Of a DNA stretch of 64,000 nt, positions 1-64,000 are shown piece by piece. The stretch's first letter is position 1, and each line of letters opens with the position of its first letter. Where the stretch lies: the NCBI RefSeq assembly GCF_900291465.1, contig NZ_LT985808.1, forward strand, positions 2,924,539 through 2,988,538, given 5' to 3'. Made by a program: the position numbers and the translations under genes. This DNA is from Bacteroides sp. Marseille-P3684. GTDB lineage: Bacteria > Bacteroidota > Bacteroidia > Bacteroidales > Bacteroidaceae. A model generated the notes under the pieces. That model worked only from the letters and a program-made list of their open reading frames with translations, had not been told where the DNA came from and did not search any database.

Positions 1-718
1 GTTGCAAGGAGAGGTAATAGAACTCTTTAAGGTCATGAAAATACTTAAACAGAAGGTCGGCACGCTGCCTTTGCGAGGGGGACCAGTCTTCGGGATTTTT
101 AAAAAGGAGATATCGGCTTCGTACCAATAACTGTTTGAGTGTATCCCCATTGGATAGTATGAGAGGTTGATAAGGGAGCTTCTGCTTCTTTGCTTCTTTC
201 ATTTTCCGGTTTTCATCCTCCATTACCTGCCAGCGGTATTGGACCCGTAAATCCTGTAAGGCCTCCTTAAACTCTTTCTGTACATGAAAACGGTCAATAA
301 TCTGTTTGGCCAAAGGGAAGCAGGTTCTGGCAATTCTGGCCATACTTCCGGCCATATCCAACGTAATAGTTCGCACACCACGACGCCTGCCCTCAGGAAG
401 ATGCCTGAGTAGAAGATTGCATATATCCTCGCTCCTGGTACCTTTGAGCATCGCCACAAGAGTCCCCTTCCGACCATGCCCCGCCTTATTGGTTATGATC
501 GTGTAGAGTTCTCCATTGCTTAGTGAAGTCTCATCTATGGACAAGTGAGGACCCATGTTTTGAGGAAAACACATGTATTCCTCTGCATGAGGAAGATGAC
601 GCCACTGGCGGAAGTCACTTAAACGATTCTTATAGTAATCTGTGAGTTTCTTGTCGTCGAGTCTGTAAAGCTCTGCAAGGGACTTGATACTCACATTGTG
701 TGTATCAACGTAATTCTT
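1..718 (-). CDS. IS transposase, catalytic part (ISL3/ISAon1-like), partial at window edge
   Basis: This reading frame is open from just after a TAA at 719-721 to the left edge, with no clear ATG start; a GTG at about 692 or a frameshift from the upstream ORF could start it. The translation contains HLSIDETSLSNGELYT, then TLDMAGSMARIARTCF and IIDRFHVQKEFKEAL, the arrangement of DDE transposases of the ISL3 type (DDE_Tnp_ISL3): the IDE and LDM blocks carry the first two catalytic acids. It follows the N-terminal ORF at 705-1091 in a +1 frame, overlapping it by a few bases at an T6A4 run. In Bacteroidales such elements are usually annotated as an N-terminal-region ORF plus a transposase ORF. 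The C-terminus lies outside the window. The family call is from motif recognition; the subgroup name is less certain. Confidence 0.85.
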
Positions 719-1091
719 TTAAAAAAGCACCAAATTCCTTGGTGATATGAGTGCCTTCGGCTACCAGTTGCCAATTGCGACTATACGTCTTTCCATCACG
801 GGGATCTTCCCAACGCCGACGTTTTATTCGCAGATAGACGGTACGATCACGCGCAGGAAAGTCGGTTATGGTTATTTCCGGATAAAAACCCTTGGAGACC
901 AGTGGTAAGTGAGAATACTCGGAAGGTACAGACTTGGATTCCTCCAGACAAATTATATAATAAGAACCCATATCGGAATAGTCTACGATATCGAAATAAT
1001 CCAAAATTCCTTTGGGAAGGAATAAAGACAAAACGGATTTATAATCTATGGCTTTATGTTTCATATGGCAAAGATAAGATTTATCTGACAT
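705..1091 (-). CDS. IS transposase N-terminal region protein (ISAon1-like)
   Basis: A 128-aa ORF lying directly upstream of the catalytic transposase frame on the same strand. It contains LSLFLPKGILDYFDI near the start and a basic C-terminal half (YLRIKRRRWEDP) followed by WQLVAEGTHITKEFGAFLKEL, as in the separate DNA-binding N-terminal ORFs of two-ORF ISL3/ISAon1-type elements. An internal ATG at 1064 (MKHKAIDYKS) is an alternative start and may be the better one. The end overlaps the next ORF at a T6A4 homopolymer, so production of a fused transposase by ribosomal slippage is possible, but separate translation is equally compatible. The insertion sequence truncates a phage tape-measure gene just upstream. 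Confidence 0.75.
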   Translation of the reverse strand: MSDKSYLCHMKHKAIDYKSVLSLFLPKGILDYFDIVDYSDMGSYYIICLEESKSVPSEYSHLPLVSKGFYPEITITDFPARDRTVYLRIKRRRWEDPRDGKTYSRNWQLVAEGTHITKEFGAFLKELR

Positions 1092-1326
1092 TTGTTAAAT
1101 CCCCAAGAAAACAAACTGAACCGCGACATGACGGCAAGCTCGACTGCAAGCCCTGGAACAGTGTCACCAGCCCGTTGAACTTCAGCAGGGAATCGCGCAG
1201 CCGCTTGCCCTTCGTCTCGGCAATGCCCAGCTCCTGGGCGAAGTGCTTGACATCGGTCGTAGCCTCGACGATGTGTTCTTTCCCGTCAATGGAAAGCTTG
1301 ATATTAAATTTTACGTCTTTAGACAT
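1081..1326 (-). pseudogene. Phage tail tape-measure protein, N-terminal fragment cut by the IS
   Basis: The first roughly 60 residues (MSKDVKFNIKLSIDGKEH, then VKHFAQELG, RLRDSLLKFNGLVTLFQ) resemble the start of tape-measure proteins of Bacteroides siphoviruses and Mu-like phages: a beta-rich opening followed by a heptad-like helix. After about residue 62 the frame runs into non-homologous sequence and stops at the start of the insertion sequence, so the rest of the normally very long protein is missing. The exact IS boundary was not located; it should lie between about 1090 and 1150. The tail-chaperone-like ORF at 1647-1955 on the same strand supports a phage origin, since chaperone then tape measure is the usual order. 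The phage identification is from general resemblance and is moderately sure. Confidence 0.55.
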
Positions 1327-1380
1327 TGCTTTTCTGATTTTTATTTCTTATGTTTGCGACAAACCAAAACCTTTAGCCCC

Positions 1381-1650
1381 ATGAGAACTATTGAATTCGG
1401 TTATTTTCTTGTCCTGATAGGAGTGATATTCGCTATTTCTCTTTTTCTCGTTCAAAGCACGGATGCCGTTTTTAATTGCGGCGTCGCGTCGTTTATCTTT
1501 ATCGCAGTCGGTTACTTCCTTGTCTCCATAGACCCTCGAGACCTCAAAGAAGACTGGGAGGTCAAAGAGATTGAGGAACGTTGGGCGGAAAAGAAACGTG
1601 CCAGGGAGCAGCGCCGCCTGCAGAAGCAAAACGGCAAAGCGAAGCACTAA
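1381..1650 (+). CDS. Small membrane protein of unknown function
   Basis: The 89-aa product from the ATG at 1381 has two hydrophobic segments (about residues 7-25 and 31-48) followed by a highly charged tail rich in E, K and R (residues 55-89), so it is probably an inner-membrane protein with a cytoplasmic tail. An upstream in-frame ATG at 1243 would add 46 residues that overlap the tape-measure fragment and look non-coding. It lies antisense to the phage genes, between the tail-chaperone-like ORF and the tape-measure fragment. It may be a phage accessory (moron-type) gene. No family was recognised. Confidence 0.45.
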   Translation: MRTIEFGYFLVLIGVIFAISLFLVQSTDAVFNCGVASFIFIAVGYFLVSIDPRDLKEDWEVKEIEERWAEKKRAREQRRLQKQNGKAKH

Positions 1651-1955
1651 ACCCGTTTAGCCAGTTCCTCGAAGCGTCGCTTCTGCTCCTCTCGGCTCAT
1701 CACTACCCGGTCAGCACCCCGCTTTTCCTTCTTCTCATCCCAGGGCAACGGCCAGAACCGCTGCACCGTGGTCTTGTGCTTCATGTACGGACCGCTCAGC
1801 GTGTATGCCAGTGCCCGCGTCTGTTCCCACGACTCGCGGCTGTCTGCCTCCCGGGTCTTGGCATGCGCCTCACAGACCGCGCTGAACTCGTCGGGGGTCA
1901 TCCGCTCAAAGTCATCCAACCGCATCCCGACACAGCCCAGCGCGTATCCCAACAA
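1647..1955 (-). CDS. Phage tail assembly chaperone-like protein, possibly 5'-truncated
   Basis: The short helical product contains MRLDDFERMTPDEFSAV followed by a helix with SWEQTRALAY, the pattern of tail assembly chaperones (gpGT-type) encoded just before the tape-measure gene in tailed phages. The 102-aa form starts at a TTG; the first ATG is at 1925. The frame stays open further upstream to 2018 through a run of ten A residues on the coding strand (1977-1986). In many phages this protein is made by slippage from an upstream chaperone ORF, but no such ORF is present here, so the prophage probably ends or is deleted near 2000. Family assignment is by size, position and motif resemblance only. 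Confidence 0.4.
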   Translation of the reverse strand: MLGYALGCVGMRLDDFERMTPDEFSAVCEAHAKTREADSRESWEQTRALAYTLSGPYMKHKTTVQRFWPLPWDEKKEKRGADRVVMSREEQKRRFEELAKRV

Positions 1956-2126
1956 CCCGGCTATGGTCGGGCTTTCTTTTTTTTTTACTCCTGCATCCTT
2001 CTCGATATACGAAGTGGCTCAGAGCTCAGCTTATACAAATCCTATACCCTATTCCAGTTTGCCAAAAAGAATATAATCCAAATAAAAAAACAAGTCAAAT
2101 TATATGCAAGAGACGGACCGGACTAC

Positions 2127-2134
2127 TATATTTG
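2127..2134 (+). promoter_or_regulatory. Promoter -7 box for the small membrane protein
   Basis: TATATTTG fits the Bacteroidetes -7 consensus TAnnTTTG and stands about 42 bases before the ATG at 2176. No good -33 TTTG is visible at the expected distance, so support is moderate. Confidence 0.45.
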
Positions 2135-2175
2135 CAGTTATTAGAACTTTTGTCAAATATTAAAATCTAAATAGT

Positions 2176-2373
2176 ATGCCTATCGGATGTGTACTTTGGA
2201 TAATCTTAATAGCTATTTTTGCTATCAACCAGCTGGGTTGGGGGTGGGTTATCTGCATGCTGGTGGTGAGTGCAATTGGAGCTCTTCTCTCTCACCGCTA
2301 TCCGCTCATAAAAAACAAAAGACAGAGAAACTACACAAAAAAGAAAAGAAGAAACAACATAAACAAGAAATAA
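2176..2373 (+). CDS. Small hydrophobic protein of unknown function
   Basis: The 65-aa product is almost entirely two adjoining hydrophobic stretches (about residues 5-20 and 23-39) ending in a strongly basic tail (KNKRQRNYTKKKRRN). This gives a short hairpin membrane protein with a positive cytoplasmic end. A Bacteroidetes -7 box lies upstream, and the ATG is the first in frame. It sits alone between the prophage remnant and the degenerate repeat. No family was recognised; similar small basic-tailed membrane proteins are common in Bacteroides, so expression is plausible but unproven. Confidence 0.45.
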   Translation: MPIGCVLWIILIAIFAINQLGWGWVICMLVVSAIGALLSHRYPLIKNKRQRNYTKKKRRNNINKK

Positions 2374-2442
2374 GTTCCTTCGTGCAGATGCAATTTGATG
2401 TATCAGTCCACAAAGCAAGGGCAGCCTTGAAGTTTTAGAGCT

Positions 2443-3010
2443 ATTGACAAATTGTCAAATGAAGCCCCTTAGTAGCGACTGTCCTACGGCAAAACTCCGG
2501 ATTGATACATTCCAAAGGCTTTTTCAGGCAGTTTGCAACATACGCATTGACGAACATTCTGACTGGATAACGTCACGATGGTATGCTTTCAGCTCTAAGA
2601 CTCACATACTGACCCCTGACCATCCGGAATTCCACACTTGATGTCACCATCCGACTATTCTGCAAGCTCCTCCTTCCAGAGAAGGAAACTCAAAACAATC
2701 CACTCGAACGCCTCATCCGAGAGACATTTCATCGCAAAACAGCAGGGTTGGAAGCAGGAAACTCCCCAAAATCCCGCAGCAATTTTCCAAATCGGGCGTA
2801 CGAAAGAAGAGTATTCCGGGCACGTTTTGCCCATAGCATGGGAATAAGATGTATAGTTTTCTAAAATATCAGGAGAATATCGACGTTTCTGTTAAACGGA
2901 ATTAGTAATTCAATATCAGATTACCAAGAGGCTGAAAAGCGAAAGTCAGCAGAAATAGTCGGAAGAAGACTTTCTGCAAGCAAAATGAGAATTATCCCCT
3001 CCATGTGTCA
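2443..3010 (+). repeat. Dispersed ~540-bp element, degenerate copy D
   Basis: This stretch keeps landmarks of the better copies at 19.26, 30.30 and 46.32 kb in the same order: TTGACAAATTGTCAAATGAA at the start, CTCCTTCCAGAGA in the middle, the block TTCCGGGCACGTTTTG shared with copy B, and GTATAGTTTTCTAAAAT (2850-2866). A TGTCAA at 3005-3010 could be the right end. The 22-bp palindrome array of the other copies is not recognisable here, and the small ORF found at the start of the other copies is stopped after six codons. It fills the gene-free gap between the small membrane protein and the DUF4831 gene. Confidence 0.6.
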
Positions 3011-3052
3011 AACTTCAGAAAAGGACTTCCGGAGACGGAACCAATAAAAAAT

Positions 3053-3143
3053 ACACAAAGGTGTGAAGATACAGAGTGAAATTAACGAAATGGACAAAAT
3101 GGATAAAATACATCTTCTCCCTGTCTCTTCAGCGCCTTTGTGT
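3053..3143. repeat. CACAAAG-type long intergenic hairpin, copy 1
   Basis: ACACAAAGG at 3053-3061 pairs with CCTTTGTGT at 3135-3143, and the pairing continues inward with mismatches through GAAGATACAG and CTGTCTCTTC. It lies just downstream of the DUF4831 gene (minus strand) and belongs to the hairpin family seen at 14939, 23882 and 41733. A transcript-end role is likely. It is the most diverged copy. Confidence 0.6.
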
Positions 3144-3181
3144 CATGCTTTTAACCCAACGGTCTAATGACCGAGTCGGAT

Positions 3182-4243
3182 TTAATTTTCGTCAGCAGTA
3201 ATCTTAAGCACCCCACCGGTAGTCGGGTCGAACATGACCTGGGTAGTGGTCTTCTTGTCAAAGAGCTTCTTGCTCAATATTTCACGATTGCCGAACTGCG
3301 CAAAAGGCAGCTCGCCTTCATAGTATTTCTCTTTTCCCTGGAACACCGTGACATGAGCTTTTCCGGGGACATTGTAGACTACCCCTTCCAGCTTCTTCTT
3401 TGCCTTTTCCTCCGGAGACGCCATGGGAACCGTATTTCTATTTTCCAAAGATACATACACAGGCTCACCTGCCAGGTTGTTTGCCCCCACAACCCCCAGA
3501 CGCTTTGAAAAACGGAACAGCACCTCCTTGTCTATATTTCCCGTCGGGAGAAGCGTCAGGTTAAACTTCTTCGTCTCCGTCACGGTCGTTCCTTCAAAGA
3601 GCTGCAGCAGGGCAGCTTCCTGACGATTCAGGTTGGCAAGCATGATTTTCAAGGATTCTCCATCCGTAGGCATGTAGTCAGCCTGTCCCCGCGTCAAGCT
3701 GTTCTTGCTTTCGCGTATGTTATAGATTTCCTTGGCAGTCAGCTCCGCCATCTTGGCGGTAGAACCAGCCATGAGTATCTCCTCGGTCATGTAATCACGC
3801 GGATTCACCGGAGCTTGCGGAGTCTCCGAAGCAGGCTCTTCACCCGAGCCCTCAGCCAACGTATTGTGTGTGTTTATCGCTTTCAGAATACCGTCAGGCG
3901 TCAGCTCCACCAACGAGGCAACGGTCTTGTCCTTCAACTCGATGGTATAAGCCTGGTCCTTATCGGGAGTCCCCACCGGGACTACCTTGACTTCCTTTAT
4001 TTTCCATTGCTCATACGCCTGTGCGGAAACGCCTGTCAGACGCAGGTATTTCTCGGCATAGCGACAAAAGTCGCCGGGGGTAAACACTGTCTTCTCCGCC
4101 ACCACCGTAATGCTGAGGGTGGTCTGGGGCAAGAAGTAGGTCACTCCTTCCTCATTTTGTCCCGGAGCATAGCCACTGACACGCGTCTGCGCACTTGCCG
4201 ACAGAGACAAAAGCAATGCAAAAGCAAATAATCCTGTTTTCAT
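3182..4243 (-). CDS. DUF4831 family exported protein
   Basis: The 353-aa product starts with a signal peptide (MKTGLFAFALLLSLSASA, cleavage probably after residue 18). Its body matches the Bacteroidales DUF4831 proteins, including the early block with TYFLPQTTL and the FTPGDFCRYAEKYL motif. Function is unknown; it is expected to be periplasmic or outer-membrane associated. It lies 36 bases downstream of the NAD(P)HX repair gene on the same strand, so the two are probably cotranscribed. The length is normal for the family and the gene appears intact. A hairpin of the CACAAAG family follows it. Confidence 0.85.
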   Translation of the reverse strand: MKTGLFAFALLLSLSASAQTRVSGYAPGQNEEGVTYFLPQTTLSITVVAEKTVFTPGDFCRYAEKYLRLTGVSAQAYEQWKIKEVKVVPVGTPDKDQAYTIELKDKTVASLVELTPDGILKAINTHNTLAEGSGEEPASETPQAPVNPRDYMTEEILMAGSTAKMAELTAKEIYNIRESKNSLTRGQADYMPTDGESLKIMLANLNRQEAALLQLFEGTTVTETKKFNLTLLPTGNIDKEVLFRFSKRLGVVGANNLAGEPVYVSLENRNTVPMASPEEKAKKKLEGVVYNVPGKAHVTVFQGKEKYYEGELPFAQFGNREILSKKLFDKKTTTQVMFDPTTGGVLKITADEN

Positions 4244-4279
4244 ATCATTATGGCTTAGAATGGTTTTTAAAGAATCGTT

Positions 4280-5791
4280 TCATCGTTCAAGCTGCTTCCA
4301 TGCTTCCGGCAGATGGTCGACCAGACTTCCGGCAGTCATGGCAATCCGACTTTCTGCCTCGGCAGCCAGGTCTCCGGCAAGACCGTGTACGTATACACCC
4401 AACCGGCAAGCATCAAACGAATCATATCCCTGCGCCAGCAAGGCAAGCAAAATGCCCGTCAACACATCGCCGCTTCCTCCGGTAGCCATACCGGGATTGC
4501 CCGTCGGATTGAAGACGACCTCTCCTTCGGGAGTGACGATGGCCGTCCAGGCTCCTTTCACCACGATATACACCTGATGGGCTGCAGCCAGTTCCTTCGC
4601 CTTCGTCAATCGTTCATACGTGTCACTGCACGTACCGACCAGCCGTTCCAGCTCTTTCGGATGCGGGGTGAGGATACTGCCTTTCGGCACTTGTGACATC
4701 CAGGAATGGTTGAGCGAAAGGATGTTGAGTGCATCAGCATCAAGCACCATCGGTGTGGAGGTTATCTGAAGCTGTTCAATCAGAGCCTCAGCCGTCTCCA
4801 TAGCCTTTCCGAGTCCCGGACCTACCCCGACTGCCTCGTAAGAATCTGCTTCCGTAGCCGTCGTGAAGCACTCGTCGCTATAATCGTGATCGATCATGGC
4901 TTCAGGCACACTCGTCTGCACAATGTCATTGTTACGCAAGGGAACATGGACCGTCAACAGCCCCACCCCACTGCGCAGGCAGGCACGGGCAGCCAGAATG
5001 GAAGCTCCTGCCATACCGAACTTCCCGGCAATAAGCAGCGCATGACCGTAATCCCCTTTGTGGGAGAACCGTCCGCGTGGACGCAAGAGGGAAGCCACTT
5101 CATCCTTTTCAAGAATATGGAAAGGAGTCTGTGCCTCTTTCAGGAAACCGGGCAACAAACCGATGTCAAGCACCTCCACATCCCCCAGCAGTTCCTCATT
5201 CTCCGAGAAGAGGAAAGAAAGCTTGATCTGACCGATAGTCAGCGTCAGATCCGCACGGATAATGAACGTGCGCTGGTTGTATGTATTGTCCTCGCACATC
5301 AGTCCTGAAGGGATGTCAATGGAGACGACCTTGGCAGGTGACTGATTGATATAATTCACCACGGCGGCAAAACCTCCGCTCAGCGGCTTGTTGAGTCCCG
5401 AACCAAACAGTCCGTCAATCACGATGTCCCCCTCAGAAAGCCGGGGAGGGTCAAAGTTCTTGGTAACCTCTTCAAACTTCACGTTGTCGCACATCTGCAA
5501 CAGGTCACGGTTGGTGGTGCAGTCATCCGACAGATGTCCGGTGGTATTGAACAAGTAAGCCTCTACGGCATATCCCTTTTCCGAGAGCATGCGTGCCACG
5601 GCAAGCGCATCACCTCCGTTGTTCCCCGGTCCGGAAAACACTTTTACCGGTGTGGTGTTGTCCCACCGGCGGGCGATGGCAGCTGTAATGGCTTGTGCTG
5701 CACGTTCCATAAGGTCAATGGATGCAATGGGCTCCTGTTCGATGGTATATTGATCCCATTCCTTGATTTGAGAATTAGTCAGTATTTTCAC
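4280..5791 (-). CDS. nnr: Bifunctional NAD(P)HX epimerase / ADP-dependent NAD(P)HX dehydratase
   Basis: The enzyme repairs hydrated, inactive NADH and NADPH. The N-terminal YjeF epimerase domain (about residues 1-215) carries GPGNNGGDAL at 54-63; the C-terminal ribokinase-like dehydratase domain (about 230-500) carries GNPGMATGGSGDVL near 430-445, the nucleotide-binding and catalytic region. The fused 503-aa architecture is the usual bacterial one. The start is a GTG (MKILTNSQIKEWD aligns with the normal start of the family); no ATG lies nearby upstream. Likely operon with the DUF4831 gene 36 bases downstream. Cytosolic housekeeping enzyme. Confidence 0.95.
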   Translation of the reverse strand: MKILTNSQIKEWDQYTIEQEPIASIDLMERAAQAITAAIARRWDNTTPVKVFSGPGNNGGDALAVARMLSEKGYAVEAYLFNTTGHLSDDCTTNRDLLQMCDNVKFEEVTKNFDPPRLSEGDIVIDGLFGSGLNKPLSGGFAAVVNYINQSPAKVVSIDIPSGLMCEDNTYNQRTFIIRADLTLTIGQIKLSFLFSENEELLGDVEVLDIGLLPGFLKEAQTPFHILEKDEVASLLRPRGRFSHKGDYGHALLIAGKFGMAGASILAARACLRSGVGLLTVHVPLRNNDIVQTSVPEAMIDHDYSDECFTTATEADSYEAVGVGPGLGKAMETAEALIEQLQITSTPMVLDADALNILSLNHSWMSQVPKGSILTPHPKELERLVGTCSDTYERLTKAKELAAAHQVYIVVKGAWTAIVTPEGEVVFNPTGNPGMATGGSGDVLTGILLALLAQGYDSFDACRLGVYVHGLAGDLAAEAESRIAMTAGSLVDHLPEAWKQLER

Positions 5792-5931
5792 TTTTATAGG
5801 GTCTTTAGTCTGTTTGGGGTGTAAAATTACTATTTTAGCCTTATACCGTCTTCCTTTTTCAGTACAAAATTAGAAACTGTTTCGAATTTACTTCCGCAAA
5901 TCCAAAGCGCAGGTGACAAGCGGCAAGGCGT

Positions 5932-6762
5932 CTATCCATTTTCTTCGAATGTGAAGGCATCTCCATCCTCCAGGACCGGAAATTTCCGCCGGAATGCCTC
6001 CAGCCGCTCCCGGTCAAGCACCGCCGTAGCAAATCCTTCCTGTCCGTCTACACAGGATGCGATGACTTTGCCATACGGATCAATCACCCGGCTATGTCCG
6101 TCATAGGCGGCAACGGGATCGTGTCCCACCCGGTTGGATGCCAGCACATAACATTGGTTTTCCAAGGCACGTGCATCCAGCAACGCATCCCAGACCCGGA
6201 TTCGCGGCACCGGCCAGTTTGCCACATAGAGGGCTACCTCATAATCACCGCGGTTCCGTGCAAAGACAGGGAAACGCAAGTCATAACATACCTGAAGCAG
6301 GAAACGCCATCCGCGGAACTCCACGACAACCCGTTTCTGTCCCGGGGCATAGACCTTATCCTCTCCACCATACGTAAACAAATGGCGTTTGTCATAAGCC
6401 TCCACGGAGTGAGGCATCACAAAGAAGAACCGGTTGTAGAACCTGCCGTCCGCTTCCACCGGCAGACTGCCTGCCAGGGCTGCATCCAGCCGGACAGCCC
6501 ACTGACGCATCCATTCCAAGGTATCCTCCGCCGTAGCGGCTACTCCCGGAAGACCGGGCTGCATGCAGAACCCGGTAGCAAACATCTCAGGAAGCAGATA
6601 GATATCGCTTGACGGAGCGTCTCTCAAAAGCGACTCCAGGTGTTCGCGGTTGGCTGCAGCATGACACCAGACGATATCGGTCTGCAACACCGTTGCCCGC
6701 AGCTGGTTCCGGGACTCGTCTGTCCTGATACCATCGTGCCTTTCAAATTCTGTCGTACTCAT
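5932..6762 (-). CDS. Nitrilase-family hydrolase, omega-amidase (YafV-like)
   Basis: Carbon-nitrogen hydrolase of 276 aa. The catalytic triad is visible: Glu in LLPEMFATGF, Lys in YDKRHLFTYGGED and Cys in VCYDLRFP. The RHLFTYGGED and CYDLRFP blocks are typical of the omega-amidase/YafV branch, which hydrolyses alpha-ketoglutaramate and alpha-ketosuccinamate in glutamine and methionine salvage. The ATG at 6762 was chosen over an in-frame TTG at 6771. The first 20 residues are an extension not usual for the family. It lies 36 bases after lpxB on the same strand and may share its transcript. Exact substrate is inferred. Confidence 0.88.
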   Translation of the reverse strand: MSTTEFERHDGIRTDESRNQLRATVLQTDIVWCHAAANREHLESLLRDAPSSDIYLLPEMFATGFCMQPGLPGVAATAEDTLEWMRQWAVRLDAALAGSLPVEADGRFYNRFFFVMPHSVEAYDKRHLFTYGGEDKVYAPGQKRVVVEFRGWRFLLQVCYDLRFPVFARNRGDYEVALYVANWPVPRIRVWDALLDARALENQCYVLASNRVGHDPVAAYDGHSRVIDPYGKVIASCVDGQEGFATAVLDRERLEAFRRKFPVLEDGDAFTFEENG

Positions 6763-6798
6763 ATCAATCAATCCGCATTCAGTGACTAAGGGAATATC

Positions 6799-7938
6799 TC
6801 AACTACGCCCGCGCAACACATCGAGCATCTGGCGCGCAGCCTTTTCCGAAGCGCCCGGAGCACCTAAAAGATTGATAATTCGGTCGTATTCATCCAACAT
6901 CTTCCGGCGTTCGTCTCCACCGAGCAAACGCCTCAGTTCACGTTGCATGTTCTCCACGGTCATGGTATCCGCCACCAGCTCGCGTACCACCTCCCTGCCG
7001 GCAATCAGATTGACCAGCGAAATGTATTTCACCTTCAAGACATGCCGCCGCAAGAAAGAGATGACCTTGCCGATGGGCGTATGGTAACACACCACCTGAG
7101 GCACACGGAACAAAGCGGTCTCCAGCGTCGCTGTCCCCGAAGTAACCAGTGCCACATGGGCATTGGCAAGGAGCGGATAGGTCTGTCCGTAAACGACCTT
7201 TACCGGTGTTCCCTGAATGAACTCACCGTAATAGAAGGGGTCAATACCGGGTGCACCTGCCAATACCATCTGATACTCCGGAAAAGCCGAAGCCGCACGT
7301 ATCATGTCGGGCAAATTGTCCTTGATTTCCTGCTTGCGGCTACCTGCCAGCAGGGCGATAATGGGACGCGAAGGGTCAAGTCCGTTGGCACGCAGAAACT
7401 CTGCCCATGTCTCCGAAGTGGTTTCCCGGAATTTAGCCACAGCATCCACACACGGATTGCCCACATAGTGAATGGGATAGTCATACTTCCGATAAAAATC
7501 CACTTCAAAAGGAAGAATGGAAAAGAGCTCGTCCACATCCCGCTTGATATTCTTGATGCGATACGTCTTCCACGCCCAGATTTTAGGGGAGATATAATAG
7601 AACACGGGAATCCGGGTCTTTGCCCTGACAAACTTGGCAATGCCCAGATTAAAGCCGGGATAGTCCACCAGGATCACCACGTCGGGATGCCACTGTACGA
7701 TGTCCTCTTTACACAGACGCATGTTGGCAAAAATGGTAGGCAAATGGAGCAGTACCGGGATAAAGCCCATGTATGCCAATTCACGGTAATGCTTCACCCG
7801 CTTGCCTCCCACGGCGGTCATCAGATCTCCTCCGAAAAAACGGAAGTCCGCCTCCGGGTCTTCCCGGCGTATGGCTGCCATCAGGTTGGATGCATGCAGG
7901 TCACCCGATGCCTCGCCGACAATCAAATAATACTTCAT
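6799..7938 (-). CDS. lpxB: Lipid-A-disaccharide synthase
   Basis: The 379-aa protein joins UDP-2,3-diacylglucosamine and lipid X to form the lipid A disaccharide at the inner membrane face. The start MKYYLIVGEASGDLHASNL is the hallmark N-terminus of LpxB; FYYISPKIWAWK, LLAGSRKQEI and LVTSGTATLETAL are conserved GT19 blocks. It follows surE with 3 bases between stop and start, so the two are translationally close; this surE-lpxB pairing is usual in Bacteroidales. Intact and of normal length. Confidence 0.97.
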   Translation of the reverse strand: MKYYLIVGEASGDLHASNLMAAIRREDPEADFRFFGGDLMTAVGGKRVKHYRELAYMGFIPVLLHLPTIFANMRLCKEDIVQWHPDVVILVDYPGFNLGIAKFVRAKTRIPVFYYISPKIWAWKTYRIKNIKRDVDELFSILPFEVDFYRKYDYPIHYVGNPCVDAVAKFRETTSETWAEFLRANGLDPSRPIIALLAGSRKQEIKDNLPDMIRAASAFPEYQMVLAGAPGIDPFYYGEFIQGTPVKVVYGQTYPLLANAHVALVTSGTATLETALFRVPQVVCYHTPIGKVISFLRRHVLKVKYISLVNLIAGREVVRELVADTMTVENMQRELRRLLGGDERRKMLDEYDRIINLLGAPGASEKAARQMLDVLRGRS

Positions 7939-7941
7939 AAG

Positions 7942-8712
7942 CTAAATATCCAGATTCCAGTCTTTCATTTGTTCCATCATCTCGTAGGCCGTCACGTCAA
8001 TCTTGACGGGGGTAATGGCGACGTAACCGTTGTTCAACGCCCAGACATCAGAGTCCTCGCCTTCATCATCGCTCTGAAAGGAACCGGTCAACCAGTAATA
8101 ATGTGTCTTATAAGGATGCGGACAATCCGCCCACTCATTGTGCCATCCTCCCCGCGTCTGCCGGCAGACCTTCACACCCCGGAAGGAAGGAGTCAACGGG
8201 AAATTGACATTCAGACAGACTCCACCGGACAAACCATGCCGCAGGACTTCCTTTGTGATGCCTTGGACATAGGCTGTCAAGGGAGCAAAGTCGGCGTCAG
8301 GGTCATGGTCGCACAGTGAGAAGCCGATGGAAGGGACCCCCTTCATACATCCCTCGAGCACTACTCCCATCGTACCGGAATAGTGGACATTGACAGCCGA
8401 ATTATCGCCATGATTAATTCCACCGATGACCACATCCGGACGCCTCGGCAACGCATCGTGCATGGCGAGCTTGACACAGTCGACCGGAGTGCCCGAACAG
8501 GCATAAACTGTCAATCCTTCTTCCCGATGATAAAGCGCATAGTGCACCGGAGACTTCGAAGTCAACGAACAGGCAGCCCCGGAACGCGGAGAGTCCGGTG
8601 CCATGACAACCACCTCTCCCAGCGGACGGAGCATGCGTATTAATTCATTGATTCCTTTGGCCGTAACGCCATCATCGTTTGAGACTAATATCAGTGGAGA
8701 TTCATTCTTCAT
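7942..8712 (-). CDS. surE: 5'/3'-nucleotidase SurE
   Basis: The 256-aa metal-dependent phosphatase removes phosphate from nucleoside monophosphates. [11 protein letters not shown] near the N-terminus supplies the metal-binding Asp pair; [10 protein letters not shown] and [18 protein letters not shown] are the conserved SurE active-site loops. It heads the surE-lpxB operon and is divergent from parA across 170 bases. A TACTTTTG box (8736-8743, minus) supplies a probable promoter. Intact, normal length. Confidence 0.97.
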
Positions 8713-8735
8713 ACCTTATATATTATGTTTGCGGG

Positions 8736-8743
8736 CAAAAGTA
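8736..8743 (-). promoter_or_regulatory. Promoter -7 box for surE-lpxB
   Basis: On the minus strand this reads TACTTTTG, matching TAnnTTTG, about 24 bases upstream of the surE ATG. Confidence 0.5.
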
Positions 8744-8813
8744 CGAAAAATAGCCAGCCCGCGAACAGCTTATAGGAATATTTCTTAATCTGCGTGAAAG
8801 GCTCTGTCAAAAA

Positions 8814-8846
8814 ATAGACATCTTTACATAGAATTGTCTATATTTG
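8814..8846 (+). promoter_or_regulatory. parAB promoter with overlapping inverted repeat
   Basis: TATATTTG at 8839-8846 is a good -7 box for parA (start 8883). A perfect 7-bp inverted repeat, ATAGACA (8814-8820) and TGTCTAT (8835-8841), has half-site centres 21 bp apart and overlaps the box. This is the geometry of an operator for a dimeric regulator, possibly autoregulation by the segregation proteins. The repeat is seen directly; its function is inferred. Confidence 0.5.
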
Positions 8847-8882
8847 CAACTTCAAGGAGTGTAAGCTTCTTGAACTAGTAAA

Positions 8883-9659
8883 ATGATACAAATGGGAAAG
8901 ATTATTGCTTTAGCCAACCAGAAAGGTGGCGTTGGTAAGACTACAACTACGATTAATCTGGCTGCATCATTGGCCACACTTGAGAAAAGCGTGCTGGTGA
9001 TTGACGCCGACCCCCAGGCAAATGCCTCATCGGGACTGGGGGTGGATTTAAAGGAAGTTGACTGTTCTATCTACGAATGCCTGGTGAACCAACAGGATAT
9101 TCGTGAAGCCATTTACACGACTGACATCGAAGGGTTGGACATCGTACCTTCACATATCGACCTCGTAGGTGCCGAGATTGAGATGATTCAGCTGGACGAC
9201 CGTGAGAAAGTAATGAAAAAGCTGTTGGCTCCGATGAAAGAGATGTATGACTATATCCTCATCGACTGCTCACCGTCACTGGGACTTATCACCATCAATG
9301 CCCTGACGGCAGCTGACTCGGTAATCATTCCGGTACAGTGTGAGTATTTTGCACTTGAAGGAATCAGCAAGTTGCTCAACACCATCAAAATCATCAAGTC
9401 GAAACTGAACCCTGCACTGGACATCGAAGGGTTCCTGCTCACGATGTACGACTCGCGCCTGCGTTCAGCGAACCAAGTGTATGAAGAGGTGAAGAACCAC
9501 TTCCAGGAACTGGTATTCAAGACCGTCATCCAACGCAACGTCACGTTGAGCGAAGCGCCCAGCCATGGCATCCCGGTCATTCTTTATGATGCCGACTCGA
9601 AAGGCTCGAAGAACTACCTGGCATTGGCACAAGAAATAATCAAACGAAACAGTAAGTAG
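8883..9659 (+). CDS. parA: Chromosome partitioning ATPase ParA (Soj)
   Basis: The deviant Walker A motif [15 protein letters not shown] and the [13 protein letters not shown] block identify a ParA/Soj ATPase that works with ParB to segregate the chromosome origin. The 258-aa length is typical of chromosomal Soj proteins. The start may be 8883 (MIQMGK) or the ATG at 8892 ([10 protein letters not shown]), which aligns better with the family. It is followed after 7 bases by parB, forming the head of a plus-strand run that continues to spoT. dnaA is about 13 kb away, consistent with an origin-proximal position but not proof of it. Confidence 0.96.
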
Positions 9660-9666
9660 AAGATTC

Positions 9667-10563
9667 ATGGCAGTACATAAGAAATTTGCTTTAGGACGCG
9701 GACTGGATGCACTCATCTCTACGGAGGAAGTGCGTACCAGCGGCTCTTCTTCCATCAACGAAGTGGAGCTGTCGAAGATTTCAGTAAATCCCAACCAACC
9801 CCGACGGGACTTTGACCCCGAAGCTCTGCAGGAACTGGCAGACTCCATTGCTGAAATCGGCATCATACAGCCTATCACCTTGCGTAAAATCAGCGACGAT
9901 TCCTACCAGATCATTGCCGGTGAACGACGCTTCCGGGCTTCCCAAATGGCAGGTCTGACGACCATCCCCGCCTACATACGCACTGCCGATGACGAAAATG
10001 TGATGGAGATGGCACTCATCGAGAACATCCAGCGCGAAGACCTGAACTCTCTGGAGATTGCCCTCGCCTACCAGCATTTGCTGGAACAGTACGAAATGAC
10101 GCAGGAGCGCTTGAGCCAGCGAGTGGGAAAGAAACGCACGACCATCTCGAACTATCTCCGTCTGCTGAAACTCCCGGCACCGATTCAGGTCGCCCTGCAA
10201 AAGAAAGAGATTGACATGGGACATGCCCGTGCGCTCCTGACACTGGAAGACCCCAAGACTCAAATCAAGATTTTCGAAGAAATCCTCAAGCACCACTACT
10301 CCGTCCGCAAAGTCGAAGAAATGGTCAAAGCACTCAGCGAAGGGGAGAGCATCAAGAGCGGTGAAAAGAAAATCACCCCCCGTGGCGCCAAACTTTCGGA
10401 AGAATATGATGCCCTGCGCTCCCACCTGTCCGACTTCTTCCATACCAAGGTACAGATGTCGTGCAGCCAATCGGGAAAAGGTAAAATCAGCATTCCTTTC
10501 AACAATGAGGAGGAACTGGAACGCATCATGGAGATATTCGATAAACTCAAACCGCAAGAATAA
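9667..10563 (+). CDS. parB: Chromosome partitioning protein ParB
   Basis: The 298-aa protein has LGRGLDALI near its N-terminus, then the CTPase/ParB N-terminal domain with NPNQPRRDF and GERRFRASQMAGL, followed by NIQREDLNSLEIA and an HTH region (RVGKKRTTISNYLRLLKL). It loads on parS sites and spreads as a clamp around the origin. It directly follows parA (7-base gap) and precedes a DUF5683 gene. No convincing parS (TGTTnCACGTGnAACA) was found in the window. Intact. Confidence 0.96.
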   Translation: MAVHKKFALGRGLDALISTEEVRTSGSSSINEVELSKISVNPNQPRRDFDPEALQELADSIAEIGIIQPITLRKISDDSYQIIAGERRFRASQMAGLTTIPAYIRTADDENVMEMALIENIQREDLNSLEIALAYQHLLEQYEMTQERLSQRVGKKRTTISNYLRLLKLPAPIQVALQKKEIDMGHARALLTLEDPKTQIKIFEEILKHHYSVRKVEEMVKALSEGESIKSGEKKITPRGAKLSEEYDALRSHLSDFFHTKVQMSCSQSGKGKISIPFNNEEELERIMEIFDKLKPQE

Positions 10564-10581
10564 TCATCAGCCTTGAAACGT

Positions 10582-11361
10582 ATGATTCATACCTATCGTC
10601 AATGGATAACCCTGTTGCTGACTCTGTTGCTGGTATGCGGCGGACGTACGGCTGCCTGTGCACAGGTGGCTGTCGCTGATTCGCTCGTGACAGACTCCCT
10701 GGTCAACGACAGCCTGACGATGCTGCAAGACCGGCAACTGGAAATCCTGGAAGCTCCCATAGACACTGCCAGGCTTTATGCCGGAAGCGATTCCATCCAT
10801 CAGACCACTACTCCCGAACCGGTAAAGAAGCGGTGGATGCCCGACCCCAAACGGGCTACCTGGCTGGCTCTGCTCATCCCGGGAGGAGGACAGATTTATA
10901 ATCGCAAGTATTGGAAACTACCGATTGTCTATGGCGGATTTGTGGGATGTGCCTACGCCCTGACATGGAACAACCAGATGTATTCAGACTATTCACAGGC
11001 CTATCTAGACCTGATGGATGATGACCCGAACACCGACAGCTACAAGGACTTTCTTCCACCCAACTACAAGATTGAAGGCAATGAATCGCAATTCGAGAAT
11101 ATCTTCAAACGGAAGAAGGATTACTACCGCCGCTACCGCGACCTGAGCATTTTCTGTTTCATTGCCGTCTACGCCCTATCGGTGATTGACGCCTACGTGG
11201 ACGCCGAGCTGTCGAACTTTGACATTTCGAAAGACATCAGCCTGAAAGTGGAACCGACTATCATAAACAACAATAACAACCTTTTCAGTAAGAACTACAG
11301 CCGACAGTTGAGCATCGACAAGAACTCTTCAGTGGGCCTGCAATGCCGATTAAGATTTTAA
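10582..11361 (+). CDS. DUF5683 domain membrane protein
   Basis: The 259-aa product has a signal peptide or N-terminal membrane segment (ITLLLTLLLVCGG), a low-complexity linker, then the DUF5683 core (WLALLIPGGGQIYNRKYWK, followed by hydrophobic stretches near residues 110-130 and 190-205). DUF5683 proteins are widespread in Bacteroidetes beside parAB and lytic transglycosylase genes; their function is unknown. An in-frame TTG at 10573 would add three residues. The stop is 8 bases before the start of the transglycosylase gene, so cotranscription is likely. Confidence 0.85.
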   Translation: MIHTYRQWITLLLTLLLVCGGRTAACAQVAVADSLVTDSLVNDSLTMLQDRQLEILEAPIDTARLYAGSDSIHQTTTPEPVKKRWMPDPKRATWLALLIPGGGQIYNRKYWKLPIVYGGFVGCAYALTWNNQMYSDYSQAYLDLMDDDPNTDSYKDFLPPNYKIEGNESQFENIFKRKKDYYRRYRDLSIFCFIAVYALSVIDAYVDAELSNFDISKDISLKVEPTIINNNNNLFSKNYSRQLSIDKNSSVGLQCRLRF

Positions 11362-11369
11362 CTTGCTAT

Positions 11370-12626
11370 ATGAAAAAGATATTTATCCTTGTCCTGTTTA
11401 TCACATCACTGAACCTGCATGCACAGCAAAGCATCGCCGTCACCTCGCCATCCGGCAATGTGGAAGAAATCGACATTCCGGAAAACATGACGCTGTCGAT
11501 CGACAGCCTGCTGTCCAATTGGCATGCAAAGAATTACCTGTCAATCTCTCCCGAAGACTGCAACTACGAAGATGTGAACCCGACCTATCCGGATTCCATC
11601 TATATCGACCGCCTGTCCCGCATACCGACCATCATGGAAATGCCCTACAACGACATTGTGCGCAAGTTCATCGACATGTACAGCGGACGCCTGCGCAAAT
11701 CGGTGTCTTACATGCTGGGAGCCTCCAATTTCTATATGCCTATCTTCGAACAGGCACTCGACTTGTACAACCTCCCCTATGAGCTGAAATACCTGCCCAT
11801 CATCGAGTCGGCACTCAACCCGACCGCCGTATCCAGGCAGGGAGCGACCGGACTCTGGCAATTCATGCTGGGTACGGGAAAGATTTACGGACTTGAGACC
11901 AACAGCCTCATCGACGAACGCCGCGACCCCATCAAGGCTACGTATGCTGCCGCACGTTACCTGAACGACCTTTACGAGGCTTTCCAAGACTGGAACCTGG
12001 TCATTGCTGCCTACAACTGCGGTCCGGGTACTGTCAACAAAGCCATTCACCGTGCCAATGGCGCCCGGGACTACTGGAGCATCTACAACTACCTGCCGAA
12101 AGAGACACGGGGGTATGTGCCTGCCTTCATCGCAGCCAACTACATCATGAACTATTACTGTGACCATAACATCTGCCCGATGGACACGCAACTGCCCTTG
12201 GCGACAGATACCATACACATCAACCGCGAGCTGCATTTCCAACAGATTTCCGACTTGTGCAACATCGACCTGGAATCGCTGCATGCACTGAATCCGCAAT
12301 ACAAGACTGAGATTATACCGGGCAACAGCGGCGACTGCATCCTGCGACTTCCGCATGCAGCCCTGACAGCCTTCATCGACGCAAAAGACTCTGTCTACAC
12401 CCACCGGGCAGACGAGCTGTTCACCAAACGCAGACAAGTAGCCGTCCAACAACCGGCAGCACGGGCAGCCGCCAGTACGGCAGGTGCCAAATATTACAAG
12501 ATACGACGCGGCGATACCCTCTCGGAGATTGCCGAGAAGTTCGGGACAAGCGTCCGTCGCCTGAGAAGCTTGAACGGCATCCGTGGTAACCGCATCACGG
12601 CCGGCAAGTCCATCAGAGTCCGTTAA
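11370..12626 (+). CDS. mltD: Membrane-bound lytic murein transglycosylase D-like, with LysM
   Basis: Exported peptidoglycan-cleaving enzyme of 418 aa that forms 1,6-anhydro ends. After a signal peptide (MKKIFILVLFITSLNLHA) comes the SLT domain with LPIIESALNPTAVSRQGATG (Glu in the IESALNP block is the expected catalytic acid), WQFM and NLVIAAYNCGPG. A single C-terminal LysM (YKIRRGDTLSEIAEKFG) binds glycan. The start at 11370 was preferred because an upstream ATG at 11343 overlaps the previous gene and places the signal peptide internally. spoT follows after 25 bases. Confidence 0.94.
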   Translation: MKKIFILVLFITSLNLHAQQSIAVTSPSGNVEEIDIPENMTLSIDSLLSNWHAKNYLSISPEDCNYEDVNPTYPDSIYIDRLSRIPTIMEMPYNDIVRKFIDMYSGRLRKSVSYMLGASNFYMPIFEQALDLYNLPYELKYLPIIESALNPTAVSRQGATGLWQFMLGTGKIYGLETNSLIDERRDPIKATYAAARYLNDLYEAFQDWNLVIAAYNCGPGTVNKAIHRANGARDYWSIYNYLPKETRGYVPAFIAANYIMNYYCDHNICPMDTQLPLATDTIHINRELHFQQISDLCNIDLESLHALNPQYKTEIIPGNSGDCILRLPHAALTAFIDAKDSVYTHRADELFTKRRQVAVQQPAARAAASTAGAKYYKIRRGDTLSEIAEKFGTSVRRLRSLNGIRGNRITAGKSIRVR

Positions 12627-12651
12627 ACCTTAAATTCACATTTTGACGATT

Positions 12652-14910
12652 ATGGAAGACCATGTACAAACCAAAGAGATGCAAGAAGAAGAACTGATTA
12701 ATGCTGCTTTTCAGGATCTTCTGAACTGCTATCTTGCGACCAAGCACCGCAAGAAAGTCGAGATCATCACCAAAGCGTTCAACTTTGCCAAACAGGCACA
12801 CAAAGGAGTCAAACGACGCTCGGGCGAGCCTTACATCCTGCATCCCATCGCCGTAGCGAAAATCGTTTGTACTGAAATCGGACTGGGCTCTACCTCCATC
12901 TGTTCGGCTCTTCTCCACGACGTGGTGGAGGACACGGACTACACCGTGGAGGACATTGCCAACCTGTTCGGTCCCAAAATCGCACAGATTGTGGACGGAC
13001 TGACCAAAATCTCCGGAGGTATCTTCGGAGACCGCGCCTCGGCACAGGCAGAGAACTTCAAGAAGCTCCTCCTCACCATGTCAGACGACATCCGCGTCAT
13101 CCTCATCAAGATTGCCGACCGTCTGCACAACATGCGTACCTTGGGGTCCATGCTGCCCAACAAGCAGTACAAGATTGCCGGCGAAACGCTCTACATCTAT
13201 GCACCGCTTGCCAACCGCCTCGGACTGAACAAAATCAAGACCGAGCTGGAAGACCTGAGCTTCAAGTACGAACACCCGGAAGAGTACAACCAGATCAACG
13301 ACAAACTGGCCGAGACACAAGCCAGCCGAGATGAAGTGTTCAAGGAGTTTACCGACCCCATTCGCGCACAACTCGACAAGATGGGATTGGAATATGAAAT
13401 CAAGGCACGCATCAAGTCCCCCTACTCGATCTGGAACAAGATGCAGACCAAGCACATCACCTTCGAGGAAATCTACGACATCCTGGCCGTCCGCATCATA
13501 TTCAAGCCCAAGTCGATGGCGGAAGAACTCAATGAATGCTTCAACATCTACGTCGCCCTCTCGAAGATATACAAGCCACACCCTGACCGCCTGCGCGACT
13601 GGGTGAACCACCCGAAGGCCAACGGTTACCAGGCACTGCACGTCACACTGATGAGCAACCGCGGACAATGGATCGAGGTGCAAATCCGCAGCCAACGCAT
13701 GGACGACGTTGCCGAACAGGGCTTTGCCGCACACTGGAAATACAAAGAAGGGGGAGGCAGCGAAGACGAAGGCGAACTGGAGAAGTGGCTGCACACCATC
13801 AAGGAAATCCTCGATGACCCCCAACCCGACTCCATGGACTTGCTCGACACCATCAAGCTGAACCTCTTTGCCTCTGAAATCTTCGTCTTTACGCCGAAAG
13901 GGGAAATCAAGACGATGCCTGCCAACTGTACGGCACTGGACTTCGCCTTCTCCATCCATACCTTCCTGGGCAGCCATTGTATCGGTGCCAAAGTGAACCA
14001 TAAACTGGTTCCGCTGAGCCACCGGCTGCAGAGTGGCGACCAGGTGGAAATCCTGACTTCGAAAGCACAGCGTATCCAACCCTCGTGGGTGAACTTCGTA
14101 TCAACAGCCAAGGCTAAGGCCAAGATTCTTGCCATCCTGAAACGGGAACAGCGTCAGGCACAGAAGCTGGGCGAAGATGTTCTTGCCGAATTCTTCAAGA
14201 AGGAGGAAATTGAGCCGACCAGCATCAATGTAGACAAGCTGTTGGCCCTTCACCAGATGACCCGTGAGAACTTCCTCGCCGCACTGGGACAGAAGACGCT
14301 CGTCCTGAATGAAGAAGACCGGAACATCCTGAAGGACAAAGGCAACAACAACAATTGGAAGAAGTATACCAAGTACATCTTCCCCTTCAACCGCAGCAAA
14401 ACGAAAGAAACGCCCCAACTTCCCCCTGCCAATGAACCGGCACCTGCCACCGGCATTGACAAGAAGAAGCCTGTCATCCTGACCGAAGCAGGCGTAGGCA
14501 AGGACTTCATCCTCGCCAAATGCTGCAAGCCCATACCGGGTGATGATGTCTTGGGATTCTTGAATGAGAATGACCAGATTGTCATCCACAAACGCCAGTG
14601 CCCCATTGCTGCCAAGCTCAAGAGCAGCCAGGGAAACCGCATCCTCGCCGCCGAATGGCACACACGCCGGACCATGGCATTTGCCGCAACCATTCAGGTA
14701 AAGGGTATCGACGACCTGGGTCTCATCAACGAAATCACCCAAATCATTTCACGGCAGCTCAACGTGAACATCCACAAACTGTGCATCGAGAGCAACGAGG
14801 GTATCTTTGAAGGGCAAATCGAGCTTTACGTCTTCGATGTGGAAGATGTGAAGACCCTCTGCAACTCCCTGCGTCAGGTGAAGAACATCCAATCGGTCAC
14901 CCGCGTCTGA
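12652..14910 (+). CDS. spoT: Bifunctional (p)ppGpp synthetase/hydrolase
   Basis: Stringent-response enzyme of 752 aa. The HD hydrolase domain has intact metal residues (HPIAVAKIV around 64-72 and LLHDVVEDT at 87-95), so hydrolase activity is expected. The synthetase domain (about 230-360) has RIKSPYSIWNKM, YDILAVRIIF and EVQIRSQRMDDVAEQG. TGS (about 400-460), the zinc-finger-like region (CCKPIPGD) and a C-terminal ACT domain follow. The ATG at 12652 was chosen over a TTG at 12643. It closes the parA-to-spoT run and converges on the MerR gene, with a long hairpin in between. Confidence 0.96.
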   Translation: MEDHVQTKEMQEEELINAAFQDLLNCYLATKHRKKVEIITKAFNFAKQAHKGVKRRSGEPYILHPIAVAKIVCTEIGLGSTSICSALLHDVVEDTDYTVEDIANLFGPKIAQIVDGLTKISGGIFGDRASAQAENFKKLLLTMSDDIRVILIKIADRLHNMRTLGSMLPNKQYKIAGETLYIYAPLANRLGLNKIKTELEDLSFKYEHPEEYNQINDKLAETQASRDEVFKEFTDPIRAQLDKMGLEYEIKARIKSPYSIWNKMQTKHITFEEIYDILAVRIIFKPKSMAEELNECFNIYVALSKIYKPHPDRLRDWVNHPKANGYQALHVTLMSNRGQWIEVQIRSQRMDDVAEQGFAAHWKYKEGGGSEDEGELEKWLHTIKEILDDPQPDSMDLLDTIKLNLFASEIFVFTPKGEIKTMPANCTALDFAFSIHTFLGSHCIGAKVNHKLVPLSHRLQSGDQVEILTSKAQRIQPSWVNFVSTAKAKAKILAILKREQRQAQKLGEDVLAEFFKKEEIEPTSINVDKLLALHQMTRENFLAALGQKTLVLNEEDRNILKDKGNNNNWKKYTKYIFPFNRSKTKETPQLPPANEPAPATGIDKKKPVILTEAGVGKDFILAKCCKPIPGDDVLGFLNENDQIVIHKRQCPIAAKLKSSQGNRILAAEWHTRRTMAFAATIQVKGIDDLGLINEITQIISRQLNVNIHKLCIESNEGIFEGQIELYVFDVEDVKTLCNSLRQVKNIQSVTRV

Positions 14911-14938
14911 CGACAGACACGACCGGTGCATACCCATT

Positions 14939-15021
14939 AACCAAAGAGGCACAAAGACACAGGGAAACGACGTGGACAGTAGGACTGTCGTTCCGGGCTG
15001 TGTCTTTGTGCCTCTTCGGTT
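14939..15021. repeat. CACAAAG-type long intergenic hairpin, copy 2
   Basis: Arms at 14939-14962 and 14998-15021 pair over 24 positions with one mismatch and contain AGGCACAAAGACACAG. Further imperfect pairing continues in the loop. It lies between the convergent spoT and merR genes and so can end transcripts from both sides. It is of the same family as the hairpins at 3053, 23882 and 41733. Confidence 0.8.
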
Positions 15022-15059
15022 GAGAGAGTCCGAAGGCTCTCCGTATTCCGGATGCCGTA

Positions 15060-15413
15060 TCAGTAGATGGTCTGGTCCAGCTCCTGCTTCAGGGTCATCA
15101 GCTCCTCCCGGATGGCTTTCAGACGGTTGATCACCTCCATGGTCTGCACGGTAGCGGTCCGGTTGGTCTTCAACATCTGACGTGCCCCCTGCAAGGTCAT
15201 GCCTTTCTCCTTCACCAGATGGTAAATCAAACGTACCTGCTCGATGTTCTCTTCCGTGTATTGCCGGATTTGCCTTCCGCTTTTCCGGGGCGTAATGAGT
15301 GTCGGGAACTCTTTCTCCCAATAGCGCAACAACGTCTCTGACACTTTGAACATGGCAGCGACCTCCCCGATGGAGTAATACAGCTTCAAATTCTTGTTTT
15401 CCTTATATGCCAT
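15060..15413 (-). CDS. MerR family transcriptional regulator
   Basis: The 117-aa protein opens with the MerR winged-helix signature (YSIGEVAAMFKVSETLLRYW) and continues with IRQYTEENIEQVRLIYHLV and KGMTLQGARQML, ending in a coiled-coil dimerisation helix (residues about 80-115). There is no room for an effector domain and no conserved metal-binding cysteines, so the signal is unknown. It lies 33 bases after the M23 peptidase gene on the same strand, a neighbourhood common in Bacteroidales, and may share its promoter. Confidence 0.9.
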   Translation of the reverse strand: MAYKENKNLKLYYSIGEVAAMFKVSETLLRYWEKEFPTLITPRKSGRQIRQYTEENIEQVRLIYHLVKEKGMTLQGARQMLKTNRTATVQTMEVINRLKAIREELMTLKQELDQTIY

Positions 15414-15446
15414 AACAATACGTTTCTACTTTCCTGTAAATATACA

Positions 15447-16412
15447 TCAATCATACACCTTGCCATGGTTGGCGGCCATCTGGATCATCTTGTCGTAATC
15501 CTCCGCACTCAAATCCATGAAGTAGTAATTCACCGGATTGACCTTCTCCCCCTTGACCACCACTTCGTAGTGCAAGTGCGGTCCCGTGCTCTTGCCCGAC
15601 GATCCCACTCCACCGATGACCTCGCCGCGGACCACCTTCTGTCCCACCTTCACCTTGATGGATTGCAGGTGGGCATAACGAGTGCGATAGCCAAAGCCAT
15701 GATTGATTTCAATGGTGTTGCCGTATGCAGTTTCCCACCCGGCAGAGACCACCGTCCCGTTACCGGTAGCATAGACGTCGGTTCCCGGATTGGCGCTGAA
15801 GTCCATGCCTGAGTGAAACTTCGTCGTCTTGTAAATGGGGTCGATACGTATCCCGTAACCGGACGCCGTCTGCTTGAGGTCCTTGTTCGAGATGGGCTGG
15901 ATGGCGGGAATGCAGAGCAACATCTCATCGTGATTCTTACACAGCGACACGACCTCGTCAAAGGACTCCGACTGGATGTAAAGCTGACGGCGGAGCATAT
16001 CCAGCTTCCGGGTCGTATTCACCACCAGATCGGCATTCGCCAGGTCCATGAACTCCTCGTAACGCCCGTCCCGGTAACCCGCCATACGGACACCGTCGGC
16101 GATGGGGTCTGCCTGCAGGACCACCCGATAGAGGTTATCGTCCCGCTGCTGGATGTCCTTCAAGACCGTCAGTGCATCATCCAGCTGCTTGGACAGCACA
16201 TTGTACTGCGCTTCCATCCGCGCATTCTCCACACGGAGTTCCTTCTCGGAAGGAGAGCCCAGGAAAAGAAACAAGGCCAGGAAGCATCCGGCTCCCAGGC
16301 CCATACCGACAAAAAGCTGACGAGCAATGCTGAGAATACGTTGTCTGACAGTGGGATAAATCCTATCGTAAGTGCGGGTTCGAGGGTTATAGATATAATA
16401 GACTTTGCGCAT
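15447..16412 (-). CDS. M23 family metallopeptidase, membrane anchored
   Basis: Peptidoglycan endopeptidase-like protein of 321 aa. A short cytoplasmic N-terminus is followed by a membrane segment (about residues 32-52, LFVGMGLGAGCFLALFLFLG), a coiled-coil linker (about 60-120), and a C-terminal LytM/M23 domain with HSGMDFSA, YAHLQSI and GPHLHYEV, which supply the zinc ligands (H...D, HxH). All ligands are present, so it should be catalytically active. The ATG at 16412 was preferred to a TTG four codons upstream. A divergent promoter pair separates it from alaS. Confidence 0.92.
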   Translation of the reverse strand: MRKVYYIYNPRTRTYDRIYPTVRQRILSIARQLFVGMGLGAGCFLALFLFLGSPSEKELRVENARMEAQYNVLSKQLDDALTVLKDIQQRDDNLYRVVLQADPIADGVRMAGYRDGRYEEFMDLANADLVVNTTRKLDMLRRQLYIQSESFDEVVSLCKNHDEMLLCIPAIQPISNKDLKQTASGYGIRIDPIYKTTKFHSGMDFSANPGTDVYATGNGTVVSAGWETAYGNTIEINHGFGYRTRYAHLQSIKVKVGQKVVRGEVIGGVGSSGKSTGPHLHYEVVVKGEKVNPVNYYFMDLSAEDYDKMIQMAANHGKVYD

Positions 16413-16478
16413 GCCTTTCTTCAAACAACGTGAACAAAAAGGTCCACCTTAATGAATATTTCACATAAATAGTTGAGG

Positions 16479-16505
16479 CAAAAATAACAAAAGACCTTAT
16501 CTTTG
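16479..16505. promoter_or_regulatory. Divergent promoter pair for M23 gene and alaS
   Basis: TATTTTTG on the minus strand (16479-16486) fits the M23 gene, and TATCTTTG on the plus strand (16498-16505) fits alaS, 45 bases before its ATG. The two -7 boxes are only 11 bases apart, so the polymerases probably exclude each other. Confidence 0.5.
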
Positions 16506-16549
16506 CAAACTGTTTTTGAGAATATTAACTACAAACGACTTTTAGATAT

Positions 16550-19168
16550 ATGCTGACTGCAAAAGAAATCAGAGAATCTTTTAAACGTTTCTTCGAGTCA
16601 AAAGGCCACGTCATCGTACCTTCGGCTCCCATGGTGATCAAAGATGACCCGACCTTGATGTTTACCAATGCCGGAATGAACCAATTCAAAGACATAATCC
16701 TTGGCAACCACCCCGCCAAGAACAAACGTGTGGCTGACTCCCAGAAGTGTCTGCGCGTGAGCGGCAAGCACAACGACCTGGAAGAAGTGGGACACGACAC
16801 ATACCACCATACGATGTTCGAGATGCTGGGCAACTGGTCGTTCGGAGATTATTTCAAGAAGGAGGCCATCAGCTGGGCATGGGAATACCTGGTTGACGTA
16901 CTGAAAATCGACCCTGCCAACCTCTATGCCACGGTCTTCGAAGGAAGCCCCGAGGAAGGACTGGAACGGGACAATGAAGCTGCCGGCTACTGGGAACAGT
17001 TCCTCCCGAAAGACCACATCCTCAACGGCAACAAGCACGACAACTTCTGGGAAATGGGCGACACGGGTCCCTGTGGTCCCTGCTCGGAAATCCATATTGA
17101 CCTCCGTCCGGCTGAAGAACGCGCCAAAGTTCCCGGACGTGACCTGGTGAACCACGACCATCCGCAGGTCATCGAAATCTGGAACCTCGTCTTCATGCAG
17201 TACAACCGCAAGGCTGACGGAAGCCTCGAACCCCTCCCTGCCCGCGTCATCGATACCGGCATGGGCTTCGAACGCCTCTGCATGGCCCTGCAGGGGAAAA
17301 CATCCAACTATGACACGGACGTGTTCCAACCCATCATCCGTGTGATTGCTTCCATGGCAGGCACGGTCTATGGCAAAGACCCGCAGACGGACGTTGCCAT
17401 GCGCGTGATTGCCGACCACATCCGTACCATCGCCTTCTCCATCACCGACGGCCAGCTCCCATCAAATGCCAAAGCAGGGTATGTCATCCGACGCATCCTG
17501 CGCCGTGCCGTCCGCTACGGATATACCTTCCTGGGACAGAAACAGGCCTTCATGTACCGCCTGCTGCCCATCCTGATTGAGACCATGGGCGATGCCTATC
17601 CCGAACTCCAGGCACAGCAGACACTCATCGAAAAAGTCATCAAGGAAGAGGAAGAAGCCTTCCTCCGCACCTTGGAGACCGGTATCCGTCTGCTGGACAA
17701 GACCATGGAAGATGCCAAGGCTTCCGGTAAAAAGGAAATCAGTGGTGTGGACGCTTTCACGCTCTACGACACCTTCGGCTTCCCGCTCGACCTGACCGAA
17801 CTCATCCTGCGCGAAAACGGTCTGACAGTCAACACGGAAGAGTTCGACGTGGAGATGCAGAAACAGAAACAACGTGCCCGCAATGCTGCTGCCGTAGAGA
17901 CCGGAGACTGGGTAGTACTCAAGGAGGGCGAAACGGAATTCGTCGGGTATGATTATACGGAATACGAAACTTCCATCCTGCGTTACCGTCAGGTGAAACA
18001 GAAAAACCAGACACTCTACCAGATTGTGCTCGACAAGACTCCGTTCTATGCCGAAAGCGGAGGTCAGGTGGGCGACACCGGCGTGCTGGTCAATGAATTC
18101 GAAACGATTGAAATCATTGACACGAAGAAGGAGAACAATCTTCCCATCCACCTCGCCAAGCGACTGCCCGAACACCTGGATGCCCCGATGATGGCGTGCG
18201 TGGATACGGACAAGCGTGCCGCCTGCGCTGCCAACCACTCATGCACCCACTTGCTCGACGAGGCACTCCGTCAGGTTCTGGGAACCCACGTGGAACAAAA
18301 GGGTTCACTCGTGACCCCCGACGGGCTGCGCTTCGACTTCTCACACTTCCAGAAAGTAACTCCTGAGCAGCTGCGTGAGGTAGAACACCTGGTAAATGCA
18401 AAAATCCGCGAGAACATCCCCTTGACCGAATACCGCAACCTGCCCATCGAGAAAGCCAAAGAACTCGGTGCCATTGCCCTCTTCGGTGAGAAATACGGCG
18501 ATGAAGTCCGTGTGGTACAGTTTGGTTCATCCATCGAGTTCTGTGGTGGAACGCATGTGTCTGCCACTGGAAAAATCGGTATGGTTAAGATTCTTTCCGA
18601 GAGTTCAGTTGCTGCCGGCGTCCGCCGTATCGAAGCAATCACCGGAGCGAAAGTGGAAGAAATGATGGACACCATCGAGGACACGCTGAACGAGTTGCGT
18701 CAGCTCTTCAACAACGCTCCCGACCTGAAAGTTGCCATCCGCAAATACATCGAGGAGAATGCCGGGCTGAAGAAACAGATGGAAGCGTTCATGAAAGAGA
18801 AAGAGGCACTGGTAAAAAGCAAGCTGATTGGCAATGCCAAGGATGTACACGGCGTGAAGGTCATCAAAGCCGTCCTCCCCATGCCTGCCGATTCTGTCAA
18901 GAACATCGCCTTCCAGCTGAAGGGTGAGTTCCCGACGAACCTCTTCGTTGCCATCGGAAGCACCGACAACGGCAAGCCCATGCTGACGGTAGCTGTGAGC
19001 GAAGACCTCGTAGCAACCGGAATCAATGCCGGCAAACTGGTGCGCGAAGCTGCCAAACTGATTCAAGGTGGCGGTGGCGGACAGGCTCACTTCGCAACGG
19101 CAGGTGGTAAGAATGTCGACGGACTGAGTGCTGCCGTGGACAAACTGATTGAACTGGCAGGATTCTAA
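16550..19168 (+). CDS. alaS: Alanine--tRNA ligase
   Basis: Class II synthetase of 872 aa charging tRNA-Ala. The N-terminal catalytic domain starts with [13 protein letters not shown] and has [11 protein letters not shown]; the editing domain carries [12 protein letters not shown] and later [10 protein letters not shown], with the zinc-binding His and Cys residues present. The C-terminal DHHA1/C-Ala domain ends with [14 protein letters not shown]. Full length, intact, with its own promoter at 16498 and a strong terminator just after the stop. Confidence 0.98.
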
Positions 19169-19189
19169 GAAATAATCCCTCTCCCACTG

Positions 19190-19237
19190 AAAAAGGCTTG
19201 TATGCCGGGGCACGACACCCGCATACAAGCCTTTTTT
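19190..19237 (+). terminator. Rho-independent terminator after alaS
   Basis: AAGGCTTGTATGC pairs with GCATACAAGCCTT, followed by TTTTTT. The stem is 13 bp or more and starts 22 bases after the alaS stop. Confidence 0.93.
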
Positions 19238-19260
19238 ATATCGTCATGCAATCTTCCCAT

Positions 19261-19799
19261 TTTGACAAAATGTCAAATGAACCGCCTGAGAAGGCCCGTC
19301 CTCGCACCAAAATACAGTTTGGTGGATTCCGAGGCCCTTCTCGGACGATTCGCAAAATACACATGGATACCGATTCAAGCGGAATACAATCCTTGATGAA
19401 GGGATTAAGGCTGGATTTACTGTCCGAATAACACTCGGCACCTAGCTATTTCACGATTAATGAAAGCTTCCGATTTGTTGACATCACTCACCTTCTGGAG
19501 AGTGAAACTCGGTGTTTTTGCGTTTCATTTTCCAAAGATTTGACTTTCGCGAATGAAACAATATTGTTTGGGAGGTGAAACAATATTGTTTGACTTGCCA
19601 AACACAAGTGTTTGACGCCTGAAACAATAGTGTTTGAGCGTTAAAATGTAAAGATTCCGAAAACGAAGTGTATAGTTTTCTAAAATTGAAGACTTTTTAC
19701 TGCCTTCTCATTCACTTTATTTTGCAGTTACGCGCTAGTTTGTCGGAATTTCATCAAATACGAGTTAGCAGGAAAAGGCAATTCAGCCGATTCTGTCAA
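19261..19799 (+). repeat. Dispersed ~540-bp element, copy A
   Basis: The copy begins with the palindrome TTTGACAAAATGTCAAA and ends with TTCTGTCAA, giving TTGACA...TGTCAA termini. It contains an ATG-initiated short frame from 19270 (MSNEPPEKARPRTKIQFGGF), the block GGTGGATTCCGAGGCCCTTC, GGAGAGTGAAACTCG, a four-unit palindrome array and GTATAGTTTTCTAAAAT (19670-19686). The same blocks occur in the same order in copies B and C. Apart from the short frame, which is unlike any known protein, no gene is visible. It occupies the space between the alaS terminator and the amidase promoter. Confidence 0.85.
19555..19636 (+). repeat. Four 16-bp palindromes at 22-bp period (copy A)
   Basis: Units start at 19555, 19577, 19599 and 19621: GAAACAATATTGTTTG twice, CAAACACAAGTGTTTG, then GAAACAATAGTGTTTG, each separated by a different 6-base spacer. 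Unit 3 differs from unit 1 by paired changes that keep the symmetry. A 22-bp period puts each unit about two helical turns from the next. Confidence 0.9.
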
Positions 19800-19925
19800 C
19801 CATAAACGAGAAACAGGTTGCATTTTGAATACCGATACCCGACTCCTGTACCTGACGGTAAATCCCCATTCGGTTAAAATCAATGAAAACTATCTCCTTT
19901 TATCGGTTTTTCAAATCGAAAGCAC

Positions 19926-19933
19926 TACATTTG
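19926..19933 (+). promoter_or_regulatory. Promoter -7 box for the wall amidase
   Basis: TACATTTG matches TAnnTTTG and lies 8 bases before the ATG at 19942 and 17 before that at 19951. It makes the upstream in-frame ATG at 19825 unlikely as the start and predicts a very short leader. Confidence 0.6.
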
Positions 19934-19950
19934 CACAACGTATGGACACT

Positions 19951-21159
19951 ATGCATAAACGGATACGGAACATATGGAAGCGAATCTGCTGTTGGACGGG
20001 GCTGTGCCTTCTCCTGGCTTCTCCGCTGACTGCCAAAGACTTTACGGTAGTGCTCGATGCAGGGCACGGCGGACATGATGCCGGAGCTGTCGGGCGGATT
20101 TCCAAAGAAAAGAACATCAACCTGAAGGTGGCACTTGCCGTGGGGCGTCTGCTGGAACAGAACTGTCGCGACGTAGAAGTCGTCTACACACGCAAGACCG
20201 ATAAATTCATTCCGCTGCACGGACGTGCCGACATTGCCAACCGTGCCCAGGCAGACCTCTTCGTCTCCATCCACACCAACTCATTGCCCAAAGGGAAAAT
20301 CGCACGGGGAACGGAAACCTACACCCTGGGACTGCACCGGACAAAGGAAAACCTTGCCGTTGCCCAAAAAGAGAACTCTGTCATCCTCATTGAAAGCGAT
20401 TACAAACAACGCTATGCGGGCTTCAACCCCAATTCCGCAGAGAGCTACATCATGTTTGAGTTCATACAGGACAAGAACATGAAGCAGAGTGTCCGGCTGG
20501 CACAATCCATCCAACGTCAGTTCCGCACTACGGCGCGACGCAACGACCGGGGAGTGCGTCAGGCGGGATTTCTGGTCCTGCATGCTACCTCCATGCCCAG
20601 CGTCCTGGTCGAGTTGGGATACATTTCTACACCGGACGAAGAACGCTACCTGAATTCCGCACAGGGAGTGTCGGACCTGAGCCGCAGCATCTACAATGCC
20701 ATCCTTGACTACAAACGTCGCCAACCCGGCACATCGGGCGTCGGTGAACCGGCTGACCTGCCGGCTGAGGACAGCAACAACCTCCCGACAGAGGATGTCA
20801 GCGAAGAATCCGAATCCCGGGCAGAACCAGAAAAGACTCCGGAACCGACGGCTCCTGTTCCGTCTCAATCTCAGACTACCGCGGATGCACCTGTATTCAA
20901 GATTCAGATTCTCACCTCCTCCACCCGGCTGAAAACGAATGACCGCAGACTGAAAGGACTTGCTCCGGTCGAATATTATGTGGAAGGCGGACTGTACAAA
21001 TACACCTATGGTGCCTCTACCGACTACAACGAGGTCTACCGTACGCGAAAACAAATCCTGGCAAAATTCAAGGATGCCTTCATCATAGCCTTCCGGGGCA
21101 ATGAAAAGATGAACGTACAACAAGCTATCAAGGAATTCAAACAAAACAAACATAAGTAA
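19951..21159 (+). CDS. N-acetylmuramoyl-L-alanine amidase (AmiC-type)
   Basis: Zinc amidase that cuts the lactyl-amide bond between glycan and stem peptide. After a signal peptide (about residues 1-28, with GLCLLLASPLTA) comes the Amidase_3 domain with DAGHGGHDAGA, the Glu-bearing SAESYIMFEF region, SIHTNS and LVELGYIS. A Pro/Glu-rich linker (about 275-320) joins a C-terminal SPOR-like domain (FKIQILTSSTRL to GNEKMNVQQAIKEF). Two close ATGs, 19942 and 19951, are possible starts. mlaD-like gene follows after 12 bases, probably in one transcript. Confidence 0.92.
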   Translation: MHKRIRNIWKRICCWTGLCLLLASPLTAKDFTVVLDAGHGGHDAGAVGRISKEKNINLKVALAVGRLLEQNCRDVEVVYTRKTDKFIPLHGRADIANRAQADLFVSIHTNSLPKGKIARGTETYTLGLHRTKENLAVAQKENSVILIESDYKQRYAGFNPNSAESYIMFEFIQDKNMKQSVRLAQSIQRQFRTTARRNDRGVRQAGFLVLHATSMPSVLVELGYISTPDEERYLNSAQGVSDLSRSIYNAILDYKRRQPGTSGVGEPADLPAEDSNNLPTEDVSEESESRAEPEKTPEPTAPVPSQSQTTADAPVFKIQILTSSTRLKTNDRRLKGLAPVEYYVEGGLYKYTYGASTDYNEVYRTRKQILAKFKDAFIIAFRGNEKMNVQQAIKEFKQNKHK

Positions 21160-21171
21160 GACAGAACGACT

Positions 21172-22065
21172 ATGAAATATGTAACAAAGGAAGTCAAAAT
21201 CGCATGTGCCGGCATCGCTGCCGTGGCTGTACTCTTTTTCGGCATCAAATTCTTGAGAGGCATCAACATGTTCAAGGCCACCAACTACTACTATGTGGCT
21301 TATGACAACATCGGCGGTCTGACAGTGTCAAGCCCGGTCTATGCTGACGGATATAATATAGGTATCGTCCGCAACATCGACTATGACCATGAACGCCCGG
21401 GACACGTCACGGTCGAAATCGACGTGGAGGAAGGATTGCGCATCCCGAAGGGAAGTCAGGCGGAACTGGTGACTGAAATGCTCGGTACGGTGAAAATGAA
21501 CCTGCTCCTTGCCAACAACCCGCGCGAACGGGTCGAAGTGGGCGACACCATCCCCGGACATGGAAACAACGGACTCATGGGCGAAGCACAGAAAATGATT
21601 CCGGTCATCCAGCAGATGCTGCCCAAGATGGACTCCATCCTGGTTTCGCTCAACAAACTGTTGGCTGACCCCGCCTTGGCTGCAACCCTGCACAACACCG
21701 AGCAGATCACAGCCAACCTGAACACCACTACCCGTCAGATCAATCACCTCATGCAGAACGATATTCCCCAGCTGACAGGCAAGCTGAACCACATCAGCGA
21801 CAATTTCGTTAGCATCAGCGACAACCTTGCACAGACGGACTACAATGCCATGTTGCAACGCATCGATGCCACCCTTGCCGACATCACCCGGATGACCGAC
21901 AAGCTCAATGACAAGGACAACAACCTGGGTCTCCTGCTCAACGACAGCACCCTCTACAACAACCTGACCCGGACGACCGGTAATGCTGCCGATTTGCTGG
22001 AAGACCTGAAGGCACACCCCAAACGTTACGTCCATTTCTCCCTCTTCGGACGGAAGGACAAATAA
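21172..22065 (+). CDS. MCE/MlaD family lipid-transport protein
   Basis: Substrate-binding subunit of an MCE-type lipid transport system, 297 aa. An N-terminal membrane helix (about residues 8-27, ACAGIAAVAVLFFGIKFL) is followed by one MCE domain (about 35-115; NIGGLTVSSPVYADGYNIG, VTEMLGTVKMNLLL) and a long helical region ending near residue 285. It probably delivers lipids across the periplasm together with an ABC permease and ATPase encoded elsewhere; none is present here. It follows the amidase gene closely. A long hairpin lies downstream. Confidence 0.9.
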   Translation: MKYVTKEVKIACAGIAAVAVLFFGIKFLRGINMFKATNYYYVAYDNIGGLTVSSPVYADGYNIGIVRNIDYDHERPGHVTVEIDVEEGLRIPKGSQAELVTEMLGTVKMNLLLANNPRERVEVGDTIPGHGNNGLMGEAQKMIPVIQQMLPKMDSILVSLNKLLADPALAATLHNTEQITANLNTTTRQINHLMQNDIPQLTGKLNHISDNFVSISDNLAQTDYNAMLQRIDATLADITRMTDKLNDKDNNLGLLLNDSTLYNNLTRTTGNAADLLEDLKAHPKRYVHFSLFGRKDK

Positions 22066-22115
22066 GACGCCAAATAGCCTTTATCTAGAATCTGTCTAAA
22101 TTATTATTTAGAAAG

Positions 22116-22182
22116 AAGGAAGGCGAAGCGGGTGAGATAATCCTTTCGATATCAAAAGGAAAACATCCTCTTCGCCTTCCTT
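22116..22182. terminator. Nested hairpin between mlaD-like gene and dnaA
   Basis: AAGGAAGGCGAAG (22116-22128) pairs perfectly with CTTCGCCTTCCTT (22170-22182), and an inner TCCTTT/AAAGGA stem (22141-22160) is nested in the loop. No long U tract follows. It is the main structure in the gene-free stretch 22066-22421; the rest is A/T-rich leader with the dnaA promoter. Confidence 0.7.
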
Positions 22183-22344
22183 ATTCAAGGACTTTAAAGA
22201 GGAGTACAAAAACTAAAAGACTCTCACATACAGAGGCTTTCAAATACGCAAGTCTGAAGCCTTCATCCCCTTCCGAAAGCCCTAAAAGAACAACCTAATA
22301 ATGAGATTCTTACCATTACTTTCTAAATTCCAAGAAAAAGGAGA

Positions 22345-22376
22345 TTTGTTTTTTCTGATTTATATTGCCTATTTTG
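22345..22376 (+). promoter_or_regulatory. Putative dnaA promoter
   Basis: TTTG at 22345-22348 and TATTTTG at 22370-22376 with a 21-base spacer resemble the Bacteroidetes -33/-7 pair. The box is one base shorter than consensus. No DnaA boxes (TTATnCACA) were found in the 350 bases upstream of the gene. Confidence 0.4.
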
Positions 22377-22421
22377 CAGCGTAGAAGTTTTGACAAGTTA
22401 ATAAATGTTTGATTAAGCCCT

Positions 22422-23819
22422 ATGATGGAAAACAATCATGTAGAGCTATGGAATCGCTGTCTGCAAGTGATTAGAGACAACGTGCCTGAGCCTGCATTCA
22501 ACACGTGGTTCAAACCTATCATACCTCTGAAGTATGAGAACAAGACACTGACCGTGGAAGTCCCCAGCCAGTTCTTCTATGAGTTCATAGAAGAGAAGTA
22601 CCTGGGACTGCTGCGCTCTGTTCTCTATAAGGAAATAGGAGAAGGCACCCGGTTGATGTACAGCGTCTTGACAGACAAGACCAACCACATCACCACCAAA
22701 ATACCTTCGACCAACCAGCCGACTGTCCCGCAACCCCAGGCTGTGACGGGAGCCAATCGTACCCCGTTTACTCCCCAACAGACAGCTCCGGCACTCGATC
22801 CGCGCCTGAACCCCAAATACCGCTTCGACAACTTTATCGAAGGGGAAAGCAACAAGTTGCCCCGTACGGTAGCTGAAGAAGTAGCTCTCCGCCCCGCCAA
22901 GACGGCGTTTAACCCCTTGTTCATTTATGGTGCATCCGGTGTGGGAAAGACTCACTTGGTGAATGCCATCGGTGCGCGCATCAAGGAGCTCTATCCGCAA
23001 AAGCGTGTATTGTATGTATCCGCCAACCTGTTCCAAGTGCAGTTTGTGGACGCAACGTTGCGCAACAAGGTGACGGACTTCATCAATTTCTATCAGACCA
23101 TCGATGTCCTCATCATCGATGACATTCAGGAGTTCGCCGCCATGACGAAGACCCAGAACACCTTCTTCCACATCTTCAATCACCTGCATCAGAACGGCAA
23201 ACAGTTGATTCTGACGTCCGACCGTCCGCCTGTGGCACTGCAAGGCATGGAAGACCGCCTGCTCACCCGCTTCAAATGGGGACTACTCGCCGAACTGGAG
23301 AAACCCAACACTGAATTGCGCAAGAATATCCTGAAGGACAAGATTCACCGCGACGGACTGGAATTCCCCGAACCCGTCATCAATTTCATCGCTGAGAATG
23401 TCAATGAGAGTGTGCGCGACCTGGAAGGAGTGGTCAATTCATTGATGGCCTATTCGGCAGTCTACAACAAGGACATCGATATCAATCTCGCCGAAAGCGT
23501 GGTGAAGAAGATTGCCAAAGTCGAGAAGAAAGAAATTACCATCGATACCATCATCTCCAAAGTGTGCGAACACTACGACATCGAGAAAGAGAGTCTCCAC
23601 TCCCGTTCCCGCAAACATAATGTAGCGATAGCCCGTCAGGTAGCCATGTATCTGGCCAAGAAATACACCGACACGTCGTGTGTACGGATTGGAAAGCTCA
23701 TTGCCAAGCGCAACCACTCGACGGTGCTCCATTCCTGCAAGATGGTGCAGAACCAACTGGAAATCGATAAGAACTTCCGGAGCGAAATGGAAGAAATCGA
23801 AAACATGATCCGCTGCTAG
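22422..23819 (+). CDS. dnaA: Chromosomal replication initiator protein DnaA
   Basis: AAA+ initiator of 465 aa. Domain I (about 1-90) starts with [15 protein letters not shown]; a proline/glutamine-rich linker follows; domain III has Walker [11 protein letters not shown] and Walker [11 protein letters not shown]; domain IV has the DnaA-box-binding HTH with [15 protein letters not shown] and [11 protein letters not shown]. Start is ATG 22422 or 22425. The gene stands alone and converges on a nitroreductase gene with a CACAAAG-type hairpin between. No origin was identified nearby. Confidence 0.98.
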
Positions 23820-23881
23820 GAAGACGGCAGATATCCGGAAGACAACAGCCAGCAGACAAATACAACCCATCCGACATACAA

Positions 23882-23954
23882 CAAAGACACGAAATCACAG
23901 AGAGAAACCAATGATTGCCTGTCAAGGCTCTGCCTCTGTGACTTCGTGTCTTTG
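23882..23954. repeat. CACAAAG-type long intergenic hairpin, copy 3
   Basis: CAAAGACACGAA at 23882-23893 and TTCGTGTCTTTG at 23943-23954 are the outer part of 21-bp arms with one mismatch, continuing into TCACAGAG/CTCTGTGA. It lies between the convergent dnaA and nitroreductase genes. Confidence 0.8.
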
Positions 23955-23992
23955 CTTTTCCGGCTCTTGAGGAAAACAACTTCCTGAACCGT

Positions 23993-24733
23993 TTACTTCA
24001 GGAATCCCTGACGCTTCATGGCTGCCAGGTAGGTTTCCGACATGGCTTCGTTGTCCTTCTTCGTGTAACGGATATCCGTAAATATCTGAGCCAGGGTTTC
24101 CGTATGGTTGATTTCAACGAAATGTCTGTTCTCCGGCAAAGCCTCCTTATAGGCATACAGACGGTCGATATCTGCGGATGTATAGTCATGATAGGTCTCC
24201 TCATGCACAAAAGCTCCGGCAGGCAGACGGTCGGGCTGTTCGGGATGTTCGGCAGGATAACCTACGGTGACGGTCGTGACAGGCATCACCAGCTTGGGAA
24301 GCTTCAAGGTGTCAATCAACACGTCGGGCTGATAGATGGTCGTTCCCAGATAGCAGATGCCCAAGCCCTGCTCTTCGGCAAGCGTACAAAACGTCTGTGC
24401 ATAAAGCAAGGTATCGATGGAAGCATTCAGAAAGGACAGGAAATTATCATAACCCGGTACCGCCTTCCGGTTCTCACACCACACGCTTGTACGGTGGAAA
24501 TCGGCACAAAAGGTCAACACTACGGGCGCATCAGTCACCATCGGCTGGTTGAAATGTGCAGGAGCCAGCTTCTCCTTCATGGCGCGGTCGCGCGTAACGA
24601 CCACACTGTAGAGTTGCAAGTTTCCCATGGTCGAAGCTCGTCCGGCTGTCTCCAGCAACTCATCGAGCAATGCCGGTTCAATGGGTTTATCGGCATATTT
24701 GCGAATAGTCCGTCTTTGTTTTACGTGTTCCAT
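23993..24733 (-). CDS. Nitroreductase family protein (NfsA/FRP-like)
   Basis: FMN-dependent oxidoreductase of 246 aa. VKQRRTIRKYADKPI at the start is the FMN-phosphate-binding block of the family; GRASTMGNLQLYSVVV, ALNASIDTLLYAQTF-like and GLGICYLGTT blocks follow, and the C-terminal extension with FTDIRYTKKDNEAMSE is typical of NfsA/NADPH-FMN reductase-type members. Physiological substrate is unknown. A TAAATTTG box (24757-24764, minus) provides a promoter 23 bases upstream. Intact. Confidence 0.88.
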   Translation of the reverse strand: MEHVKQRRTIRKYADKPIEPALLDELLETAGRASTMGNLQLYSVVVTRDRAMKEKLAPAHFNQPMVTDAPVVLTFCADFHRTSVWCENRKAVPGYDNFLSFLNASIDTLLYAQTFCTLAEEQGLGICYLGTTIYQPDVLIDTLKLPKLVMPVTTVTVGYPAEHPEQPDRLPAGAFVHEETYHDYTSADIDRLYAYKEALPENRHFVEINHTETLAQIFTDIRYTKKDNEAMSETYLAAMKRQGFLK

Positions 24734-24756
24734 AAAGTAATATTGTTTTTACGGAA

Positions 24757-24764
24757 CAAATTTA
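24757..24764 (-). promoter_or_regulatory. Promoter -7 box for nitroreductase
   Basis: The minus strand reads TAAATTTG, matching TAnnTTTG, 23 bases upstream of the ATG. Confidence 0.5.
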
Positions 24765-24975
24765 AGGAATAATATGAAAGAGAGCTGTCAAGCGGACTTC
24801 TTTTTTTCAACAACTGACAATAACTTTTCAACAACTTCATTACCTATCTCCAATCAAAGTTTTTCCTTTTGGCAAACTTTTCATAGAAGCGAAATTCATA
24901 ACATACTAATAATCAACAGTCATTTATTCAGTTTTGGAAAACTTCATAAATAGGCATAAAATCTTTATTGAAAAT

Positions 24976-25006
24976 TTTGCCAATAGAGAAAACATGTATA
25001 GCTTTG
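24976..25006 (+). promoter_or_regulatory. Consensus promoter for the class II RNR gene
   Basis: TTTG at 24976-24979 and TAGCTTTG at 24999-25006 with exactly 19 bases between are a full match to the Bacteroidetes -33/-7 pattern. Transcription should start near 25013, leaving a leader of about 85 bases before the GTG. That is too short for a complete cobalamin riboswitch; only a partial B12-box-like CCGAGACCTGAC lies in it. Confidence 0.7.
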
Positions 25007-25097
25007 CCGACACATTCGTTAGCCCTGTCTCAACTTCTACAACCGAGACCTGACACTAAATTCAGAAATCAAGGACTAATACATAATACCTACCATT

Positions 25098-27638
25098 GTG
25101 GAAAAGCAAACTTATACGTACGACGAAGCGTTTAATGCCTCTCTGGATTATTTCAAGGGAGACGAGTTGGCTGCACGCGTTTGGGTCAACAAATACGCAG
25201 TGAAAGATTCGTTTGGTAACATCTACGAAAAGTCACCAGCCGACATGCATTGGCGTATCGCCAACGAAGTGGCACGCATCGAAGCCAAGTATCCGAACCC
25301 GATGAGCGCACAGGAGCTCTTCGACCTGATGGACCATTTCAAGTACATTGTTCCTCAGGGAAGCCCCATGACCGGTATCGGCAACGATTACCAGATTGCC
25401 TCGCTGTCCAACTGCTTTGTCATCGGCATGGATGGTTCTGCCGACTCGTATGGCGCCATCATCCGCATCGATGAAGAACAGGTGCAGCTGATGAAACGTC
25501 GTGGCGGTGTCGGACACGATCTCTCACACATCCGTCCGAAAGGTTCACCCGTGAAAAACTCGGCACTGACCTCCACGGGTCTGGTTCCGTTCATGGAACG
25601 CTACTCCAACTCAACCCGTGAGGTCGCACAGGACGGACGCCGCGGTGCCCTCATGCTGAGTGTCTCCATCAAACACCCCGACTCGGAAGCTTTCATCGAT
25701 GCCAAAATGACGGAAGGCAAGGTGACAGGCGCCAACGTCTCGGTAAAGCTCGACGACGAATTCATGCAGGCAGCCATTGACGGTACGCCCTACGTACAGC
25801 AGTTCCCCATAGATTCCAAGAACCCGAAGGTCAAAAAGGAAATCGATGCGTCGGCGCTGTGGAAAAAAATCGTACACAATGCCTGGAAATCGGCAGAACC
25901 CGGTGTACTCTTCTGGGACACCATCATCCGCGAATCAGTGCCCGACTGCTATGCCGACCTCGGCTACCGCACCGTGTCAACCAATCCCTGCGGTGAGATT
26001 CCATTGTGCCCGTACGACTCCTGCCGTCTGCTTGCCATCAATCTTTATTCCTATGTCATCAATCCGTTTACTCCGGAGGCCTATTTCGACTTTGAGACAT
26101 TCGAAAAACATGTCGGCTATGCCCAACGCATCATGGACGACATCATCGACCTGGAACTGGAGAAGATTGATGCCATCATGGAGAAGATCAAATCAGACCC
26201 TGAAAGTGAAGAGGTAAAAGGTTCGGAAGAGCACCTGTGGGAGAAAATCTACAAGAAGACCGGACAGGGACGACGCACCGGCGTAGGTATCACCGCCGAA
26301 GGTGACATGCTTGCAGCCATGGGGTTGCGATATGGCACTGAAGAAGCTACGGCTTTCTCTGAAAAGGTACACAAGACCATCGCCCTGATGGCATACCGCT
26401 CATCAGTCAACATGGCAAAGGAACGTGGTGCCTTCACCATCTATGACAGCGAGCGTGAGAAGAACAATCCGTTCATCAACCGCCTGAAGGATGCTGACCC
26501 CGAACTGTATGAGGACATGGTAAAATACGGACGCCGTAACATCGCCTGCCTCACCATTGCCCCCACGGGAACTACCAGTCTGATGACACAGACTACCTCA
26601 GGCATCGAACCCGTATTCATGCCGGTCTACAAACGTCGTCGGAAGGTAAATCCCAACGACCCCGAAGTACACATCGACTATGTAGACGAAACGGGTGATG
26701 CATTTGAAGAATACATTGTCTACCACCATCACTTCCTCACCTGGATGAAGGCGAACGGTTACGACACGGACAAGAAATATACTCAGGAAGAGATTGACGC
26801 ACTGGTTGCCCAGTCACCCTACTACAAAGCGACTTCAAACGATGTAGACTGGCTGATGAAAGTGAAGATGCAGGGACGCATCCAGAAGTGGGTGGACCAC
26901 TCCATCAGTGTGACCATCAACCTCCCCAACAATGTGGATGAAGACCTCGTCAACCGTCTCTACGTAGAGGCTTGGCGTTCGGGTTGCAAGGGTTGTACGG
27001 TCTATCGGGACGGTTCGCGTTCAGGAGTGCTTATCTCTGCCAAGAACGACAAGAAGAAAGAGGAACCGGCACCCTTCAAACGTCCTGAAATCGTCGAGGT
27101 GCGTCCGAAAGTATTGGAATGCGACGTGGTGCGTTTCCAAAACAACAAGGACAAATGGGTGGCTTTCGTCGGTCTGCTCGACGGGCATCCGTATGAAATC
27201 TTCACCGGATTGCAGGATGACGATGAAGGTATCGTACTCCCGAAGTCGGTGACTCACGGACGCATCATCAAGAACATCGATGAAAACGGCAACAAACGCT
27301 ACGACTTCCAGTTCGAGAACCGCCGTGGCTACAAGATGACCGTGGAAGGTCTGTCTGAGCGTTTCAACAAGGAGTACTGGAACTATGCCAAGTTGATTTC
27401 CGGCGTGTTGCGCTGGCGGATGCCGATTGAAAAGGTCATCAAGCTGGTAGAATCGCTCCAACTCGACAGCGAGAACATCAATACGTGGAAGAATGGTGTG
27501 GCACGTGCCTTGAAGAAGTACGTCATTGACGGCACGGAAGCCAAAGGCATGAAATGTCCGAACTGCGGCCAAGAGACTCTGGTCTATCAGGAAGGATGCC
27601 TCATCTGCAAGACCTGTGGTTCGTCACGCTGTGGATAA
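25098..27638 (+). CDS. nrdJ: Adenosylcobalamin-dependent ribonucleotide reductase (class II)
   Basis: Oxygen-independent enzyme that reduces ribonucleotides with a B12-derived thiyl radical. The 846-aa chain has the N-terminal SNCFVIGMDG cysteine, NPCGEIPLC (radical region), PTGTTSLMTQTTSG, and a C-terminal cysteine-rich tail with CPNCG and CKTCGSSRCG that passes electrons. It starts with GTG (MEKQTYTYDEAFN); no ATG precedes it in frame. Its strong promoter is at 24976-25006 and a terminator follows. folB is downstream but behind the terminator. Confidence 0.96.
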   Translation: MEKQTYTYDEAFNASLDYFKGDELAARVWVNKYAVKDSFGNIYEKSPADMHWRIANEVARIEAKYPNPMSAQELFDLMDHFKYIVPQGSPMTGIGNDYQIASLSNCFVIGMDGSADSYGAIIRIDEEQVQLMKRRGGVGHDLSHIRPKGSPVKNSALTSTGLVPFMERYSNSTREVAQDGRRGALMLSVSIKHPDSEAFIDAKMTEGKVTGANVSVKLDDEFMQAAIDGTPYVQQFPIDSKNPKVKKEIDASALWKKIVHNAWKSAEPGVLFWDTIIRESVPDCYADLGYRTVSTNPCGEIPLCPYDSCRLLAINLYSYVINPFTPEAYFDFETFEKHVGYAQRIMDDIIDLELEKIDAIMEKIKSDPESEEVKGSEEHLWEKIYKKTGQGRRTGVGITAEGDMLAAMGLRYGTEEATAFSEKVHKTIALMAYRSSVNMAKERGAFTIYDSEREKNNPFINRLKDADPELYEDMVKYGRRNIACLTIAPTGTTSLMTQTTSGIEPVFMPVYKRRRKVNPNDPEVHIDYVDETGDAFEEYIVYHHHFLTWMKANGYDTDKKYTQEEIDALVAQSPYYKATSNDVDWLMKVKMQGRIQKWVDHSISVTINLPNNVDEDLVNRLYVEAWRSGCKGCTVYRDGSRSGVLISAKNDKKKEEPAPFKRPEIVEVRPKVLECDVVRFQNNKDKWVAFVGLLDGHPYEIFTGLQDDDEGIVLPKSVTHGRIIKNIDENGNKRYDFQFENRRGYKMTVEGLSERFNKEYWNYAKLISGVLRWRMPIEKVIKLVESLQLDSENINTWKNGVARALKKYVIDGTEAKGMKCPNCGQETLVYQEGCLICKTCGSSRCG

Positions 27639-27681
27639 CCCACCAACCGACAACAAAGAAAATACAGAATCATAACCCATC

Positions 27682-27724
27682 ATACGTCCGCGCCCCGCAA
27701 AAAGCGCGGACGTATCTGTTTTTC
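27682..27724 (+). terminator. Terminator after nrdJ
   Basis: ATACGTCCGCGC (27682-27693) pairs perfectly with GCGCGGACGTAT (27704-27715), followed by CTGTTTTTCCC. The U run continues to the start of folB. Confidence 0.9.
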
Positions 27725-27738
27725 CCTTTTTACATCCC

Positions 27739-28113
27739 ATGAACATGTACATCCTACTCAAAGACGTCCGTTTCTATGCCCGCCACGGTGTAGACCCGCA
27801 GGAAACTGCCGTAGGTGCTGTCTTTACCGTCAGCCTGAAAATCAAAACGGACTTTACCCAAGCCCTGAAAACCGACGAACTGGCAGGAACACTCAACTAT
27901 GCTGAAGTGTTCAACCGTGTCAAGGAAGAGATGGCACACCCCTCCCTCCTCCTCGAACATGTAGGCGGACGCATTCTCAACCGTCTGTTTACTGATTTCC
28001 CCAACATCGAACAGATTGAGCTTGAACTGCTCAAACAGAATCCTCCCATGGGAGCCGATTGTACCGGGGCAGGCATCCTGCTCACCGTCGGAAGAGAGGA
28101 ATGGAATAAATAG
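27739..28113 (+). CDS. folB: Dihydroneopterin aldolase
   Basis: Folate-pathway enzyme of 124 aa that cleaves dihydroneopterin to hydroxymethyl-dihydropterin and glycolaldehyde. The start YILLKDVRFYARHGVDPQE, the conserved Tyr of TLNYAEVFNRV and the closing KQNPPMGADCTGAGILLT are the family signature. ATG 27739 or 27745 may be used. Downstream is a hairpin that serves the opposing tRNA gene. The gene begins 15 bases after the nrdJ terminator region, so weak read-through could feed it. Confidence 0.95.
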   Translation: MNMYILLKDVRFYARHGVDPQETAVGAVFTVSLKIKTDFTQALKTDELAGTLNYAEVFNRVKEEMAHPSLLLEHVGGRILNRLFTDFPNIEQIELELLKQNPPMGADCTGAGILLTVGREEWNK

Positions 28114-28119
28114 TAAAAA

Positions 28120-28146
28120 AGGATGCATCCGGTGTGGATGCATCCT
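28120..28146 (-). terminator. Terminator for tRNA-Thr
   Basis: AGGATGCATCC and GGATGCATCCT form an 11-bp stem with a 5-base loop. On the minus strand it is followed by TTTTTT, which points to the tRNA gene seven bases upstream; it can also stop folB transcripts as a stem alone. Confidence 0.85.
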
Positions 28147-28152
28147 CTTGTG

Positions 28153-28225
28153 AGCCGAAACCGGGACTCGAACCCGGGACCTATTCATTACGAATGAATT
28201 GCTCTACCAACTGAGCCATTTCGGC
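28153..28225 (-). tRNA. tRNA-Thr (CGT)
   Basis: Reading the minus strand from 28225 gives a full cloverleaf: acceptor GCCGAAA pairs with TTTCGGC, D-arm GCTCAGTTGGTAGAGC, anticodon stem ATTCA/TGAAT with loop TTCGTAA (anticodon CGT), and T-arm CCGGGTTCGAGTCCCGG. The discriminator is T and CCA is not fully encoded. It decodes ACG. Confidence 0.97.
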
Positions 28226-28292
28226 TTTTCCCTTAAAGGCGGTGCAAAGATAATGCTTCTTTGATAAACTGAAAAGAAAAGTCGATATTTTT

Positions 28293-28907
28293 TTACTTCC
28301 TCTCCTCATTTTTCTTACGGACGCGCTTTGGTGGATAATGCCCCTCGACGTATTTCGCGACTCGGGAAAGCTTGTCCATGTCGTCGGCATACCGACTCCA
28401 CAACTGCCGGTACACAGAGGGAATGGCCAGGTCATCAGCCGGATGGTCCTTCACAAAGGGGTCGAGGGCAGCATAGACATGGAGCAAAGCGACGATTTCT
28501 TTTGCCGGACGCTTCACTTGCCGCGCCAATGCCATCACTTCCGGTACCTTCTCGTTCATGGTTGAAATGATGAGCTGAAAATAAAGGTTCAGGACCAATG
28601 TCCCGATGCAGAAATCCTTCAGCAATGCCGCAGCCTCCCGATGCGCCAACTTGGGCTGACCAAAATAGATGCTCCAGACAGCCGGATTGTCATCCCCGAA
28701 AACATCCTCCCCGGCATCAAAGGGGAGCACAGGATACCACTGCTGGAATTGCATCATCCTCCGGCAAAAGGCGTCAGGTGTACGCCCCAGCAACTGCGCC
28801 CGGTCAACCAACGTTTCATCGGTGACAGACTTCATCCCAACGGGTTTACTCAGATACAGGTCCAGGACCAATAGCGACTCTTCCTTGCTCCACTGTTCCA
28901 TATTCAT
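28293..28907 (-). CDS. Conserved hypothetical protein with SANT-like N-terminus
   Basis: The 204-aa product is soluble and mostly helical. The opening WSKEESLLVLDLYLSKP and VDRAQLLGRTPDAFCRRM resemble the small N-terminal helical domain (Myb/SANT-like) found in front of some HNH-type DNA enzymes, where the R-T-P/S-A run is conserved. No nuclease motif follows in this protein. It ends in a basic tail (PPKRVRKKNEER). It lies between the tRNA-Thr gene and the divergent nuclease gene. The domain resemblance is an impression from motif reading; function is unknown. Confidence 0.75.
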   Translation of the reverse strand: MNMEQWSKEESLLVLDLYLSKPVGMKSVTDETLVDRAQLLGRTPDAFCRRMMQFQQWYPVLPFDAGEDVFGDDNPAVWSIYFGQPKLAHREAAALLKDFCIGTLVLNLYFQLIISTMNEKVPEVMALARQVKRPAKEIVALLHVYAALDPFVKDHPADDLAIPSVYRQLWSRYADDMDKLSRVAKYVEGHYPPKRVRKKNEERK

Positions 28908-28993
28908 AGACTTTCAATTCTTTTTTGTGAAGCAAATATAGCCTTTTTGCCCGGAATCAGGCGTTTCTTGGTGACACATTTTAGAAAGAAGCT

Positions 28994-29001
28994 TATCTTT
29001 G
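28994..29001 (+). promoter_or_regulatory. Promoter -7 box for the NUC1-type nuclease gene
   Basis: TATCTTTG matches TAnnTTTG 29 bases upstream of the ATG at 29030. A TTG lies at 28968-28970, slightly further than the ideal spacing. Confidence 0.5.
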
Positions 29002-29029
29002 CGCCCTGAAACAAGCAACTTCACTCGCA

Positions 29030-29920
29030 ATGAAACGAAAGAAAACCAAAACAACGAAAACATGGCTGGCTGTGATTGTGGCGTTGGGCGTATCCTACCT
29101 CTTTGGTTTCTATAAACAAGGAGGGAAAGCTGCCCTTCCCGAGATACCGGTTCTGCAACAGGCTGCCCCTCAACCTGCTGCTTCACCGACGACTTCCCGT
29201 TCGTCGGATGGAGAAAGGGGAATGGCTCTGCCTGCTCCTTTGGATAGCCGCGACGAACACATCCTGCATCATAAGGGATTTGTCGTATCCTATAACGCTG
29301 AATGGAAGATTCCGAACTGGGTGGCATGGGAACTCACAGCCAGTGAGACCCAACCTAAGATGGAACGGGAAGATTCCTTCTGCGAGGACCCCGACTTCAA
29401 AGGTCCGCAAGCCACTTTGGACGATTACCGCCGCTCCGGTTACAGTCGCGGACACATGGTGCCGGCAGCCGACATGCGTTGGGACGAACAAGCCATGGCA
29501 GAGTGTTTCTATCTGACGAACATGTGTCCGCAACAGTCCGCCTTCAATGCCGGCAACTGGGGACAGCTGGAACGTCAATGTCGCGAATGGGCACAGCGCG
29601 ACAGTGCCATCTGGATTGTGTGCGGACCGATAGTCGGGAAAAGCCCGAAACGTATCGGACAGGGCAAGGTCGTCGTACCCAGCGCCTTCTTCAAAGTCAT
29701 CCTTGCACCCTACGCCAAGACACCCAGAGCCATCGGCTTCATCTATCCTCACCGGAACAAGAAGGGAGCCAAGATGCGTGAGTTCATGATGAGTGTGGAC
29801 GAAGTGGAACGTCGTACTGGTATAGACTTTTTTGCATCCTTACCGGATGATGTCGAGCGTAAGGTGGAGGCGCAAAACCCGGCAGGACGCTGGCGGTTCA
29901 TGGACGACCGGAAGAGATAG
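29030..29920 (+). CDS. DNA/RNA non-specific endonuclease (NUC1 family), membrane anchored or exported
   Basis: Beta-beta-alpha-metal nuclease of 296 aa. A basic start and hydrophobic segment (about residues 11-25, WLAVIVALGVSYLFGF) indicate export or an inner-membrane anchor with the enzyme outside. The active-site block SRGHMVPAADM has the general-base His at residue 142, and the metal-binding Asn lies in TNMCPQQSAFNAGNW. It may degrade extracellular nucleic acid for nutrition. Its own promoter is at 28994. Intact and of normal length. Confidence 0.93.
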   Translation: MKRKKTKTTKTWLAVIVALGVSYLFGFYKQGGKAALPEIPVLQQAAPQPAASPTTSRSSDGERGMALPAPLDSRDEHILHHKGFVVSYNAEWKIPNWVAWELTASETQPKMEREDSFCEDPDFKGPQATLDDYRRSGYSRGHMVPAADMRWDEQAMAECFYLTNMCPQQSAFNAGNWGQLERQCREWAQRDSAIWIVCGPIVGKSPKRIGQGKVVVPSAFFKVILAPYAKTPRAIGFIYPHRNKKGAKMREFMMSVDEVERRTGIDFFASLPDDVERKVEAQNPAGRWRFMDDRKR

Positions 29921-29954
29921 ACAGAGGGAAAAGAAAGATTTTTTTATCCAATCC

Positions 29955-29985
29955 TTGTACGATTACAATATTATTTCTACATTTG
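29955..29985 (+). promoter_or_regulatory. Promoter of the structured small RNA
   Basis: TTG at 29955-29957 and TACATTTG at 29978-29985 are separated by 20 bases, close to the Bacteroidetes ideal. The predicted start is near 29992, just before the 5' arm of the RNA closing stem. Confidence 0.65.
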
Positions 29986-29989
29986 TACA

Positions 29990-30178
29990 ACGAAAAAGAT
30001 GAGCCGCATTGGTAGAACTGGGAAACTCATCAATTACACTGAAATACCGAGATACGCTTCAATCTCCAATGGCGGGCCACGCCTTCGGGTAGCTTTAAGC
30101 CGGTGGATTACAAAGGGGATGAGCTCTCAAATCTTATTACTCGGAGTTTCATCGCATCACCAGTGCGGCTTTTTCATA
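29990..30178 (+). ncRNA. ssrS: Structured small RNA, probable 6S RNA (Bacteroidales-1 type)
   Basis: A region of about 185 bases with no credible ORF lies between a good promoter and a T run. GCCGCATTGGT near the 5' end pairs over 11 positions with ACCAGTGCGGC at the 3' end, which is followed by TTTTT. Inside, GAAACTC pairs with GAGTTTC, then an unpaired central region is followed by smaller hairpins (GAGAT/ATCTC and GGCG/CGCC). A long closing stem, large central bubble and terminal arm is the 6S RNA layout, which binds the housekeeping RNA polymerase. The identity is inferred from architecture and my recollection of the Bacteroidales-1 RNA; a covariance-model search would decide. Confidence 0.6.
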
Positions 30179-30182
30179 TAGC

Positions 30183-30224
30183 AAGAGAGGATGTTTCGCA
30201 GGAAATGTCCTCTCTTTGTTTTTT
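30183..30224 (+). terminator. Second terminator after the small RNA
   Basis: AAGAGAGGA (30183-30191) pairs with TCCTCTCTT (30208-30216), with TTTC/GAAA pairing inside, followed by TGTTTTTTATC. It backs up the terminator formed by the RNA's own closing stem. Confidence 0.85.
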
Positions 30225-30297
30225 ATCCCCTCTCCATAACGGTTCCAACCATTCCCATCCGACATCTATATCCCCAAACAACGTGTGTATCGGCATT

Positions 30298-30815
30298 TGA
30301 CAAAATGTCAAACGAAGGGCGCCACAGTGCCTTTCCTCGCACCGAAATGCAGGTTGGTGGATTCCGAGGCCCTTCTCAGACGATTCGCAAAATACACTTT
30401 GTCATCGGTTCGCGTCGGATGACATACGTATGAGAATCGGAAGGACTGGGAACCTTTCTCACGGACATCTTGCGCCCGAATCCTCATCCATTTTATTACC
30501 CTCTGATTTTTTGACGCAGCACTCCTTCCAGAGAGTGAAACTCGAAGTTTTTCAGTTTCATTCTCCAAAGATTTGACTTCCGGGCACGAAACAATCGTGT
30601 TTGGAGGGGGAAACTATATTGTTTGACGCGGCAAACTATATTGTTTGGCTCGCGAAACAATATTCTTCCGGGCACGTTTTGTCTGTTTTCTGGAAATGGA
30701 ATGTATAGTTTTCTAAAACAGGAGACCTTTTCGAAGGTTTTCGTTCACGTTTCTTTGCACTTCATCGCCAACTTTAACCGGAATTTGAAAAGTGTGCGTT
30801 AGCGGAAAACAGCAA
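30298..30815 (+). repeat. Dispersed ~540-bp element, copy B
   Basis: The copy starts with TTTGACAAAATGTCAAA (about 30297-30313) and has the same ordered blocks as copy A: a short ATG frame (MSNEGRHSAFPRTEM), GGTGGATTCCGAGGCCCTTC, CAGAGAGTGAAACTCG, the four-palindrome array, GTATAGTTTTCTAAAA (30703-30718) and GTGCGTTAGCGG. Clear similarity to A and C fades near 30815. A TGTCAA at 30887-30892 might be a displaced right end. The following 240 bases up to the SusE-like gene hold leader sequence and no gene. Confidence 0.85.
30588..30669 (+). repeat. Four 16-bp palindromes at 22-bp period (copy B)
   Basis: Units start at 30588, 30610, 30632 and 30654: GAAACAATCGTGTTTG, GAAACTATATTGTTTG, CAAACTATATTGTTTG and GAAACAATATTCTTCC. 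Spacers are six bases and differ in sequence. The spacing equals that of copies A and C. Confidence 0.9.
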
Positions 30816-31056
30816 TTTGGGAAATAAGGGAAGCAGAGGATGGGATATGCTTTCAGAGTGTCAGCGGTCACCATACACCATGAATCTGTCAAACCAACTA
30901 CCCATTTCATTCAATAACTGATTTACACCGCATCTCTGAAGGATTCATGTCCGGCGGAACGGCAGGAGAACCTCTACATTTACGCACGAATTTCAGCAGT
31001 GAAATGAAAGACTAATTACCAAACTACCTGAATGTTTAACTTTAAATGAAACCTGT

Positions 31057-32589
31057 ATGAACAAGCTATTCATGCGAGCCTCCCTATGGGCTCTGTTTTC
31101 TTTGGCTTTAAGTACTTCAGGCTGTAGTGATGACTCGGGGTTCCCCGATGTGGACGGACAGAATCCGGTCCTGACACTGACGAGCGAACACATCGAGTCG
31201 GGGGCAGGACATGCCTTCACCATCACCGGAGAACTGGAAGACAAAGATGGCATTGCTTCAGTCAATCTCTCCTGCCCGGACCTCTATCTGGACAAGACCA
31301 TCGACCTCATTGATATCTATGGCGAACCTAAACCAACCTATCAATTGAATTATTCGTTCAACCTGAAGAAGGATGAAATCGGCGAGCGCTTTGTCGTCAA
31401 GGTGACCGTGACGGACGTCGGCGGACGAAGTGTCTCCAGAGATGTGCTCGTCACCATGGACGGTGACTTCTCGGCTCCTGCCTTCACCGCATCGCCTGAT
31501 AAAGAGGTGACGGTGCTCATCAAGCAGCAGACGTCCTTCAAACTCAGCTTCACGGCGACCGACGACCGTCAGCTGGACTATGTCCTCATCAACATCCCCG
31601 GCGTGGAAGGATATGCCGACAAGAAAGTGGATGCCGGCGGACAGTCCAGCCTGACCCACACCGAGCGGTTTACCCTGCCCAATATCGCCAAGAGCTACAA
31701 CATCACCCTGAAGGCAGTCGACAAGAAAGGCAACGAGACCGTCGCCACGAGTGTGCTCAAAGTCTCGGAGATGCCAGACTTCCCGAAGATGTATCTTGCC
31801 GACGTCGCCACGGTGGAAGAGCTGAACAGCGACGTGTTCGGCGTGCCGATGGTCATCAGCCATACGGGAGCCTACCAGTACCGTGCACGCTACTACAACG
31901 AGACTGCCGGAACCAAGATTTTCTTCCTGCCGCAAAAGACCGACTTCGCACCCATCTGCTTCGGTCTTGACCCGGACAACAAGAGCAAGCTGACCGACGA
32001 CCCGGAAACAGCTCTCCCCATCGTCCTCGACAAGGCGGGCGTGTACTATGAAATCGACCTCAACGTCAAGGAGGGCACCTTCAAGACACGCACCTACTCC
32101 GTCGCCGAAGCTACCGACCCCATCAAGTACAAGAAGTACGGTGCAGGTTCTGCCAACTTTGACCGTTGGGAGAGCGGAAGCGAGATGATTGACTTCTACC
32201 TCGGCTGGGGCGGTTCGCCGTCAGACGCAGGCAACCACAAGTTCGTGCAGGACGCCAGGAACCCTCACCTGTTCTACTACCCGGCACCGGGCGACACCTG
32301 GACACTGGAAGCCGGACAGAAGATGAACTTCATCATCACCAACTACCACCCCGACGGCTGGTGGGACCATGTGGAATGGCGTGTGGACAACTCGGAAGAC
32401 ATCGAGAAGTTCGGCTATTTCTCCAAAAAGAACGATGTGAACCCCGACTGGGAAGGCACCAACCGCAAGTGGGCAGACGGCACGGCTGTCGGCGACAACT
32501 GGGCGAAACCGACCGTGAAGACGGGAGGCAACTACCGGTTCGTGTTCGACGCCCACCTGGGACGCGGAAAGATTGTTCCGGCAAAATGA
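31057..32589 (+). CDS. SusE/SusF-like surface glycan-binding lipoprotein
   Basis: The 510-aa product has a lipoprotein signal (Cys at residue 23 in STSGCSDD, with acidic residues after it as expected for surface export in Bacteroidetes). Two Ig-like repeats (about 40-140 and 140-245) are followed by SusE/F-type carbohydrate-binding modules with aromatic-rich loops (residues about 250-510; YLGWGG, HPDGWWDHVEW). It should bind glycan at the cell surface beside SusC/SusD. It precedes susC, whereas SusE-type genes normally follow susD. A 40-base gap links it to susC. Exact domain families were not resolved. Confidence 0.85.
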   Translation: MNKLFMRASLWALFSLALSTSGCSDDSGFPDVDGQNPVLTLTSEHIESGAGHAFTITGELEDKDGIASVNLSCPDLYLDKTIDLIDIYGEPKPTYQLNYSFNLKKDEIGERFVVKVTVTDVGGRSVSRDVLVTMDGDFSAPAFTASPDKEVTVLIKQQTSFKLSFTATDDRQLDYVLINIPGVEGYADKKVDAGGQSSLTHTERFTLPNIAKSYNITLKAVDKKGNETVATSVLKVSEMPDFPKMYLADVATVEELNSDVFGVPMVISHTGAYQYRARYYNETAGTKIFFLPQKTDFAPICFGLDPDNKSKLTDDPETALPIVLDKAGVYYEIDLNVKEGTFKTRTYSVAEATDPIKYKKYGAGSANFDRWESGSEMIDFYLGWGGSPSDAGNHKFVQDARNPHLFYYPAPGDTWTLEAGQKMNFIITNYHPDGWWDHVEWRVDNSEDIEKFGYFSKKNDVNPDWEGTNRKWADGTAVGDNWAKPTVKTGGNYRFVFDAHLGRGKIVPAK

Positions 32590-32629
32590 GTAAAGAGACA
32601 ATAGCTCCAACCAATCAGATTTAACGACA

Positions 32630-35600
32630 ATGAAAAGACAACTGATATTCCTATGCTGCTTCCTGCTGACAAGCCTCAGTCTGCTGGCACAGCAGCTCAA
32701 CCTGAGCGGAAAGGTGATATCCGGGACAGACAAGCAACCCGTCATCGGTGTCACCATCAAAATCAAGGGAACCGCAAAAGGCACGACAACCGACATCGAC
32801 GGTAACTACAGGCTTACCGGGGTGGACCGGAACGCCACGCTGGTGTTCACGTCCGTCGGTTATACCACTCAAGAAATCAACGTGAAGGGACAGACCGTAC
32901 TCAACGTCACCCTGCAGGAAGCCAACGAACTGCTCGACGAAGTGGTGGTCATCGGCTATGGCGCAGTGAAGAAGAGCGACCTGACCAGCTCCATCTCGAC
33001 GGTCAAAGGCGATGAAATCGTGAAACAGACGACCGGCAACGCCATGGATGCCCTGCAAGGCAAGGTCAACGGTCTGCAGGTGGCAAGCGGTGGCGGACCG
33101 GGCACTACACCGAAGGTCATCATCCGTGGTGTGACCACCGTCAACGGAAGCTCACCGCTCTACGTGGTCGACGGCATGCCGGTCGGCGACAACATCAACT
33201 TCCTCAACAACAACGACATTGCCTCGATGGAGATTCTGAAGGATGCAGCTGCTGCCGCCATCTACGGTACGCGTGCCTCCAACGGCGTCATCCTCATCAC
33301 AACCAAGAAGGGCGTGGCAGGCAAGACGACCATCAACTTTGCCGCCTCCGTCGGCTTCCAGACCCTCTCGAAGCCGAGCATCGCGTCCGCCGAAGAATAC
33401 AAGGCGACGTTCAACGCACGCTATGAAAACGACGGCAAGGCTTCCATCTGGAACGATACCGGCGCCACGACCAACCCGGGCGGAACGGACTGGTGGGACG
33501 AAGTGGTCAACAAGACCGCCCTCATACAGAACTACTCGCTCAACATCTCCGGCGGCAGCGACAAGCTGCTCTACAACTTCAGCGTCGGCTACTTCCGCAA
33601 CAACTCACAGTACGACGTGGGCTACTGGGACAAGGTCAACGTACGCCTGAACACCGAATACACCTTCAACAAGTATGTGAAGCTCGGCGTCGACATCGCT
33701 CCGCGTGTGGAGTCGTGGGACAACACGCCCAACCTCTTTGGAGCCGCCATGGCGATGGACCCGACAACCCCCGTCTTCAAACCGGAAGACAAGTGGGTGG
33801 ACAACGTCTACAACAACTACCAACGCTCCTACAACAACCAGGAGTGGAACCCTGCCGCCTCACTGGCACGCTCGAACGGTCATTCGCGCGACCTCGGTGC
33901 GATGCTCAACTCCTGGCTGCAGATTACGCCGCTCAAGCAGCTGAACTTCCGCACCCAGTTTGCCACGAACGCCAACTTCCGCCGTTCGGACGGCTACACG
34001 CCGCAATTCTACATCGACGCCCTGGAGCAGTCGACCCTGAGCGACGTGTCCCGCCAGAGCCAGGAGTGGATGGACTGGAACTGGACCAACACCCTCACCT
34101 ACATGGACACGTTCCGGGAGAAGCACAACTTCACCGCCATGGCAGGCTTCACCGCCGAACGCTATGCGTGGTTCAACACCTATGCTGCCCGTGCTGCCGT
34201 GCCCAGTGACCTGGAAATCATGCGCGAGGTCAGCGCCGGCACCCAGAACCAGCGTGCCAACGGCGACACGTCCTACAACACCCTGGCATCCTTCCTCGGA
34301 CGTATCATGTACAACTACGACAACCGCTACTACGTGACCGCATCGCTCCGTGCCGACGGTTCGTCGCGCTTCCCCGAAGGCAGCAAGTATGCCTACTTCC
34401 CCTCGGTATCCGTGTCGTGGAGAATCATCGGCGAAGAGTTCATGAAGGACCAGGAGGTGTTCGACAACCTCAAGCTGCGCGCCGGCTGGGGTAAGGTGGG
34501 CAACCAGAACATCAGCAACGACGCCACCCTCACCCTGCTCGGACAGAGCGACTATGTGTTCGGCGCCACCCCGCAACGTGTGACCGGTACGAGCGTCTCC
34601 ACCGTCGGCAACAACCAGCTGCGTTGGGAGACCGTGGAGGACTGGAACGTCGGCATCGACATGTCCGTCCTCAAGTCACGCCTCGACTTCACCTTCGAAT
34701 ACTTCCAGAAGAAGTCCCACGACATGCTCTACTCCAAACAGAACGTCCTCGTTGCCGGCTATCCCAACTGGAACAGCACGCTGTGGATGAACATCGGCAG
34801 CATGCAGGCGACCGGCTGGGAGATGAGCCTCAACTGGCGGGACAAGGTCAGCGACTTCGCCTACAACGTCGGGCTGAACCTCTCCTCCATCCGCAACAAG
34901 GCCATCAAGTTCTCCGGCGACGGCCCGATAGCCACCGGCGGCTTCCATAGCGACCAGATTATCCGCAATGAAGACGGAGGGCTCATCTCCCGCTTCTATG
35001 GCTACGTAGCCGACGGACTCTTCCAGAACCAGACCGAAGTGAACGCCCACACCAACGAGCACGGCAAGGCCATCCAGCCCAACGCCAAACCGGGCGACAT
35101 CCGCTTCAAGGACCTGAACCACGACGGCGTGCTCGATGCCAACGACAAGACCTGGATTGGTAACCCCTATCCCGACCTGATGCTGGGCTTCAACCTGGGA
35201 CTGAACTGGAGGAACATCGACTTCTCCGCCAACTTCTACGGCACCTTCGGCAACGACATCTACAACAAGACCAAGGGCTACTACTCGGGCGAGAATGGTC
35301 AGAACGTCTACAAAGGCACGCTTGAAAAAGCATGGCACGGCGAAGGAACAAGCTACGACATTCCGCGCATGAGCTATACGGCTTTGGAACTCAATTACCA
35401 CCGTGTGTCCAGCTTCTACGTCGAGGATGGCTCTTACCTGCGTTGCAAGCAACTGCAGATTGGTTACACCCTGCCAAAAGCATGGGTGGGCGGCTCGCAG
35501 CTCCGTCTGTCGTTCTCTGCACAGAACCCGTTCACCATCACCGGCTACTCGGGCATGGACCCCGAGCGTCCGCAACTCGACGGCAGCGTGATTGAAACCG

Positions 35601-35665
35601 GTATCGACGGCATCGGCTATCCGAACCCGCGCACATTCTTATTCGGACTTGACTTGAAATTTTAA
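32630..35665 (+). CDS. susC: SusC-family TonB-dependent outer-membrane receptor
   Basis: Outer-membrane importer of 1011 aa for oligosaccharides. A signal peptide (to about residue 20) is followed by a carboxypeptidase-D-like beta-sandwich (about 25-100; GKVISGTDKQPVIGVTI, GVTIKIKGT), the TonB box region with DEVVVIGYGAVKKSDL, the plug (PLYVVDGMPVGD, ASMEILKDAAAAAIYGTR) and a 22-strand barrel ending in LFGLDLKF with terminal Phe. It pairs with the SusD lipoprotein encoded 12 bases downstream. Intact and of normal length. Confidence 0.97.
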   Translation: MKRQLIFLCCFLLTSLSLLAQQLNLSGKVISGTDKQPVIGVTIKIKGTAKGTTTDIDGNYRLTGVDRNATLVFTSVGYTTQEINVKGQTVLNVTLQEANELLDEVVVIGYGAVKKSDLTSSISTVKGDEIVKQTTGNAMDALQGKVNGLQVASGGGPGTTPKVIIRGVTTVNGSSPLYVVDGMPVGDNINFLNNNDIASMEILKDAAAAAIYGTRASNGVILITTKKGVAGKTTINFAASVGFQTLSKPSIASAEEYKATFNARYENDGKASIWNDTGATTNPGGTDWWDEVVNKTALIQNYSLNISGGSDKLLYNFSVGYFRNNSQYDVGYWDKVNVRLNTEYTFNKYVKLGVDIAPRVESWDNTPNLFGAAMAMDPTTPVFKPEDKWVDNVYNNYQRSYNNQEWNPAASLARSNGHSRDLGAMLNSWLQITPLKQLNFRTQFATNANFRRSDGYTPQFYIDALEQSTLSDVSRQSQEWMDWNWTNTLTYMDTFREKHNFTAMAGFTAERYAWFNTYAARAAVPSDLEIMREVSAGTQNQRANGDTSYNTLASFLGRIMYNYDNRYYVTASLRADGSSRFPEGSKYAYFPSVSVSWRIIGEEFMKDQEVFDNLKLRAGWGKVGNQNISNDATLTLLGQSDYVFGATPQRVTGTSVSTVGNNQLRWETVEDWNVGIDMSVLKSRLDFTFEYFQKKSHDMLYSKQNVLVAGYPNWNSTLWMNIGSMQATGWEMSLNWRDKVSDFAYNVGLNLSSIRNKAIKFSGDGPIATGGFHSDQIIRNEDGGLISRFYGYVADGLFQNQTEVNAHTNEHGKAIQPNAKPGDIRFKDLNHDGVLDANDKTWIGNPYPDLMLGFNLGLNWRNIDFSANFYGTFGNDIYNKTKGYYSGENGQNVYKGTLEKAWHGEGTSYDIPRMSYTALELNYHRVSSFYVEDGSYLRCKQLQIGYTLPKAWVGGSQLRLSFSAQNPFTITGYSGMDPERPQLDGSVIETGIDGIGYPNPRTFLFGLDLKF

Positions 35666-35677
35666 CTGCTATAACTT

Positions 35678-37336
35678 ATGAGACACAAAGTACTTACCAT
35701 ATTGGCTGTCGCCTCCCTGTGCTTCTCGTCGTGCGATGACTTCCTGACGGAAGACGTGCGGGGCAGACAGAATCTTGACACTTACTTCCAGAGTGCCAAC
35801 GACGCCCAGTCGTTCGTGACAGGCTGCTACCAGGCCATCACGTTTGGCGGCTGGTGGAACATCAACACCGTGTGGCTGATGTCGGAGATGTGCAGCGACG
35901 ACGGCTGGATGGGCAACACCACCCAGTCGCAGAGCGACTACATCTCACTGGCACACTACCAAGGCTCCGGACAGAGCAACGGCGCCATCTCCAACTTCTG
36001 GCAATACCGCTACAAGGGTATTCTGCGCTGCAACATCGCCATCGACCGCATCGGCAAGTCCAACCTCGCCGACGAACAGCTGAAGCAACGCCTCATCGGC
36101 GAGGCGCGTTTCCTCCGCGGATACTTCTACTTCGAGCTGGTGCGCAACTTCGGCGGAGTACCTCTGGTGGACGCCTTCAAGATGCCTGAGGAGATTGCCG
36201 GCATCACCCGTTCGTCGGTGGAGGACTGCTACAAGTTCATCGAGGCGGACCTGAAGGCGGCTGCCGAAGTATTGCCCAAGCGCAGCGAGTATGCAGCCAG
36301 CGACATCGGACGTGCCACCCGGGGTGCCGCCCTCGGACTGCTCGGCAAGGTCTACCTCTACCAGGAGAAGTGGAGCGAAGCCTACGAAGTGCTGAAGCAG
36401 GTCATCGACTCCAAGGAGTACGACCTGATGGAGGACTTCGGCGACGTGTGGAGCGTGGACCACAACAACAGCAAGGAAAGCCTCTTCGAGGTGCAATACA
36501 TGTACGACGAGACCTACTCGCTGGGCGGCGCCCTGACCGTCATCACCGGTGCACGCTCGGGACCCGGCGACGGCTGGTCCTGGGGTCAGCCGACTGCCAA
36601 CCTGGAGCAGGCATACATCGATGCCGGAGACACCGTCCGCCTGAAGTGGACCATCATCAAGACCGGCTGTACGGAGATTGCCGGCGAGAACCAGTTCGAC
36701 AAGTTCGTGGAGAACAGCAAGAACATGGCGCAATATGACGCCTACCTGAAGGAGTACGGCTGGGACCCGGACTGCTACATCATCGACCCGGCACAGCACA
36801 AGTCCGCCCGCATCGTGCGCAAGTACTTCGTGCCGCTGGAGAAACGTCCGGAAATCTACAACATCGACCGCATCCCGCTCGACCACCGCATCCTGCGCTT
36901 CGCCGACGTGCTGCTGATGTTTGCCGAGGCCAGCAACGAGCTGGGCAAGGACACCGAGGCACAGGAAGCCCTGAACCGGGTGCGCCACCGCGTACACCTG
37001 ACGGACGTGACGGCAACGGGCAACAACCTGCGCAAGGCGATCCGGCTCGAACGCCGCCTCGAACTGGCGTGGGAGCAGAACCGCCTCTACGACATCCGCC
37101 GTTGGAAGGATGACAATGGCAAGCCGGTCATCGCCAACCTCATGGGACCGAACGGCTCGTTCGTGAAGTTCAACACCGACCCAGCCACGCGCGACCGCTA
37201 CGAATGGGAGAACCAGGGAGAATCCAGCGACAAGGGCATCACCTTCGACCCCGACCGCGACATGGTCTTCCCCATCCCCCTGTATGAAATCACCCAGTCG
37301 AACGGCTCCATCAAGCAGAACCCCGGCTGGAACTGA
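35678..37336 (+). CDS. susD: SusD-family glycan-binding lipoprotein
   Basis: Surface lipoprotein of 552 aa that forms the lid on SusC and captures glycans. The lipobox Cys is residue 19 (CFSSCDDF). Family blocks include QNLDTYFQSANDAQSF, RFLRGYFYFELVRNFGGVP (the first TPR-like helices), ATRGAALGLLGKVYLY and the late LRKAIRLERRLELAWE and RRWKD motifs. It follows susC by 12 bases, so the two are cotranscribed. A gene-free stretch with unusual palindromes comes next. Confidence 0.97.
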   Translation: MRHKVLTILAVASLCFSSCDDFLTEDVRGRQNLDTYFQSANDAQSFVTGCYQAITFGGWWNINTVWLMSEMCSDDGWMGNTTQSQSDYISLAHYQGSGQSNGAISNFWQYRYKGILRCNIAIDRIGKSNLADEQLKQRLIGEARFLRGYFYFELVRNFGGVPLVDAFKMPEEIAGITRSSVEDCYKFIEADLKAAAEVLPKRSEYAASDIGRATRGAALGLLGKVYLYQEKWSEAYEVLKQVIDSKEYDLMEDFGDVWSVDHNNSKESLFEVQYMYDETYSLGGALTVITGARSGPGDGWSWGQPTANLEQAYIDAGDTVRLKWTIIKTGCTEIAGENQFDKFVENSKNMAQYDAYLKEYGWDPDCYIIDPAQHKSARIVRKYFVPLEKRPEIYNIDRIPLDHRILRFADVLLMFAEASNELGKDTEAQEALNRVRHRVHLTDVTATGNNLRKAIRLERRLELAWEQNRLYDIRRWKDDNGKPVIANLMGPNGSFVKFNTDPATRDRYEWENQGESSDKGITFDPDRDMVFPIPLYEITQSNGSIKQNPGWN

Positions 37337-37454
37337 CAGACGCGATGAGACAGACCGCTCCTCCCCTGCCGGCACACGGTCAGAAGGGAAGGAGCCCGGC
37401 CTATCCGTCATCATCCCCGGGGATAGACACGGACGAAGCCTGCCTTAGACGGAC

Positions 37455-37515
37455 CAAAGTATTATACTTAGCCAGCCTAAGTATTATACTTAGACCCCCT
37501 AAGTATTATACTTAG
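37455..37515 (+). repeat. Three 17-bp palindromes at 22-bp period after susD
   Basis: CTAAGTATTATACTTAG occurs at 37477-37493 and 37499-37515, and as CAAAGTATTATACTTAG at 37455-37471. Each is a palindrome except at its centre; spacers are CCAGC and ACCCC. The 22-bp period is the same as that of the unrelated palindromes in the dispersed elements. Confidence 0.9.
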
Positions 37516-37609
37516 GTCCCTATAAAGCCTGGTTTAATCCGATTCATCCCCCGTGCCTGCGGGATTGACCCCGGGGGATGACCGAATGAAGCACCCGACT
37601 GTATCCATG

Positions 37610-37648
37610 CTGCCGCTTATAAGGGTCGAAACTCTCTATAAGCGGCAG
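37610..37648 (+). terminator. 12-bp hairpin between susD and GH30 gene
   Basis: CTGCCGCTTATA and TATAAGCGGCAG pair perfectly around a 15-base loop. No U run follows, so it is more likely an attenuator or mRNA-stability element that reduces enzyme expression relative to susCD than a full terminator. Confidence 0.6.
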
Positions 37649-37692
37649 TTCATTTATCCATGTTACACTCAACTCATCAAACCCATCCCATC

Positions 37693-39294
37693 ATGAAACC
37701 ATCCCTTCTATTACTCAGCATCGCGTCCGCCCTCCTCGCCGGTTGCTCGGACAGCGACTCTCCCCTCACCCCCGACACCCCGCAGCAACCCGACTTCGTC
37801 AGCGTGGAGAAGGCAGTCAGCATCGACGCCGGCACCACCTACCAGACGATGCGCGGCTTCGGAGCCTCCGACTGCTGGACGGCGGACTACGTGGGGCAAT
37901 ACTGGACGCGTCAGCGTGACGCCATCAGCGAACTGCTCTTCTCCACGGACATCGCCGACGGAAGAGCCAAAGGCATCGGCCTCTCCCAGTGGAGGGTCAA
38001 CCTCGGTGGCGGCACAGCCGCACAGGGAGACGCCAGCGGCATCGACGAGAAGACACGCCGCGCCGCCTCCTTCCTCACCGGCACGGGTCAGTATGACTGG
38101 AACAACTGCCGCGGACAGCAATACTTCATGCAGCGTGCCAAGGACATGGGCTGTCCCTCGTTCGTCCTCTTCAGCAATACGCCCCCGGTGCAGTTCACGC
38201 GCAACGGCAAAGGGTTCTCTGCCAGCGGCGCCTGTTCCAACCTGAAGGAGGATGCCTACGACGACTTCGCCGACTACCTCGCCACCGTGGCGCAGCACTA
38301 CCTGCACGCGGGCTATCCCGTCACCCACCTGTCTCCCGTCAACGAGCCGCAATACAACTGGGACAGCGGACAGGAAGGCAGCGGCTGGCAGAACAGCGAG
38401 GTGGCACGCCTCATCCGGGAGCTGGACCGCGCACTGACCGACAAGCAGGCGGACGTGACCATCCTCCCCGGCGAAGCGGGCGACTGGGAATACCTCTACA
38501 AGACCAAGGGGGATGCCACACGGAGCAACGTCATCGCCGACTTCTTCACCCCCTCTTCCGCGGACTACATCGGCAACCTGAAGCATACCGCCAACCTCCT
38601 CTGCGGACACAGCTACTGGACCGACGGCACCTGGAACGGCATGCGCAAGGTGCGTCAGCAGGTGGCAGCGGCAGCCCAAGCCAAAGGCATCGAGCTGTGG
38701 CAGAGCGAGTGGAGCATGCTCGGCGACGGCTACAGCAGCGAGGAGTTCGTCGGCTATGACAAGGCGACGGAGATGGACATCGCCCTCTACATGTCCAAGG
38801 TCATCCACAACGACCTCACGCAGGCAGGCGTCGGCTCATGGAGCTTCTGGACGTCGATGGACGTGCCGCGCTGGGGGCACCAGAACCGCTTCCTGCTCAT
38901 CGCCCTGACACCTGCCGGAGGCGAGAACGGCGACCTCGCACAGGAGGGGAGCTACCGTCCGACTGCCACCCTGTGGGTGCTGGGCAACTACAGCCGCTTC
39001 ATCCGTCCGGGCTACGTCCGCATCCGGATGGACTACAACGAGTCGCGCCACTTCTTCGCCTCGGCATGGATGTCACCGGACAAGAAGGAGGTCGTCGCCG
39101 TCTACACCAACCTGACGAGCGACAAAGGCATCCGGCTCAGTGAGACCCACACCGGATGGCAGGGCAAGGCGGCGTCCGTCAGATTCTACACGACCACAGC
39201 CCGTAAGCAGCTGGCAGAGAGCAGCGTCAGCCCCGACGGCCCCGTCGTGCTCGAACCGATGAGCGTAACCACAGTCGTCTACCAACTCAACTGA
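37693..39294 (+). CDS. GH30 family glycoside hydrolase lipoprotein, probable endo-beta-1,6-galactanase
   Basis: The 533-aa product has a lipoprotein signal (Cys18 in LLAGCSDSD with acidic followers), so it should sit on the cell surface. The (beta/alpha)8 domain starts at QTMRGFGASDCW. The expected acid/base is Glu218 in SPVNEPQ, and the nucleophile Glu339 in LWQSEWSML. A C-terminal beta-domain (about 430-533) follows. The GIGLSQWRVNLGGG and SNTPPVQFTRNGKG blocks resemble the GH30 branch acting on beta-1,6-galactan. The subfamily is inferred; other beta-glycans are possible. An upstream ATG at 37660 precedes the signal peptide and was not used. Confidence 0.85.
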   Translation: MKPSLLLLSIASALLAGCSDSDSPLTPDTPQQPDFVSVEKAVSIDAGTTYQTMRGFGASDCWTADYVGQYWTRQRDAISELLFSTDIADGRAKGIGLSQWRVNLGGGTAAQGDASGIDEKTRRAASFLTGTGQYDWNNCRGQQYFMQRAKDMGCPSFVLFSNTPPVQFTRNGKGFSASGACSNLKEDAYDDFADYLATVAQHYLHAGYPVTHLSPVNEPQYNWDSGQEGSGWQNSEVARLIRELDRALTDKQADVTILPGEAGDWEYLYKTKGDATRSNVIADFFTPSSADYIGNLKHTANLLCGHSYWTDGTWNGMRKVRQQVAAAAQAKGIELWQSEWSMLGDGYSSEEFVGYDKATEMDIALYMSKVIHNDLTQAGVGSWSFWTSMDVPRWGHQNRFLLIALTPAGGENGDLAQEGSYRPTATLWVLGNYSRFIRPGYVRIRMDYNESRHFFASAWMSPDKKEVVAVYTNLTSDKGIRLSETHTGWQGKAASVRFYTTTARKQLAESSVSPDGPVVLEPMSVTTVVYQLN

Positions 39295-39299
39295 AACCC

Positions 39300-41705
39300 A
39301 TGAAACGATACATCTACCTCTTACTCCTCTGCGTGTGCTGCACGTTCCGCCTTCCGGCACAGGTGTCGTTCGGCGACGCCACACGCTTCAACGACGGCTG
39401 GCTGTTCCGGCTCGCCGACGACTCGCTGATGTCGCTCCCCACCTTCGATGACAAGGACTGGCGGAAGCTCGACCTGCCACACGACTGGTCGGTCGAGGGA
39501 CACCTCTCCCCCGACCTGGCAAGCTGCACCGGCTACCTGCCCGGCGGCATCGCCTGGTACCGGAAGCACTTCCGTGTGACAGACCGGGCAGCCCGCCACT
39601 ACATCTACTTCGAAGGCGTCTACAACCGCAGCGAGGTGTACCTCAACGGCCACCTGCTGGGCAAACGCCCGAACGGCTACATCTCGTTCCTCTACGACCT
39701 GACGCCCTACCTGCAGGAAGGCAACAATGTGCTTGCCGTACGGGTGGACCACAGCCGCTACGCCGACTCGCGCTGGTACACGGGGTCGGGCATCTACCGC
39801 GATGTGTGGATGGTGGCAGCCCCGGAAATCCATTTCGCCCAATGGGGCATCGGCTGGAAGCTGGTGCGCATGAGTGCCGGGAAGGCTACGGTCGACGTGG
39901 ATGTGCAAATCGAGAAACACACCGCCGCCACGCAGCCGCTGCGGGTCCGCTCAACCCTCTACGACGCGCAGGGGAAGGCAGTGGCGCACGCCACACAGAC
40001 GGTGAGGGAGCTCGCCCCCGGTACGGTCCGCCGAAGCCTGCGGCTGAGCATCTCCCATCCTCACGCCTGGGACCTCGACCGTCCGTATCTCTACACCCTG
40101 AAGACTGAACTGCTGAGCGGTGCGGAACGCATCGATGCCGCCACGACCCGCGTAGGACTCCGAACGCTGACCTTCGACGCCGACAAAGGCTTTGCGCTCA
40201 ACGGACGCTGGATGAAGGTGAAGGGTGTCTGCCTGCACCACGATGCCGGGGTGCTGGGCGCCGTCGTCCCTCCCGAAGTGTGGGAGCGTAGGCTGCGGAA
40301 CGTGAAGGAGGTGCTCGGAGCGAACGCCATCCGTCTGAGCCATAATCCGCAAGCCCCGGTCGTGTATGACCTCTGCGACAGCCTGGGCCTCCTCGTCATG
40401 GACGAAGCGTCGGACGAGTGGGAGTTCCCCAAGCGCAAGTGGGTCAAAGGGTGGAACGTGGGCGAACCGTCGTTCGACGGCTCCTTCGACTTCTTCGAGG
40501 AATGGATTGACCGTGACGTGACGGACATGGTCCGCCGCGACCGCAACCATCCGTCGGTCTTCCTCTGGAGCATCGGCAACGAGGTGGACTACCCCAACGA
40601 CCCGTACTCCCATCCGGTGCTGGACGGCACCTCCATCAACCAGCCCATGTTCGGCGGCTACAACCCGGACGCACCCGACGCCCTGCGCATCGGCGAGATA
40701 GCCAAACGGCTGGCAGCCTGCGTACGCAAGGTGGACACGAGCCGTCCGGTGACCGGAGCGCTGGCAGGCGTGGTCATGTCCAACCAGACCGCCTATCCGC
40801 AAGCGGTGGATGTGGTGGGCTACAACTACACGGAGAACCGCTACGACGAGGACCATGCCGCCTACCCGAAACGCATCATCTACGGCAGCGAGACGGGCTC
40901 CGGCATCGAAGCCTGGCAGGCGGTGAGAGACCGCGACTTCATCTTCGGACAGTTCATCTGGACGGGCATGGACTACCTCGGCGAGTCGGGCAGATGGCCT
41001 TCACGCGGACTGGGCACGGGACTGCTGGACTTTGCCGGCTTCGCCAAGCCGCGCGGACATCACCGTGCCGCCTTGTGGCGTGAAGACCCGGTGACCTACA
41101 TCGGCACCTATCCTGCCGCTCCCCGCCTCTCGCCCGATGCCTGGGACAGCTGGAACTACCGTCCGGACGAACCGGTACGCGTCGTGTGCTACACCAATGC
41201 ACCGCAAGCCCGCCTGCTGCTCAACGGCAAGGAAGTGGGCGCCCTGAAACCCAACGACGACCAGACCGGCATCATCAGCTGGGACATCCCCTTCCGGGAA
41301 GGAACGCTCCGTGCGGAAGGGTGCGATACCGACGGCAGGGTGCTGTCCGCCTACGAGATTGTCACCTCGGGCCGTCCCTATGCCTTGCGGGCGACGGCAG
41401 ACCGACACGTGTTGCGGGCAGACCGCGGCGTGGCACACATCCAGGTGGAAGTGGTGGACGAGAAAGGGACCGTCGTGAAGCTCAGCGACAACGACATCTC
41501 CTGCCACCTCGAGGGCCCGGCACGCCTGCTGGGACTGGAGAACGGCAACAACACCGACATGAGCGACTACACCGCCCGTCACCGCCGCGTCTTCCACGGC
41601 AACCTGTTGGCTTACCTTCAGGCCACGGGGGAGAAAGGAGAGATTGTCGTCCGCTTCACCTCTCCCCTCTTGCAGGACTGCGTCGTAAGGCTGAAGGCTG
41701 AATAA
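39300..41705 (+). CDS. GH2 family glycoside hydrolase, probable beta-galactosidase
   Basis: Exported enzyme of 801 aa (signal peptide about 1-20, ending LPAQ). The sugar-binding jelly roll (about 25-180) contains LPHDWSVEG and GGIAWYRKHF; an Ig-like domain follows; the TIM barrel has the acid/base Glu428 in WSIGNEVD and the nucleophile Glu531 in YGSETGSG. C-terminal Ig-like domains (DUF4982-type and after) complete it. It starts 6 bases after the GH30 stop, so both are expressed together; exo-action on products of the endo-enzyme is likely. Exact sugar is inferred. Confidence 0.9.
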   Translation: MKRYIYLLLLCVCCTFRLPAQVSFGDATRFNDGWLFRLADDSLMSLPTFDDKDWRKLDLPHDWSVEGHLSPDLASCTGYLPGGIAWYRKHFRVTDRAARHYIYFEGVYNRSEVYLNGHLLGKRPNGYISFLYDLTPYLQEGNNVLAVRVDHSRYADSRWYTGSGIYRDVWMVAAPEIHFAQWGIGWKLVRMSAGKATVDVDVQIEKHTAATQPLRVRSTLYDAQGKAVAHATQTVRELAPGTVRRSLRLSISHPHAWDLDRPYLYTLKTELLSGAERIDAATTRVGLRTLTFDADKGFALNGRWMKVKGVCLHHDAGVLGAVVPPEVWERRLRNVKEVLGANAIRLSHNPQAPVVYDLCDSLGLLVMDEASDEWEFPKRKWVKGWNVGEPSFDGSFDFFEEWIDRDVTDMVRRDRNHPSVFLWSIGNEVDYPNDPYSHPVLDGTSINQPMFGGYNPDAPDALRIGEIAKRLAACVRKVDTSRPVTGALAGVVMSNQTAYPQAVDVVGYNYTENRYDEDHAAYPKRIIYGSETGSGIEAWQAVRDRDFIFGQFIWTGMDYLGESGRWPSRGLGTGLLDFAGFAKPRGHHRAALWREDPVTYIGTYPAAPRLSPDAWDSWNYRPDEPVRVVCYTNAPQARLLLNGKEVGALKPNDDQTGIISWDIPFREGTLRAEGCDTDGRVLSAYEIVTSGRPYALRATADRHVLRADRGVAHIQVEVVDEKGTVVKLSDNDISCHLEGPARLLGLENGNNTDMSDYTARHRRVFHGNLLAYLQATGEKGEIVVRFTSPLLQDCVVRLKAE

Positions 41706-41732
41706 GCCCCTCGGGAAGATACCCCACACACA

Positions 41733-41801
41733 AGAGAGGCACAAAGACACCGGAACATCAGGACTCACAGGTCCCGTGCTCCGGTGTCTTTGTGCCTCTC
41801 T
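41733..41801. repeat. CACAAAG-type long intergenic hairpin, copy 4
   Basis: Arms at 41733-41754 and 41780-41801 pair perfectly over 22 bp; they include AGAGGCACAAAGACACCGG. The hairpin fills the gap between the convergent GH2 and hybrid-sensor genes and should end both transcripts. Confidence 0.85.
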
Positions 41802-41812
41802 GCTTATCCGGC

Positions 41813-44800
41813 TTATTCCTTCGTCTCCGCCTCTTCAGGCTCGCCCGCCCTTTCCTGACCGGCATAGCAGGAAGGCGGCACCCCGAACTGCTGCTTGAAG
41901 CACTTGCTGAAGTAGTAGGGGTCGCTGAAGCCCACCATGTAGCAGACCTCGGAGACGTTGTACTTCTGTTCGAGCAACAGCTCCGCCGACTTCTTCAGGC
42001 GGAGCAGGCGGATGTATTTGCTCGGGGTATAGCCCGTGATGCCGCACACCTTATTATTAAAGGTCGTGCGTCCCAGATGCATGGCGGTCATCAGGTCGTT
42101 GATGGACAGGGCGGGGTCTGCCAGACGCTGCCCGATGAGTGCGTTCAGTTCATCGATGAACTTCTGGTCGAGCTCGGAGGCAACCAGCACGTTGGTCTTT
42201 GCCGACGAGTCCCTGGAGAACTTGTCGCGCAGCTTGTCGCGTTGCTCGATGAGCTTCATGATGCAGGTCAGCAGGTATTTCAGGCTGAAGGGCTTGCCGA
42301 TGTAGAGGTCTGCCCCCTTCTTCATGCCTTCCAGCCGCTTGTCGGCAGAGTCCAGTGCGGTGAGCAGCACCACGGGGATGTGACAGGTGTTGAAGTCCTC
42401 CTTCAGGCGGCGTGTCACCTCAAAGCCATTCATGCCGGGCATCAGGACGTCGCAGATTATCAGGTCCGGGTTGTAGGCACGCGCCTCCTCCAGACCGGAC
42501 TTCCCGTCGGGCTTGGCATGCACCTCGAAGTAGCGGCTTATCTCCTCCTGCAGGAAGCGGCGCACATCGTCGTCGTCCTCGATAATCAACACCTTGCGTG
42601 GGTTCAGCGACGCACCGGGCTGGGGCAGGTCGTCCCGTCCGTCGGTCTCCGTCCCCTCCTCCCGGTCGAGGAAGGAGATTGCCGGGTCTTCCGCCTGCAG
42701 ACGGCTGGGCTTGAGGAAGTCTTTCTCCTCGTAGGCATCGGCATGCAGCGGAAGGGTCACGGTGAACACCGAACCTCCGCCCTCGTTCTCCCGGTAGGTG
42801 ATGGTCCCCTTGTGGATGTTGACCAGCTCGTGGGTCAGGTGCAGCCCCACTCCCACACTGTTGGCAGAGAAGCTGCTCTGCATGAAACGGTTGAACAGCT
42901 CGCCCCGTTTCTCCTTGGGGATGCCCACACCGGTGTCGGACACACTGATGTCCAGTGTTCCTGCCTCCTCGTTCACCTTGACACGGAAGAGCACCTGTCC
43001 GTTGGAAGGCGTGTACTTGAAGGCATTCGAGAGCAGGTTGTAGACCACCTTGTCCAGATTCCCCTTGTCGATGAACATGGTGTAGGATTCCACGGACGGC
43101 AGGAAGCGGAAGTCGATGTCCTTGGACGCAGCCATGTCCCGGAACGTAAGGAAGATTTCATAGAAGAACGCCATCACGTCGGTCTCTTCGAGCGAGAGCG
43201 CCAGCTTGTTGTTCTGCATCTTGCGGAACTCCAGCAACTGGTTGATGAGCCTCAGCAGGCGCAGGGTGCTCTTCTCCATGATTTTCAGAGACGGAAGCAT
43301 CTCGCGGGGAATCCGCTGGAAGCCGGCGATGCGCTCCAGTGCTCCCTGTATCAGGGTGAGCGGCGTCCGGAACTCATGCGAGATGTTGGTGAAGAACACC
43401 AGCTTGTACTCCGTCAGCTGCTTCTCCACCTCGATGCGGTTGCGCAACGTGTTGAACTTGTGTATCAGGCGGAAGAGCAGCCAGGCTATCAGGATGCACA
43501 GCAGGACGTAGAACAGGTAGGCCCACGTCGTCTGGTAGAAAGGCGGAGCAATGACGATGTCGAGTGTGGTCTCCTTGCAGCCCGTCGTCCCCGAGCCCTT
43601 GCAGGACTTCACACGCAGGACGTATTTGCCCGGCGGAAGGTTGCGGTAGATGGCGAAGTTCAACGACGACGGCGCCACCCACTCCTTGTCGTAGTTCTCC
43701 AGCTTGTAGGTATAGTTGGCTTCGTTCTCGGGCGAATAGTTGAAGGTCGAGAAGGTGATGATGAGGGAGTTCTGCTTGTGGTTCAGACGGAGGCGGTCCG
43801 TGTAGGCGATGTCGTTCTCCAGCGGAGAGCCGGGTGTGTTCGGACGGGTCTCGACCCCGTTGATGCGCAGGGAGGTCAGCACGACACGGTCGAATGCCCG
43901 GGAGGCATGGTTGCTCTTCACCGTACGCGGGTCGAACACCACCAGCCCGTAGTTCGAACCGAAGGCGATGCGTCCGTCGGGCAACATGCAACCGCTGTTC
44001 TCGATGTACACGTTCCCCAGCTCGAAGGCGGAGAAGAAGTAGTTCTGGAAGGAGTGGTCGGAAGGATTGAAGCAGGAGATACCGTACTCGGTGGAAATCC
44101 AGAAGCGTCCGTCACGGTCCTCGATGATGGACTGCACCATGTCGTTCACCAGTCCCTCGTTGGTCGTGTAGTGGCGGAAGGTGGAGCTGGCGAGGTCCTT
44201 GTCCGGCTGACAGACACAGATGCCCGCGCCCGACGTTCCCAGCCACATGCGTCCGTTGCGGTCCTCATACAGGCACTTGATTTCGTTGTTCCGCAGCTTG
44301 CCGTTCCGGCTGCTGAACTCCACATAGCGGTCAGAATCAGCCAACAGCTCCTCGGGACGGAAGACGAAGGCACCGTCGCTGGTCCCCACCCAGATCCGTC
44401 CGTTGTGGTCCTCCAGCAGGGAGCGCACCTGACGCTGCCCGTATGTCTTGTTCAGGAAATGACGGAAGGTGTAGGTGCCGTCAGCCTGTGGCACTGCCAG
44501 GTCCAGTCCGCCACCGAAGGTCCCTATCCACATGCGCCCCTTGCTGTCGCAGAGGAAGCAGAAGATGTGGTTGAACCCCAGGCTGCCGGGCTTCTCGCGG
44601 TCGCTGACGTACCATTTGCCGTCGATGCGCAGTCCGTTGCCGCGGCTGCCCAGCCACACTTTCCCCTGACGGTCCTCCGCCACGGCATAGATATTGGAAT
44701 GTTCAAAATGCTCCTTGGAGAGCACGTTGAGGTCGTTGTCACAGACATAGAGGCTGCCGTTGCGGGCACTGACCCAGATGTGTCCGTCGTCCTTCAGGCG

Positions 44801-46138
44801 GGTCACCACCCGGATGATGTTGGGAGCGCCCAGGCTGTTGATACCGTTGGGGTAGATACGCTGCACGCTCTCGTTCAGCACCGAGAGACGGGACACCCCC
44901 GTAAACTCCGAACTGATCCAGATGCCCTGGCTGCTGTCCTCCATCAGGTATTGCAGGAAGTTGGAACGGATGTGGCTCGAACCGTCCATGTTCGCCGTGA
45001 AGTGTTGCAGCTCTCCGGTGTGCAGGTCGTAGGCAAACAGCCCGTTCCCGTAGGTCGACATCCAGAGAATGTCGCGCGAGTCGTGCACGAAGCTGTAGCG
45101 TTCACGGTCGATGTACCCCATCTGATAGGGTTCCATCAGGCGGAAGTGGATGACCTCGTGCGTCTTCACGTTGACATGCCACACCACGCCGGTACCGTTG
45201 TACAGCCAGTAGTTGCCCCGGTTGTCCTGCGTCACCTGTGCATTGGGGATGTTGAGCTGTCCGGCGGACGTGAGCTGCCCCGTACGGGTATGCAGGACAT
45301 AGCCTCCCCGGGTGGTGAAGATATACCAGTCGTCCTGCAACGACAGGGTCCCCAGGACGGACTCTTCAACGACACGGGGGATGCGTGCCACCTCGACGGG
45401 AGTCTCGCTTCCGTCTTCAATGGCAGAGATGACGCCGCGCGAAGAGAGGAAATAGACTGCCTTCCCGAACGACTGTGCCGCATAGGCATTCGGGTCGCGG
45501 ACCAGCAGACGTGTCTTGCCGTCCTGCTCCGTCAGAGCCACCCCCTTGTCCATACCGATCCAGATGCGTTGACGGTAGTCCTCATAGACATAGGTCACAT
45601 GATTGGAAGGGAGGTTGCCCTTCTCCTGCTTGAAAGCGATGGACCTGAATCCGTCGCCGTCAGGTCGCTTGCGGTAGCAGATCCAGCGACATCCGTTCGA
45701 CTTGTGCCACAGCCAGATGTCGCCAAGAGACGTCTGAAGCTTGCTCCCGTAGCGTTCGCCGTATTCCCCGCATCCGGTGAAGTCGACGAAGCATCCGTGG
45801 TTCAAATCGTAGCAGCTGTACATCTCGTTGGTCAGGTTGATCCACAGGAAGCCGTGCTTGTCCTCATCAATCCGGCGGATACGGTGGTCAGCCAGCGAGA
45901 GCTTGTCGGTCTCGGGATAGAAATTCAGGAACGAGCTGCCGTCGTAGCGGCTCAGTCCGTTGAGCGTTCCCATCCAAAGGAACCCTTTGCTGTCCTGGAA
46001 GATGCAACGGATGGAGTTGTTGGCAATGCCGTCGTGGGTGGTCATGTGACGGGAACGCACTTCCACCGACGCCCACAGATACAGGGGCAGACAAAACAGA
46101 AGGGTACAGAGGAGTGAGGTCTTATGTCGTATATCCAT
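41813..46138 (-). CDS. Hybrid two-component system sensor/regulator (HTCS) of the polysaccharide locus
   Basis: One-protein signalling system of 1441 aa. A signal peptide leads into a periplasmic pair of seven-bladed propellers (about 25-770, repeated W-MGT/WIGT blades) and a Y_Y_Y domain (about 790-860). A membrane helix spans about 872-892. The kinase has phospho-acceptor His921 in SHEFRTPL and an ATPase domain; the receiver has Asp1230 in CDVLMPG; an AraC-type HTH closes the protein (about 1335-1435). It probably binds an oligosaccharide released by the locus and turns on the SusCD genes. A TATCTTTG box (46165-46172, minus) is its promoter. Confidence 0.95.
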   Translation of the reverse strand: MDIRHKTSLLCTLLFCLPLYLWASVEVRSRHMTTHDGIANNSIRCIFQDSKGFLWMGTLNGLSRYDGSSFLNFYPETDKLSLADHRIRRIDEDKHGFLWINLTNEMYSCYDLNHGCFVDFTGCGEYGERYGSKLQTSLGDIWLWHKSNGCRWICYRKRPDGDGFRSIAFKQEKGNLPSNHVTYVYEDYRQRIWIGMDKGVALTEQDGKTRLLVRDPNAYAAQSFGKAVYFLSSRGVISAIEDGSETPVEVARIPRVVEESVLGTLSLQDDWYIFTTRGGYVLHTRTGQLTSAGQLNIPNAQVTQDNRGNYWLYNGTGVVWHVNVKTHEVIHFRLMEPYQMGYIDRERYSFVHDSRDILWMSTYGNGLFAYDLHTGELQHFTANMDGSSHIRSNFLQYLMEDSSQGIWISSEFTGVSRLSVLNESVQRIYPNGINSLGAPNIIRVVTRLKDDGHIWVSARNGSLYVCDNDLNVLSKEHFEHSNIYAVAEDRQGKVWLGSRGNGLRIDGKWYVSDREKPGSLGFNHIFCFLCDSKGRMWIGTFGGGLDLAVPQADGTYTFRHFLNKTYGQRQVRSLLEDHNGRIWVGTSDGAFVFRPEELLADSDRYVEFSSRNGKLRNNEIKCLYEDRNGRMWLGTSGAGICVCQPDKDLASSTFRHYTTNEGLVNDMVQSIIEDRDGRFWISTEYGISCFNPSDHSFQNYFFSAFELGNVYIENSGCMLPDGRIAFGSNYGLVVFDPRTVKSNHASRAFDRVVLTSLRINGVETRPNTPGSPLENDIAYTDRLRLNHKQNSLIITFSTFNYSPENEANYTYKLENYDKEWVAPSSLNFAIYRNLPPGKYVLRVKSCKGSGTTGCKETTLDIVIAPPFYQTTWAYLFYVLLCILIAWLLFRLIHKFNTLRNRIEVEKQLTEYKLVFFTNISHEFRTPLTLIQGALERIAGFQRIPREMLPSLKIMEKSTLRLLRLINQLLEFRKMQNNKLALSLEETDVMAFFYEIFLTFRDMAASKDIDFRFLPSVESYTMFIDKGNLDKVVYNLLSNAFKYTPSNGQVLFRVKVNEEAGTLDISVSDTGVGIPKEKRGELFNRFMQSSFSANSVGVGLHLTHELVNIHKGTITYRENEGGGSVFTVTLPLHADAYEEKDFLKPSRLQAEDPAISFLDREEGTETDGRDDLPQPGASLNPRKVLIIEDDDDVRRFLQEEISRYFEVHAKPDGKSGLEEARAYNPDLIICDVLMPGMNGFEVTRRLKEDFNTCHIPVVLLTALDSADKRLEGMKKGADLYIGKPFSLKYLLTCIMKLIEQRDKLRDKFSRDSSAKTNVLVASELDQKFIDELNALIGQRLADPALSINDLMTAMHLGRTTFNNKVCGITGYTPSKYIRLLRLKKSAELLLEQKYNVSEVCYMVGFSDPYYFSKCFKQQFGVPPSCYAGQERAGEPEEAETKE

Positions 46139-46164
46139 AGTTCAGGAGGTTCGTAATCAACGGA

Positions 46165-46172
46165 CAAAGATA
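46165..46172 (-). promoter_or_regulatory. Promoter -7 box for the HTCS gene
   Basis: The minus strand reads TATCTTTG, matching TAnnTTTG, 27 bases upstream of the start codon. Confidence 0.5.
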
Positions 46173-46213
46173 GGGATTTCTTTTCAAACCGCGACACGAA
46201 CCCCCGAACTGTC

Positions 46214-46270
46214 CTAGCGCAGGTATTCAGCAAAGAAGCTCTCGATGGCGTCGAAGGGTATTCCGCTCAA
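46214..46270 (-). pseudogene. Possible 3' end fragment of a lost gene
   Basis: The minus strand encodes LSGIPFDAIESFFAEYLR followed by TAG, with a stop immediately upstream. It reads like the C-terminus of an alpha/beta-hydrolase or similar enzyme cut off by insertion or deletion next to the dispersed repeat copy C. Eighteen codons are too few to be sure; it may be chance. Confidence 0.2.
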
Positions 46271-46319
46271 TCATTCCCAATTTGAGTCAAACAAAACGCA
46301 ACCCATTCTTCCCTTCTGC

Positions 46320-46855
46320 TTGACAAAATCACCGGAATCTCTATCTTCCGCTAACGCATACTTTTGGAAATTCCATCAAACTAGCGAGCAAATGCAAAGT
46401 AATGCTAACGAAAGTCGCTCAAAAAGCCTCCAATTTTAGAAAACTGTACATCTCAATTCCAAGATATTTACATTTCAACGCCCAAAGAATATTGTTTGAC
46501 CTGCGAAACACAAGTGTTTGATGAGTCAAACAATATAGTTTCACTTCTCAAACAATATTGTTTCATCCGTGAAAGTCCAATATTCGGGAGATGAAGGAGA
46601 GAAATCTCAAGTTTCACTCTCCAGAAGATGAGTCGCGTCAATAAATCGGAAGCTTTCATAAAGCATCACGAAGCATCCACCGTGCGTTAGCAATGAAGGA
46701 CTTCACACGTATAACCGGTCACGAAGACAGTATCCAGCACAAATAGGCATCAAAGTGAATTTTGCAAATCGCCTGAGAATGCCACGAAATTCACCAAATC
46801 GTATTTTAGTGCGAGGAAAGGCACTCTCAGGCGGTTCATTTGACATTTTGTCAAG
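46320..46855 (-). repeat. Dispersed ~540-bp element, copy C (inverted)
   Basis: In minus orientation it begins TTGACAAAATGTCAAATG and ends GATTTTGTCAA, so its ends form a perfect 10-base inverted repeat (TTGACAAAAT). The ordered blocks of copies A and B recur: an ATG frame (MSNEPPESAFPRTKIRFGEF), CTGGAGAGTGAAACTTG, the palindrome array (46483-46564), GTACAGTTTTCTAAAAT and GTATGCGTTAGCGG. It fills most of the gene-free region between the HTCS and superoxide dismutase genes. Confidence 0.85.
46483..46564 (-). repeat. Four 16-bp palindromes at 22-bp period (copy C)
   Basis: Units on the plus strand start at 46483, 46505, 46527 and 46549: CAAAGAATATTGTTTG, GAAACACAAGTGTTTG, CAAACAATATAGTTTC and CAAACAATATTGTTTC. 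Spacing is again 22 bp with 6-base variable spacers. Confidence 0.9.
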
Positions 46856-46974
46856 GTGAAGAAAGGACGAGGAATAGGAAGGTATTTTATCCGATTAAAA
46901 CTCAATCCCAACTTTGATAAAGGGGCCGTTGTTCAATTCACTATTCCGTACTTACTCTCACTGCACCCACCCCG

Positions 46975-47649
46975 TCATGGCTCGGCTCTCTTCTCCGGCC
47001 GAGAGTCGGTGAAGCGTTGGGACACAACGTTCCAGTCCACGATTTTCCAGAGCGCTTTCAGGTGGTCGGCCCTTCGGTTCTGATAGTCGAGATAATAGGC
47101 ATGCTCCCATACATCAAAACCCAAAAGTGGTGTCAGATTGTCTCTTACAGGATTTCCTCCGTTGGGATAGGTCTTGATGAGCAACTGTCCGTTACCGTCC
47201 TTGGCGAGCCACACCCATCCAGAGCCGAAGAGCGAGGTACCAGCCTTCACGAAGGCTTCCTTGAAATGATCCACGCTCTCCCATTTTGCCTTGATGGCGT
47301 CTGCAAGAGGACCGGTCGGCTCACCACCTCCGTTGGGAGAGAAGGCGGTGAAGTATAGATTGTGGTTGAGCATCTGTCCTGCATTGTTATACAGTGACCC
47401 TTCGGAACCCCTGACGATATCCTCTATCGTCTTACCCTCCCAGGACGTGTCTTTCACGAGTTTGTTCACATTGTTCACGTAGCCTTGCAGGTGCTTGCCA
47501 TGATGCAGCTCGATGGTCGTTTGGCTGATGACAGGTTCCAGACCATTGGTGGGATAAGGCAAGTCAATAAGACTGAAGGATGTGTTTTGCTGTGCTGCCG
47601 CTCCTTGCACGGCTATCGCAAGCAGTAGGAAATAAAAGAACTTCTTCAT
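46975..47649 (-). CDS. Fe/Mn superoxide dismutase with signal peptide
   Basis: The 224-aa protein converts superoxide to peroxide and oxygen. Metal ligands are visible: His in ELHHGKHLQGY, His in GQMLNHNLYF, and Asp/His in GFDVWEHAYYLDYQ. Unlike the usual cytosolic bacterial enzyme it starts with a clear signal peptide (MKKFFYFLLLAIAVQGAAA), so it is expected to be periplasmic or secreted. The ATG at 47649 was chosen over a TTG at 47658. It lies 28 bases after an outer-membrane protein gene and is likely cotranscribed with it. Metal preference cannot be set from sequence by eye. Confidence 0.92.
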   Translation of the reverse strand: MKKFFYFLLLAIAVQGAAAQQNTSFSLIDLPYPTNGLEPVISQTTIELHHGKHLQGYVNNVNKLVKDTSWEGKTIEDIVRGSEGSLYNNAGQMLNHNLYFTAFSPNGGGEPTGPLADAIKAKWESVDHFKEAFVKAGTSLFGSGWVWLAKDGNGQLLIKTYPNGGNPVRDNLTPLLGFDVWEHAYYLDYQNRRADHLKALWKIVDWNVVSQRFTDSRPEKRAEP

Positions 47650-47677
47650 TGTTTTCAATTTTTGTATTAATAAATAA

Positions 47678-48343
47678 CTAAAACCTCCCTCCTACCTGCA
47701 CGAAAAGACCGTAAGTGTACTTCTTGGAAGGATAGGAGTCTCCCAACGTCGCATGCTCGATGCGCAAAGGGCGATAAGAGGAGTATACATCCAGGTTGGA
47801 GAAACGGTAACCGATGGAATAGAAACGGTTTTTATGCGACACGGTCAGCATCGTCCGCGTGTTCCAGAAAAGCCACTTCCCGTCGTTCGTACTGCGGAGA
47901 CTTGTTTTCGAAGCATTCGTCCGTGAGTCATGATACTCCACACCGATGAGGGTATAAGGCAGTTGTGCCATCAGTTCCGGTTGAAAGGAGACGTGCACCC
48001 CGCACTTGCCGATAGAGAACAGACGGGGCGTACGGAGCAGCACCGAAGGAGCAAGGTATAGCTTGCCGATTTTCCGGTCGTCATCCGCCACATTCCAGGA
48101 AGTCCATTTCCCGGAATTCAGCTCACCGGACGGCGCATACCCCTCCCACTGCTTGTAATATCCCAGTCCGCCTCCGATACCGATGCAGGGGTGGATGAGA
48201 TAATGGAAGGATGCCTCCAGTTCGTAGGTCGTGTCATAAATCAGTCCCGCCAGGAGAGACACTTCCTGTCTGGGTTTCTCTTGTGCTGCGGCATGGAGCA
48301 GAGGGGATGCCGCCAGGAGGATGGTTGCCAGCTTTTTCATCAT
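47678..48343 (-). CDS. Outer-membrane beta-barrel-like protein of unknown function
   Basis: The 221-aa product has a signal peptide (MMKKLATILLAASPLLHAAA) and alternating hydrophobic/polar strands with frequent aromatic ends (GIGGGLGYYKQW, FYSIGYRFSNL, YTYGLFVQVGGRF), finishing in Phe. That is the pattern of a small 8- to 10-stranded outer-membrane barrel. It precedes the exported superoxide dismutase by 28 bases, suggesting a shared transcript and perhaps an envelope-stress role. No family was recognised. A TAGTTTTG box (48426-48433, minus) is a plausible promoter. Confidence 0.7.
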   Translation of the reverse strand: MMKKLATILLAASPLLHAAAQEKPRQEVSLLAGLIYDTTYELEASFHYLIHPCIGIGGGLGYYKQWEGYAPSGELNSGKWTSWNVADDDRKIGKLYLAPSVLLRTPRLFSIGKCGVHVSFQPELMAQLPYTLIGVEYHDSRTNASKTSLRSTNDGKWLFWNTRTMLTVSHKNRFYSIGYRFSNLDVYSSYRPLRIEHATLGDSYPSKKYTYGLFVQVGGRF

Positions 48344-48425
48344 AAGGTTTAGATGGTATTAGTTTCACAGACGTCCTGCTGCTCAGTCGACAAGGCGTCA
48401 GGGAACAAGGAGGTCCGAAACGCCA

Positions 48426-48433
48426 CAAAACTA
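48426..48433 (-). promoter_or_regulatory. Promoter -7 box for the barrel/SOD operon
   Basis: The minus strand reads TAGTTTTG, matching TAnnTTTG, about 83 bases before the start codon. The rest of the gene-free stretch 48344-48684 holds an A/T-rich leader for the opposite gene. Confidence 0.4.
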
Positions 48434-48585
48434 GAAAGAAACTACTATGCCACAATGGATGGGGAGAAGGTTTCTTCCAGCCGTTTGCATTTATTAGGAA
48501 GTTGTGTACATCACCAACTTACCGGATTGAAAAAGTTTTTTTTGCTTTTTCTTTAAAAAAGAACCAGGCAATCCAAATAAATCCA

Positions 48586-48593
48586 TAACTTTG
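48586..48593 (+). promoter_or_regulatory. Promoter -7 box for the TonB-domain protein
   Basis: TAACTTTG matches TAnnTTTG, about 92 bases upstream of the ATG at 48685. Confidence 0.45.
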
Positions 48594-48684
48594 GGCTGTT
48601 CACCCATACCGATGCTGCTCAACAACAGACTGGAAGAGTGGGCGTATTTCCTCATCATTTGCGCATTTCAAATCATCTGATAAC

Positions 48685-49896
48685 ATGAAACGAATCATCA
48701 TCTCAACCTTATTGTTGATGCTCATGACGCAAGTAAGCATCGGACAGACACTCAAAACCTACAGTGGACTCTACGAAGGTGGACAAGCCACCTATACTTA
48801 TTATGAAGATGAGAATGGGGGACGTGTAAAGCATGGAAAATTCACTTACAATAAAAGTGATAAAGGAGTTGGTGTGGAAAGAGGGATGAACATCCCGTAT
48901 ACCAAAATCCTATCTGCTTCAGGAAACTACAAAAACGGCGTAAAGGATGGAATGTGGACCTACGAGGATAAGACTGACGGTGGAAAAATCAAGTTTGCAG
49001 GCTTTTCAGCGATCATCAATTATGTAAACGGACGCATGGAAGGCACATTGGTTCATGAAGGAGCAATGTTCCAAATGAAGAACAACCGAATCACAGGTCC
49101 GGTGAAGAAAACCAGGAAAACACTGAATGAAGATTGGACGCTATCCGGTCAATTTGACGATGACGGTTTTCCCGATGGGAACTGGAAAAAGGGTTACAAA
49201 TTGAATGGTAACCTTTATGTCGATACCGAAAAATATGTACACGGATTATTGGTTGCCAAACAGACCCAGAACGTATCGACCGGAAAAATAACAAGACATG
49301 AGTTTCCTGATGTCAATCCTCAGGATTATGTCGCCGCATATAACCCTGCCAAAGATTCGACCATCGTGGGAGAACTGATCTGCAAAGAAAAGATTTACTA
49401 TGAACAAGGAGAGAATAACGAGTCATCTATTGATCGGCTACCTGAATTCTTTGGAGCAGAAATCAGAAGCATTGCTGAAAAAATAAAAAATGAGAGTGGC
49501 TTTGGTTCGGAACAGGAAAAGTATGAGGGTATCCCATTTAAAAAGATTGTAATCGTAGACAAGATGGAAACTCAGGACGAAGACATAATCTACACGATGG
49601 TGGAAAAAATGCCAGAATTTCCCGGAGGAATGTTTCAACTGCTGAAATACATCACCAAAAACTTAAAAGCTAGCGACCAAGAATCAGATATCCGGGGACG
49701 TGTGATAGTGAGGTTCGTCGTGAATCGTGACGGCTCTATTTCCGGTGCAAAAATAGTCCGTGGTATCGATCCTACATATTATGATAAAGAGGTATTACGA
49801 CTCGTCAATAGTATGCCTCGCTGGATACCGGGACAGCAAAATGGAAAGAATGTACGGGTACAATATACACTTCCAATAAGGATAGACTTCCAATAA
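48685..49896 (+). CDS. Exported protein with MORN-like repeats and TonB C-terminal domain
   Basis: The 403-aa product has a signal peptide (about 1-20, ending SIGQ). The N-terminal half contains repeated Y/F-x-N-G-x-x-x-G-x-W units (NYKNGVKDGMWTY, DGNWKKGYKLNGN) like MORN-type toxin-antitoxin-associated or surface repeats. The C-terminal 90 residues (FPGGMFQLLKYI, GRVIVRFVVNRDGSI, NSMPRWIPGQ) form a TonB C-terminal domain. It lacks an N-terminal membrane anchor of a classical TonB, so its role in energy transduction is doubtful. Base composition is more A/T-rich than the neighbouring locus. Function is unknown. Confidence 0.8.
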   Translation: MKRIIISTLLLMLMTQVSIGQTLKTYSGLYEGGQATYTYYEDENGGRVKHGKFTYNKSDKGVGVERGMNIPYTKILSASGNYKNGVKDGMWTYEDKTDGGKIKFAGFSAIINYVNGRMEGTLVHEGAMFQMKNNRITGPVKKTRKTLNEDWTLSGQFDDDGFPDGNWKKGYKLNGNLYVDTEKYVHGLLVAKQTQNVSTGKITRHEFPDVNPQDYVAAYNPAKDSTIVGELICKEKIYYEQGENNESSIDRLPEFFGAEIRSIAEKIKNESGFGSEQEKYEGIPFKKIVIVDKMETQDEDIIYTMVEKMPEFPGGMFQLLKYITKNLKASDQESDIRGRVIVRFVVNRDGSISGAKIVRGIDPTYYDKEVLRLVNSMPRWIPGQQNGKNVRVQYTLPIRIDFQ

Positions 49897-50061
49897 AAAA
49901 ACTTTCATATCCCCATCACGCAAGTCTGAGAATCCAATTCAGAAGTAACAGAAAGCAAAGTTGCAACGAGTCATTTCCTCCTCTTCTTATCGAGCTAAGG
50001 TCAAGGATGAAATGGCTCGTGCTTTTTCACCCGGTTATGAAGTCGTATAAAATATCTTGGC

Positions 50062-50069
50062 TATCTTTG
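50062..50069 (+). promoter_or_regulatory. Promoter -7 box for the second hybrid sensor
   Basis: TATCTTTG matches TAnnTTTG, 82 bases before the ATG at 50152. Confidence 0.5.
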
Positions 50070-50151
50070 CCCACAAACAATATGACCGGAAAGGGGATAT
50101 GCTTCCCCGGGAACGGTTCATCCGGGTGTGTCACGTGGTAATGATAAGCTG

Positions 50152-51876
50152 ATGGTGAAAAGAGTTTTCATGTTTCTTGTCTCGTGGTTGTGTGTTTGCC
50201 TGACGGGAGCGCAACCCTACTCCATACAGTCTATCGGTCTTGCCGAAGGACTGTCGAACAATTATGTCCTGGGCATTACGCAGGACAAACAGGGGTTCCT
50301 GTGGTTCGCCACGGAAGAAGGGCTGAATCGCTTCGATGGCATTCAGGTACTGAATTACTACAAAAACAACGACAACAGCATCTCAGGCAACGAACTGAAT
50401 TCCCTGCTCGATGACCCTCACGAACCGGTCCTGTGGATTGCGACGCAACGCAACGGACTGAATGCCTACAATTACGAGACGGGACGTTTCACCTATTACC
50501 AGCATGACGATGCCCGTCCGGAGAGTCTGATAACCGACGACGTGACCCATGTGGCAGCCGCCCACGACGGCAACATCTGGCTGTCCACCTATTGGCAGGG
50601 CATCGACTATCTGGACAAGCGTACCGGACGTTTCACCCACTACAACACTTCTACCGTCGAGGGACTGCCAGACAACCAGCTGTGGACGGTACTCGATGGC
50701 GGTGACGGCAACCTCTATGCCGGACATGTCCGCCACGGTTTTTCCGTCATCTCCATCCGAGAGAAGACCGCAGTAAACTACATGCCACAGCCCGGTAACC
50801 CGCACAGCCTGGAAGGCAGTGAAGTGAACTGCATCTACCAGGACAATGCGGGACGCATCTGGGTCGGGACGGAACGGGGTGTCATGCTCTTCGATGCGTC
50901 CGCCCGACGTTTTTACCGACTGACGGACAAGGACCGCCGCCTGTCCCACCCGGTGCTGGACATCCGGCAGACCTCCGACAACAGGATATGGATTGCCCTG
51001 GACTTCGGGGGCATTGCCATTCTCGACCTGTCCTATTCGGGCTTCCGCTCTCCCGGCGACTTCTCCATCCGCTTCATTGAGGCAGGCGACAACAGCAGCT
51101 ACCTCTCCCATTCACGGGTACGCCGACTGTTCCAGGACAGCTTCGGCAACGTCTGGGTCGGGACTTACGGAGGCGGTGTGGACTTCATCCGCAAGAACCC
51201 TCCCCTCTTCCACAAGTATGAATATACCCACAACCCTGCACATACACAAAACAGCATGACCCGGCGGAACGTCGCCTGTGTAGTCCTCGACAGCAATGAC
51301 GAAGTCTGGATTGGTAGCGACGACGGGGACATCAACCATTTCCGGAAAGGGACACGCCACGAGGTGTTCGGTCTGCAAGCCAATCTCGTGCAAGCGGCAT
51401 ACCGCGACAAGCAGGGCGGACTGTGGTTCGGACTGTACTACGGAGGCGTCGCCTGTCAGGACCCGGAACTGAAAGGCAGGCCTGCCATCCTGCCCCACCC
51501 GGAACTGCAAGGGGTTGATGTGCGCCACATCAGCGAAAATGCACGGGGAAACATCCTGCTCTGCACCAGCTCAGGCATCTATGAGCTGGACCGCCTCAGC
51601 CATGCACCCGTCGGGCATTACACACCGGGAAACAAGCTGACGCGCTGCCTGCTGGAAGATGCAGACGGGAACTACTGGGTCGGCTCGTTCGGCGACGGAC
51701 TGATGGTGCTCGACCGGAACTTCAAGCTGTTGAAGACCTTCAACATGAGCACGCATTTCCCCTCCAACACGGTCAACTGTCTGTTCAGGGATGCGCGCGG
51801 GACAGTCTGGGTCGGGACTGGTGATGGACTGGTTGCTTACCCCCCCCCCACAAGGTTGGAAACGAGATACTTATAA
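50152..51876 (+). CDS. Hybrid two-component sensor, N-terminal part (frame ends after poly-C tract)
   Basis: Signal peptide (VFMFLVSWLCVCLTGAQ) followed by repeated propeller blades (GFLWFATEEGLNRFDG, IWVGTERGVMLFD, VWVGTYGGGVDF, VWVGTGDGLVAY), the periplasmic sensing region of a hybrid two-component protein. The frame leaves the coding path right after a run of ten C residues (51840-51849), continues as TRLETRYL and stops. The continuation of the protein is encoded in another frame from the same point. Removing one C would give a single chain of about 1352 aa. ATG 50152 was chosen over a GTG at 50128. As read, this part would be a truncated periplasmic protein. Confidence 0.85.
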   Translation: MVKRVFMFLVSWLCVCLTGAQPYSIQSIGLAEGLSNNYVLGITQDKQGFLWFATEEGLNRFDGIQVLNYYKNNDNSISGNELNSLLDDPHEPVLWIATQRNGLNAYNYETGRFTYYQHDDARPESLITDDVTHVAAAHDGNIWLSTYWQGIDYLDKRTGRFTHYNTSTVEGLPDNQLWTVLDGGDGNLYAGHVRHGFSVISIREKTAVNYMPQPGNPHSLEGSEVNCIYQDNAGRIWVGTERGVMLFDASARRFYRLTDKDRRLSHPVLDIRQTSDNRIWIALDFGGIAILDLSYSGFRSPGDFSIRFIEAGDNSSYLSHSRVRRLFQDSFGNVWVGTYGGGVDFIRKNPPLFHKYEYTHNPAHTQNSMTRRNVACVVLDSNDEVWIGSDDGDINHFRKGTRHEVFGLQANLVQAAYRDKQGGLWFGLYYGGVACQDPELKGRPAILPHPELQGVDVRHISENARGNILLCTSSGIYELDRLSHAPVGHYTPGNKLTRCLLEDADGNYWVGSFGDGLMVLDRNFKLLKTFNMSTHFPSNTVNCLFRDARGTVWVGTGDGLVAYPPPTRLETRYL

Positions 51877-54211
51877 AGTATATGGCAGAAACGAAGGTCT
51901 CTCCAACACCTTTGTCTGCGGCATTGTGGGCGACCGCCGGGGGAACATCTGGTTCAGCACGAACAAGAGCATCAGCTGCCTGCATGCCGACAGACAAAGG
52001 TGCTCCAACTATGACGCTTCGGACAATCTTCCGCTTGGCAGCTTCAACCCCGGAAGTGTAGCAACCGACACGAAAGGAAACTTCTACTTCGGTTCCATCG
52101 ACGGACTGTGCTACTTCCACCCCGATGAAGTGCTGAAGCCCCGTGTCGCTCCTTCAGCCGTCATCACAAGCCTGAGGGTCATCGGCTCGCTCAACAGCCG
52201 GCAGAAAGACCGGACACTGACCATCGGCAACAGGCAGGACGTGGAGCTGGATTACCGGGAGAACACGTTCGACGTGACGTTCACCATCCCCGACTTCGCC
52301 CTGAAGAACGATGTGGAATATGCCTACCGGCTGGAGGGGCTAGACAACACGTGGTACACCGTACCGAGGAGCAACAGCCTGACATTCCGCAACCTGACAC
52401 CGGGCAGCTATCAGTTGCAGCTGAAGACACGTATCCGCAACCAGGCATGGAGCGACAGGGTAACCTCCCTGGACATCCGCATCGTACCGCCCTTCTACCT
52501 GAGCGAATGGGCGGAAATCCTCTACATCCTGTTGGGACTGGGACTGATCACCTACCTGTCGTATGCCTGGCAAAGGATGCTCCACACCAAAGCCATGTAC
52601 CGCATCGAGAAACAAAGCCGTGCACGCGAACAGGACCTGAACAACGAGCGTCTGCGGTTCTACACGAACATCACCCACGAACTGCGCACACCGCTGACCC
52701 TCATCATCGGTCCGCTGGAAGACCTGCAGAAGAACAATTCGCTGGTGCCGGGAGATGCCAGGCGCATCACAATGATTCACCAAAGTGCCCTGCGTCTGCT
52801 CGACATCATCAACCAGCTCCTGGAGTTCCGGAAAACAGAGACGCAGAACAAACGGCTGTGTGTGCAGAAAGGCAATCTGGTGGAAACGGTCTACGAAATC
52901 GGCATCAAGTACAAGGAGCTGCACTTGAAGCATGCGGTGGACTTTGTCATCGACACGGACGGAAAGGATACGCTGGAGGCATACTATGACAAAGAGGTGG
53001 TCAATATCGTATTGGACAACCTCATCTCGAATGCCCTGAAGTATACGGAGAAGGGAGAAGTACGGGTCGGGGTGAAAGAGACGGTACACCTGGGAACGCC
53101 TTCCATCGACCTGTGGGTGAGCGACACGGGATATGGCATCAGCCCCGAAGCCCTGCCGCACATCTTCGAACGTTACTATCAGGAGAACGGACAGCACCAG
53201 GCTTCCGGCACAGGCATCGGGCTGGCACTGGTCAAGAACCTCGTGACGCTGCATGAGGGAGAAATCACGGTCGAGAGCGAACCGATGCGTGGAAGCACTT
53301 TCCACGTCTGGCTGCAGAGAGATGCAACCTATCCGGATGCCTTGCATGCGGAAGCCAACGCTCCCGAGACGCGGGAAGTTACGTCCGATACTCTTCCGGC
53401 GACCGATGTCTATGCAGGCATGGCGGACGGGGCAAAGCCCATCCTGCTGATTGTGGAAGACAACATGGACATCCGGCAATACCTCGCCGACTCCCTGTCT
53501 GATGAGTTTGACATCCTGACAGCAGCCAATGGAGAAGAAGGGAAGGAGAAAGCCTTCACCTACACCCCCGACATCATCGTCACCGACATCATGATGCCGC
53601 TGATGGATGGCATGGAGCTATGCAAGCATCTGCGTCAGGATATCCGCACCAGCCACATCCCCCTCATCGCACTTACAGCCAAAGACTCTCTCAAAGATAA
53701 AGAAGAAGGCTACACGGTCGGAGTGGATTCCTACCTGACCAAGCCCTGCAGCGCCAGTCTGCTGCGAAGCCGCATCCACAACCTGCTGCGCATCCGCCGT
53801 CAGCTGGCACAACACTTCAGCGACAAGACCGCCACGGTGGACAATCGTCCGGAAGTGCTCGAAGAGTCTCTCAACCGACTGGACAAGGAGTTTATCGATA
53901 AAATCAACGAGCTCATCACATCCCGTCTGGCATCCGACAAGCTCGACATCAACTACCTCTCCGAGCAACTCTGCATGAGCAGCTCCACGCTCTACCGCAA
54001 AATGAAAGCGATCACCGGGATGTCTGCCAACGAATACATCCGCAAGATACGGATGAAGTCTGCTGAGGAATATCTGTTGCAGGGACGTTACAGCATCTCG
54101 GAGGTAGCCTTCAAAGTGGGAATCAACAACATGAATTACTTCCGCCAATGCTTCAAGGAGGAGTTTGGCTGCACCCCGTCGGAGTTCATCAGAAGGTTGA
54201 AGAAGAAGTAA
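51791..54211 (+). CDS. Hybrid two-component sensor/regulator, C-terminal part (frameshifted continuation)
   Basis: The frame carries the last propeller blades (YGRNEGLSNTFVCGIV, GNIWFSTNKSISCL), a Y_Y_Y domain, a membrane helix (EILYILLGLGLITYLSY), a histidine kinase with acceptor His in THELRTPLTL (residue 842 of the repaired chain), an ATPase domain (VLDNLISNALKYT), a receiver with DIIVTDIMMPLMDG, and an AraC-type HTH ending the protein. The ATG at 51791 lies inside the upstream frame and is probably not a genuine start. All signalling motifs are intact, so the gene looks recently or reversibly broken. Its tail overlaps the end of the opposing tag gene by 23 bases. Confidence 0.85.
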   Translation: MRAGQSGSGLVMDWLLTPPPQGWKRDTYKVYGRNEGLSNTFVCGIVGDRRGNIWFSTNKSISCLHADRQRCSNYDASDNLPLGSFNPGSVATDTKGNFYFGSIDGLCYFHPDEVLKPRVAPSAVITSLRVIGSLNSRQKDRTLTIGNRQDVELDYRENTFDVTFTIPDFALKNDVEYAYRLEGLDNTWYTVPRSNSLTFRNLTPGSYQLQLKTRIRNQAWSDRVTSLDIRIVPPFYLSEWAEILYILLGLGLITYLSYAWQRMLHTKAMYRIEKQSRAREQDLNNERLRFYTNITHELRTPLTLIIGPLEDLQKNNSLVPGDARRITMIHQSALRLLDIINQLLEFRKTETQNKRLCVQKGNLVETVYEIGIKYKELHLKHAVDFVIDTDGKDTLEAYYDKEVVNIVLDNLISNALKYTEKGEVRVGVKETVHLGTPSIDLWVSDTGYGISPEALPHIFERYYQENGQHQASGTGIGLALVKNLVTLHEGEITVESEPMRGSTFHVWLQRDATYPDALHAEANAPETREVTSDTLPATDVYAGMADGAKPILLIVEDNMDIRQYLADSLSDEFDILTAANGEEGKEKAFTYTPDIIVTDIMMPLMDGMELCKHLRQDIRTSHIPLIALTAKDSLKDKEEGYTVGVDSYLTKPCSASLLRSRIHNLLRIRRQLAQHFSDKTATVDNRPEVLEESLNRLDKEFIDKINELITSRLASDKLDINYLSEQLCMSSSTLYRKMKAITGMSANEYIRKIRMKSAEEYLLQGRYSISEVAFKVGINNMNYFRQCFKEEFGCTPSEFIRRLKKK
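51840..51849 (+). repeat. Poly-C tract (C10) at the frame change in the hybrid sensor
   Basis: TTAC is followed by nine further C residues and ACAAGG. With nine C in total the frame reads VAYPPPQGWKRDTY without interruption; with ten, as here, it is broken. Such tracts change length by slipped-strand mispairing, and they are also a common sequencing error site. Confidence 0.8.
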
Positions 54212-54770
54212 CGGATGGGGATTCCGCCCGCCAGCAGCCGGCTTCATGGGAATTGATGATGCCGATGGCTTGCAGGTAGGAGTAGATGATGGTGCTGCCT
54301 ACGAACTTCATTCCCCGGCGGGAAAGGTCCTTGGAGACGGCATCGGACAAGGTGGAAGTGGTCTGACCGGTCTCATGGAGGATGTTCCCTTGTGTGAAGC
54401 CCCAGATATACCGGTCAAACGAACCATATTCCCGACGAATCTCATTGAACACGCGGGCATTGGTGACGGCAGCACGAATCTTCAGTCGGTTGCGGACAAT
54501 CCCCTTGTCCTGTTGCAACGCCTGGAGCTTGTCTTCGCCGTATCCGGCAATCCGTTCCGCATCGAAGCCGTCGAATGCCCGACGGAATGCTTCCCGCTTG
54601 TTCAGGATACATTCCCAGGAAAGTCCTGCCTGAAAGGATTCCAGCAACAGCATTTCAAAGAGTCTGCCGTCATCATGCACCGGGACTCCCCATTCCCGGT
54701 CATGATAGGCGACATAGGCAGGATTGGCCGTGTTACACCAGCTGCACCGCGGTTTGTCAAGCTCTGCCAT
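54189..54770 (-). CDS. tag: DNA-3-methyladenine glycosylase I
   Basis: Base-excision repair enzyme of 193 aa that removes 3-methyladenine. RCSWCNTANPAYVAYHDREWG is split here as RCSWCNTANP and YVAYHDREWG, the signature start; LLLESFQAGLSW, KREAFRRAFDGFD and the closing RRGMKFVGSTIIYSYLQAIG are family blocks, and the zinc-binding Cys/His residues are present. The ATG at 54770 was preferred to 54782, which overlaps the upstream gene. It is 5 bases after the glutaredoxin-like gene, and its end overlaps the convergent hybrid sensor. Confidence 0.96.
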   Translation of the reverse strand: MAELDKPRCSWCNTANPAYVAYHDREWGVPVHDDGRLFEMLLLESFQAGLSWECILNKREAFRRAFDGFDAERIAGYGEDKLQALQQDKGIVRNRLKIRAAVTNARVFNEIRREYGSFDRYIWGFTQGNILHETGQTTSTLSDAVSKDLSRRGMKFVGSTIIYSYLQAIGIINSHEAGCWRAESPSVTSSSTF

Positions 54771-54775
54771 ACGCC

Positions 54776-55075
54776 TCAGCATCCTTTTCCATCCAGACTG
54801 CAGGATGGTCCTTCCTCCTCCGGACGGGCATGCAATCCGGCGTCTTCGGGGTTCAGGGTAACCGTTCCGTCTTCCAGCACAAAGCAGGGAATACCCACGG
54901 CTCCGCTCCGCTTGGCTTCATCAAACACCGGACTCTGGTCACGCAGGTGCATGAACTCCTTCAGGTTCCTTATGTGTTCACCTATATCTATCACTTCATA
55001 CCGGCTGTCGCCTTTGACCTGCTCCTCCACGAACATGCAGTCCGGGCAGGTGCTCATTCCATAAATTCTAATCAT
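54776..55075 (-). CDS. Glutaredoxin-like (thioredoxin-fold) protein
   Basis: The 99-aa protein opens with IRIYGMSTCPDCMFVEEQV; the CPDC motif is a redox-type CxxC at residues 10-13. VGIPCFVLEDG supplies the cis-Pro loop of the thioredoxin fold. The C-terminal tail has two extra cysteines (PSCSLDGKGC), possibly a second redox or metal site. It heads a small operon with tag. A TAATTTTG box at 55110-55117 (minus) is a likely promoter. The partner is unknown. Confidence 0.82.
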   Translation of the reverse strand: MIRIYGMSTCPDCMFVEEQVKGDSRYEVIDIGEHIRNLKEFMHLRDQSPVFDEAKRSGAVGIPCFVLEDGTVTLNPEDAGLHARPEEEGPSCSLDGKGC

Positions 55076-55109
55076 TGTGTTACTGTCTTAATTACGTTGT
55101 TTGGTGAGG

Positions 55110-55117
55110 CAAAATTA
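55110..55117 (-). promoter_or_regulatory. Promoter -7 box for glutaredoxin-tag operon
   Basis: The minus strand reads TAATTTTG, matching TAnnTTTG, 35 bases upstream of the glutaredoxin-like start. Confidence 0.5.
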
Positions 55118-55135
55118 GCAGAAATCATCCAATCT

Positions 55136-56713
55136 CTATGATTTGTCCGTCCGCTTCATGCGGGCGGCATCCTTCAGACGTTGTACACGGGCATCTTCGT
55201 GCTCGATGACGGACAGCTCAATCCTCCGGCGACCATACAGAATCTCCTTCCCCGGCTCCGTCACCTTCAGATGCCGTTCTTCCTCATAATCCCTTCTGAT
55301 CAGTCCCATCTGCATCATCTGCATCAGATAGTTTCTCCAGTCATGGCAAGAGATGTCACGTCCGACCCCGAAGGTTTTCAGATACTGCAAGTTCCGGCTA
55401 CGGACTTCTTCGGTGCAGTTGCCGTGCAGGATGTCAATCGTCAGCGTAAGCCTGATTTGTTCCTTCGTCCGCATAATGGCAGACAGCGCCTTCTGTACGA
55501 GTTCCGTCCCGTCAAAGCGTTGGGGTGGCGCAATGCAGACGTCGCAGTTCCCGCAATCACAAGTTCTCGTTTCACCGAAATAGTTAAGCAGAATCCGCCT
55601 GCGGCACACCTGGGCATCGGCATATTCCTGCATCTGCCTCAGCTTCTCCAGGTTCATCTCCTTCTCACCGCTTGACGCCGCAAAGCCACGCAGGGTCATC
55701 ACATCGTCCATGTTGTAGAAAAGGATGGTCTCCGTAGGCAAGCCGTCGCGTCCGCCACGGCCGATTTCCTGGTAATAGTTCTCGATGCTCTTGGGCAGGT
55801 TGTAATGGATGACAAAGCGCACATTCTGCTTGTCGATTCCCATTCCGAAGGCGACAGTCGCCACCATGACGTCGATGCGGTCATGAACGAAGTCCTCCTG
55901 CATCCGGTGGCGCTCCTCCATCGACAGTCCGGCATGATAGACACCCGCCGGTATCCCGTTCCGGCGCAGCTCCTCCGCCAGCTTATCAGTCATGTTGCGC
56001 GTCAGGCAATAGATGATTCCGCTCTCATGCGGATGCCGCCTGATGACATTCAGAATCACCTGAAGCCGCTCCCTGGCAGTATAGCCGCGCTTCACGTCCA
56101 GACTGAGGTTCGGACGGTCGAAAGAACCGACAAACAGTTCCGGATTGCGCAGATGGAGTCCTTCGATAATGTCCCGCCTCGTCACGGAGTCCGCGGTTGC
56201 CGTCAAGGCCAGAATCGGTACATCGGGGTACTCCTCCTGCAAAAAGCCCAGCAGGGTATATTCCGGACGGAAGTCGTATCCCCAGTGCGAGATGCAATGT
56301 GCCTCATCGACGGCAAACAGGGATATCCTGATCCAGCGTGAAATCTCGGGGACCTCGGTCATCAGGCGTTCGGGGGACATGTACAGCAGCTTCACTTCGC
56401 CACGCAGGCATTTCTCACAGACCGCCCTGTTCTCCGCCTCGGTGTTTCCACTGTTGATGGTCTCTGCCCGGATGCCGCGCGCCTGCAGTATTTCCACCTG
56501 GTCTTTCATCAGGGATATGAGTGGGGACACGACAATCGCCGTTCCCTCCAGCATCAATGCCGGCAGCTGGTAACAAAGGGATTTTCCGCCGCCCGTAGGC
56601 ATCAGCACAAGGGCATCTTTCCCTTGCAGGACGTGGTTGATGACTTCTTCCTGTACAGGCCTGAAACTGTCGTAGCCGAAGCAGGCTTTCAATAACTGGC
56701 GTGGTGTTTTCAT
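55136..56713 (-). CDS. recQ: RecQ family ATP-dependent DNA helicase
   Basis: 3'-5' DNA helicase of 525 aa. Walker [31 protein letters not shown] (DEAH box), LTATA and [10 protein letters not shown] are the RecA-like core motifs. The zinc-binding region ([16 protein letters not shown]) and a winged-helix RQC domain follow, but the chain ends before an HRDC domain, so it is a short-form RecQ. A basic tail ([14 protein letters not shown]) closes it. Bacteroidales often encode a longer paralogue as well. Intact. Confidence 0.94.
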
Positions 56714-56873
56714 GATTCAACGGACTTGAAACGTAAGAAGCGATGTGCTTCTTGCCGTGAAAGTAGCGATAAAACCATACCTGACAAAAGATTTGCAAGG
56801 GAATTTTGTACGGAAGGACCGGATTTTATGAACCGGACTCCCCCGCGTAACGAACTTTTTACATAACTTTGCC

Positions 56874-56881
56874 ACCCGCAT
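56874..56881 (+). promoter_or_regulatory. Promoter -7 box for mltG
   Basis: TAACTTTG matches TAnnTTTG, 27 bases upstream of the ATG at 56909. Confidence 0.5.
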
Positions 56882-56908
56882 CAAAACCTCTGAAAGAATC
56901 CCAAACGA

Positions 56909-57937
56909 ATGAAACACAAGCATCTGATACGCAACTGCCTGCTGGCTGCACTGGCAGTGGCTCTCCTCGCCGGAGGAAGCATCTGTTACCTGTTCTTCAG
57001 TCCGACATTCTCGCTCAACGAAACGACTTATTTATACATCCGTCCGGGTGACACCCTGGAAAATGTCTGTCACCAACTGGAAGAGAAGGCTAACCCGAAG
57101 ACGTTGACCGGCTTCCGCTGGCTGGCATCCTTCTACGGCTATGACGGACACATCCGCAGCGGACGTTACGCTGTCAAGCCCGAAGATACGGTGTTCGGAC
57201 TGATACGGCGGTTGTCTACCGGGCAACAGACGCCGGTCAACCTCATCATTCCGAGTGTACGCACCACAGACAAGCTGGCTGCTGCCGTTGCGGACCGCAT
57301 CATGCTTGACTCGGCGACAGTGGCTTCGGCTCTTGCCGACTCGACCGTATGCGCCCGACTGGGTTACACGACACAGACGATTGCCTGTCTCTTCATTCCC
57401 AACACTTACCAGGTGTACTGGGACATGGACCTCGACGACTTCTTCTCCCGCATGGAGAAGGAGCACAAACGGTTCTGGAACGAAGAACGCCGGAAGAAAG
57501 CGGAGGCAATCGGACTGACTCCCGAAGAGGTCATGACCCTGGCTTCCATCGTGGATGAAGAGACTGCAAAGAACGACGAGAAGCCGATGGTGGCAGGACT
57601 CTACATGAACCGACTGAAGCGCGGCATGCTGCTGCAGGCCGACCCGACCGTAAAGTTTGCCTACGGCGATTTCAGCCTGAAACGCATCCTGCACAAGCAC
57701 CTGGCTGTGGACTCACCTTACAATACCTATCTGTATCCGGGACTGCCGCCGGCTCCCATCCGTATCCCTTCGATTGCAGGCATCGAGAGCGTGCTCAACT
57801 ACACCCGCCACGACTACCTCTACATGTGTGCCAAGGAGGATTTCTCCGGACGCCACAACTTTGCAGCCACACTGGCAGAGCATCAGAACAACGCCCGCCG
57901 CTACCAGCAAGAGTTGAACCGACGGAAAATCTATTAA
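56909..57937 (+). CDS. mltG: Endolytic murein transglycosylase MltG
   Basis: Inner-membrane enzyme of 342 aa that cleaves nascent glycan strands and sets their length. A membrane helix at about residues 9-28 (CLLAALAVALLAGGSICYLF) is followed by a LysM-like region and the YceG domain: PNTYQVYWDMD, ASIVDEETAKNDEKP (catalytic Glu in the ASIVDEE block), YMNRLKRGMLLQADPTVKFA and PYNTYLYPGLPPAPI. Intact. The MutS-like gene begins 23 bases after it, so both may be cotranscribed. Confidence 0.95.
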   Translation: MKHKHLIRNCLLAALAVALLAGGSICYLFFSPTFSLNETTYLYIRPGDTLENVCHQLEEKANPKTLTGFRWLASFYGYDGHIRSGRYAVKPEDTVFGLIRRLSTGQQTPVNLIIPSVRTTDKLAAAVADRIMLDSATVASALADSTVCARLGYTTQTIACLFIPNTYQVYWDMDLDDFFSRMEKEHKRFWNEERRKKAEAIGLTPEEVMTLASIVDEETAKNDEKPMVAGLYMNRLKRGMLLQADPTVKFAYGDFSLKRILHKHLAVDSPYNTYLYPGLPPAPIRIPSIAGIESVLNYTRHDYLYMCAKEDFSGRHNFAATLAEHQNNARRYQQELNRRKIY

Positions 57938-57959
57938 CGCCCAAACAGAGAAAGAACCC

Positions 57960-59792
57960 ATGGAACCTCATCGTACCCTGCAGACCGTCCTTGCAGACTA
58001 CCAACAGCGCAAGGCGAATCACGAACAGCACCTGTCGCGCATCCAGCAACGCATCTACCGCATCGGGACCATCCGCCTGCTGCTCTTTGTGGCAGCCATT
58101 GCCGGTGCCATCTATTTCCGACACGAAGGATGGACCGTGGTCGTTCCTGTCATTGTCGTCTGCCTCGTGCCTTTCCTCATCCTGATGAAGGTACACGACC
58201 GGCTGTTCTACGACAAGGACTATACCCAGCAGCTGATTGACATCAACGCGAACGAACTGGCGGGCCTCGATTACCGGACCGACTGCTTCGACGGAGGAAA
58301 GGATTTCCAGGACCCGGCACACCCCTACTCCTACGACCTGGACCTGTTTGGCGACCGCTCCCTGTTCCAATACATCAACCGTACGTCGACCTACTTCGGA
58401 CGGCAGCGGCTTGCCGGATGGTTCGCCCGTCCGCTCGACCGCAAGGCAGACATCGAGCAGCGTCAGGATGCCGTGCGCGAACTGACACCTTTGCTTGACT
58501 TCCGCCAACAGTTCCAGGCTACCGGCATGGTCTATAAAGGCAAGTTGTCCGACGGTGAGAACCTGCTGCACTGGGCAGAGTCGGTCACGGAGTTCCGCCA
58601 CAGCCGGCTGCTGACGTTTGCCACTTATCTCTTCCCCGGACTCAACGCCCTGTTCTTCATCCTGGGCATGGCGGGATGGACCTCGTGGCATTGGCTCACC
58701 GGCTCGTTCATCCTGAGTGTGGTGACCAGCATTGCCCTGCAGAAGCGCATCTCCCTCTTCCAGATGTCCTATGAAGACAAGCTCGCCATCCTGGGAAGTT
58801 ACGTCCGGCAGATGAAGCTCATGGAGGCACTGCGTCCGCAGAGCACCGTGCTGGCGACCTGCTGCCGACGGCTGCAAACGGGCGAGACTCCCGCCTCGGA
58901 AGCCATCCGTCAGCTGTCGAAAGAGATGAACGCCCTGAATCAGCGCAACAACATCCTTGCCTACATCCTCCTGAACGGCTTCCTGTTCTGGGAGGTGCGT
59001 CAGGTGATGCGCATCGAACGCTGGAAGGAGCAGTATGCAGGAAGCCTGCCCGTCTGGCTCGATGCCATCGGTGAAATGGATGCGCTCTGCTCCCTGGCTG
59101 CCTTTGCCTACAACCACCCGGACTACACGTTCCCCGTCCCGACGGAAACACCGTTTACCCTGTCTGCCGAACGCATGGGGCACCCGCTCATCCACCGGGA
59201 CCGCTGCGTACGCAACGACATCCGCATGGAGAAGCGTCCCTACTTCATCATCATCACCGGAGCGAACATGGCGGGCAAGAGTACCTACCTGCGCACTGTC
59301 GGCGTGAACTACCTGCTCGCCTGCATGGGTGCACCGGTCTGTGCCGAACGCATGACGTTCTATCCGGCACACCTGGTGACCAGCCTGCGCACGACCGACT
59401 CGCTCAACGACAACGAATCGTACTTCTTTGCCGAACTGAAGCGGCTGAAGGGCATCATCGACCGACTCAATGCCGGAGAGGAGCTGTTCATCATCCTGGA
59501 CGAGATTCTGAAAGGCACCAACTCGGTGGACAAGCAGAAGGGCTCGCTGTCGCTCATCAAGCAGTTCATCCGGCTGCAGGCGAACGGCATCATCGCCACA
59601 CACGACTTACAGCTGGGGACACTTGCCGAGCTTTATCCCGACCACATACGCAACTACCGCTTTGAGGCAAGCATCAGCAACAACGAACTGACCTTCTCCT
59701 ACCGCATGCAGGAGGGAGTCGCACAGAACATGAACGCATGCTTCCTGATGCAGAAGATGGGCATCTACATGGAGGAAGAGACAGCCGGATGA
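57960..59792 (+). CDS. MutS-like ATPase with membrane segments
   Basis: The 610-aa protein has the MutS ATPase domain at its C-terminus: GANMAGKSTYLRTVGVNY (Walker A), TDSLNDNESYFFAEL, LFIILDEILKGTNS (Walker B) and ATHDLQLGTLAE. Instead of the mismatch-recognition domain it has two hydrophobic segments near residues 36-70 and another pair near 225-260, so it is membrane bound and probably not a classical repair protein. It is a known Bacteroidetes branch of MutS-related ATPases of unclear role. A strong terminator follows. Confidence 0.85.
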   Translation: MEPHRTLQTVLADYQQRKANHEQHLSRIQQRIYRIGTIRLLLFVAAIAGAIYFRHEGWTVVVPVIVVCLVPFLILMKVHDRLFYDKDYTQQLIDINANELAGLDYRTDCFDGGKDFQDPAHPYSYDLDLFGDRSLFQYINRTSTYFGRQRLAGWFARPLDRKADIEQRQDAVRELTPLLDFRQQFQATGMVYKGKLSDGENLLHWAESVTEFRHSRLLTFATYLFPGLNALFFILGMAGWTSWHWLTGSFILSVVTSIALQKRISLFQMSYEDKLAILGSYVRQMKLMEALRPQSTVLATCCRRLQTGETPASEAIRQLSKEMNALNQRNNILAYILLNGFLFWEVRQVMRIERWKEQYAGSLPVWLDAIGEMDALCSLAAFAYNHPDYTFPVPTETPFTLSAERMGHPLIHRDRCVRNDIRMEKRPYFIIITGANMAGKSTYLRTVGVNYLLACMGAPVCAERMTFYPAHLVTSLRTTDSLNDNESYFFAELKRLKGIIDRLNAGEELFIILDEILKGTNSVDKQKGSLSLIKQFIRLQANGIIATHDLQLGTLAELYPDHIRNYRFEASISNNELTFSYRMQEGVAQNMNACFLMQKMGIYMEEETAG

Positions 59793-59820
59793 GGCGGCCC
59801 GACCGGACCTGCAGATACAG

Positions 59821-59868
59821 TTCGCGGGAGTATGTTCCACTGAAGGACATACTCCCGCGAAGTTTTTT
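59821..59868. terminator. Terminator between MutS-like gene and yidC
   Basis: TTCGCGGGAGTATGT (59821-59835) pairs perfectly with ACATACTCCCGCGAA (59847-59861), followed by GTTTTTTC on the plus strand. It ends the MutS-like transcript and probably also the convergent yidC transcript. Confidence 0.93.
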
Positions 59869-59890
59869 CGGGATGAAGTGGCAGGACTTG

Positions 59891-61759
59891 TCAGCGACGC
59901 TTGCCGCGCTCACGCTCCTCGCGTTCACGCATCATGCGTTCCTGTTCTTTCTGGAGAGCGGCGAGCTTCTCCATCATGCCACTGCGTTTCTTCGGATTGT
60001 TCTTGTTCGCCAGCATGCGGGCTTCGAGCTTTGCGAGCAGGGCTGCTTCATCGGTCGTCTTGCGGAGCACCATCATGATGATGATACTGATCAGACCGGA
60101 GATGAAGTAGTAGTAGTTCAAACCGGACGAATAGCTGTTGAAGATGAAGATGAACATCACCGGCATCAGGTACATCATCCATTTCATGGCAGCCATCTGC
60201 GGATTGGCACCCGTATCCTGCTGCTTCATCATGATATAGGTATTGATGATGTTGCTCACACTGAAGAGCAGACAGAAGAGGCTCAGGTGGTCGCCCAGCA
60301 AAGGAATGTGCACGCCCCAGTTGATGACATCGTCATACGTCGAGAGGTCCGGCGCCCACAGGAAGCTCTGCTGACGCAACTCGATGGCGTTCGGCACGAA
60401 GTTGAAGAGGGCGATGAACACCGGCATCTGAATCAGGGCAGGCAGACAGCCGCCCATCGGGCTGACACCGTAACGGCTGTAGAGTGCCATCGTCTCCTGC
60501 TGCTTCTTCATGGCATCCTCGGGCTTGGGATATTTCTTGTTGATTTCGTCCACGTAAGGCTTCAGCACACGCATCTTGGCAGACGACATGTAGGACTTGT
60601 ACGTGGCGGGATAGACGATTGCCTTCACGATGATGGTCATCAGCAGAAGCACCATGCCCATGCTCAAGCCCCAGCCGGACAGCCAGTCGAAGAGGTTGAT
60701 GGTGAACCAACGGTTGATCCAGCGGAACAACGGCCAGCCCAGGTAAACCAGGTCTTCCATCTCCAGGTCCTTGCCGTCGACAGCCAGGTCATTGGTTGCC
60801 TGCAAGGTCTTGAAGTGGTTCGGTCCGAAATAGAACTGCATGCGGGTGGGCTGCTTGCCGGTCGGGTCGAAGAAGGTCGTCGTGGTGGCATCGTAGTTCT
60901 TCAGGTAGCCACTGCCCTCTGCCTGCGGCACCGACTTCAGGGTCGTGTTGTTGAAGTCCTGTCCGGCAATGAAGACGCAGGAGAAGAACTGGTTCTTGAA
61001 GGCAATCCAGTCCATCGGCTCGCCTACTTCGGTGGTCTCTTCCTTCGTCTCGCTCAGGTAGTCACTGCCCTCGCCCTTCACTTTATAGGACAAGGAGGTG
61101 TAACGGTTCTCAAAGCTGAAGCCTTTCTCCAGCTGACGGGCACGCTGGTGCCAGTGGATGTCCACGGTCTTGACCGAAGGGGCAAATGCCTGCTCCATGC
61201 CCGACGCTTCCATCGTGAAGTCGAGCATGTAGCTGTCGGCATGCAGGACATAGCGGAAGTCCAGGTGTCCGCCACCATTCATGGGCAGACGCATCACGAC
61301 ACTGCTGTCGGTCACCTGTTCGGGGACAAAATAGAGTTCATCGGTCCGGATGTTCTCGTTCTTGCCATTGAAGGCGAAGCTCAGTCCGGCATCCTCGCCG
61401 TCAAACAGGACAAGCGGTTGATGGTCCTGACCGTTGTACTCCTTCAACTTGGCAGACTGCACCCGTCCGCCTTTGGTGTTCAGTTTCAGTTCGACCAGAT
61501 TGTTCTGCAAGGTGACTACGGATTCTTGTCCCTGGCGGGCATAGAAAAGAAGCGAGGTGGAATCTTCCGCGGCGGCCTGCTGCATCGCCAGCTGTTGCTG
61601 TGCTGCCTGCTTGGCCTCATGTTGCTCCACAAGTGCCTGGATGGAATCTTGGTAGTGCTGCATCTGTGCCTGTTCCTCACTGCTGGGGCGGTTGAAAAAG
61701 CTGAAGCCAATCAACACGGCACCAATCAAGACGAACCCGATAAGCGTGTTTTTTTCCAT
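59891..61759 (-). CDS. yidC: Membrane protein insertase YidC
   Basis: Insertase of 622 aa placing proteins in the inner membrane with or without SecYEG. The N-terminal helix (TLIGFVLIGAVLIGFSFF) is followed by a large periplasmic beta-sandwich (about 60-340) and the five-helix core starting near residue 355 (WGLSMGMVLLLMTIIVKAIVYPATYKSY is split as MGMVLLLMTIIVKAIVYP and TYKSYMSSAKM). GGCLPALIQMPVFIALF is the conserved core block. A basic C-terminal tail (REREERERGKRR) may contact ribosomes. It follows pyrG by 44 bases. Confidence 0.97.
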   Translation of the reverse strand: MEKNTLIGFVLIGAVLIGFSFFNRPSSEEQAQMQHYQDSIQALVEQHEAKQAAQQQLAMQQAAAEDSTSLLFYARQGQESVVTLQNNLVELKLNTKGGRVQSAKLKEYNGQDHQPLVLFDGEDAGLSFAFNGKNENIRTDELYFVPEQVTDSSVVMRLPMNGGGHLDFRYVLHADSYMLDFTMEASGMEQAFAPSVKTVDIHWHQRARQLEKGFSFENRYTSLSYKVKGEGSDYLSETKEETTEVGEPMDWIAFKNQFFSCVFIAGQDFNNTTLKSVPQAEGSGYLKNYDATTTTFFDPTGKQPTRMQFYFGPNHFKTLQATNDLAVDGKDLEMEDLVYLGWPLFRWINRWFTINLFDWLSGWGLSMGMVLLLMTIIVKAIVYPATYKSYMSSAKMRVLKPYVDEINKKYPKPEDAMKKQQETMALYSRYGVSPMGGCLPALIQMPVFIALFNFVPNAIELRQQSFLWAPDLSTYDDVINWGVHIPLLGDHLSLFCLLFSVSNIINTYIMMKQQDTGANPQMAAMKWMMYLMPVMFIFIFNSYSSGLNYYYFISGLISIIIMMVLRKTTDEAALLAKLEARMLANKNNPKKRSGMMEKLAALQKEQERMMREREERERGKRR

Positions 61760-61803
61760 TCTTGGTAATGTAACTTCTTATGTATTATGGATGATAGATT
61801 GTG

Positions 61804-63402
61804 TTATTTCTCGATAGCTGCCTTGACGAACGACATGAACAACGGATGGGGCTTCAGCACCGTACTGCTGTATTCCGGATGGAACTGCGTGCCGATGTAC
61901 CACTTCAGGCCGGTGATTTCGACAATCTCCACCAGGTCGGATTCCGGGTTGATGCCGACGCAACGCATGCCTGCCTTCTCGTACTCTGCCTTGTAGGCGT
62001 TGTTGAACTCGTAGCGGTGACGGTGACGTTCCTGGATGTGAACCTGTCCGTATGCCTCAAAGGTCTTCGAGTTCTGGTCGAGCACACATTCATAGGCACC
62101 CAGACGCATCGTTCCACCCATGTTCGTGATGGATTTCTGCTCTTCCATGATGTCGATGACGTTGTGCGGGGTCTTCTCGTCCATCTCGCGGGAGTTGGCA
62201 TCGGCGTATCCCAGGACGTTGCGGGCAAACTCGATTGCCATGCACTGCATACCCAGGCAGATGCCGAAGGCGGGAAGGTTATGTGTGCGGGCATACTTGG
62301 CAGCGACGAACTTGCCCTCGATGCCACGCTGTCCGAAGCCCGGGCAGATGATGATGCCGTCCATGCCCTTCAGTGCCTCGGCTACATTCTCGTCTGTCAG
62401 CTTCTCGCTGTTGATGAAGTGGATGTCCGCCCGACGGTCGTTGTAGGTAGCCGCGTGCGACAGGGCTTCACGGATTGACTTGTAGGCGTCCTGCAGGTCA
62501 TACTTGCCCACCAGACCGATGTGCACGGCTTCGGTGGCATTGTTCCGGCGATTGAGGAAGTCTTTCCACGGGCCGAGCGTCGGAGTCTCGCCAACGGGCA
62601 GCCCGACCTTCTCCAGGATGATGCTGTCCAGTCGCTGTGCCTGCATGCGCAAAGGTACTTCGTAGATTGACGGCATATCTCTCGACTCGATGACAGCCGA
62701 CTCGTCGACATTGCAGAACAGGGCAACCTTCTTCTTCAGGCTTGTGCTCAGCTCATGCTCGGTGCGGAGCACCAGGATGTCGGGTTGGATTCCCACCGAC
62801 TGCAGTTCCTTCACGGAGTGCTGGGTAGGCTTGGTCTTCAGCTCACCGGCAGCTGCCAGATAGGGGACGTAGGTCAGGTGCACGCACAGCGCGTTGCGGC
62901 CCAGCTCCCACTTCAACTGACGGATGCTCTCCAGATAAGGCAACGACTCGATGTCGCCCACCGTACCGCCGATCTCCGTAATCACGAAGTCGAACTTGTA
63001 CTTGTTGCCCAACAGCTTCACGTTGCGCTTGATTTCGTCTGTAATGTGGGGGATAATCTGGATGGTCTTGCCTAAATAGTCGCCGCGACGTTCCTTGTCA
63101 ATGACACTCTTGTAAATACGTCCGGTGGTGATGTTGTTGGCTTTCGTGGTCTGGATGCCCAGGAAACGTTCGTAGTGTCCCAGGTCCAGGTCGGCCTCGT
63201 GACCGTCGACAGTCACGTAACATTCTCCGTGTTCGTAAGGATTCAATGTTCCCGGGTCGATGTTGATGTACGGGTCGAATTTCTGGATTGTCACATTGTA
63301 ACCTCTTGCCTGGAGTAGTTTACCGATAGATGATGAAATGATGCCTTTGCCCAACGAAGAGGCAACACCACCTGTAACGAAGATATACTTTGTTTCTGCC
63401 AC
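61804..63402 (-). CDS. pyrG: CTP synthase
   Basis: Makes CTP from UTP, ATP and glutamine. The 532-aa chain starts with TKYIFVTGGVASSLGKG (synthase domain P-loop) and includes KFDPYINIDPGTLNPY and GGTVGDIESLPY; the C-terminal glutaminase domain has the catalytic Cys in FGICLGMQCM and a His/Glu pair in QFHPEY. Full length and intact. It heads the pyrG-yidC pair. A TAATTTTG box at 63458-63465 (minus) is the likely promoter. Confidence 0.98.
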   Translation of the reverse strand: MAETKYIFVTGGVASSLGKGIISSSIGKLLQARGYNVTIQKFDPYINIDPGTLNPYEHGECYVTVDGHEADLDLGHYERFLGIQTTKANNITTGRIYKSVIDKERRGDYLGKTIQIIPHITDEIKRNVKLLGNKYKFDFVITEIGGTVGDIESLPYLESIRQLKWELGRNALCVHLTYVPYLAAAGELKTKPTQHSVKELQSVGIQPDILVLRTEHELSTSLKKKVALFCNVDESAVIESRDMPSIYEVPLRMQAQRLDSIILEKVGLPVGETPTLGPWKDFLNRRNNATEAVHIGLVGKYDLQDAYKSIREALSHAATYNDRRADIHFINSEKLTDENVAEALKGMDGIIICPGFGQRGIEGKFVAAKYARTHNLPAFGICLGMQCMAIEFARNVLGYADANSREMDEKTPHNVIDIMEEQKSITNMGGTMRLGAYECVLDQNSKTFEAYGQVHIQERHRHRYEFNNAYKAEYEKAGMRCVGINPESDLVEIVEITGLKWYIGTQFHPEYSSTVLKPHPLFMSFVKAAIEK

Positions 63403-63457
63403 AGCTATAATATTTTAATGGTTTGTAGTTTCTTTATCTTTAAGCATTTCAAAGTTG

Positions 63458-63465
63458 CAAAATTA
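63458..63465 (-). promoter_or_regulatory. Promoter -7 box for pyrG-yidC
   Basis: The minus strand reads TAATTTTG, matching TAnnTTTG, 56 bases upstream of the pyrG start. No other structure was seen in the gene-free stretch 63403-63704 apart from the opposite promoter at 63649. Confidence 0.5.
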
Positions 63466-63648
63466 CAAAAAAACGGAGAAGACACTAGGTTTTGACAAAA
63501 ACATTTTAGAAAACAGCCCTTTCCTTCCGCCTGAAAAGCAGGCAACAAACGCACCGGACGCGCACACCGGGAAAGCGGACCGACGGCGTCCGATGAAAAA
63601 GATGAAAGGGAAAGGAGCCTGAAGGTGTCGCTTTATCTGAAAAAAGAC

Positions 63649-63656
63649 TAACTTTG
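63649..63656 (+). promoter_or_regulatory. Promoter -7 box for the terminal GH2-like gene
   Basis: TAACTTTG matches TAnnTTTG, 48 bases upstream of the ATG at 63705. Confidence 0.5.
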
Positions 63657-63704
63657 CGACATTTGAACAGCCTGCAAAGGCATTTCGCATATCCTGTTAT
63701 AACT

Positions 63705-64000
63705 ATGAAACAAACACTACTCACGGGACTGATGCTCCTCGGGGCAACACTCGGCCTACGGGCACAGGCTCCGCATCCGGAACGGATTTACTTGTCCGGC
63801 ACGGGAATCGATGACACGAAAACATGGGAATTCTTCTGTTCGAAGGGGCAGAACAGCGGCAGCTGGAAACCGATTGAGGTGCCTTGCTGCTGGGAGACGC
63901 AGGGCTTCGGCGAATACACCTACGGACGCTGGTACACCGTCAAGGGGGCAAAGCCCAGCGACGAGACAGGGACCTACCGACACACGTTCAAGGCGCCACG
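63705..64000 (+). CDS. Exported GH2-like glycoside hydrolase, partial at window edge
   Basis: Only the first 98 residues are present. A signal peptide (MKQTLLTGLMLLGATLGLRAQ) is followed by a segment with WKPIEVPCCWETQGFGEYTYGRWY interrupted here as WKPIEVPCCWETQGFGEYTY, then GTYRHTFKAP. The V-P-x-x-W-E-x-x-G-x-G block and the following Y-R-x-x-F are the start of the sugar-binding jelly roll of GH2 enzymes (beta-galactosidase/glucuronidase type). Catalytic residues lie outside the window, so the activity cannot be told. Confidence 0.75.
   Translation, partial: MKQTLLTGLMLLGATLGLRAQAPHPERIYLSGTGIDDTKTWEFFCSKGQNSGSWKPIEVPCCWETQGFGEYTYGRWYTVKGAKPSDETGTYRHTFKAP

Follow-up and report, generated by a model that had tools for sequence, protein, structure and literature searches.

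The window, a 64-kb stretch of the chromosome of a Phocaeicola species, carries several copies of a noncoding element of about 540 bp that lie between genes. The first-pass annotation offered two readings of it, a nonautonomous mobile element (MITE-like) or an exapted regulatory repeat, and the question that the locus raises is which of the two, if either, describes it. The reading that we prefer, and to which we give somewhat less than an even chance, is that these elements, together with a second family of arrays, are DNA sites that act in place, are set along the chromosome as interval markers, and probably serve as protein anchors or boundaries that organize it.

Copies in the window and the family frame

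An iterated nhmmer search seeded with copy A recovered all four copies previously placed in the window: A (19262-19797, 472 bits), B (30297-30824, 472 bits), C (46854-46322 on the minus strand, 426 bits), and the worn copy D (2444-2965, 210 bits). The original extent was too short at the right, where the consensus is about 33 bp longer and ends in ...GCTTTCTTTTTGACA. The features are as follows.

2444..3013, plus strand: copy D, a worn copy that keeps the left end and GTATAGTTTTCTAAAAT and has lost the array
19262..19829, plus strand: copy A, a type I element whose right end lies beyond the limit first given and reaches GCATTTTGA
19262..19374, plus strand: left-end block of copy A, with TGWCAAA repeats and an imperfect hairpin of about 85 nt (DNA fold z of -4.2)
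19555..19637, plus strand: array of copy A, four AAACAnnnnTGTTT-like palindromes with a period of 22 bp
19670..19686, plus strand: block GTATAGTTTTCTAAAAT of copy A, the mark of type I
30297..30864, plus strand: copy B, a type I element
30588..30668, plus strand: palindrome array of copy B, period 22 bp
37457..37515, unstranded: type IV array, three AAGTATTATACTT palindromes with a period of 22 bp and no 570-bp frame
46287..46854, minus strand: copy C, a type I element
46484..46564, minus strand: palindrome array of copy C

The terminal inverted repeats reported earlier are present, matching at 10/10 positions in copy C (TTGACAAAAT...ATTTTGTCAA) and at 9/10 in copy A. The family consensus also matches at 9/10 at the shorter right end, and with the extended end its inverted repeat reads TGWCAAA...TTTTTGACA. 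The array of four palindromes is likewise confirmed, with the addition that its period is 22 bp, and in copy D the array is lost and the right-end model does not match.

The genome has many more than four copies: at least 108 are mapped on one frame of about 570 bp, a lower bound given that the genome searches scored 40 candidates out of 120, 150 out of 901, and 150 out of 1033. The map comprises 78 copies and 34 more left ends, minus five partial ones (L179-L183), plus L042, a copy with a damaged left end; it counts copy D and L168, although neither has a recognizable right end. The copies are dispersed on both strands, and both ends are kept in 105 of the 107 tested. The statement that all copies lie between genes holds for 105 of 107, whose overlap with a called gene never exceeds 30 bp, and fails for two by that measure; L168 overlaps a called gene (gene calls were made with a home-made hexamer script). 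Three framed types, I, II, and III, have common ends and differ in their central arrays, as sorted by regular expressions that were picked after the sequences had been read.

Across 39 copies, pairwise identity is about 97% in 198 columns and about 33% in another 152. Distances from block to block vary by 0 to 2 bases in most copies, and element length is nearly constant. Because the spacers are almost random while the blocks are intact, the resident copies look functional. The same contrast, with the near-constant length and the spacing described below, argues against an old, decaying MITE family without a present role, which we regard as very improbable even though the short inverted repeats at the ends, the many copies, and a few worn ones (such as copy D and the partial left ends L179-L183) would suit it.

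Period, chromosomal zones, and spacing

Self-match peaks at lags of 22 and 44 give a repeat period of 22 bp in types I, II, III, and IV. Type IV is a family of arrays of about 100 bp, built on a 13-bp palindrome, that has neither the frame nor the frame ends. Its loci number at least 48 genome-wide, one of them in the window; 39 of these come from a set of matches reaching 3.19 Mb and nine from a second set, coverage beyond 3.19 Mb being incomplete. A search of the 20-kb samples L185, L186, and L188 found no more arrays.

The types are arranged by distance from the origin, which GC skew, computed on sampled stretches, places at about 740 kb. Type III is nearest (median distance, 123 kb; n=28), type II next (706 kb; n=34), and type I further out (1,049 kb; n=45), with P=1e-11 overall and P=2e-11 when the five rrn-linked copies are left out; the types, zones, and tests were all defined post hoc, with the data already seen. 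Type III is confined to a zone in the manner of matS sites, with 20 of its 28 copies less than 300 kb from the origin. Confinement is weaker for types II and IV, and type I is not confined (Kolmogorov-Smirnov [KS] P=0.08). Type IV has a mild terminus bias only (KS P=0.029), and its distances do not differ from those of type I (P=0.33). An element-free origin region was considered and proved wrong, as type III fills the origin.

The elements also keep apart from one another. Among the 108 framed copies there are 2 gaps of less than 8 kb, compared to 22.3 expected, and no framed pair is 5 kb or less apart, compared to 16.5 expected under a local-jitter null. Type IV arrays avoid framed copies as well, with 2 observed within 5 kb versus 11.2 expected; these nulls for the window's own genome were uniform or jittered, with intergenic regions not imposed. 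The regularity of framed copies is local (within-zone coefficient of variation [CV], 0.50 to 0.63). Chromosome-wide, the 108 framed copies alone are uneven (CV of 1.09 versus 0.99, with a 299-kb gap, P=0.014) because copies thin out towards the terminus, and framed and type IV loci together (156 loci) have a CV of 0.69. No clustering of type I with type I or of type II with type II was seen along the chromosome. Closer copies of type III are more alike (rho of -0.33, P=0.011), a trend that local spreading would also give.

A second Phocaeicola species (G008) has arrays of unrelated sequence with the same period: 57 arrays lie in 572 kb, and self-matching, computed for 55 arrays, again peaks at lags of 22 and 44. 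All 57 are outside called genes, and their spacing is even, with a CV of 0.49 versus 0.78 to 0.83 in intergenic-only nulls and no gap below 4 kb where the same nulls expect 9.4 to 11.5. The framed family turned up in none of the other species searched; for it to have a basic cellular role, the motifs would have to turn over fast. One query (R1), run against 15 genomes of the genus, gave weak matches in two (G005 and G011) that are 22-bp arrays of other sequence. Another (R2), run against 393 genomes of the order with nine candidates scored per genome, found its own genome and two weak others that were judged to be chance, one of them apparently in coding sequence. In genome G006 the reversed control itself gave six matches and so does not serve as a pure null in that genome. 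The array pattern had no match in the collections genome_contigs and viral_contigs, in which records near the window's own genome may be absent.

Species-specific, intergenic motifs with the even spacing of G008 would also be expected of self-recognition tags, comparable to DNA uptake or repair sequences and distributed at even intervals to put one on any fragment. Zone-specific types within one chromosome would be unexpected for tags, and known uptake sequences are much denser and shorter than the arrays; we consider tags improbable.

Mobility, neighboring genes, and RNA folding

The first-pass annotation had proposed a check for target duplications, and none was evident in the 97 of 112 copies with a placeable right terminus, set by motif with at most two mismatches: for k=4 to 8, same-site matches did not significantly exceed those of shuffled pairs (smallest P=0.096), with limited power if the insertions are old. 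In a profile test, 105 of 112 left ends have a right end at the standard distance, as do 0 of 112 upstream controls, so that no gene-carrying autonomous copy with the same ends was seen among these 112 left ends. The profile test replaced an earlier one with loose 7-base words (108/112), in which chance matches were likely. Gene order is not kept at the site of copy A, where none of the matched genus mates had both neighbors on a single contig. Recent transposition was considered for the copies that are 92 to 99% alike and rejected, as five of them share a flank that is 98% identical. This flank is the 16S rRNA gene, starting about 0.56 to 0.71 kb from the element, in three of three loci searched, and it is presumably the same gene at the remaining two. 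Separately, L027 and L035 are 94.7% alike over positions -66 to 513, yet L027 has no rrn flank, and rrn sharing does not explain this pair.

Points for a mobile past are the shared ends, the dispersal on both strands, and the lack of a homologue found in other species. The elements could be selfish and nonautonomous, with long requirements in cis. They would be spread in trans and exclude one another, in that protein binding at the ends or arrays would keep new insertions away from existing copies and so give the spacing, and the types would be competing lineages. The ends common to three types, an exclusion radius of about 5 to 7 kb, and the likeness of neighboring type III copies fit this account. 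Type IV, which avoids framed copies without having their ends, does not, and neither do the missing target duplications, the intact blocks beside near-random spacers, and the lack of an autonomous copy among the 112 left ends. We think it unlikely.

Reading 29 neighboring proteins by eye revealed no evident function in common, and a regulon was rejected on this ground. Operators or promoters, with arrays binding regulators of adjacent genes, would account for the frequent divergent settings, which hold about 25 to 26 of 78 type I and II copies and, in G008, 22 of 57 arrays versus 49 of 399 adjacent gene pairs, and for the orientation of the right-hand gene, which points away in 49 of 77 copies. 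They would leave unexplained the lack of shared function, type III with no divergent preference (7 divergent and 10 convergent, n=28), the mutual spacing, the zones by origin distance, and the single period in unrelated arrays, and we rate them as quite unlikely.

The left end forms a long hairpin in most of the seven copies folded, and complete copies are more stably folded than shuffled sequences (mean z of -3.2), as structured noncoding RNA genes would be. This signal stems from the palindromes and the left end and is found on both strands. Covarying helices were not found: RNAalifold over 585 columns gave 26 pairs, one with a two-sided change (-12.8 kcal/mol), and 50 of 500 shuffles attained the covariation score of the left hairpin, which pairs in 76.8% of cells. 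None of the copies overlaps an Rfam family at gathering score, and we find RNA genes scarcely credible. Many copies have an open frame across the left half; a coding role was rejected, as single-base gaps break the frame and the conserved columns have, by eye, no clear three-base rhythm. Neither target duplications nor an autonomous copy was seen, and RNA covariation was not clear, so that a plain MITE is disfavored; of the two readings offered at the outset the exapted repeat fits best.

A possible chromosomal grid and known systems

What is observed is a pattern of copy number, period, position-dependent types, mutual spacing, and intact blocks beside near-random spacers, with the same period and even spacing on unrelated sequence in a second species. 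Under the anchor or boundary reading, a DNA-binding protein would assemble at the arrays on 22-bp steps, equal to two helical turns, and would bridge or bound loops. Array type varies with origin distance, so that each zone would be marked by a binding specificity of its own, in the way of macrodomain sites. We infer from the pattern that a protein binds the arrays and probably organizes the chromosome through them, with a specificity that would change between species. More doubtful is a Bacteroidaceae-wide extension, a position-coded grid of 22-bp-period arrays in which one conserved kind of DNA-assembling protein would turn over in specificity together with its arrays between species and, in the window's species, the types would mark origin, arms, and terminus, so that sequence would lay out the chromosome roughly every 10 to 30 kb.

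Bacteroidota are major gut bacteria, and to our knowledge little is known of how their chromosomes are organized. We found no description of such arrays in the titles and abstracts of the literature searched, whose coverage leaves most subscription journals outside. The data hint at an unrecognized mode of bacterial chromosome organization, and the period and spacing need explaining even if the role proves different. Zone-specific, regularly spaced arrays that share only a 22-bp period would provide bait DNA with which to fish for the protein, as well as known positions for deletion and imaging. With its motifs turning over, the system would exemplify in bacteria a spacing rule that is conserved although the sequence is peculiar to each species.

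Plasmid iterons are few units at a spacing of about 22 bp; the units here recur at about that period, unlike iterons in forming more than 100 chromosomal arrays at intervals. DNA uptake sequences are dispersed, in species-specific dialects, and our elements are also dispersed and species-specific, although much sparser and longer and with zone-specific types. REP/BIME elements are intergenic, palindromic, species-specific, and arranged in arrays. The present elements share all four properties (intergenic palindromes were confirmed by test) and differ in that their 22-bp period is constant, their frame has a fixed length, and they are spaced from one another and sorted into zones. Gyrase and IHF are reported to bind REP/BIME sequences (PMC2267715). 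MITEs are short noncoding repeats (PMC10969869), and the elements resemble them in being short, noncoding, and repeated, with short terminal inverted repeats that held up on testing; they differ in having no target duplications and no autonomous relative seen and in that resident copies are constrained and spaced. The matS sites of the Escherichia coli Ter macrodomain, bound by MatP, are 13 bp long and number 23 in 800 kb (PMC3330122). The resemblance lies in short sites repeated across one chromosome zone and in the type IV palindromes, which have the same length of 13 bp and tend toward the terminus, and the difference lies in the three to four units at a 22-bp period, the several types chromosome-wide, the 570-bp frame for three of them, and motifs that change between species.

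The framed elements and their copies

The first-pass annotation proposed a dispersed element of ~540 bp, and its copies A, B and C and the worn copy D (2444..3013) are all present in the window where it had placed them, but the right limit was set too short: the consensus runs ~33 bp further, to GCTTTCTTTTTGACA. It also proposed building a profile and searching for further copies. A single search with copy A as the query found at least ~40 further places in its own genome (3.7 Mb, 3 contigs), and the same DNA search gave no match in 40 relatives. Two models, R1 for the array and R2 for the left end, were then run against the genome, and combining their matches with fetched loci mapped at least 108 framed elements: 45 of type I, 34 of type II, 28 of type III and 1 unclear. 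A right-end profile found the right end at the standard distance in 105 of 107 mapped elements, the exceptions being copy D and locus L168, and in 0 of 112 upstream control stretches. The earlier statement that all copies lie between genes holds for 105 of the 107 elements tested and fails for L025 (42 bp) and L168, which overlap called genes by more than 30 bp.

Thirty-nine copies can be aligned across 585 columns. The left end (~110 bp) combines TGWCAAA repeats with an imperfect ~85-nt hairpin, near-perfect in some copies, with DNA fold z values from -9.5 to -0.7 across seven copies. It is followed by ~85 bp of hardly conserved sequence and near-constant length and then, in the 39-copy alignment, by a conserved block, four palindromes, GTATAGTTTTCTAAAAT and the right end. 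Inter-block distances differ by 0 to 2 bases in most copies, and the four-palindrome array keeps a 22-bp period, although 2 of 39 copies carry a single inserted base. The arrays of types I and II consist of AAACAnnnnTGTTT-like palindromes, in place of which type III has units built on GGACNNGTC; self-match at lag 22 is 0.60, 0.62 and 0.47 for types I, II and III, respectively, against ~0.24 to 0.25 at other lags, and is the strongest or joint strongest in each. Pairwise identity among the 39 copies is ~97% in 198 columns and only ~33% in 152, a contrast partly built in because columns were chosen by their own conservation; from the alignment, two such classes would not be expected of a uniformly evolving repeat.

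A structured RNA was also considered and is unsupported. RNAalifold on the 585-column alignment gave 26 pairs, one with a two-sided change, and the left hairpin, in which 76.8% of cells pair across 54 copies (at most 47% when slid), showed no clear covariation, its score being reached in 50 of 500 shuffles.

Five elements (L028, L029, L031, L032 and L035, at ~945, 3620, 1677, 3314 and 2609 kb) have a common rrn-operon flank in the same orientation, with the 16S start ~0.56 to 0.71 kb from the element in the three loci checked; L032 is a partial tandem duplication. Elements are often adjoined by runs of CAATTGTCAATTG and by a distinct short palindromic repeat, GGGCGACCAGACCGGTCGCCCCTAC, on the left flank of rrn-linked copies and the right flank of many of type III. 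Immediately left of copy B, at 30002-30176, Rfam places a Bacteroidales-1 RNA (6S suggested).

Short arrays without the frame

The window also holds one array of a fourth type:

37457-37515, type IV array: three AAGTATTATACTT palindromes, 22-bp period, no frame

Two type IV units 22 bp apart (up to 2 mismatches) gave 126 forward matches in the genome and the reversed pattern none. At least 48 loci were mapped, the map being incomplete past 3.19 Mb; three units are usual, and G000:C1:1443816-1444180 has at least 17 in tandem at the 22-bp period. Among 399 genomes of the family, this one included, three others match, from two other genera and none from the genus. In the genus mate G006, the reversed control gave six matches, i.e., TTCATANTATGAA units spaced 22 bp, which are probably yet another array family.

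Spacing and position on the chromosome

All spacing and zone tests were set up after the data had been seen, although later stretches of the genus mate G008 were obtained as a fresh test of spacing. With uniform placement, 22.3 gaps below 8 kb are expected among the 108 framed elements and 2 were found (2 versus 20.3 without the five rrn-linked copies). Against local jitter of 60 kb, there are no pairs within 5 kb (16.5 expected), 2 at 5 to 7.5 kb (8.3 expected) and an excess, in one of several bins, at 25 to 30 kb (28 versus 17.1). The gap coefficient of variation (CV) inside four zones is 0.50 to 0.63 (P from 0.042 to <1e-4); taken by themselves around the whole circle, the framed copies are unevenly placed (CV 1.09 versus 0.99; largest gap, 299 kb), since they become sparser towards the terminus. 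In two cases a type IV locus is found within 5 kb of a framed element (11.2 expected). When all 156 loci are pooled, gaps average 23.8 kb, with a CV of 0.69 versus 0.99 and 2 gaps below 5 kb versus 29.4 expected.

Such avoidance might come from a selfish element that excludes itself, and type III copies nearer each other are indeed more alike. We consider this unlikely: type IV avoids framed copies yet lacks the common ends, so that end-binding exclusion alone fails to explain the avoidance, no target duplications are apparent in 97 copies, and strong likeness between copies mostly goes with rrn operons.

GC skew, from sampled stretches, becomes positive near 740 kb and negative again between ~2.05 and 2.48 Mb, switches that we took as origin and terminus. 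Median origin distance is 123 kb for type III, 706 kb for type II and 1049 kb for type I (Kruskal-Wallis P=1e-11; I versus II, P=0.003); that of type IV, 1249 kb, does not differ from type I (P=0.33). Of the type III copies, 16 of the 20 within 280 kb of the origin point away from it, as do 18 of all 28 (P=0.18); no clear direction is seen for types I and II (16/45 and 17/34).

Arrays in other species and a candidate role

The genome is Phocaeicola: among named DnaA proteins, the closest comes from P. coprophilus An818 (89% identical). Genus mates do not preserve the gene order around copy A. Another genus mate, G008, has an array family unrelated in sequence at 57 loci within 572 kb, none inside called genes, and the period is again 22 (self-match 0.65 at lag 22 versus a mean of 0.27; 55 arrays). 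On contigs C1 to C4 (44 arrays, 40 gaps), the CV is 0.49 with no gaps below 4 kb, compared with 0.78 to 0.83 and 9.4 to 11.5 such gaps under three nulls of intergenic-only placement (P<2e-4). When three-unit arrays were sought without guidance at every period between 14 and 45, period 22 accounted for 30 of 48 arrays in G008, and for 10/12, 4/8, 1/1 and 1/3 in the genomes G011, G001, G003 and G005; in the own genome the shares were 6/9, 6/10 and 40/48. The share was 1/3 in 79 dnaA loci, of which almost all belong to other genera, and 0/1 in G338, from another family; shuffled sequence yielded one array in total, none of period 22. Two G338 loci (L194 on C6, L191 on C8) carry a common different repeat with weak left-end-model matches.

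The arrays could instead control adjacent genes, as the bias to divergent intergenic regions suggests (25 of 78 type I and II copies; 22 of 57 G008 arrays). Type III has no such bias (7 divergent and 10 convergent among 28), which slightly lowers the likelihood of a transcriptional role, a reading that we regard as unlikely.

Several observations point to sites acting in place: a shared period, evenly spaced arrays of an unrelated motif in a second species, a type that depends on how far from the origin the element lies, and blocks kept intact next to spacers that are close to random. The reading we favour, tentatively, is that these are chromosome-organising sites bound by a putative protein, which would assemble on the arrays in 22-bp steps.
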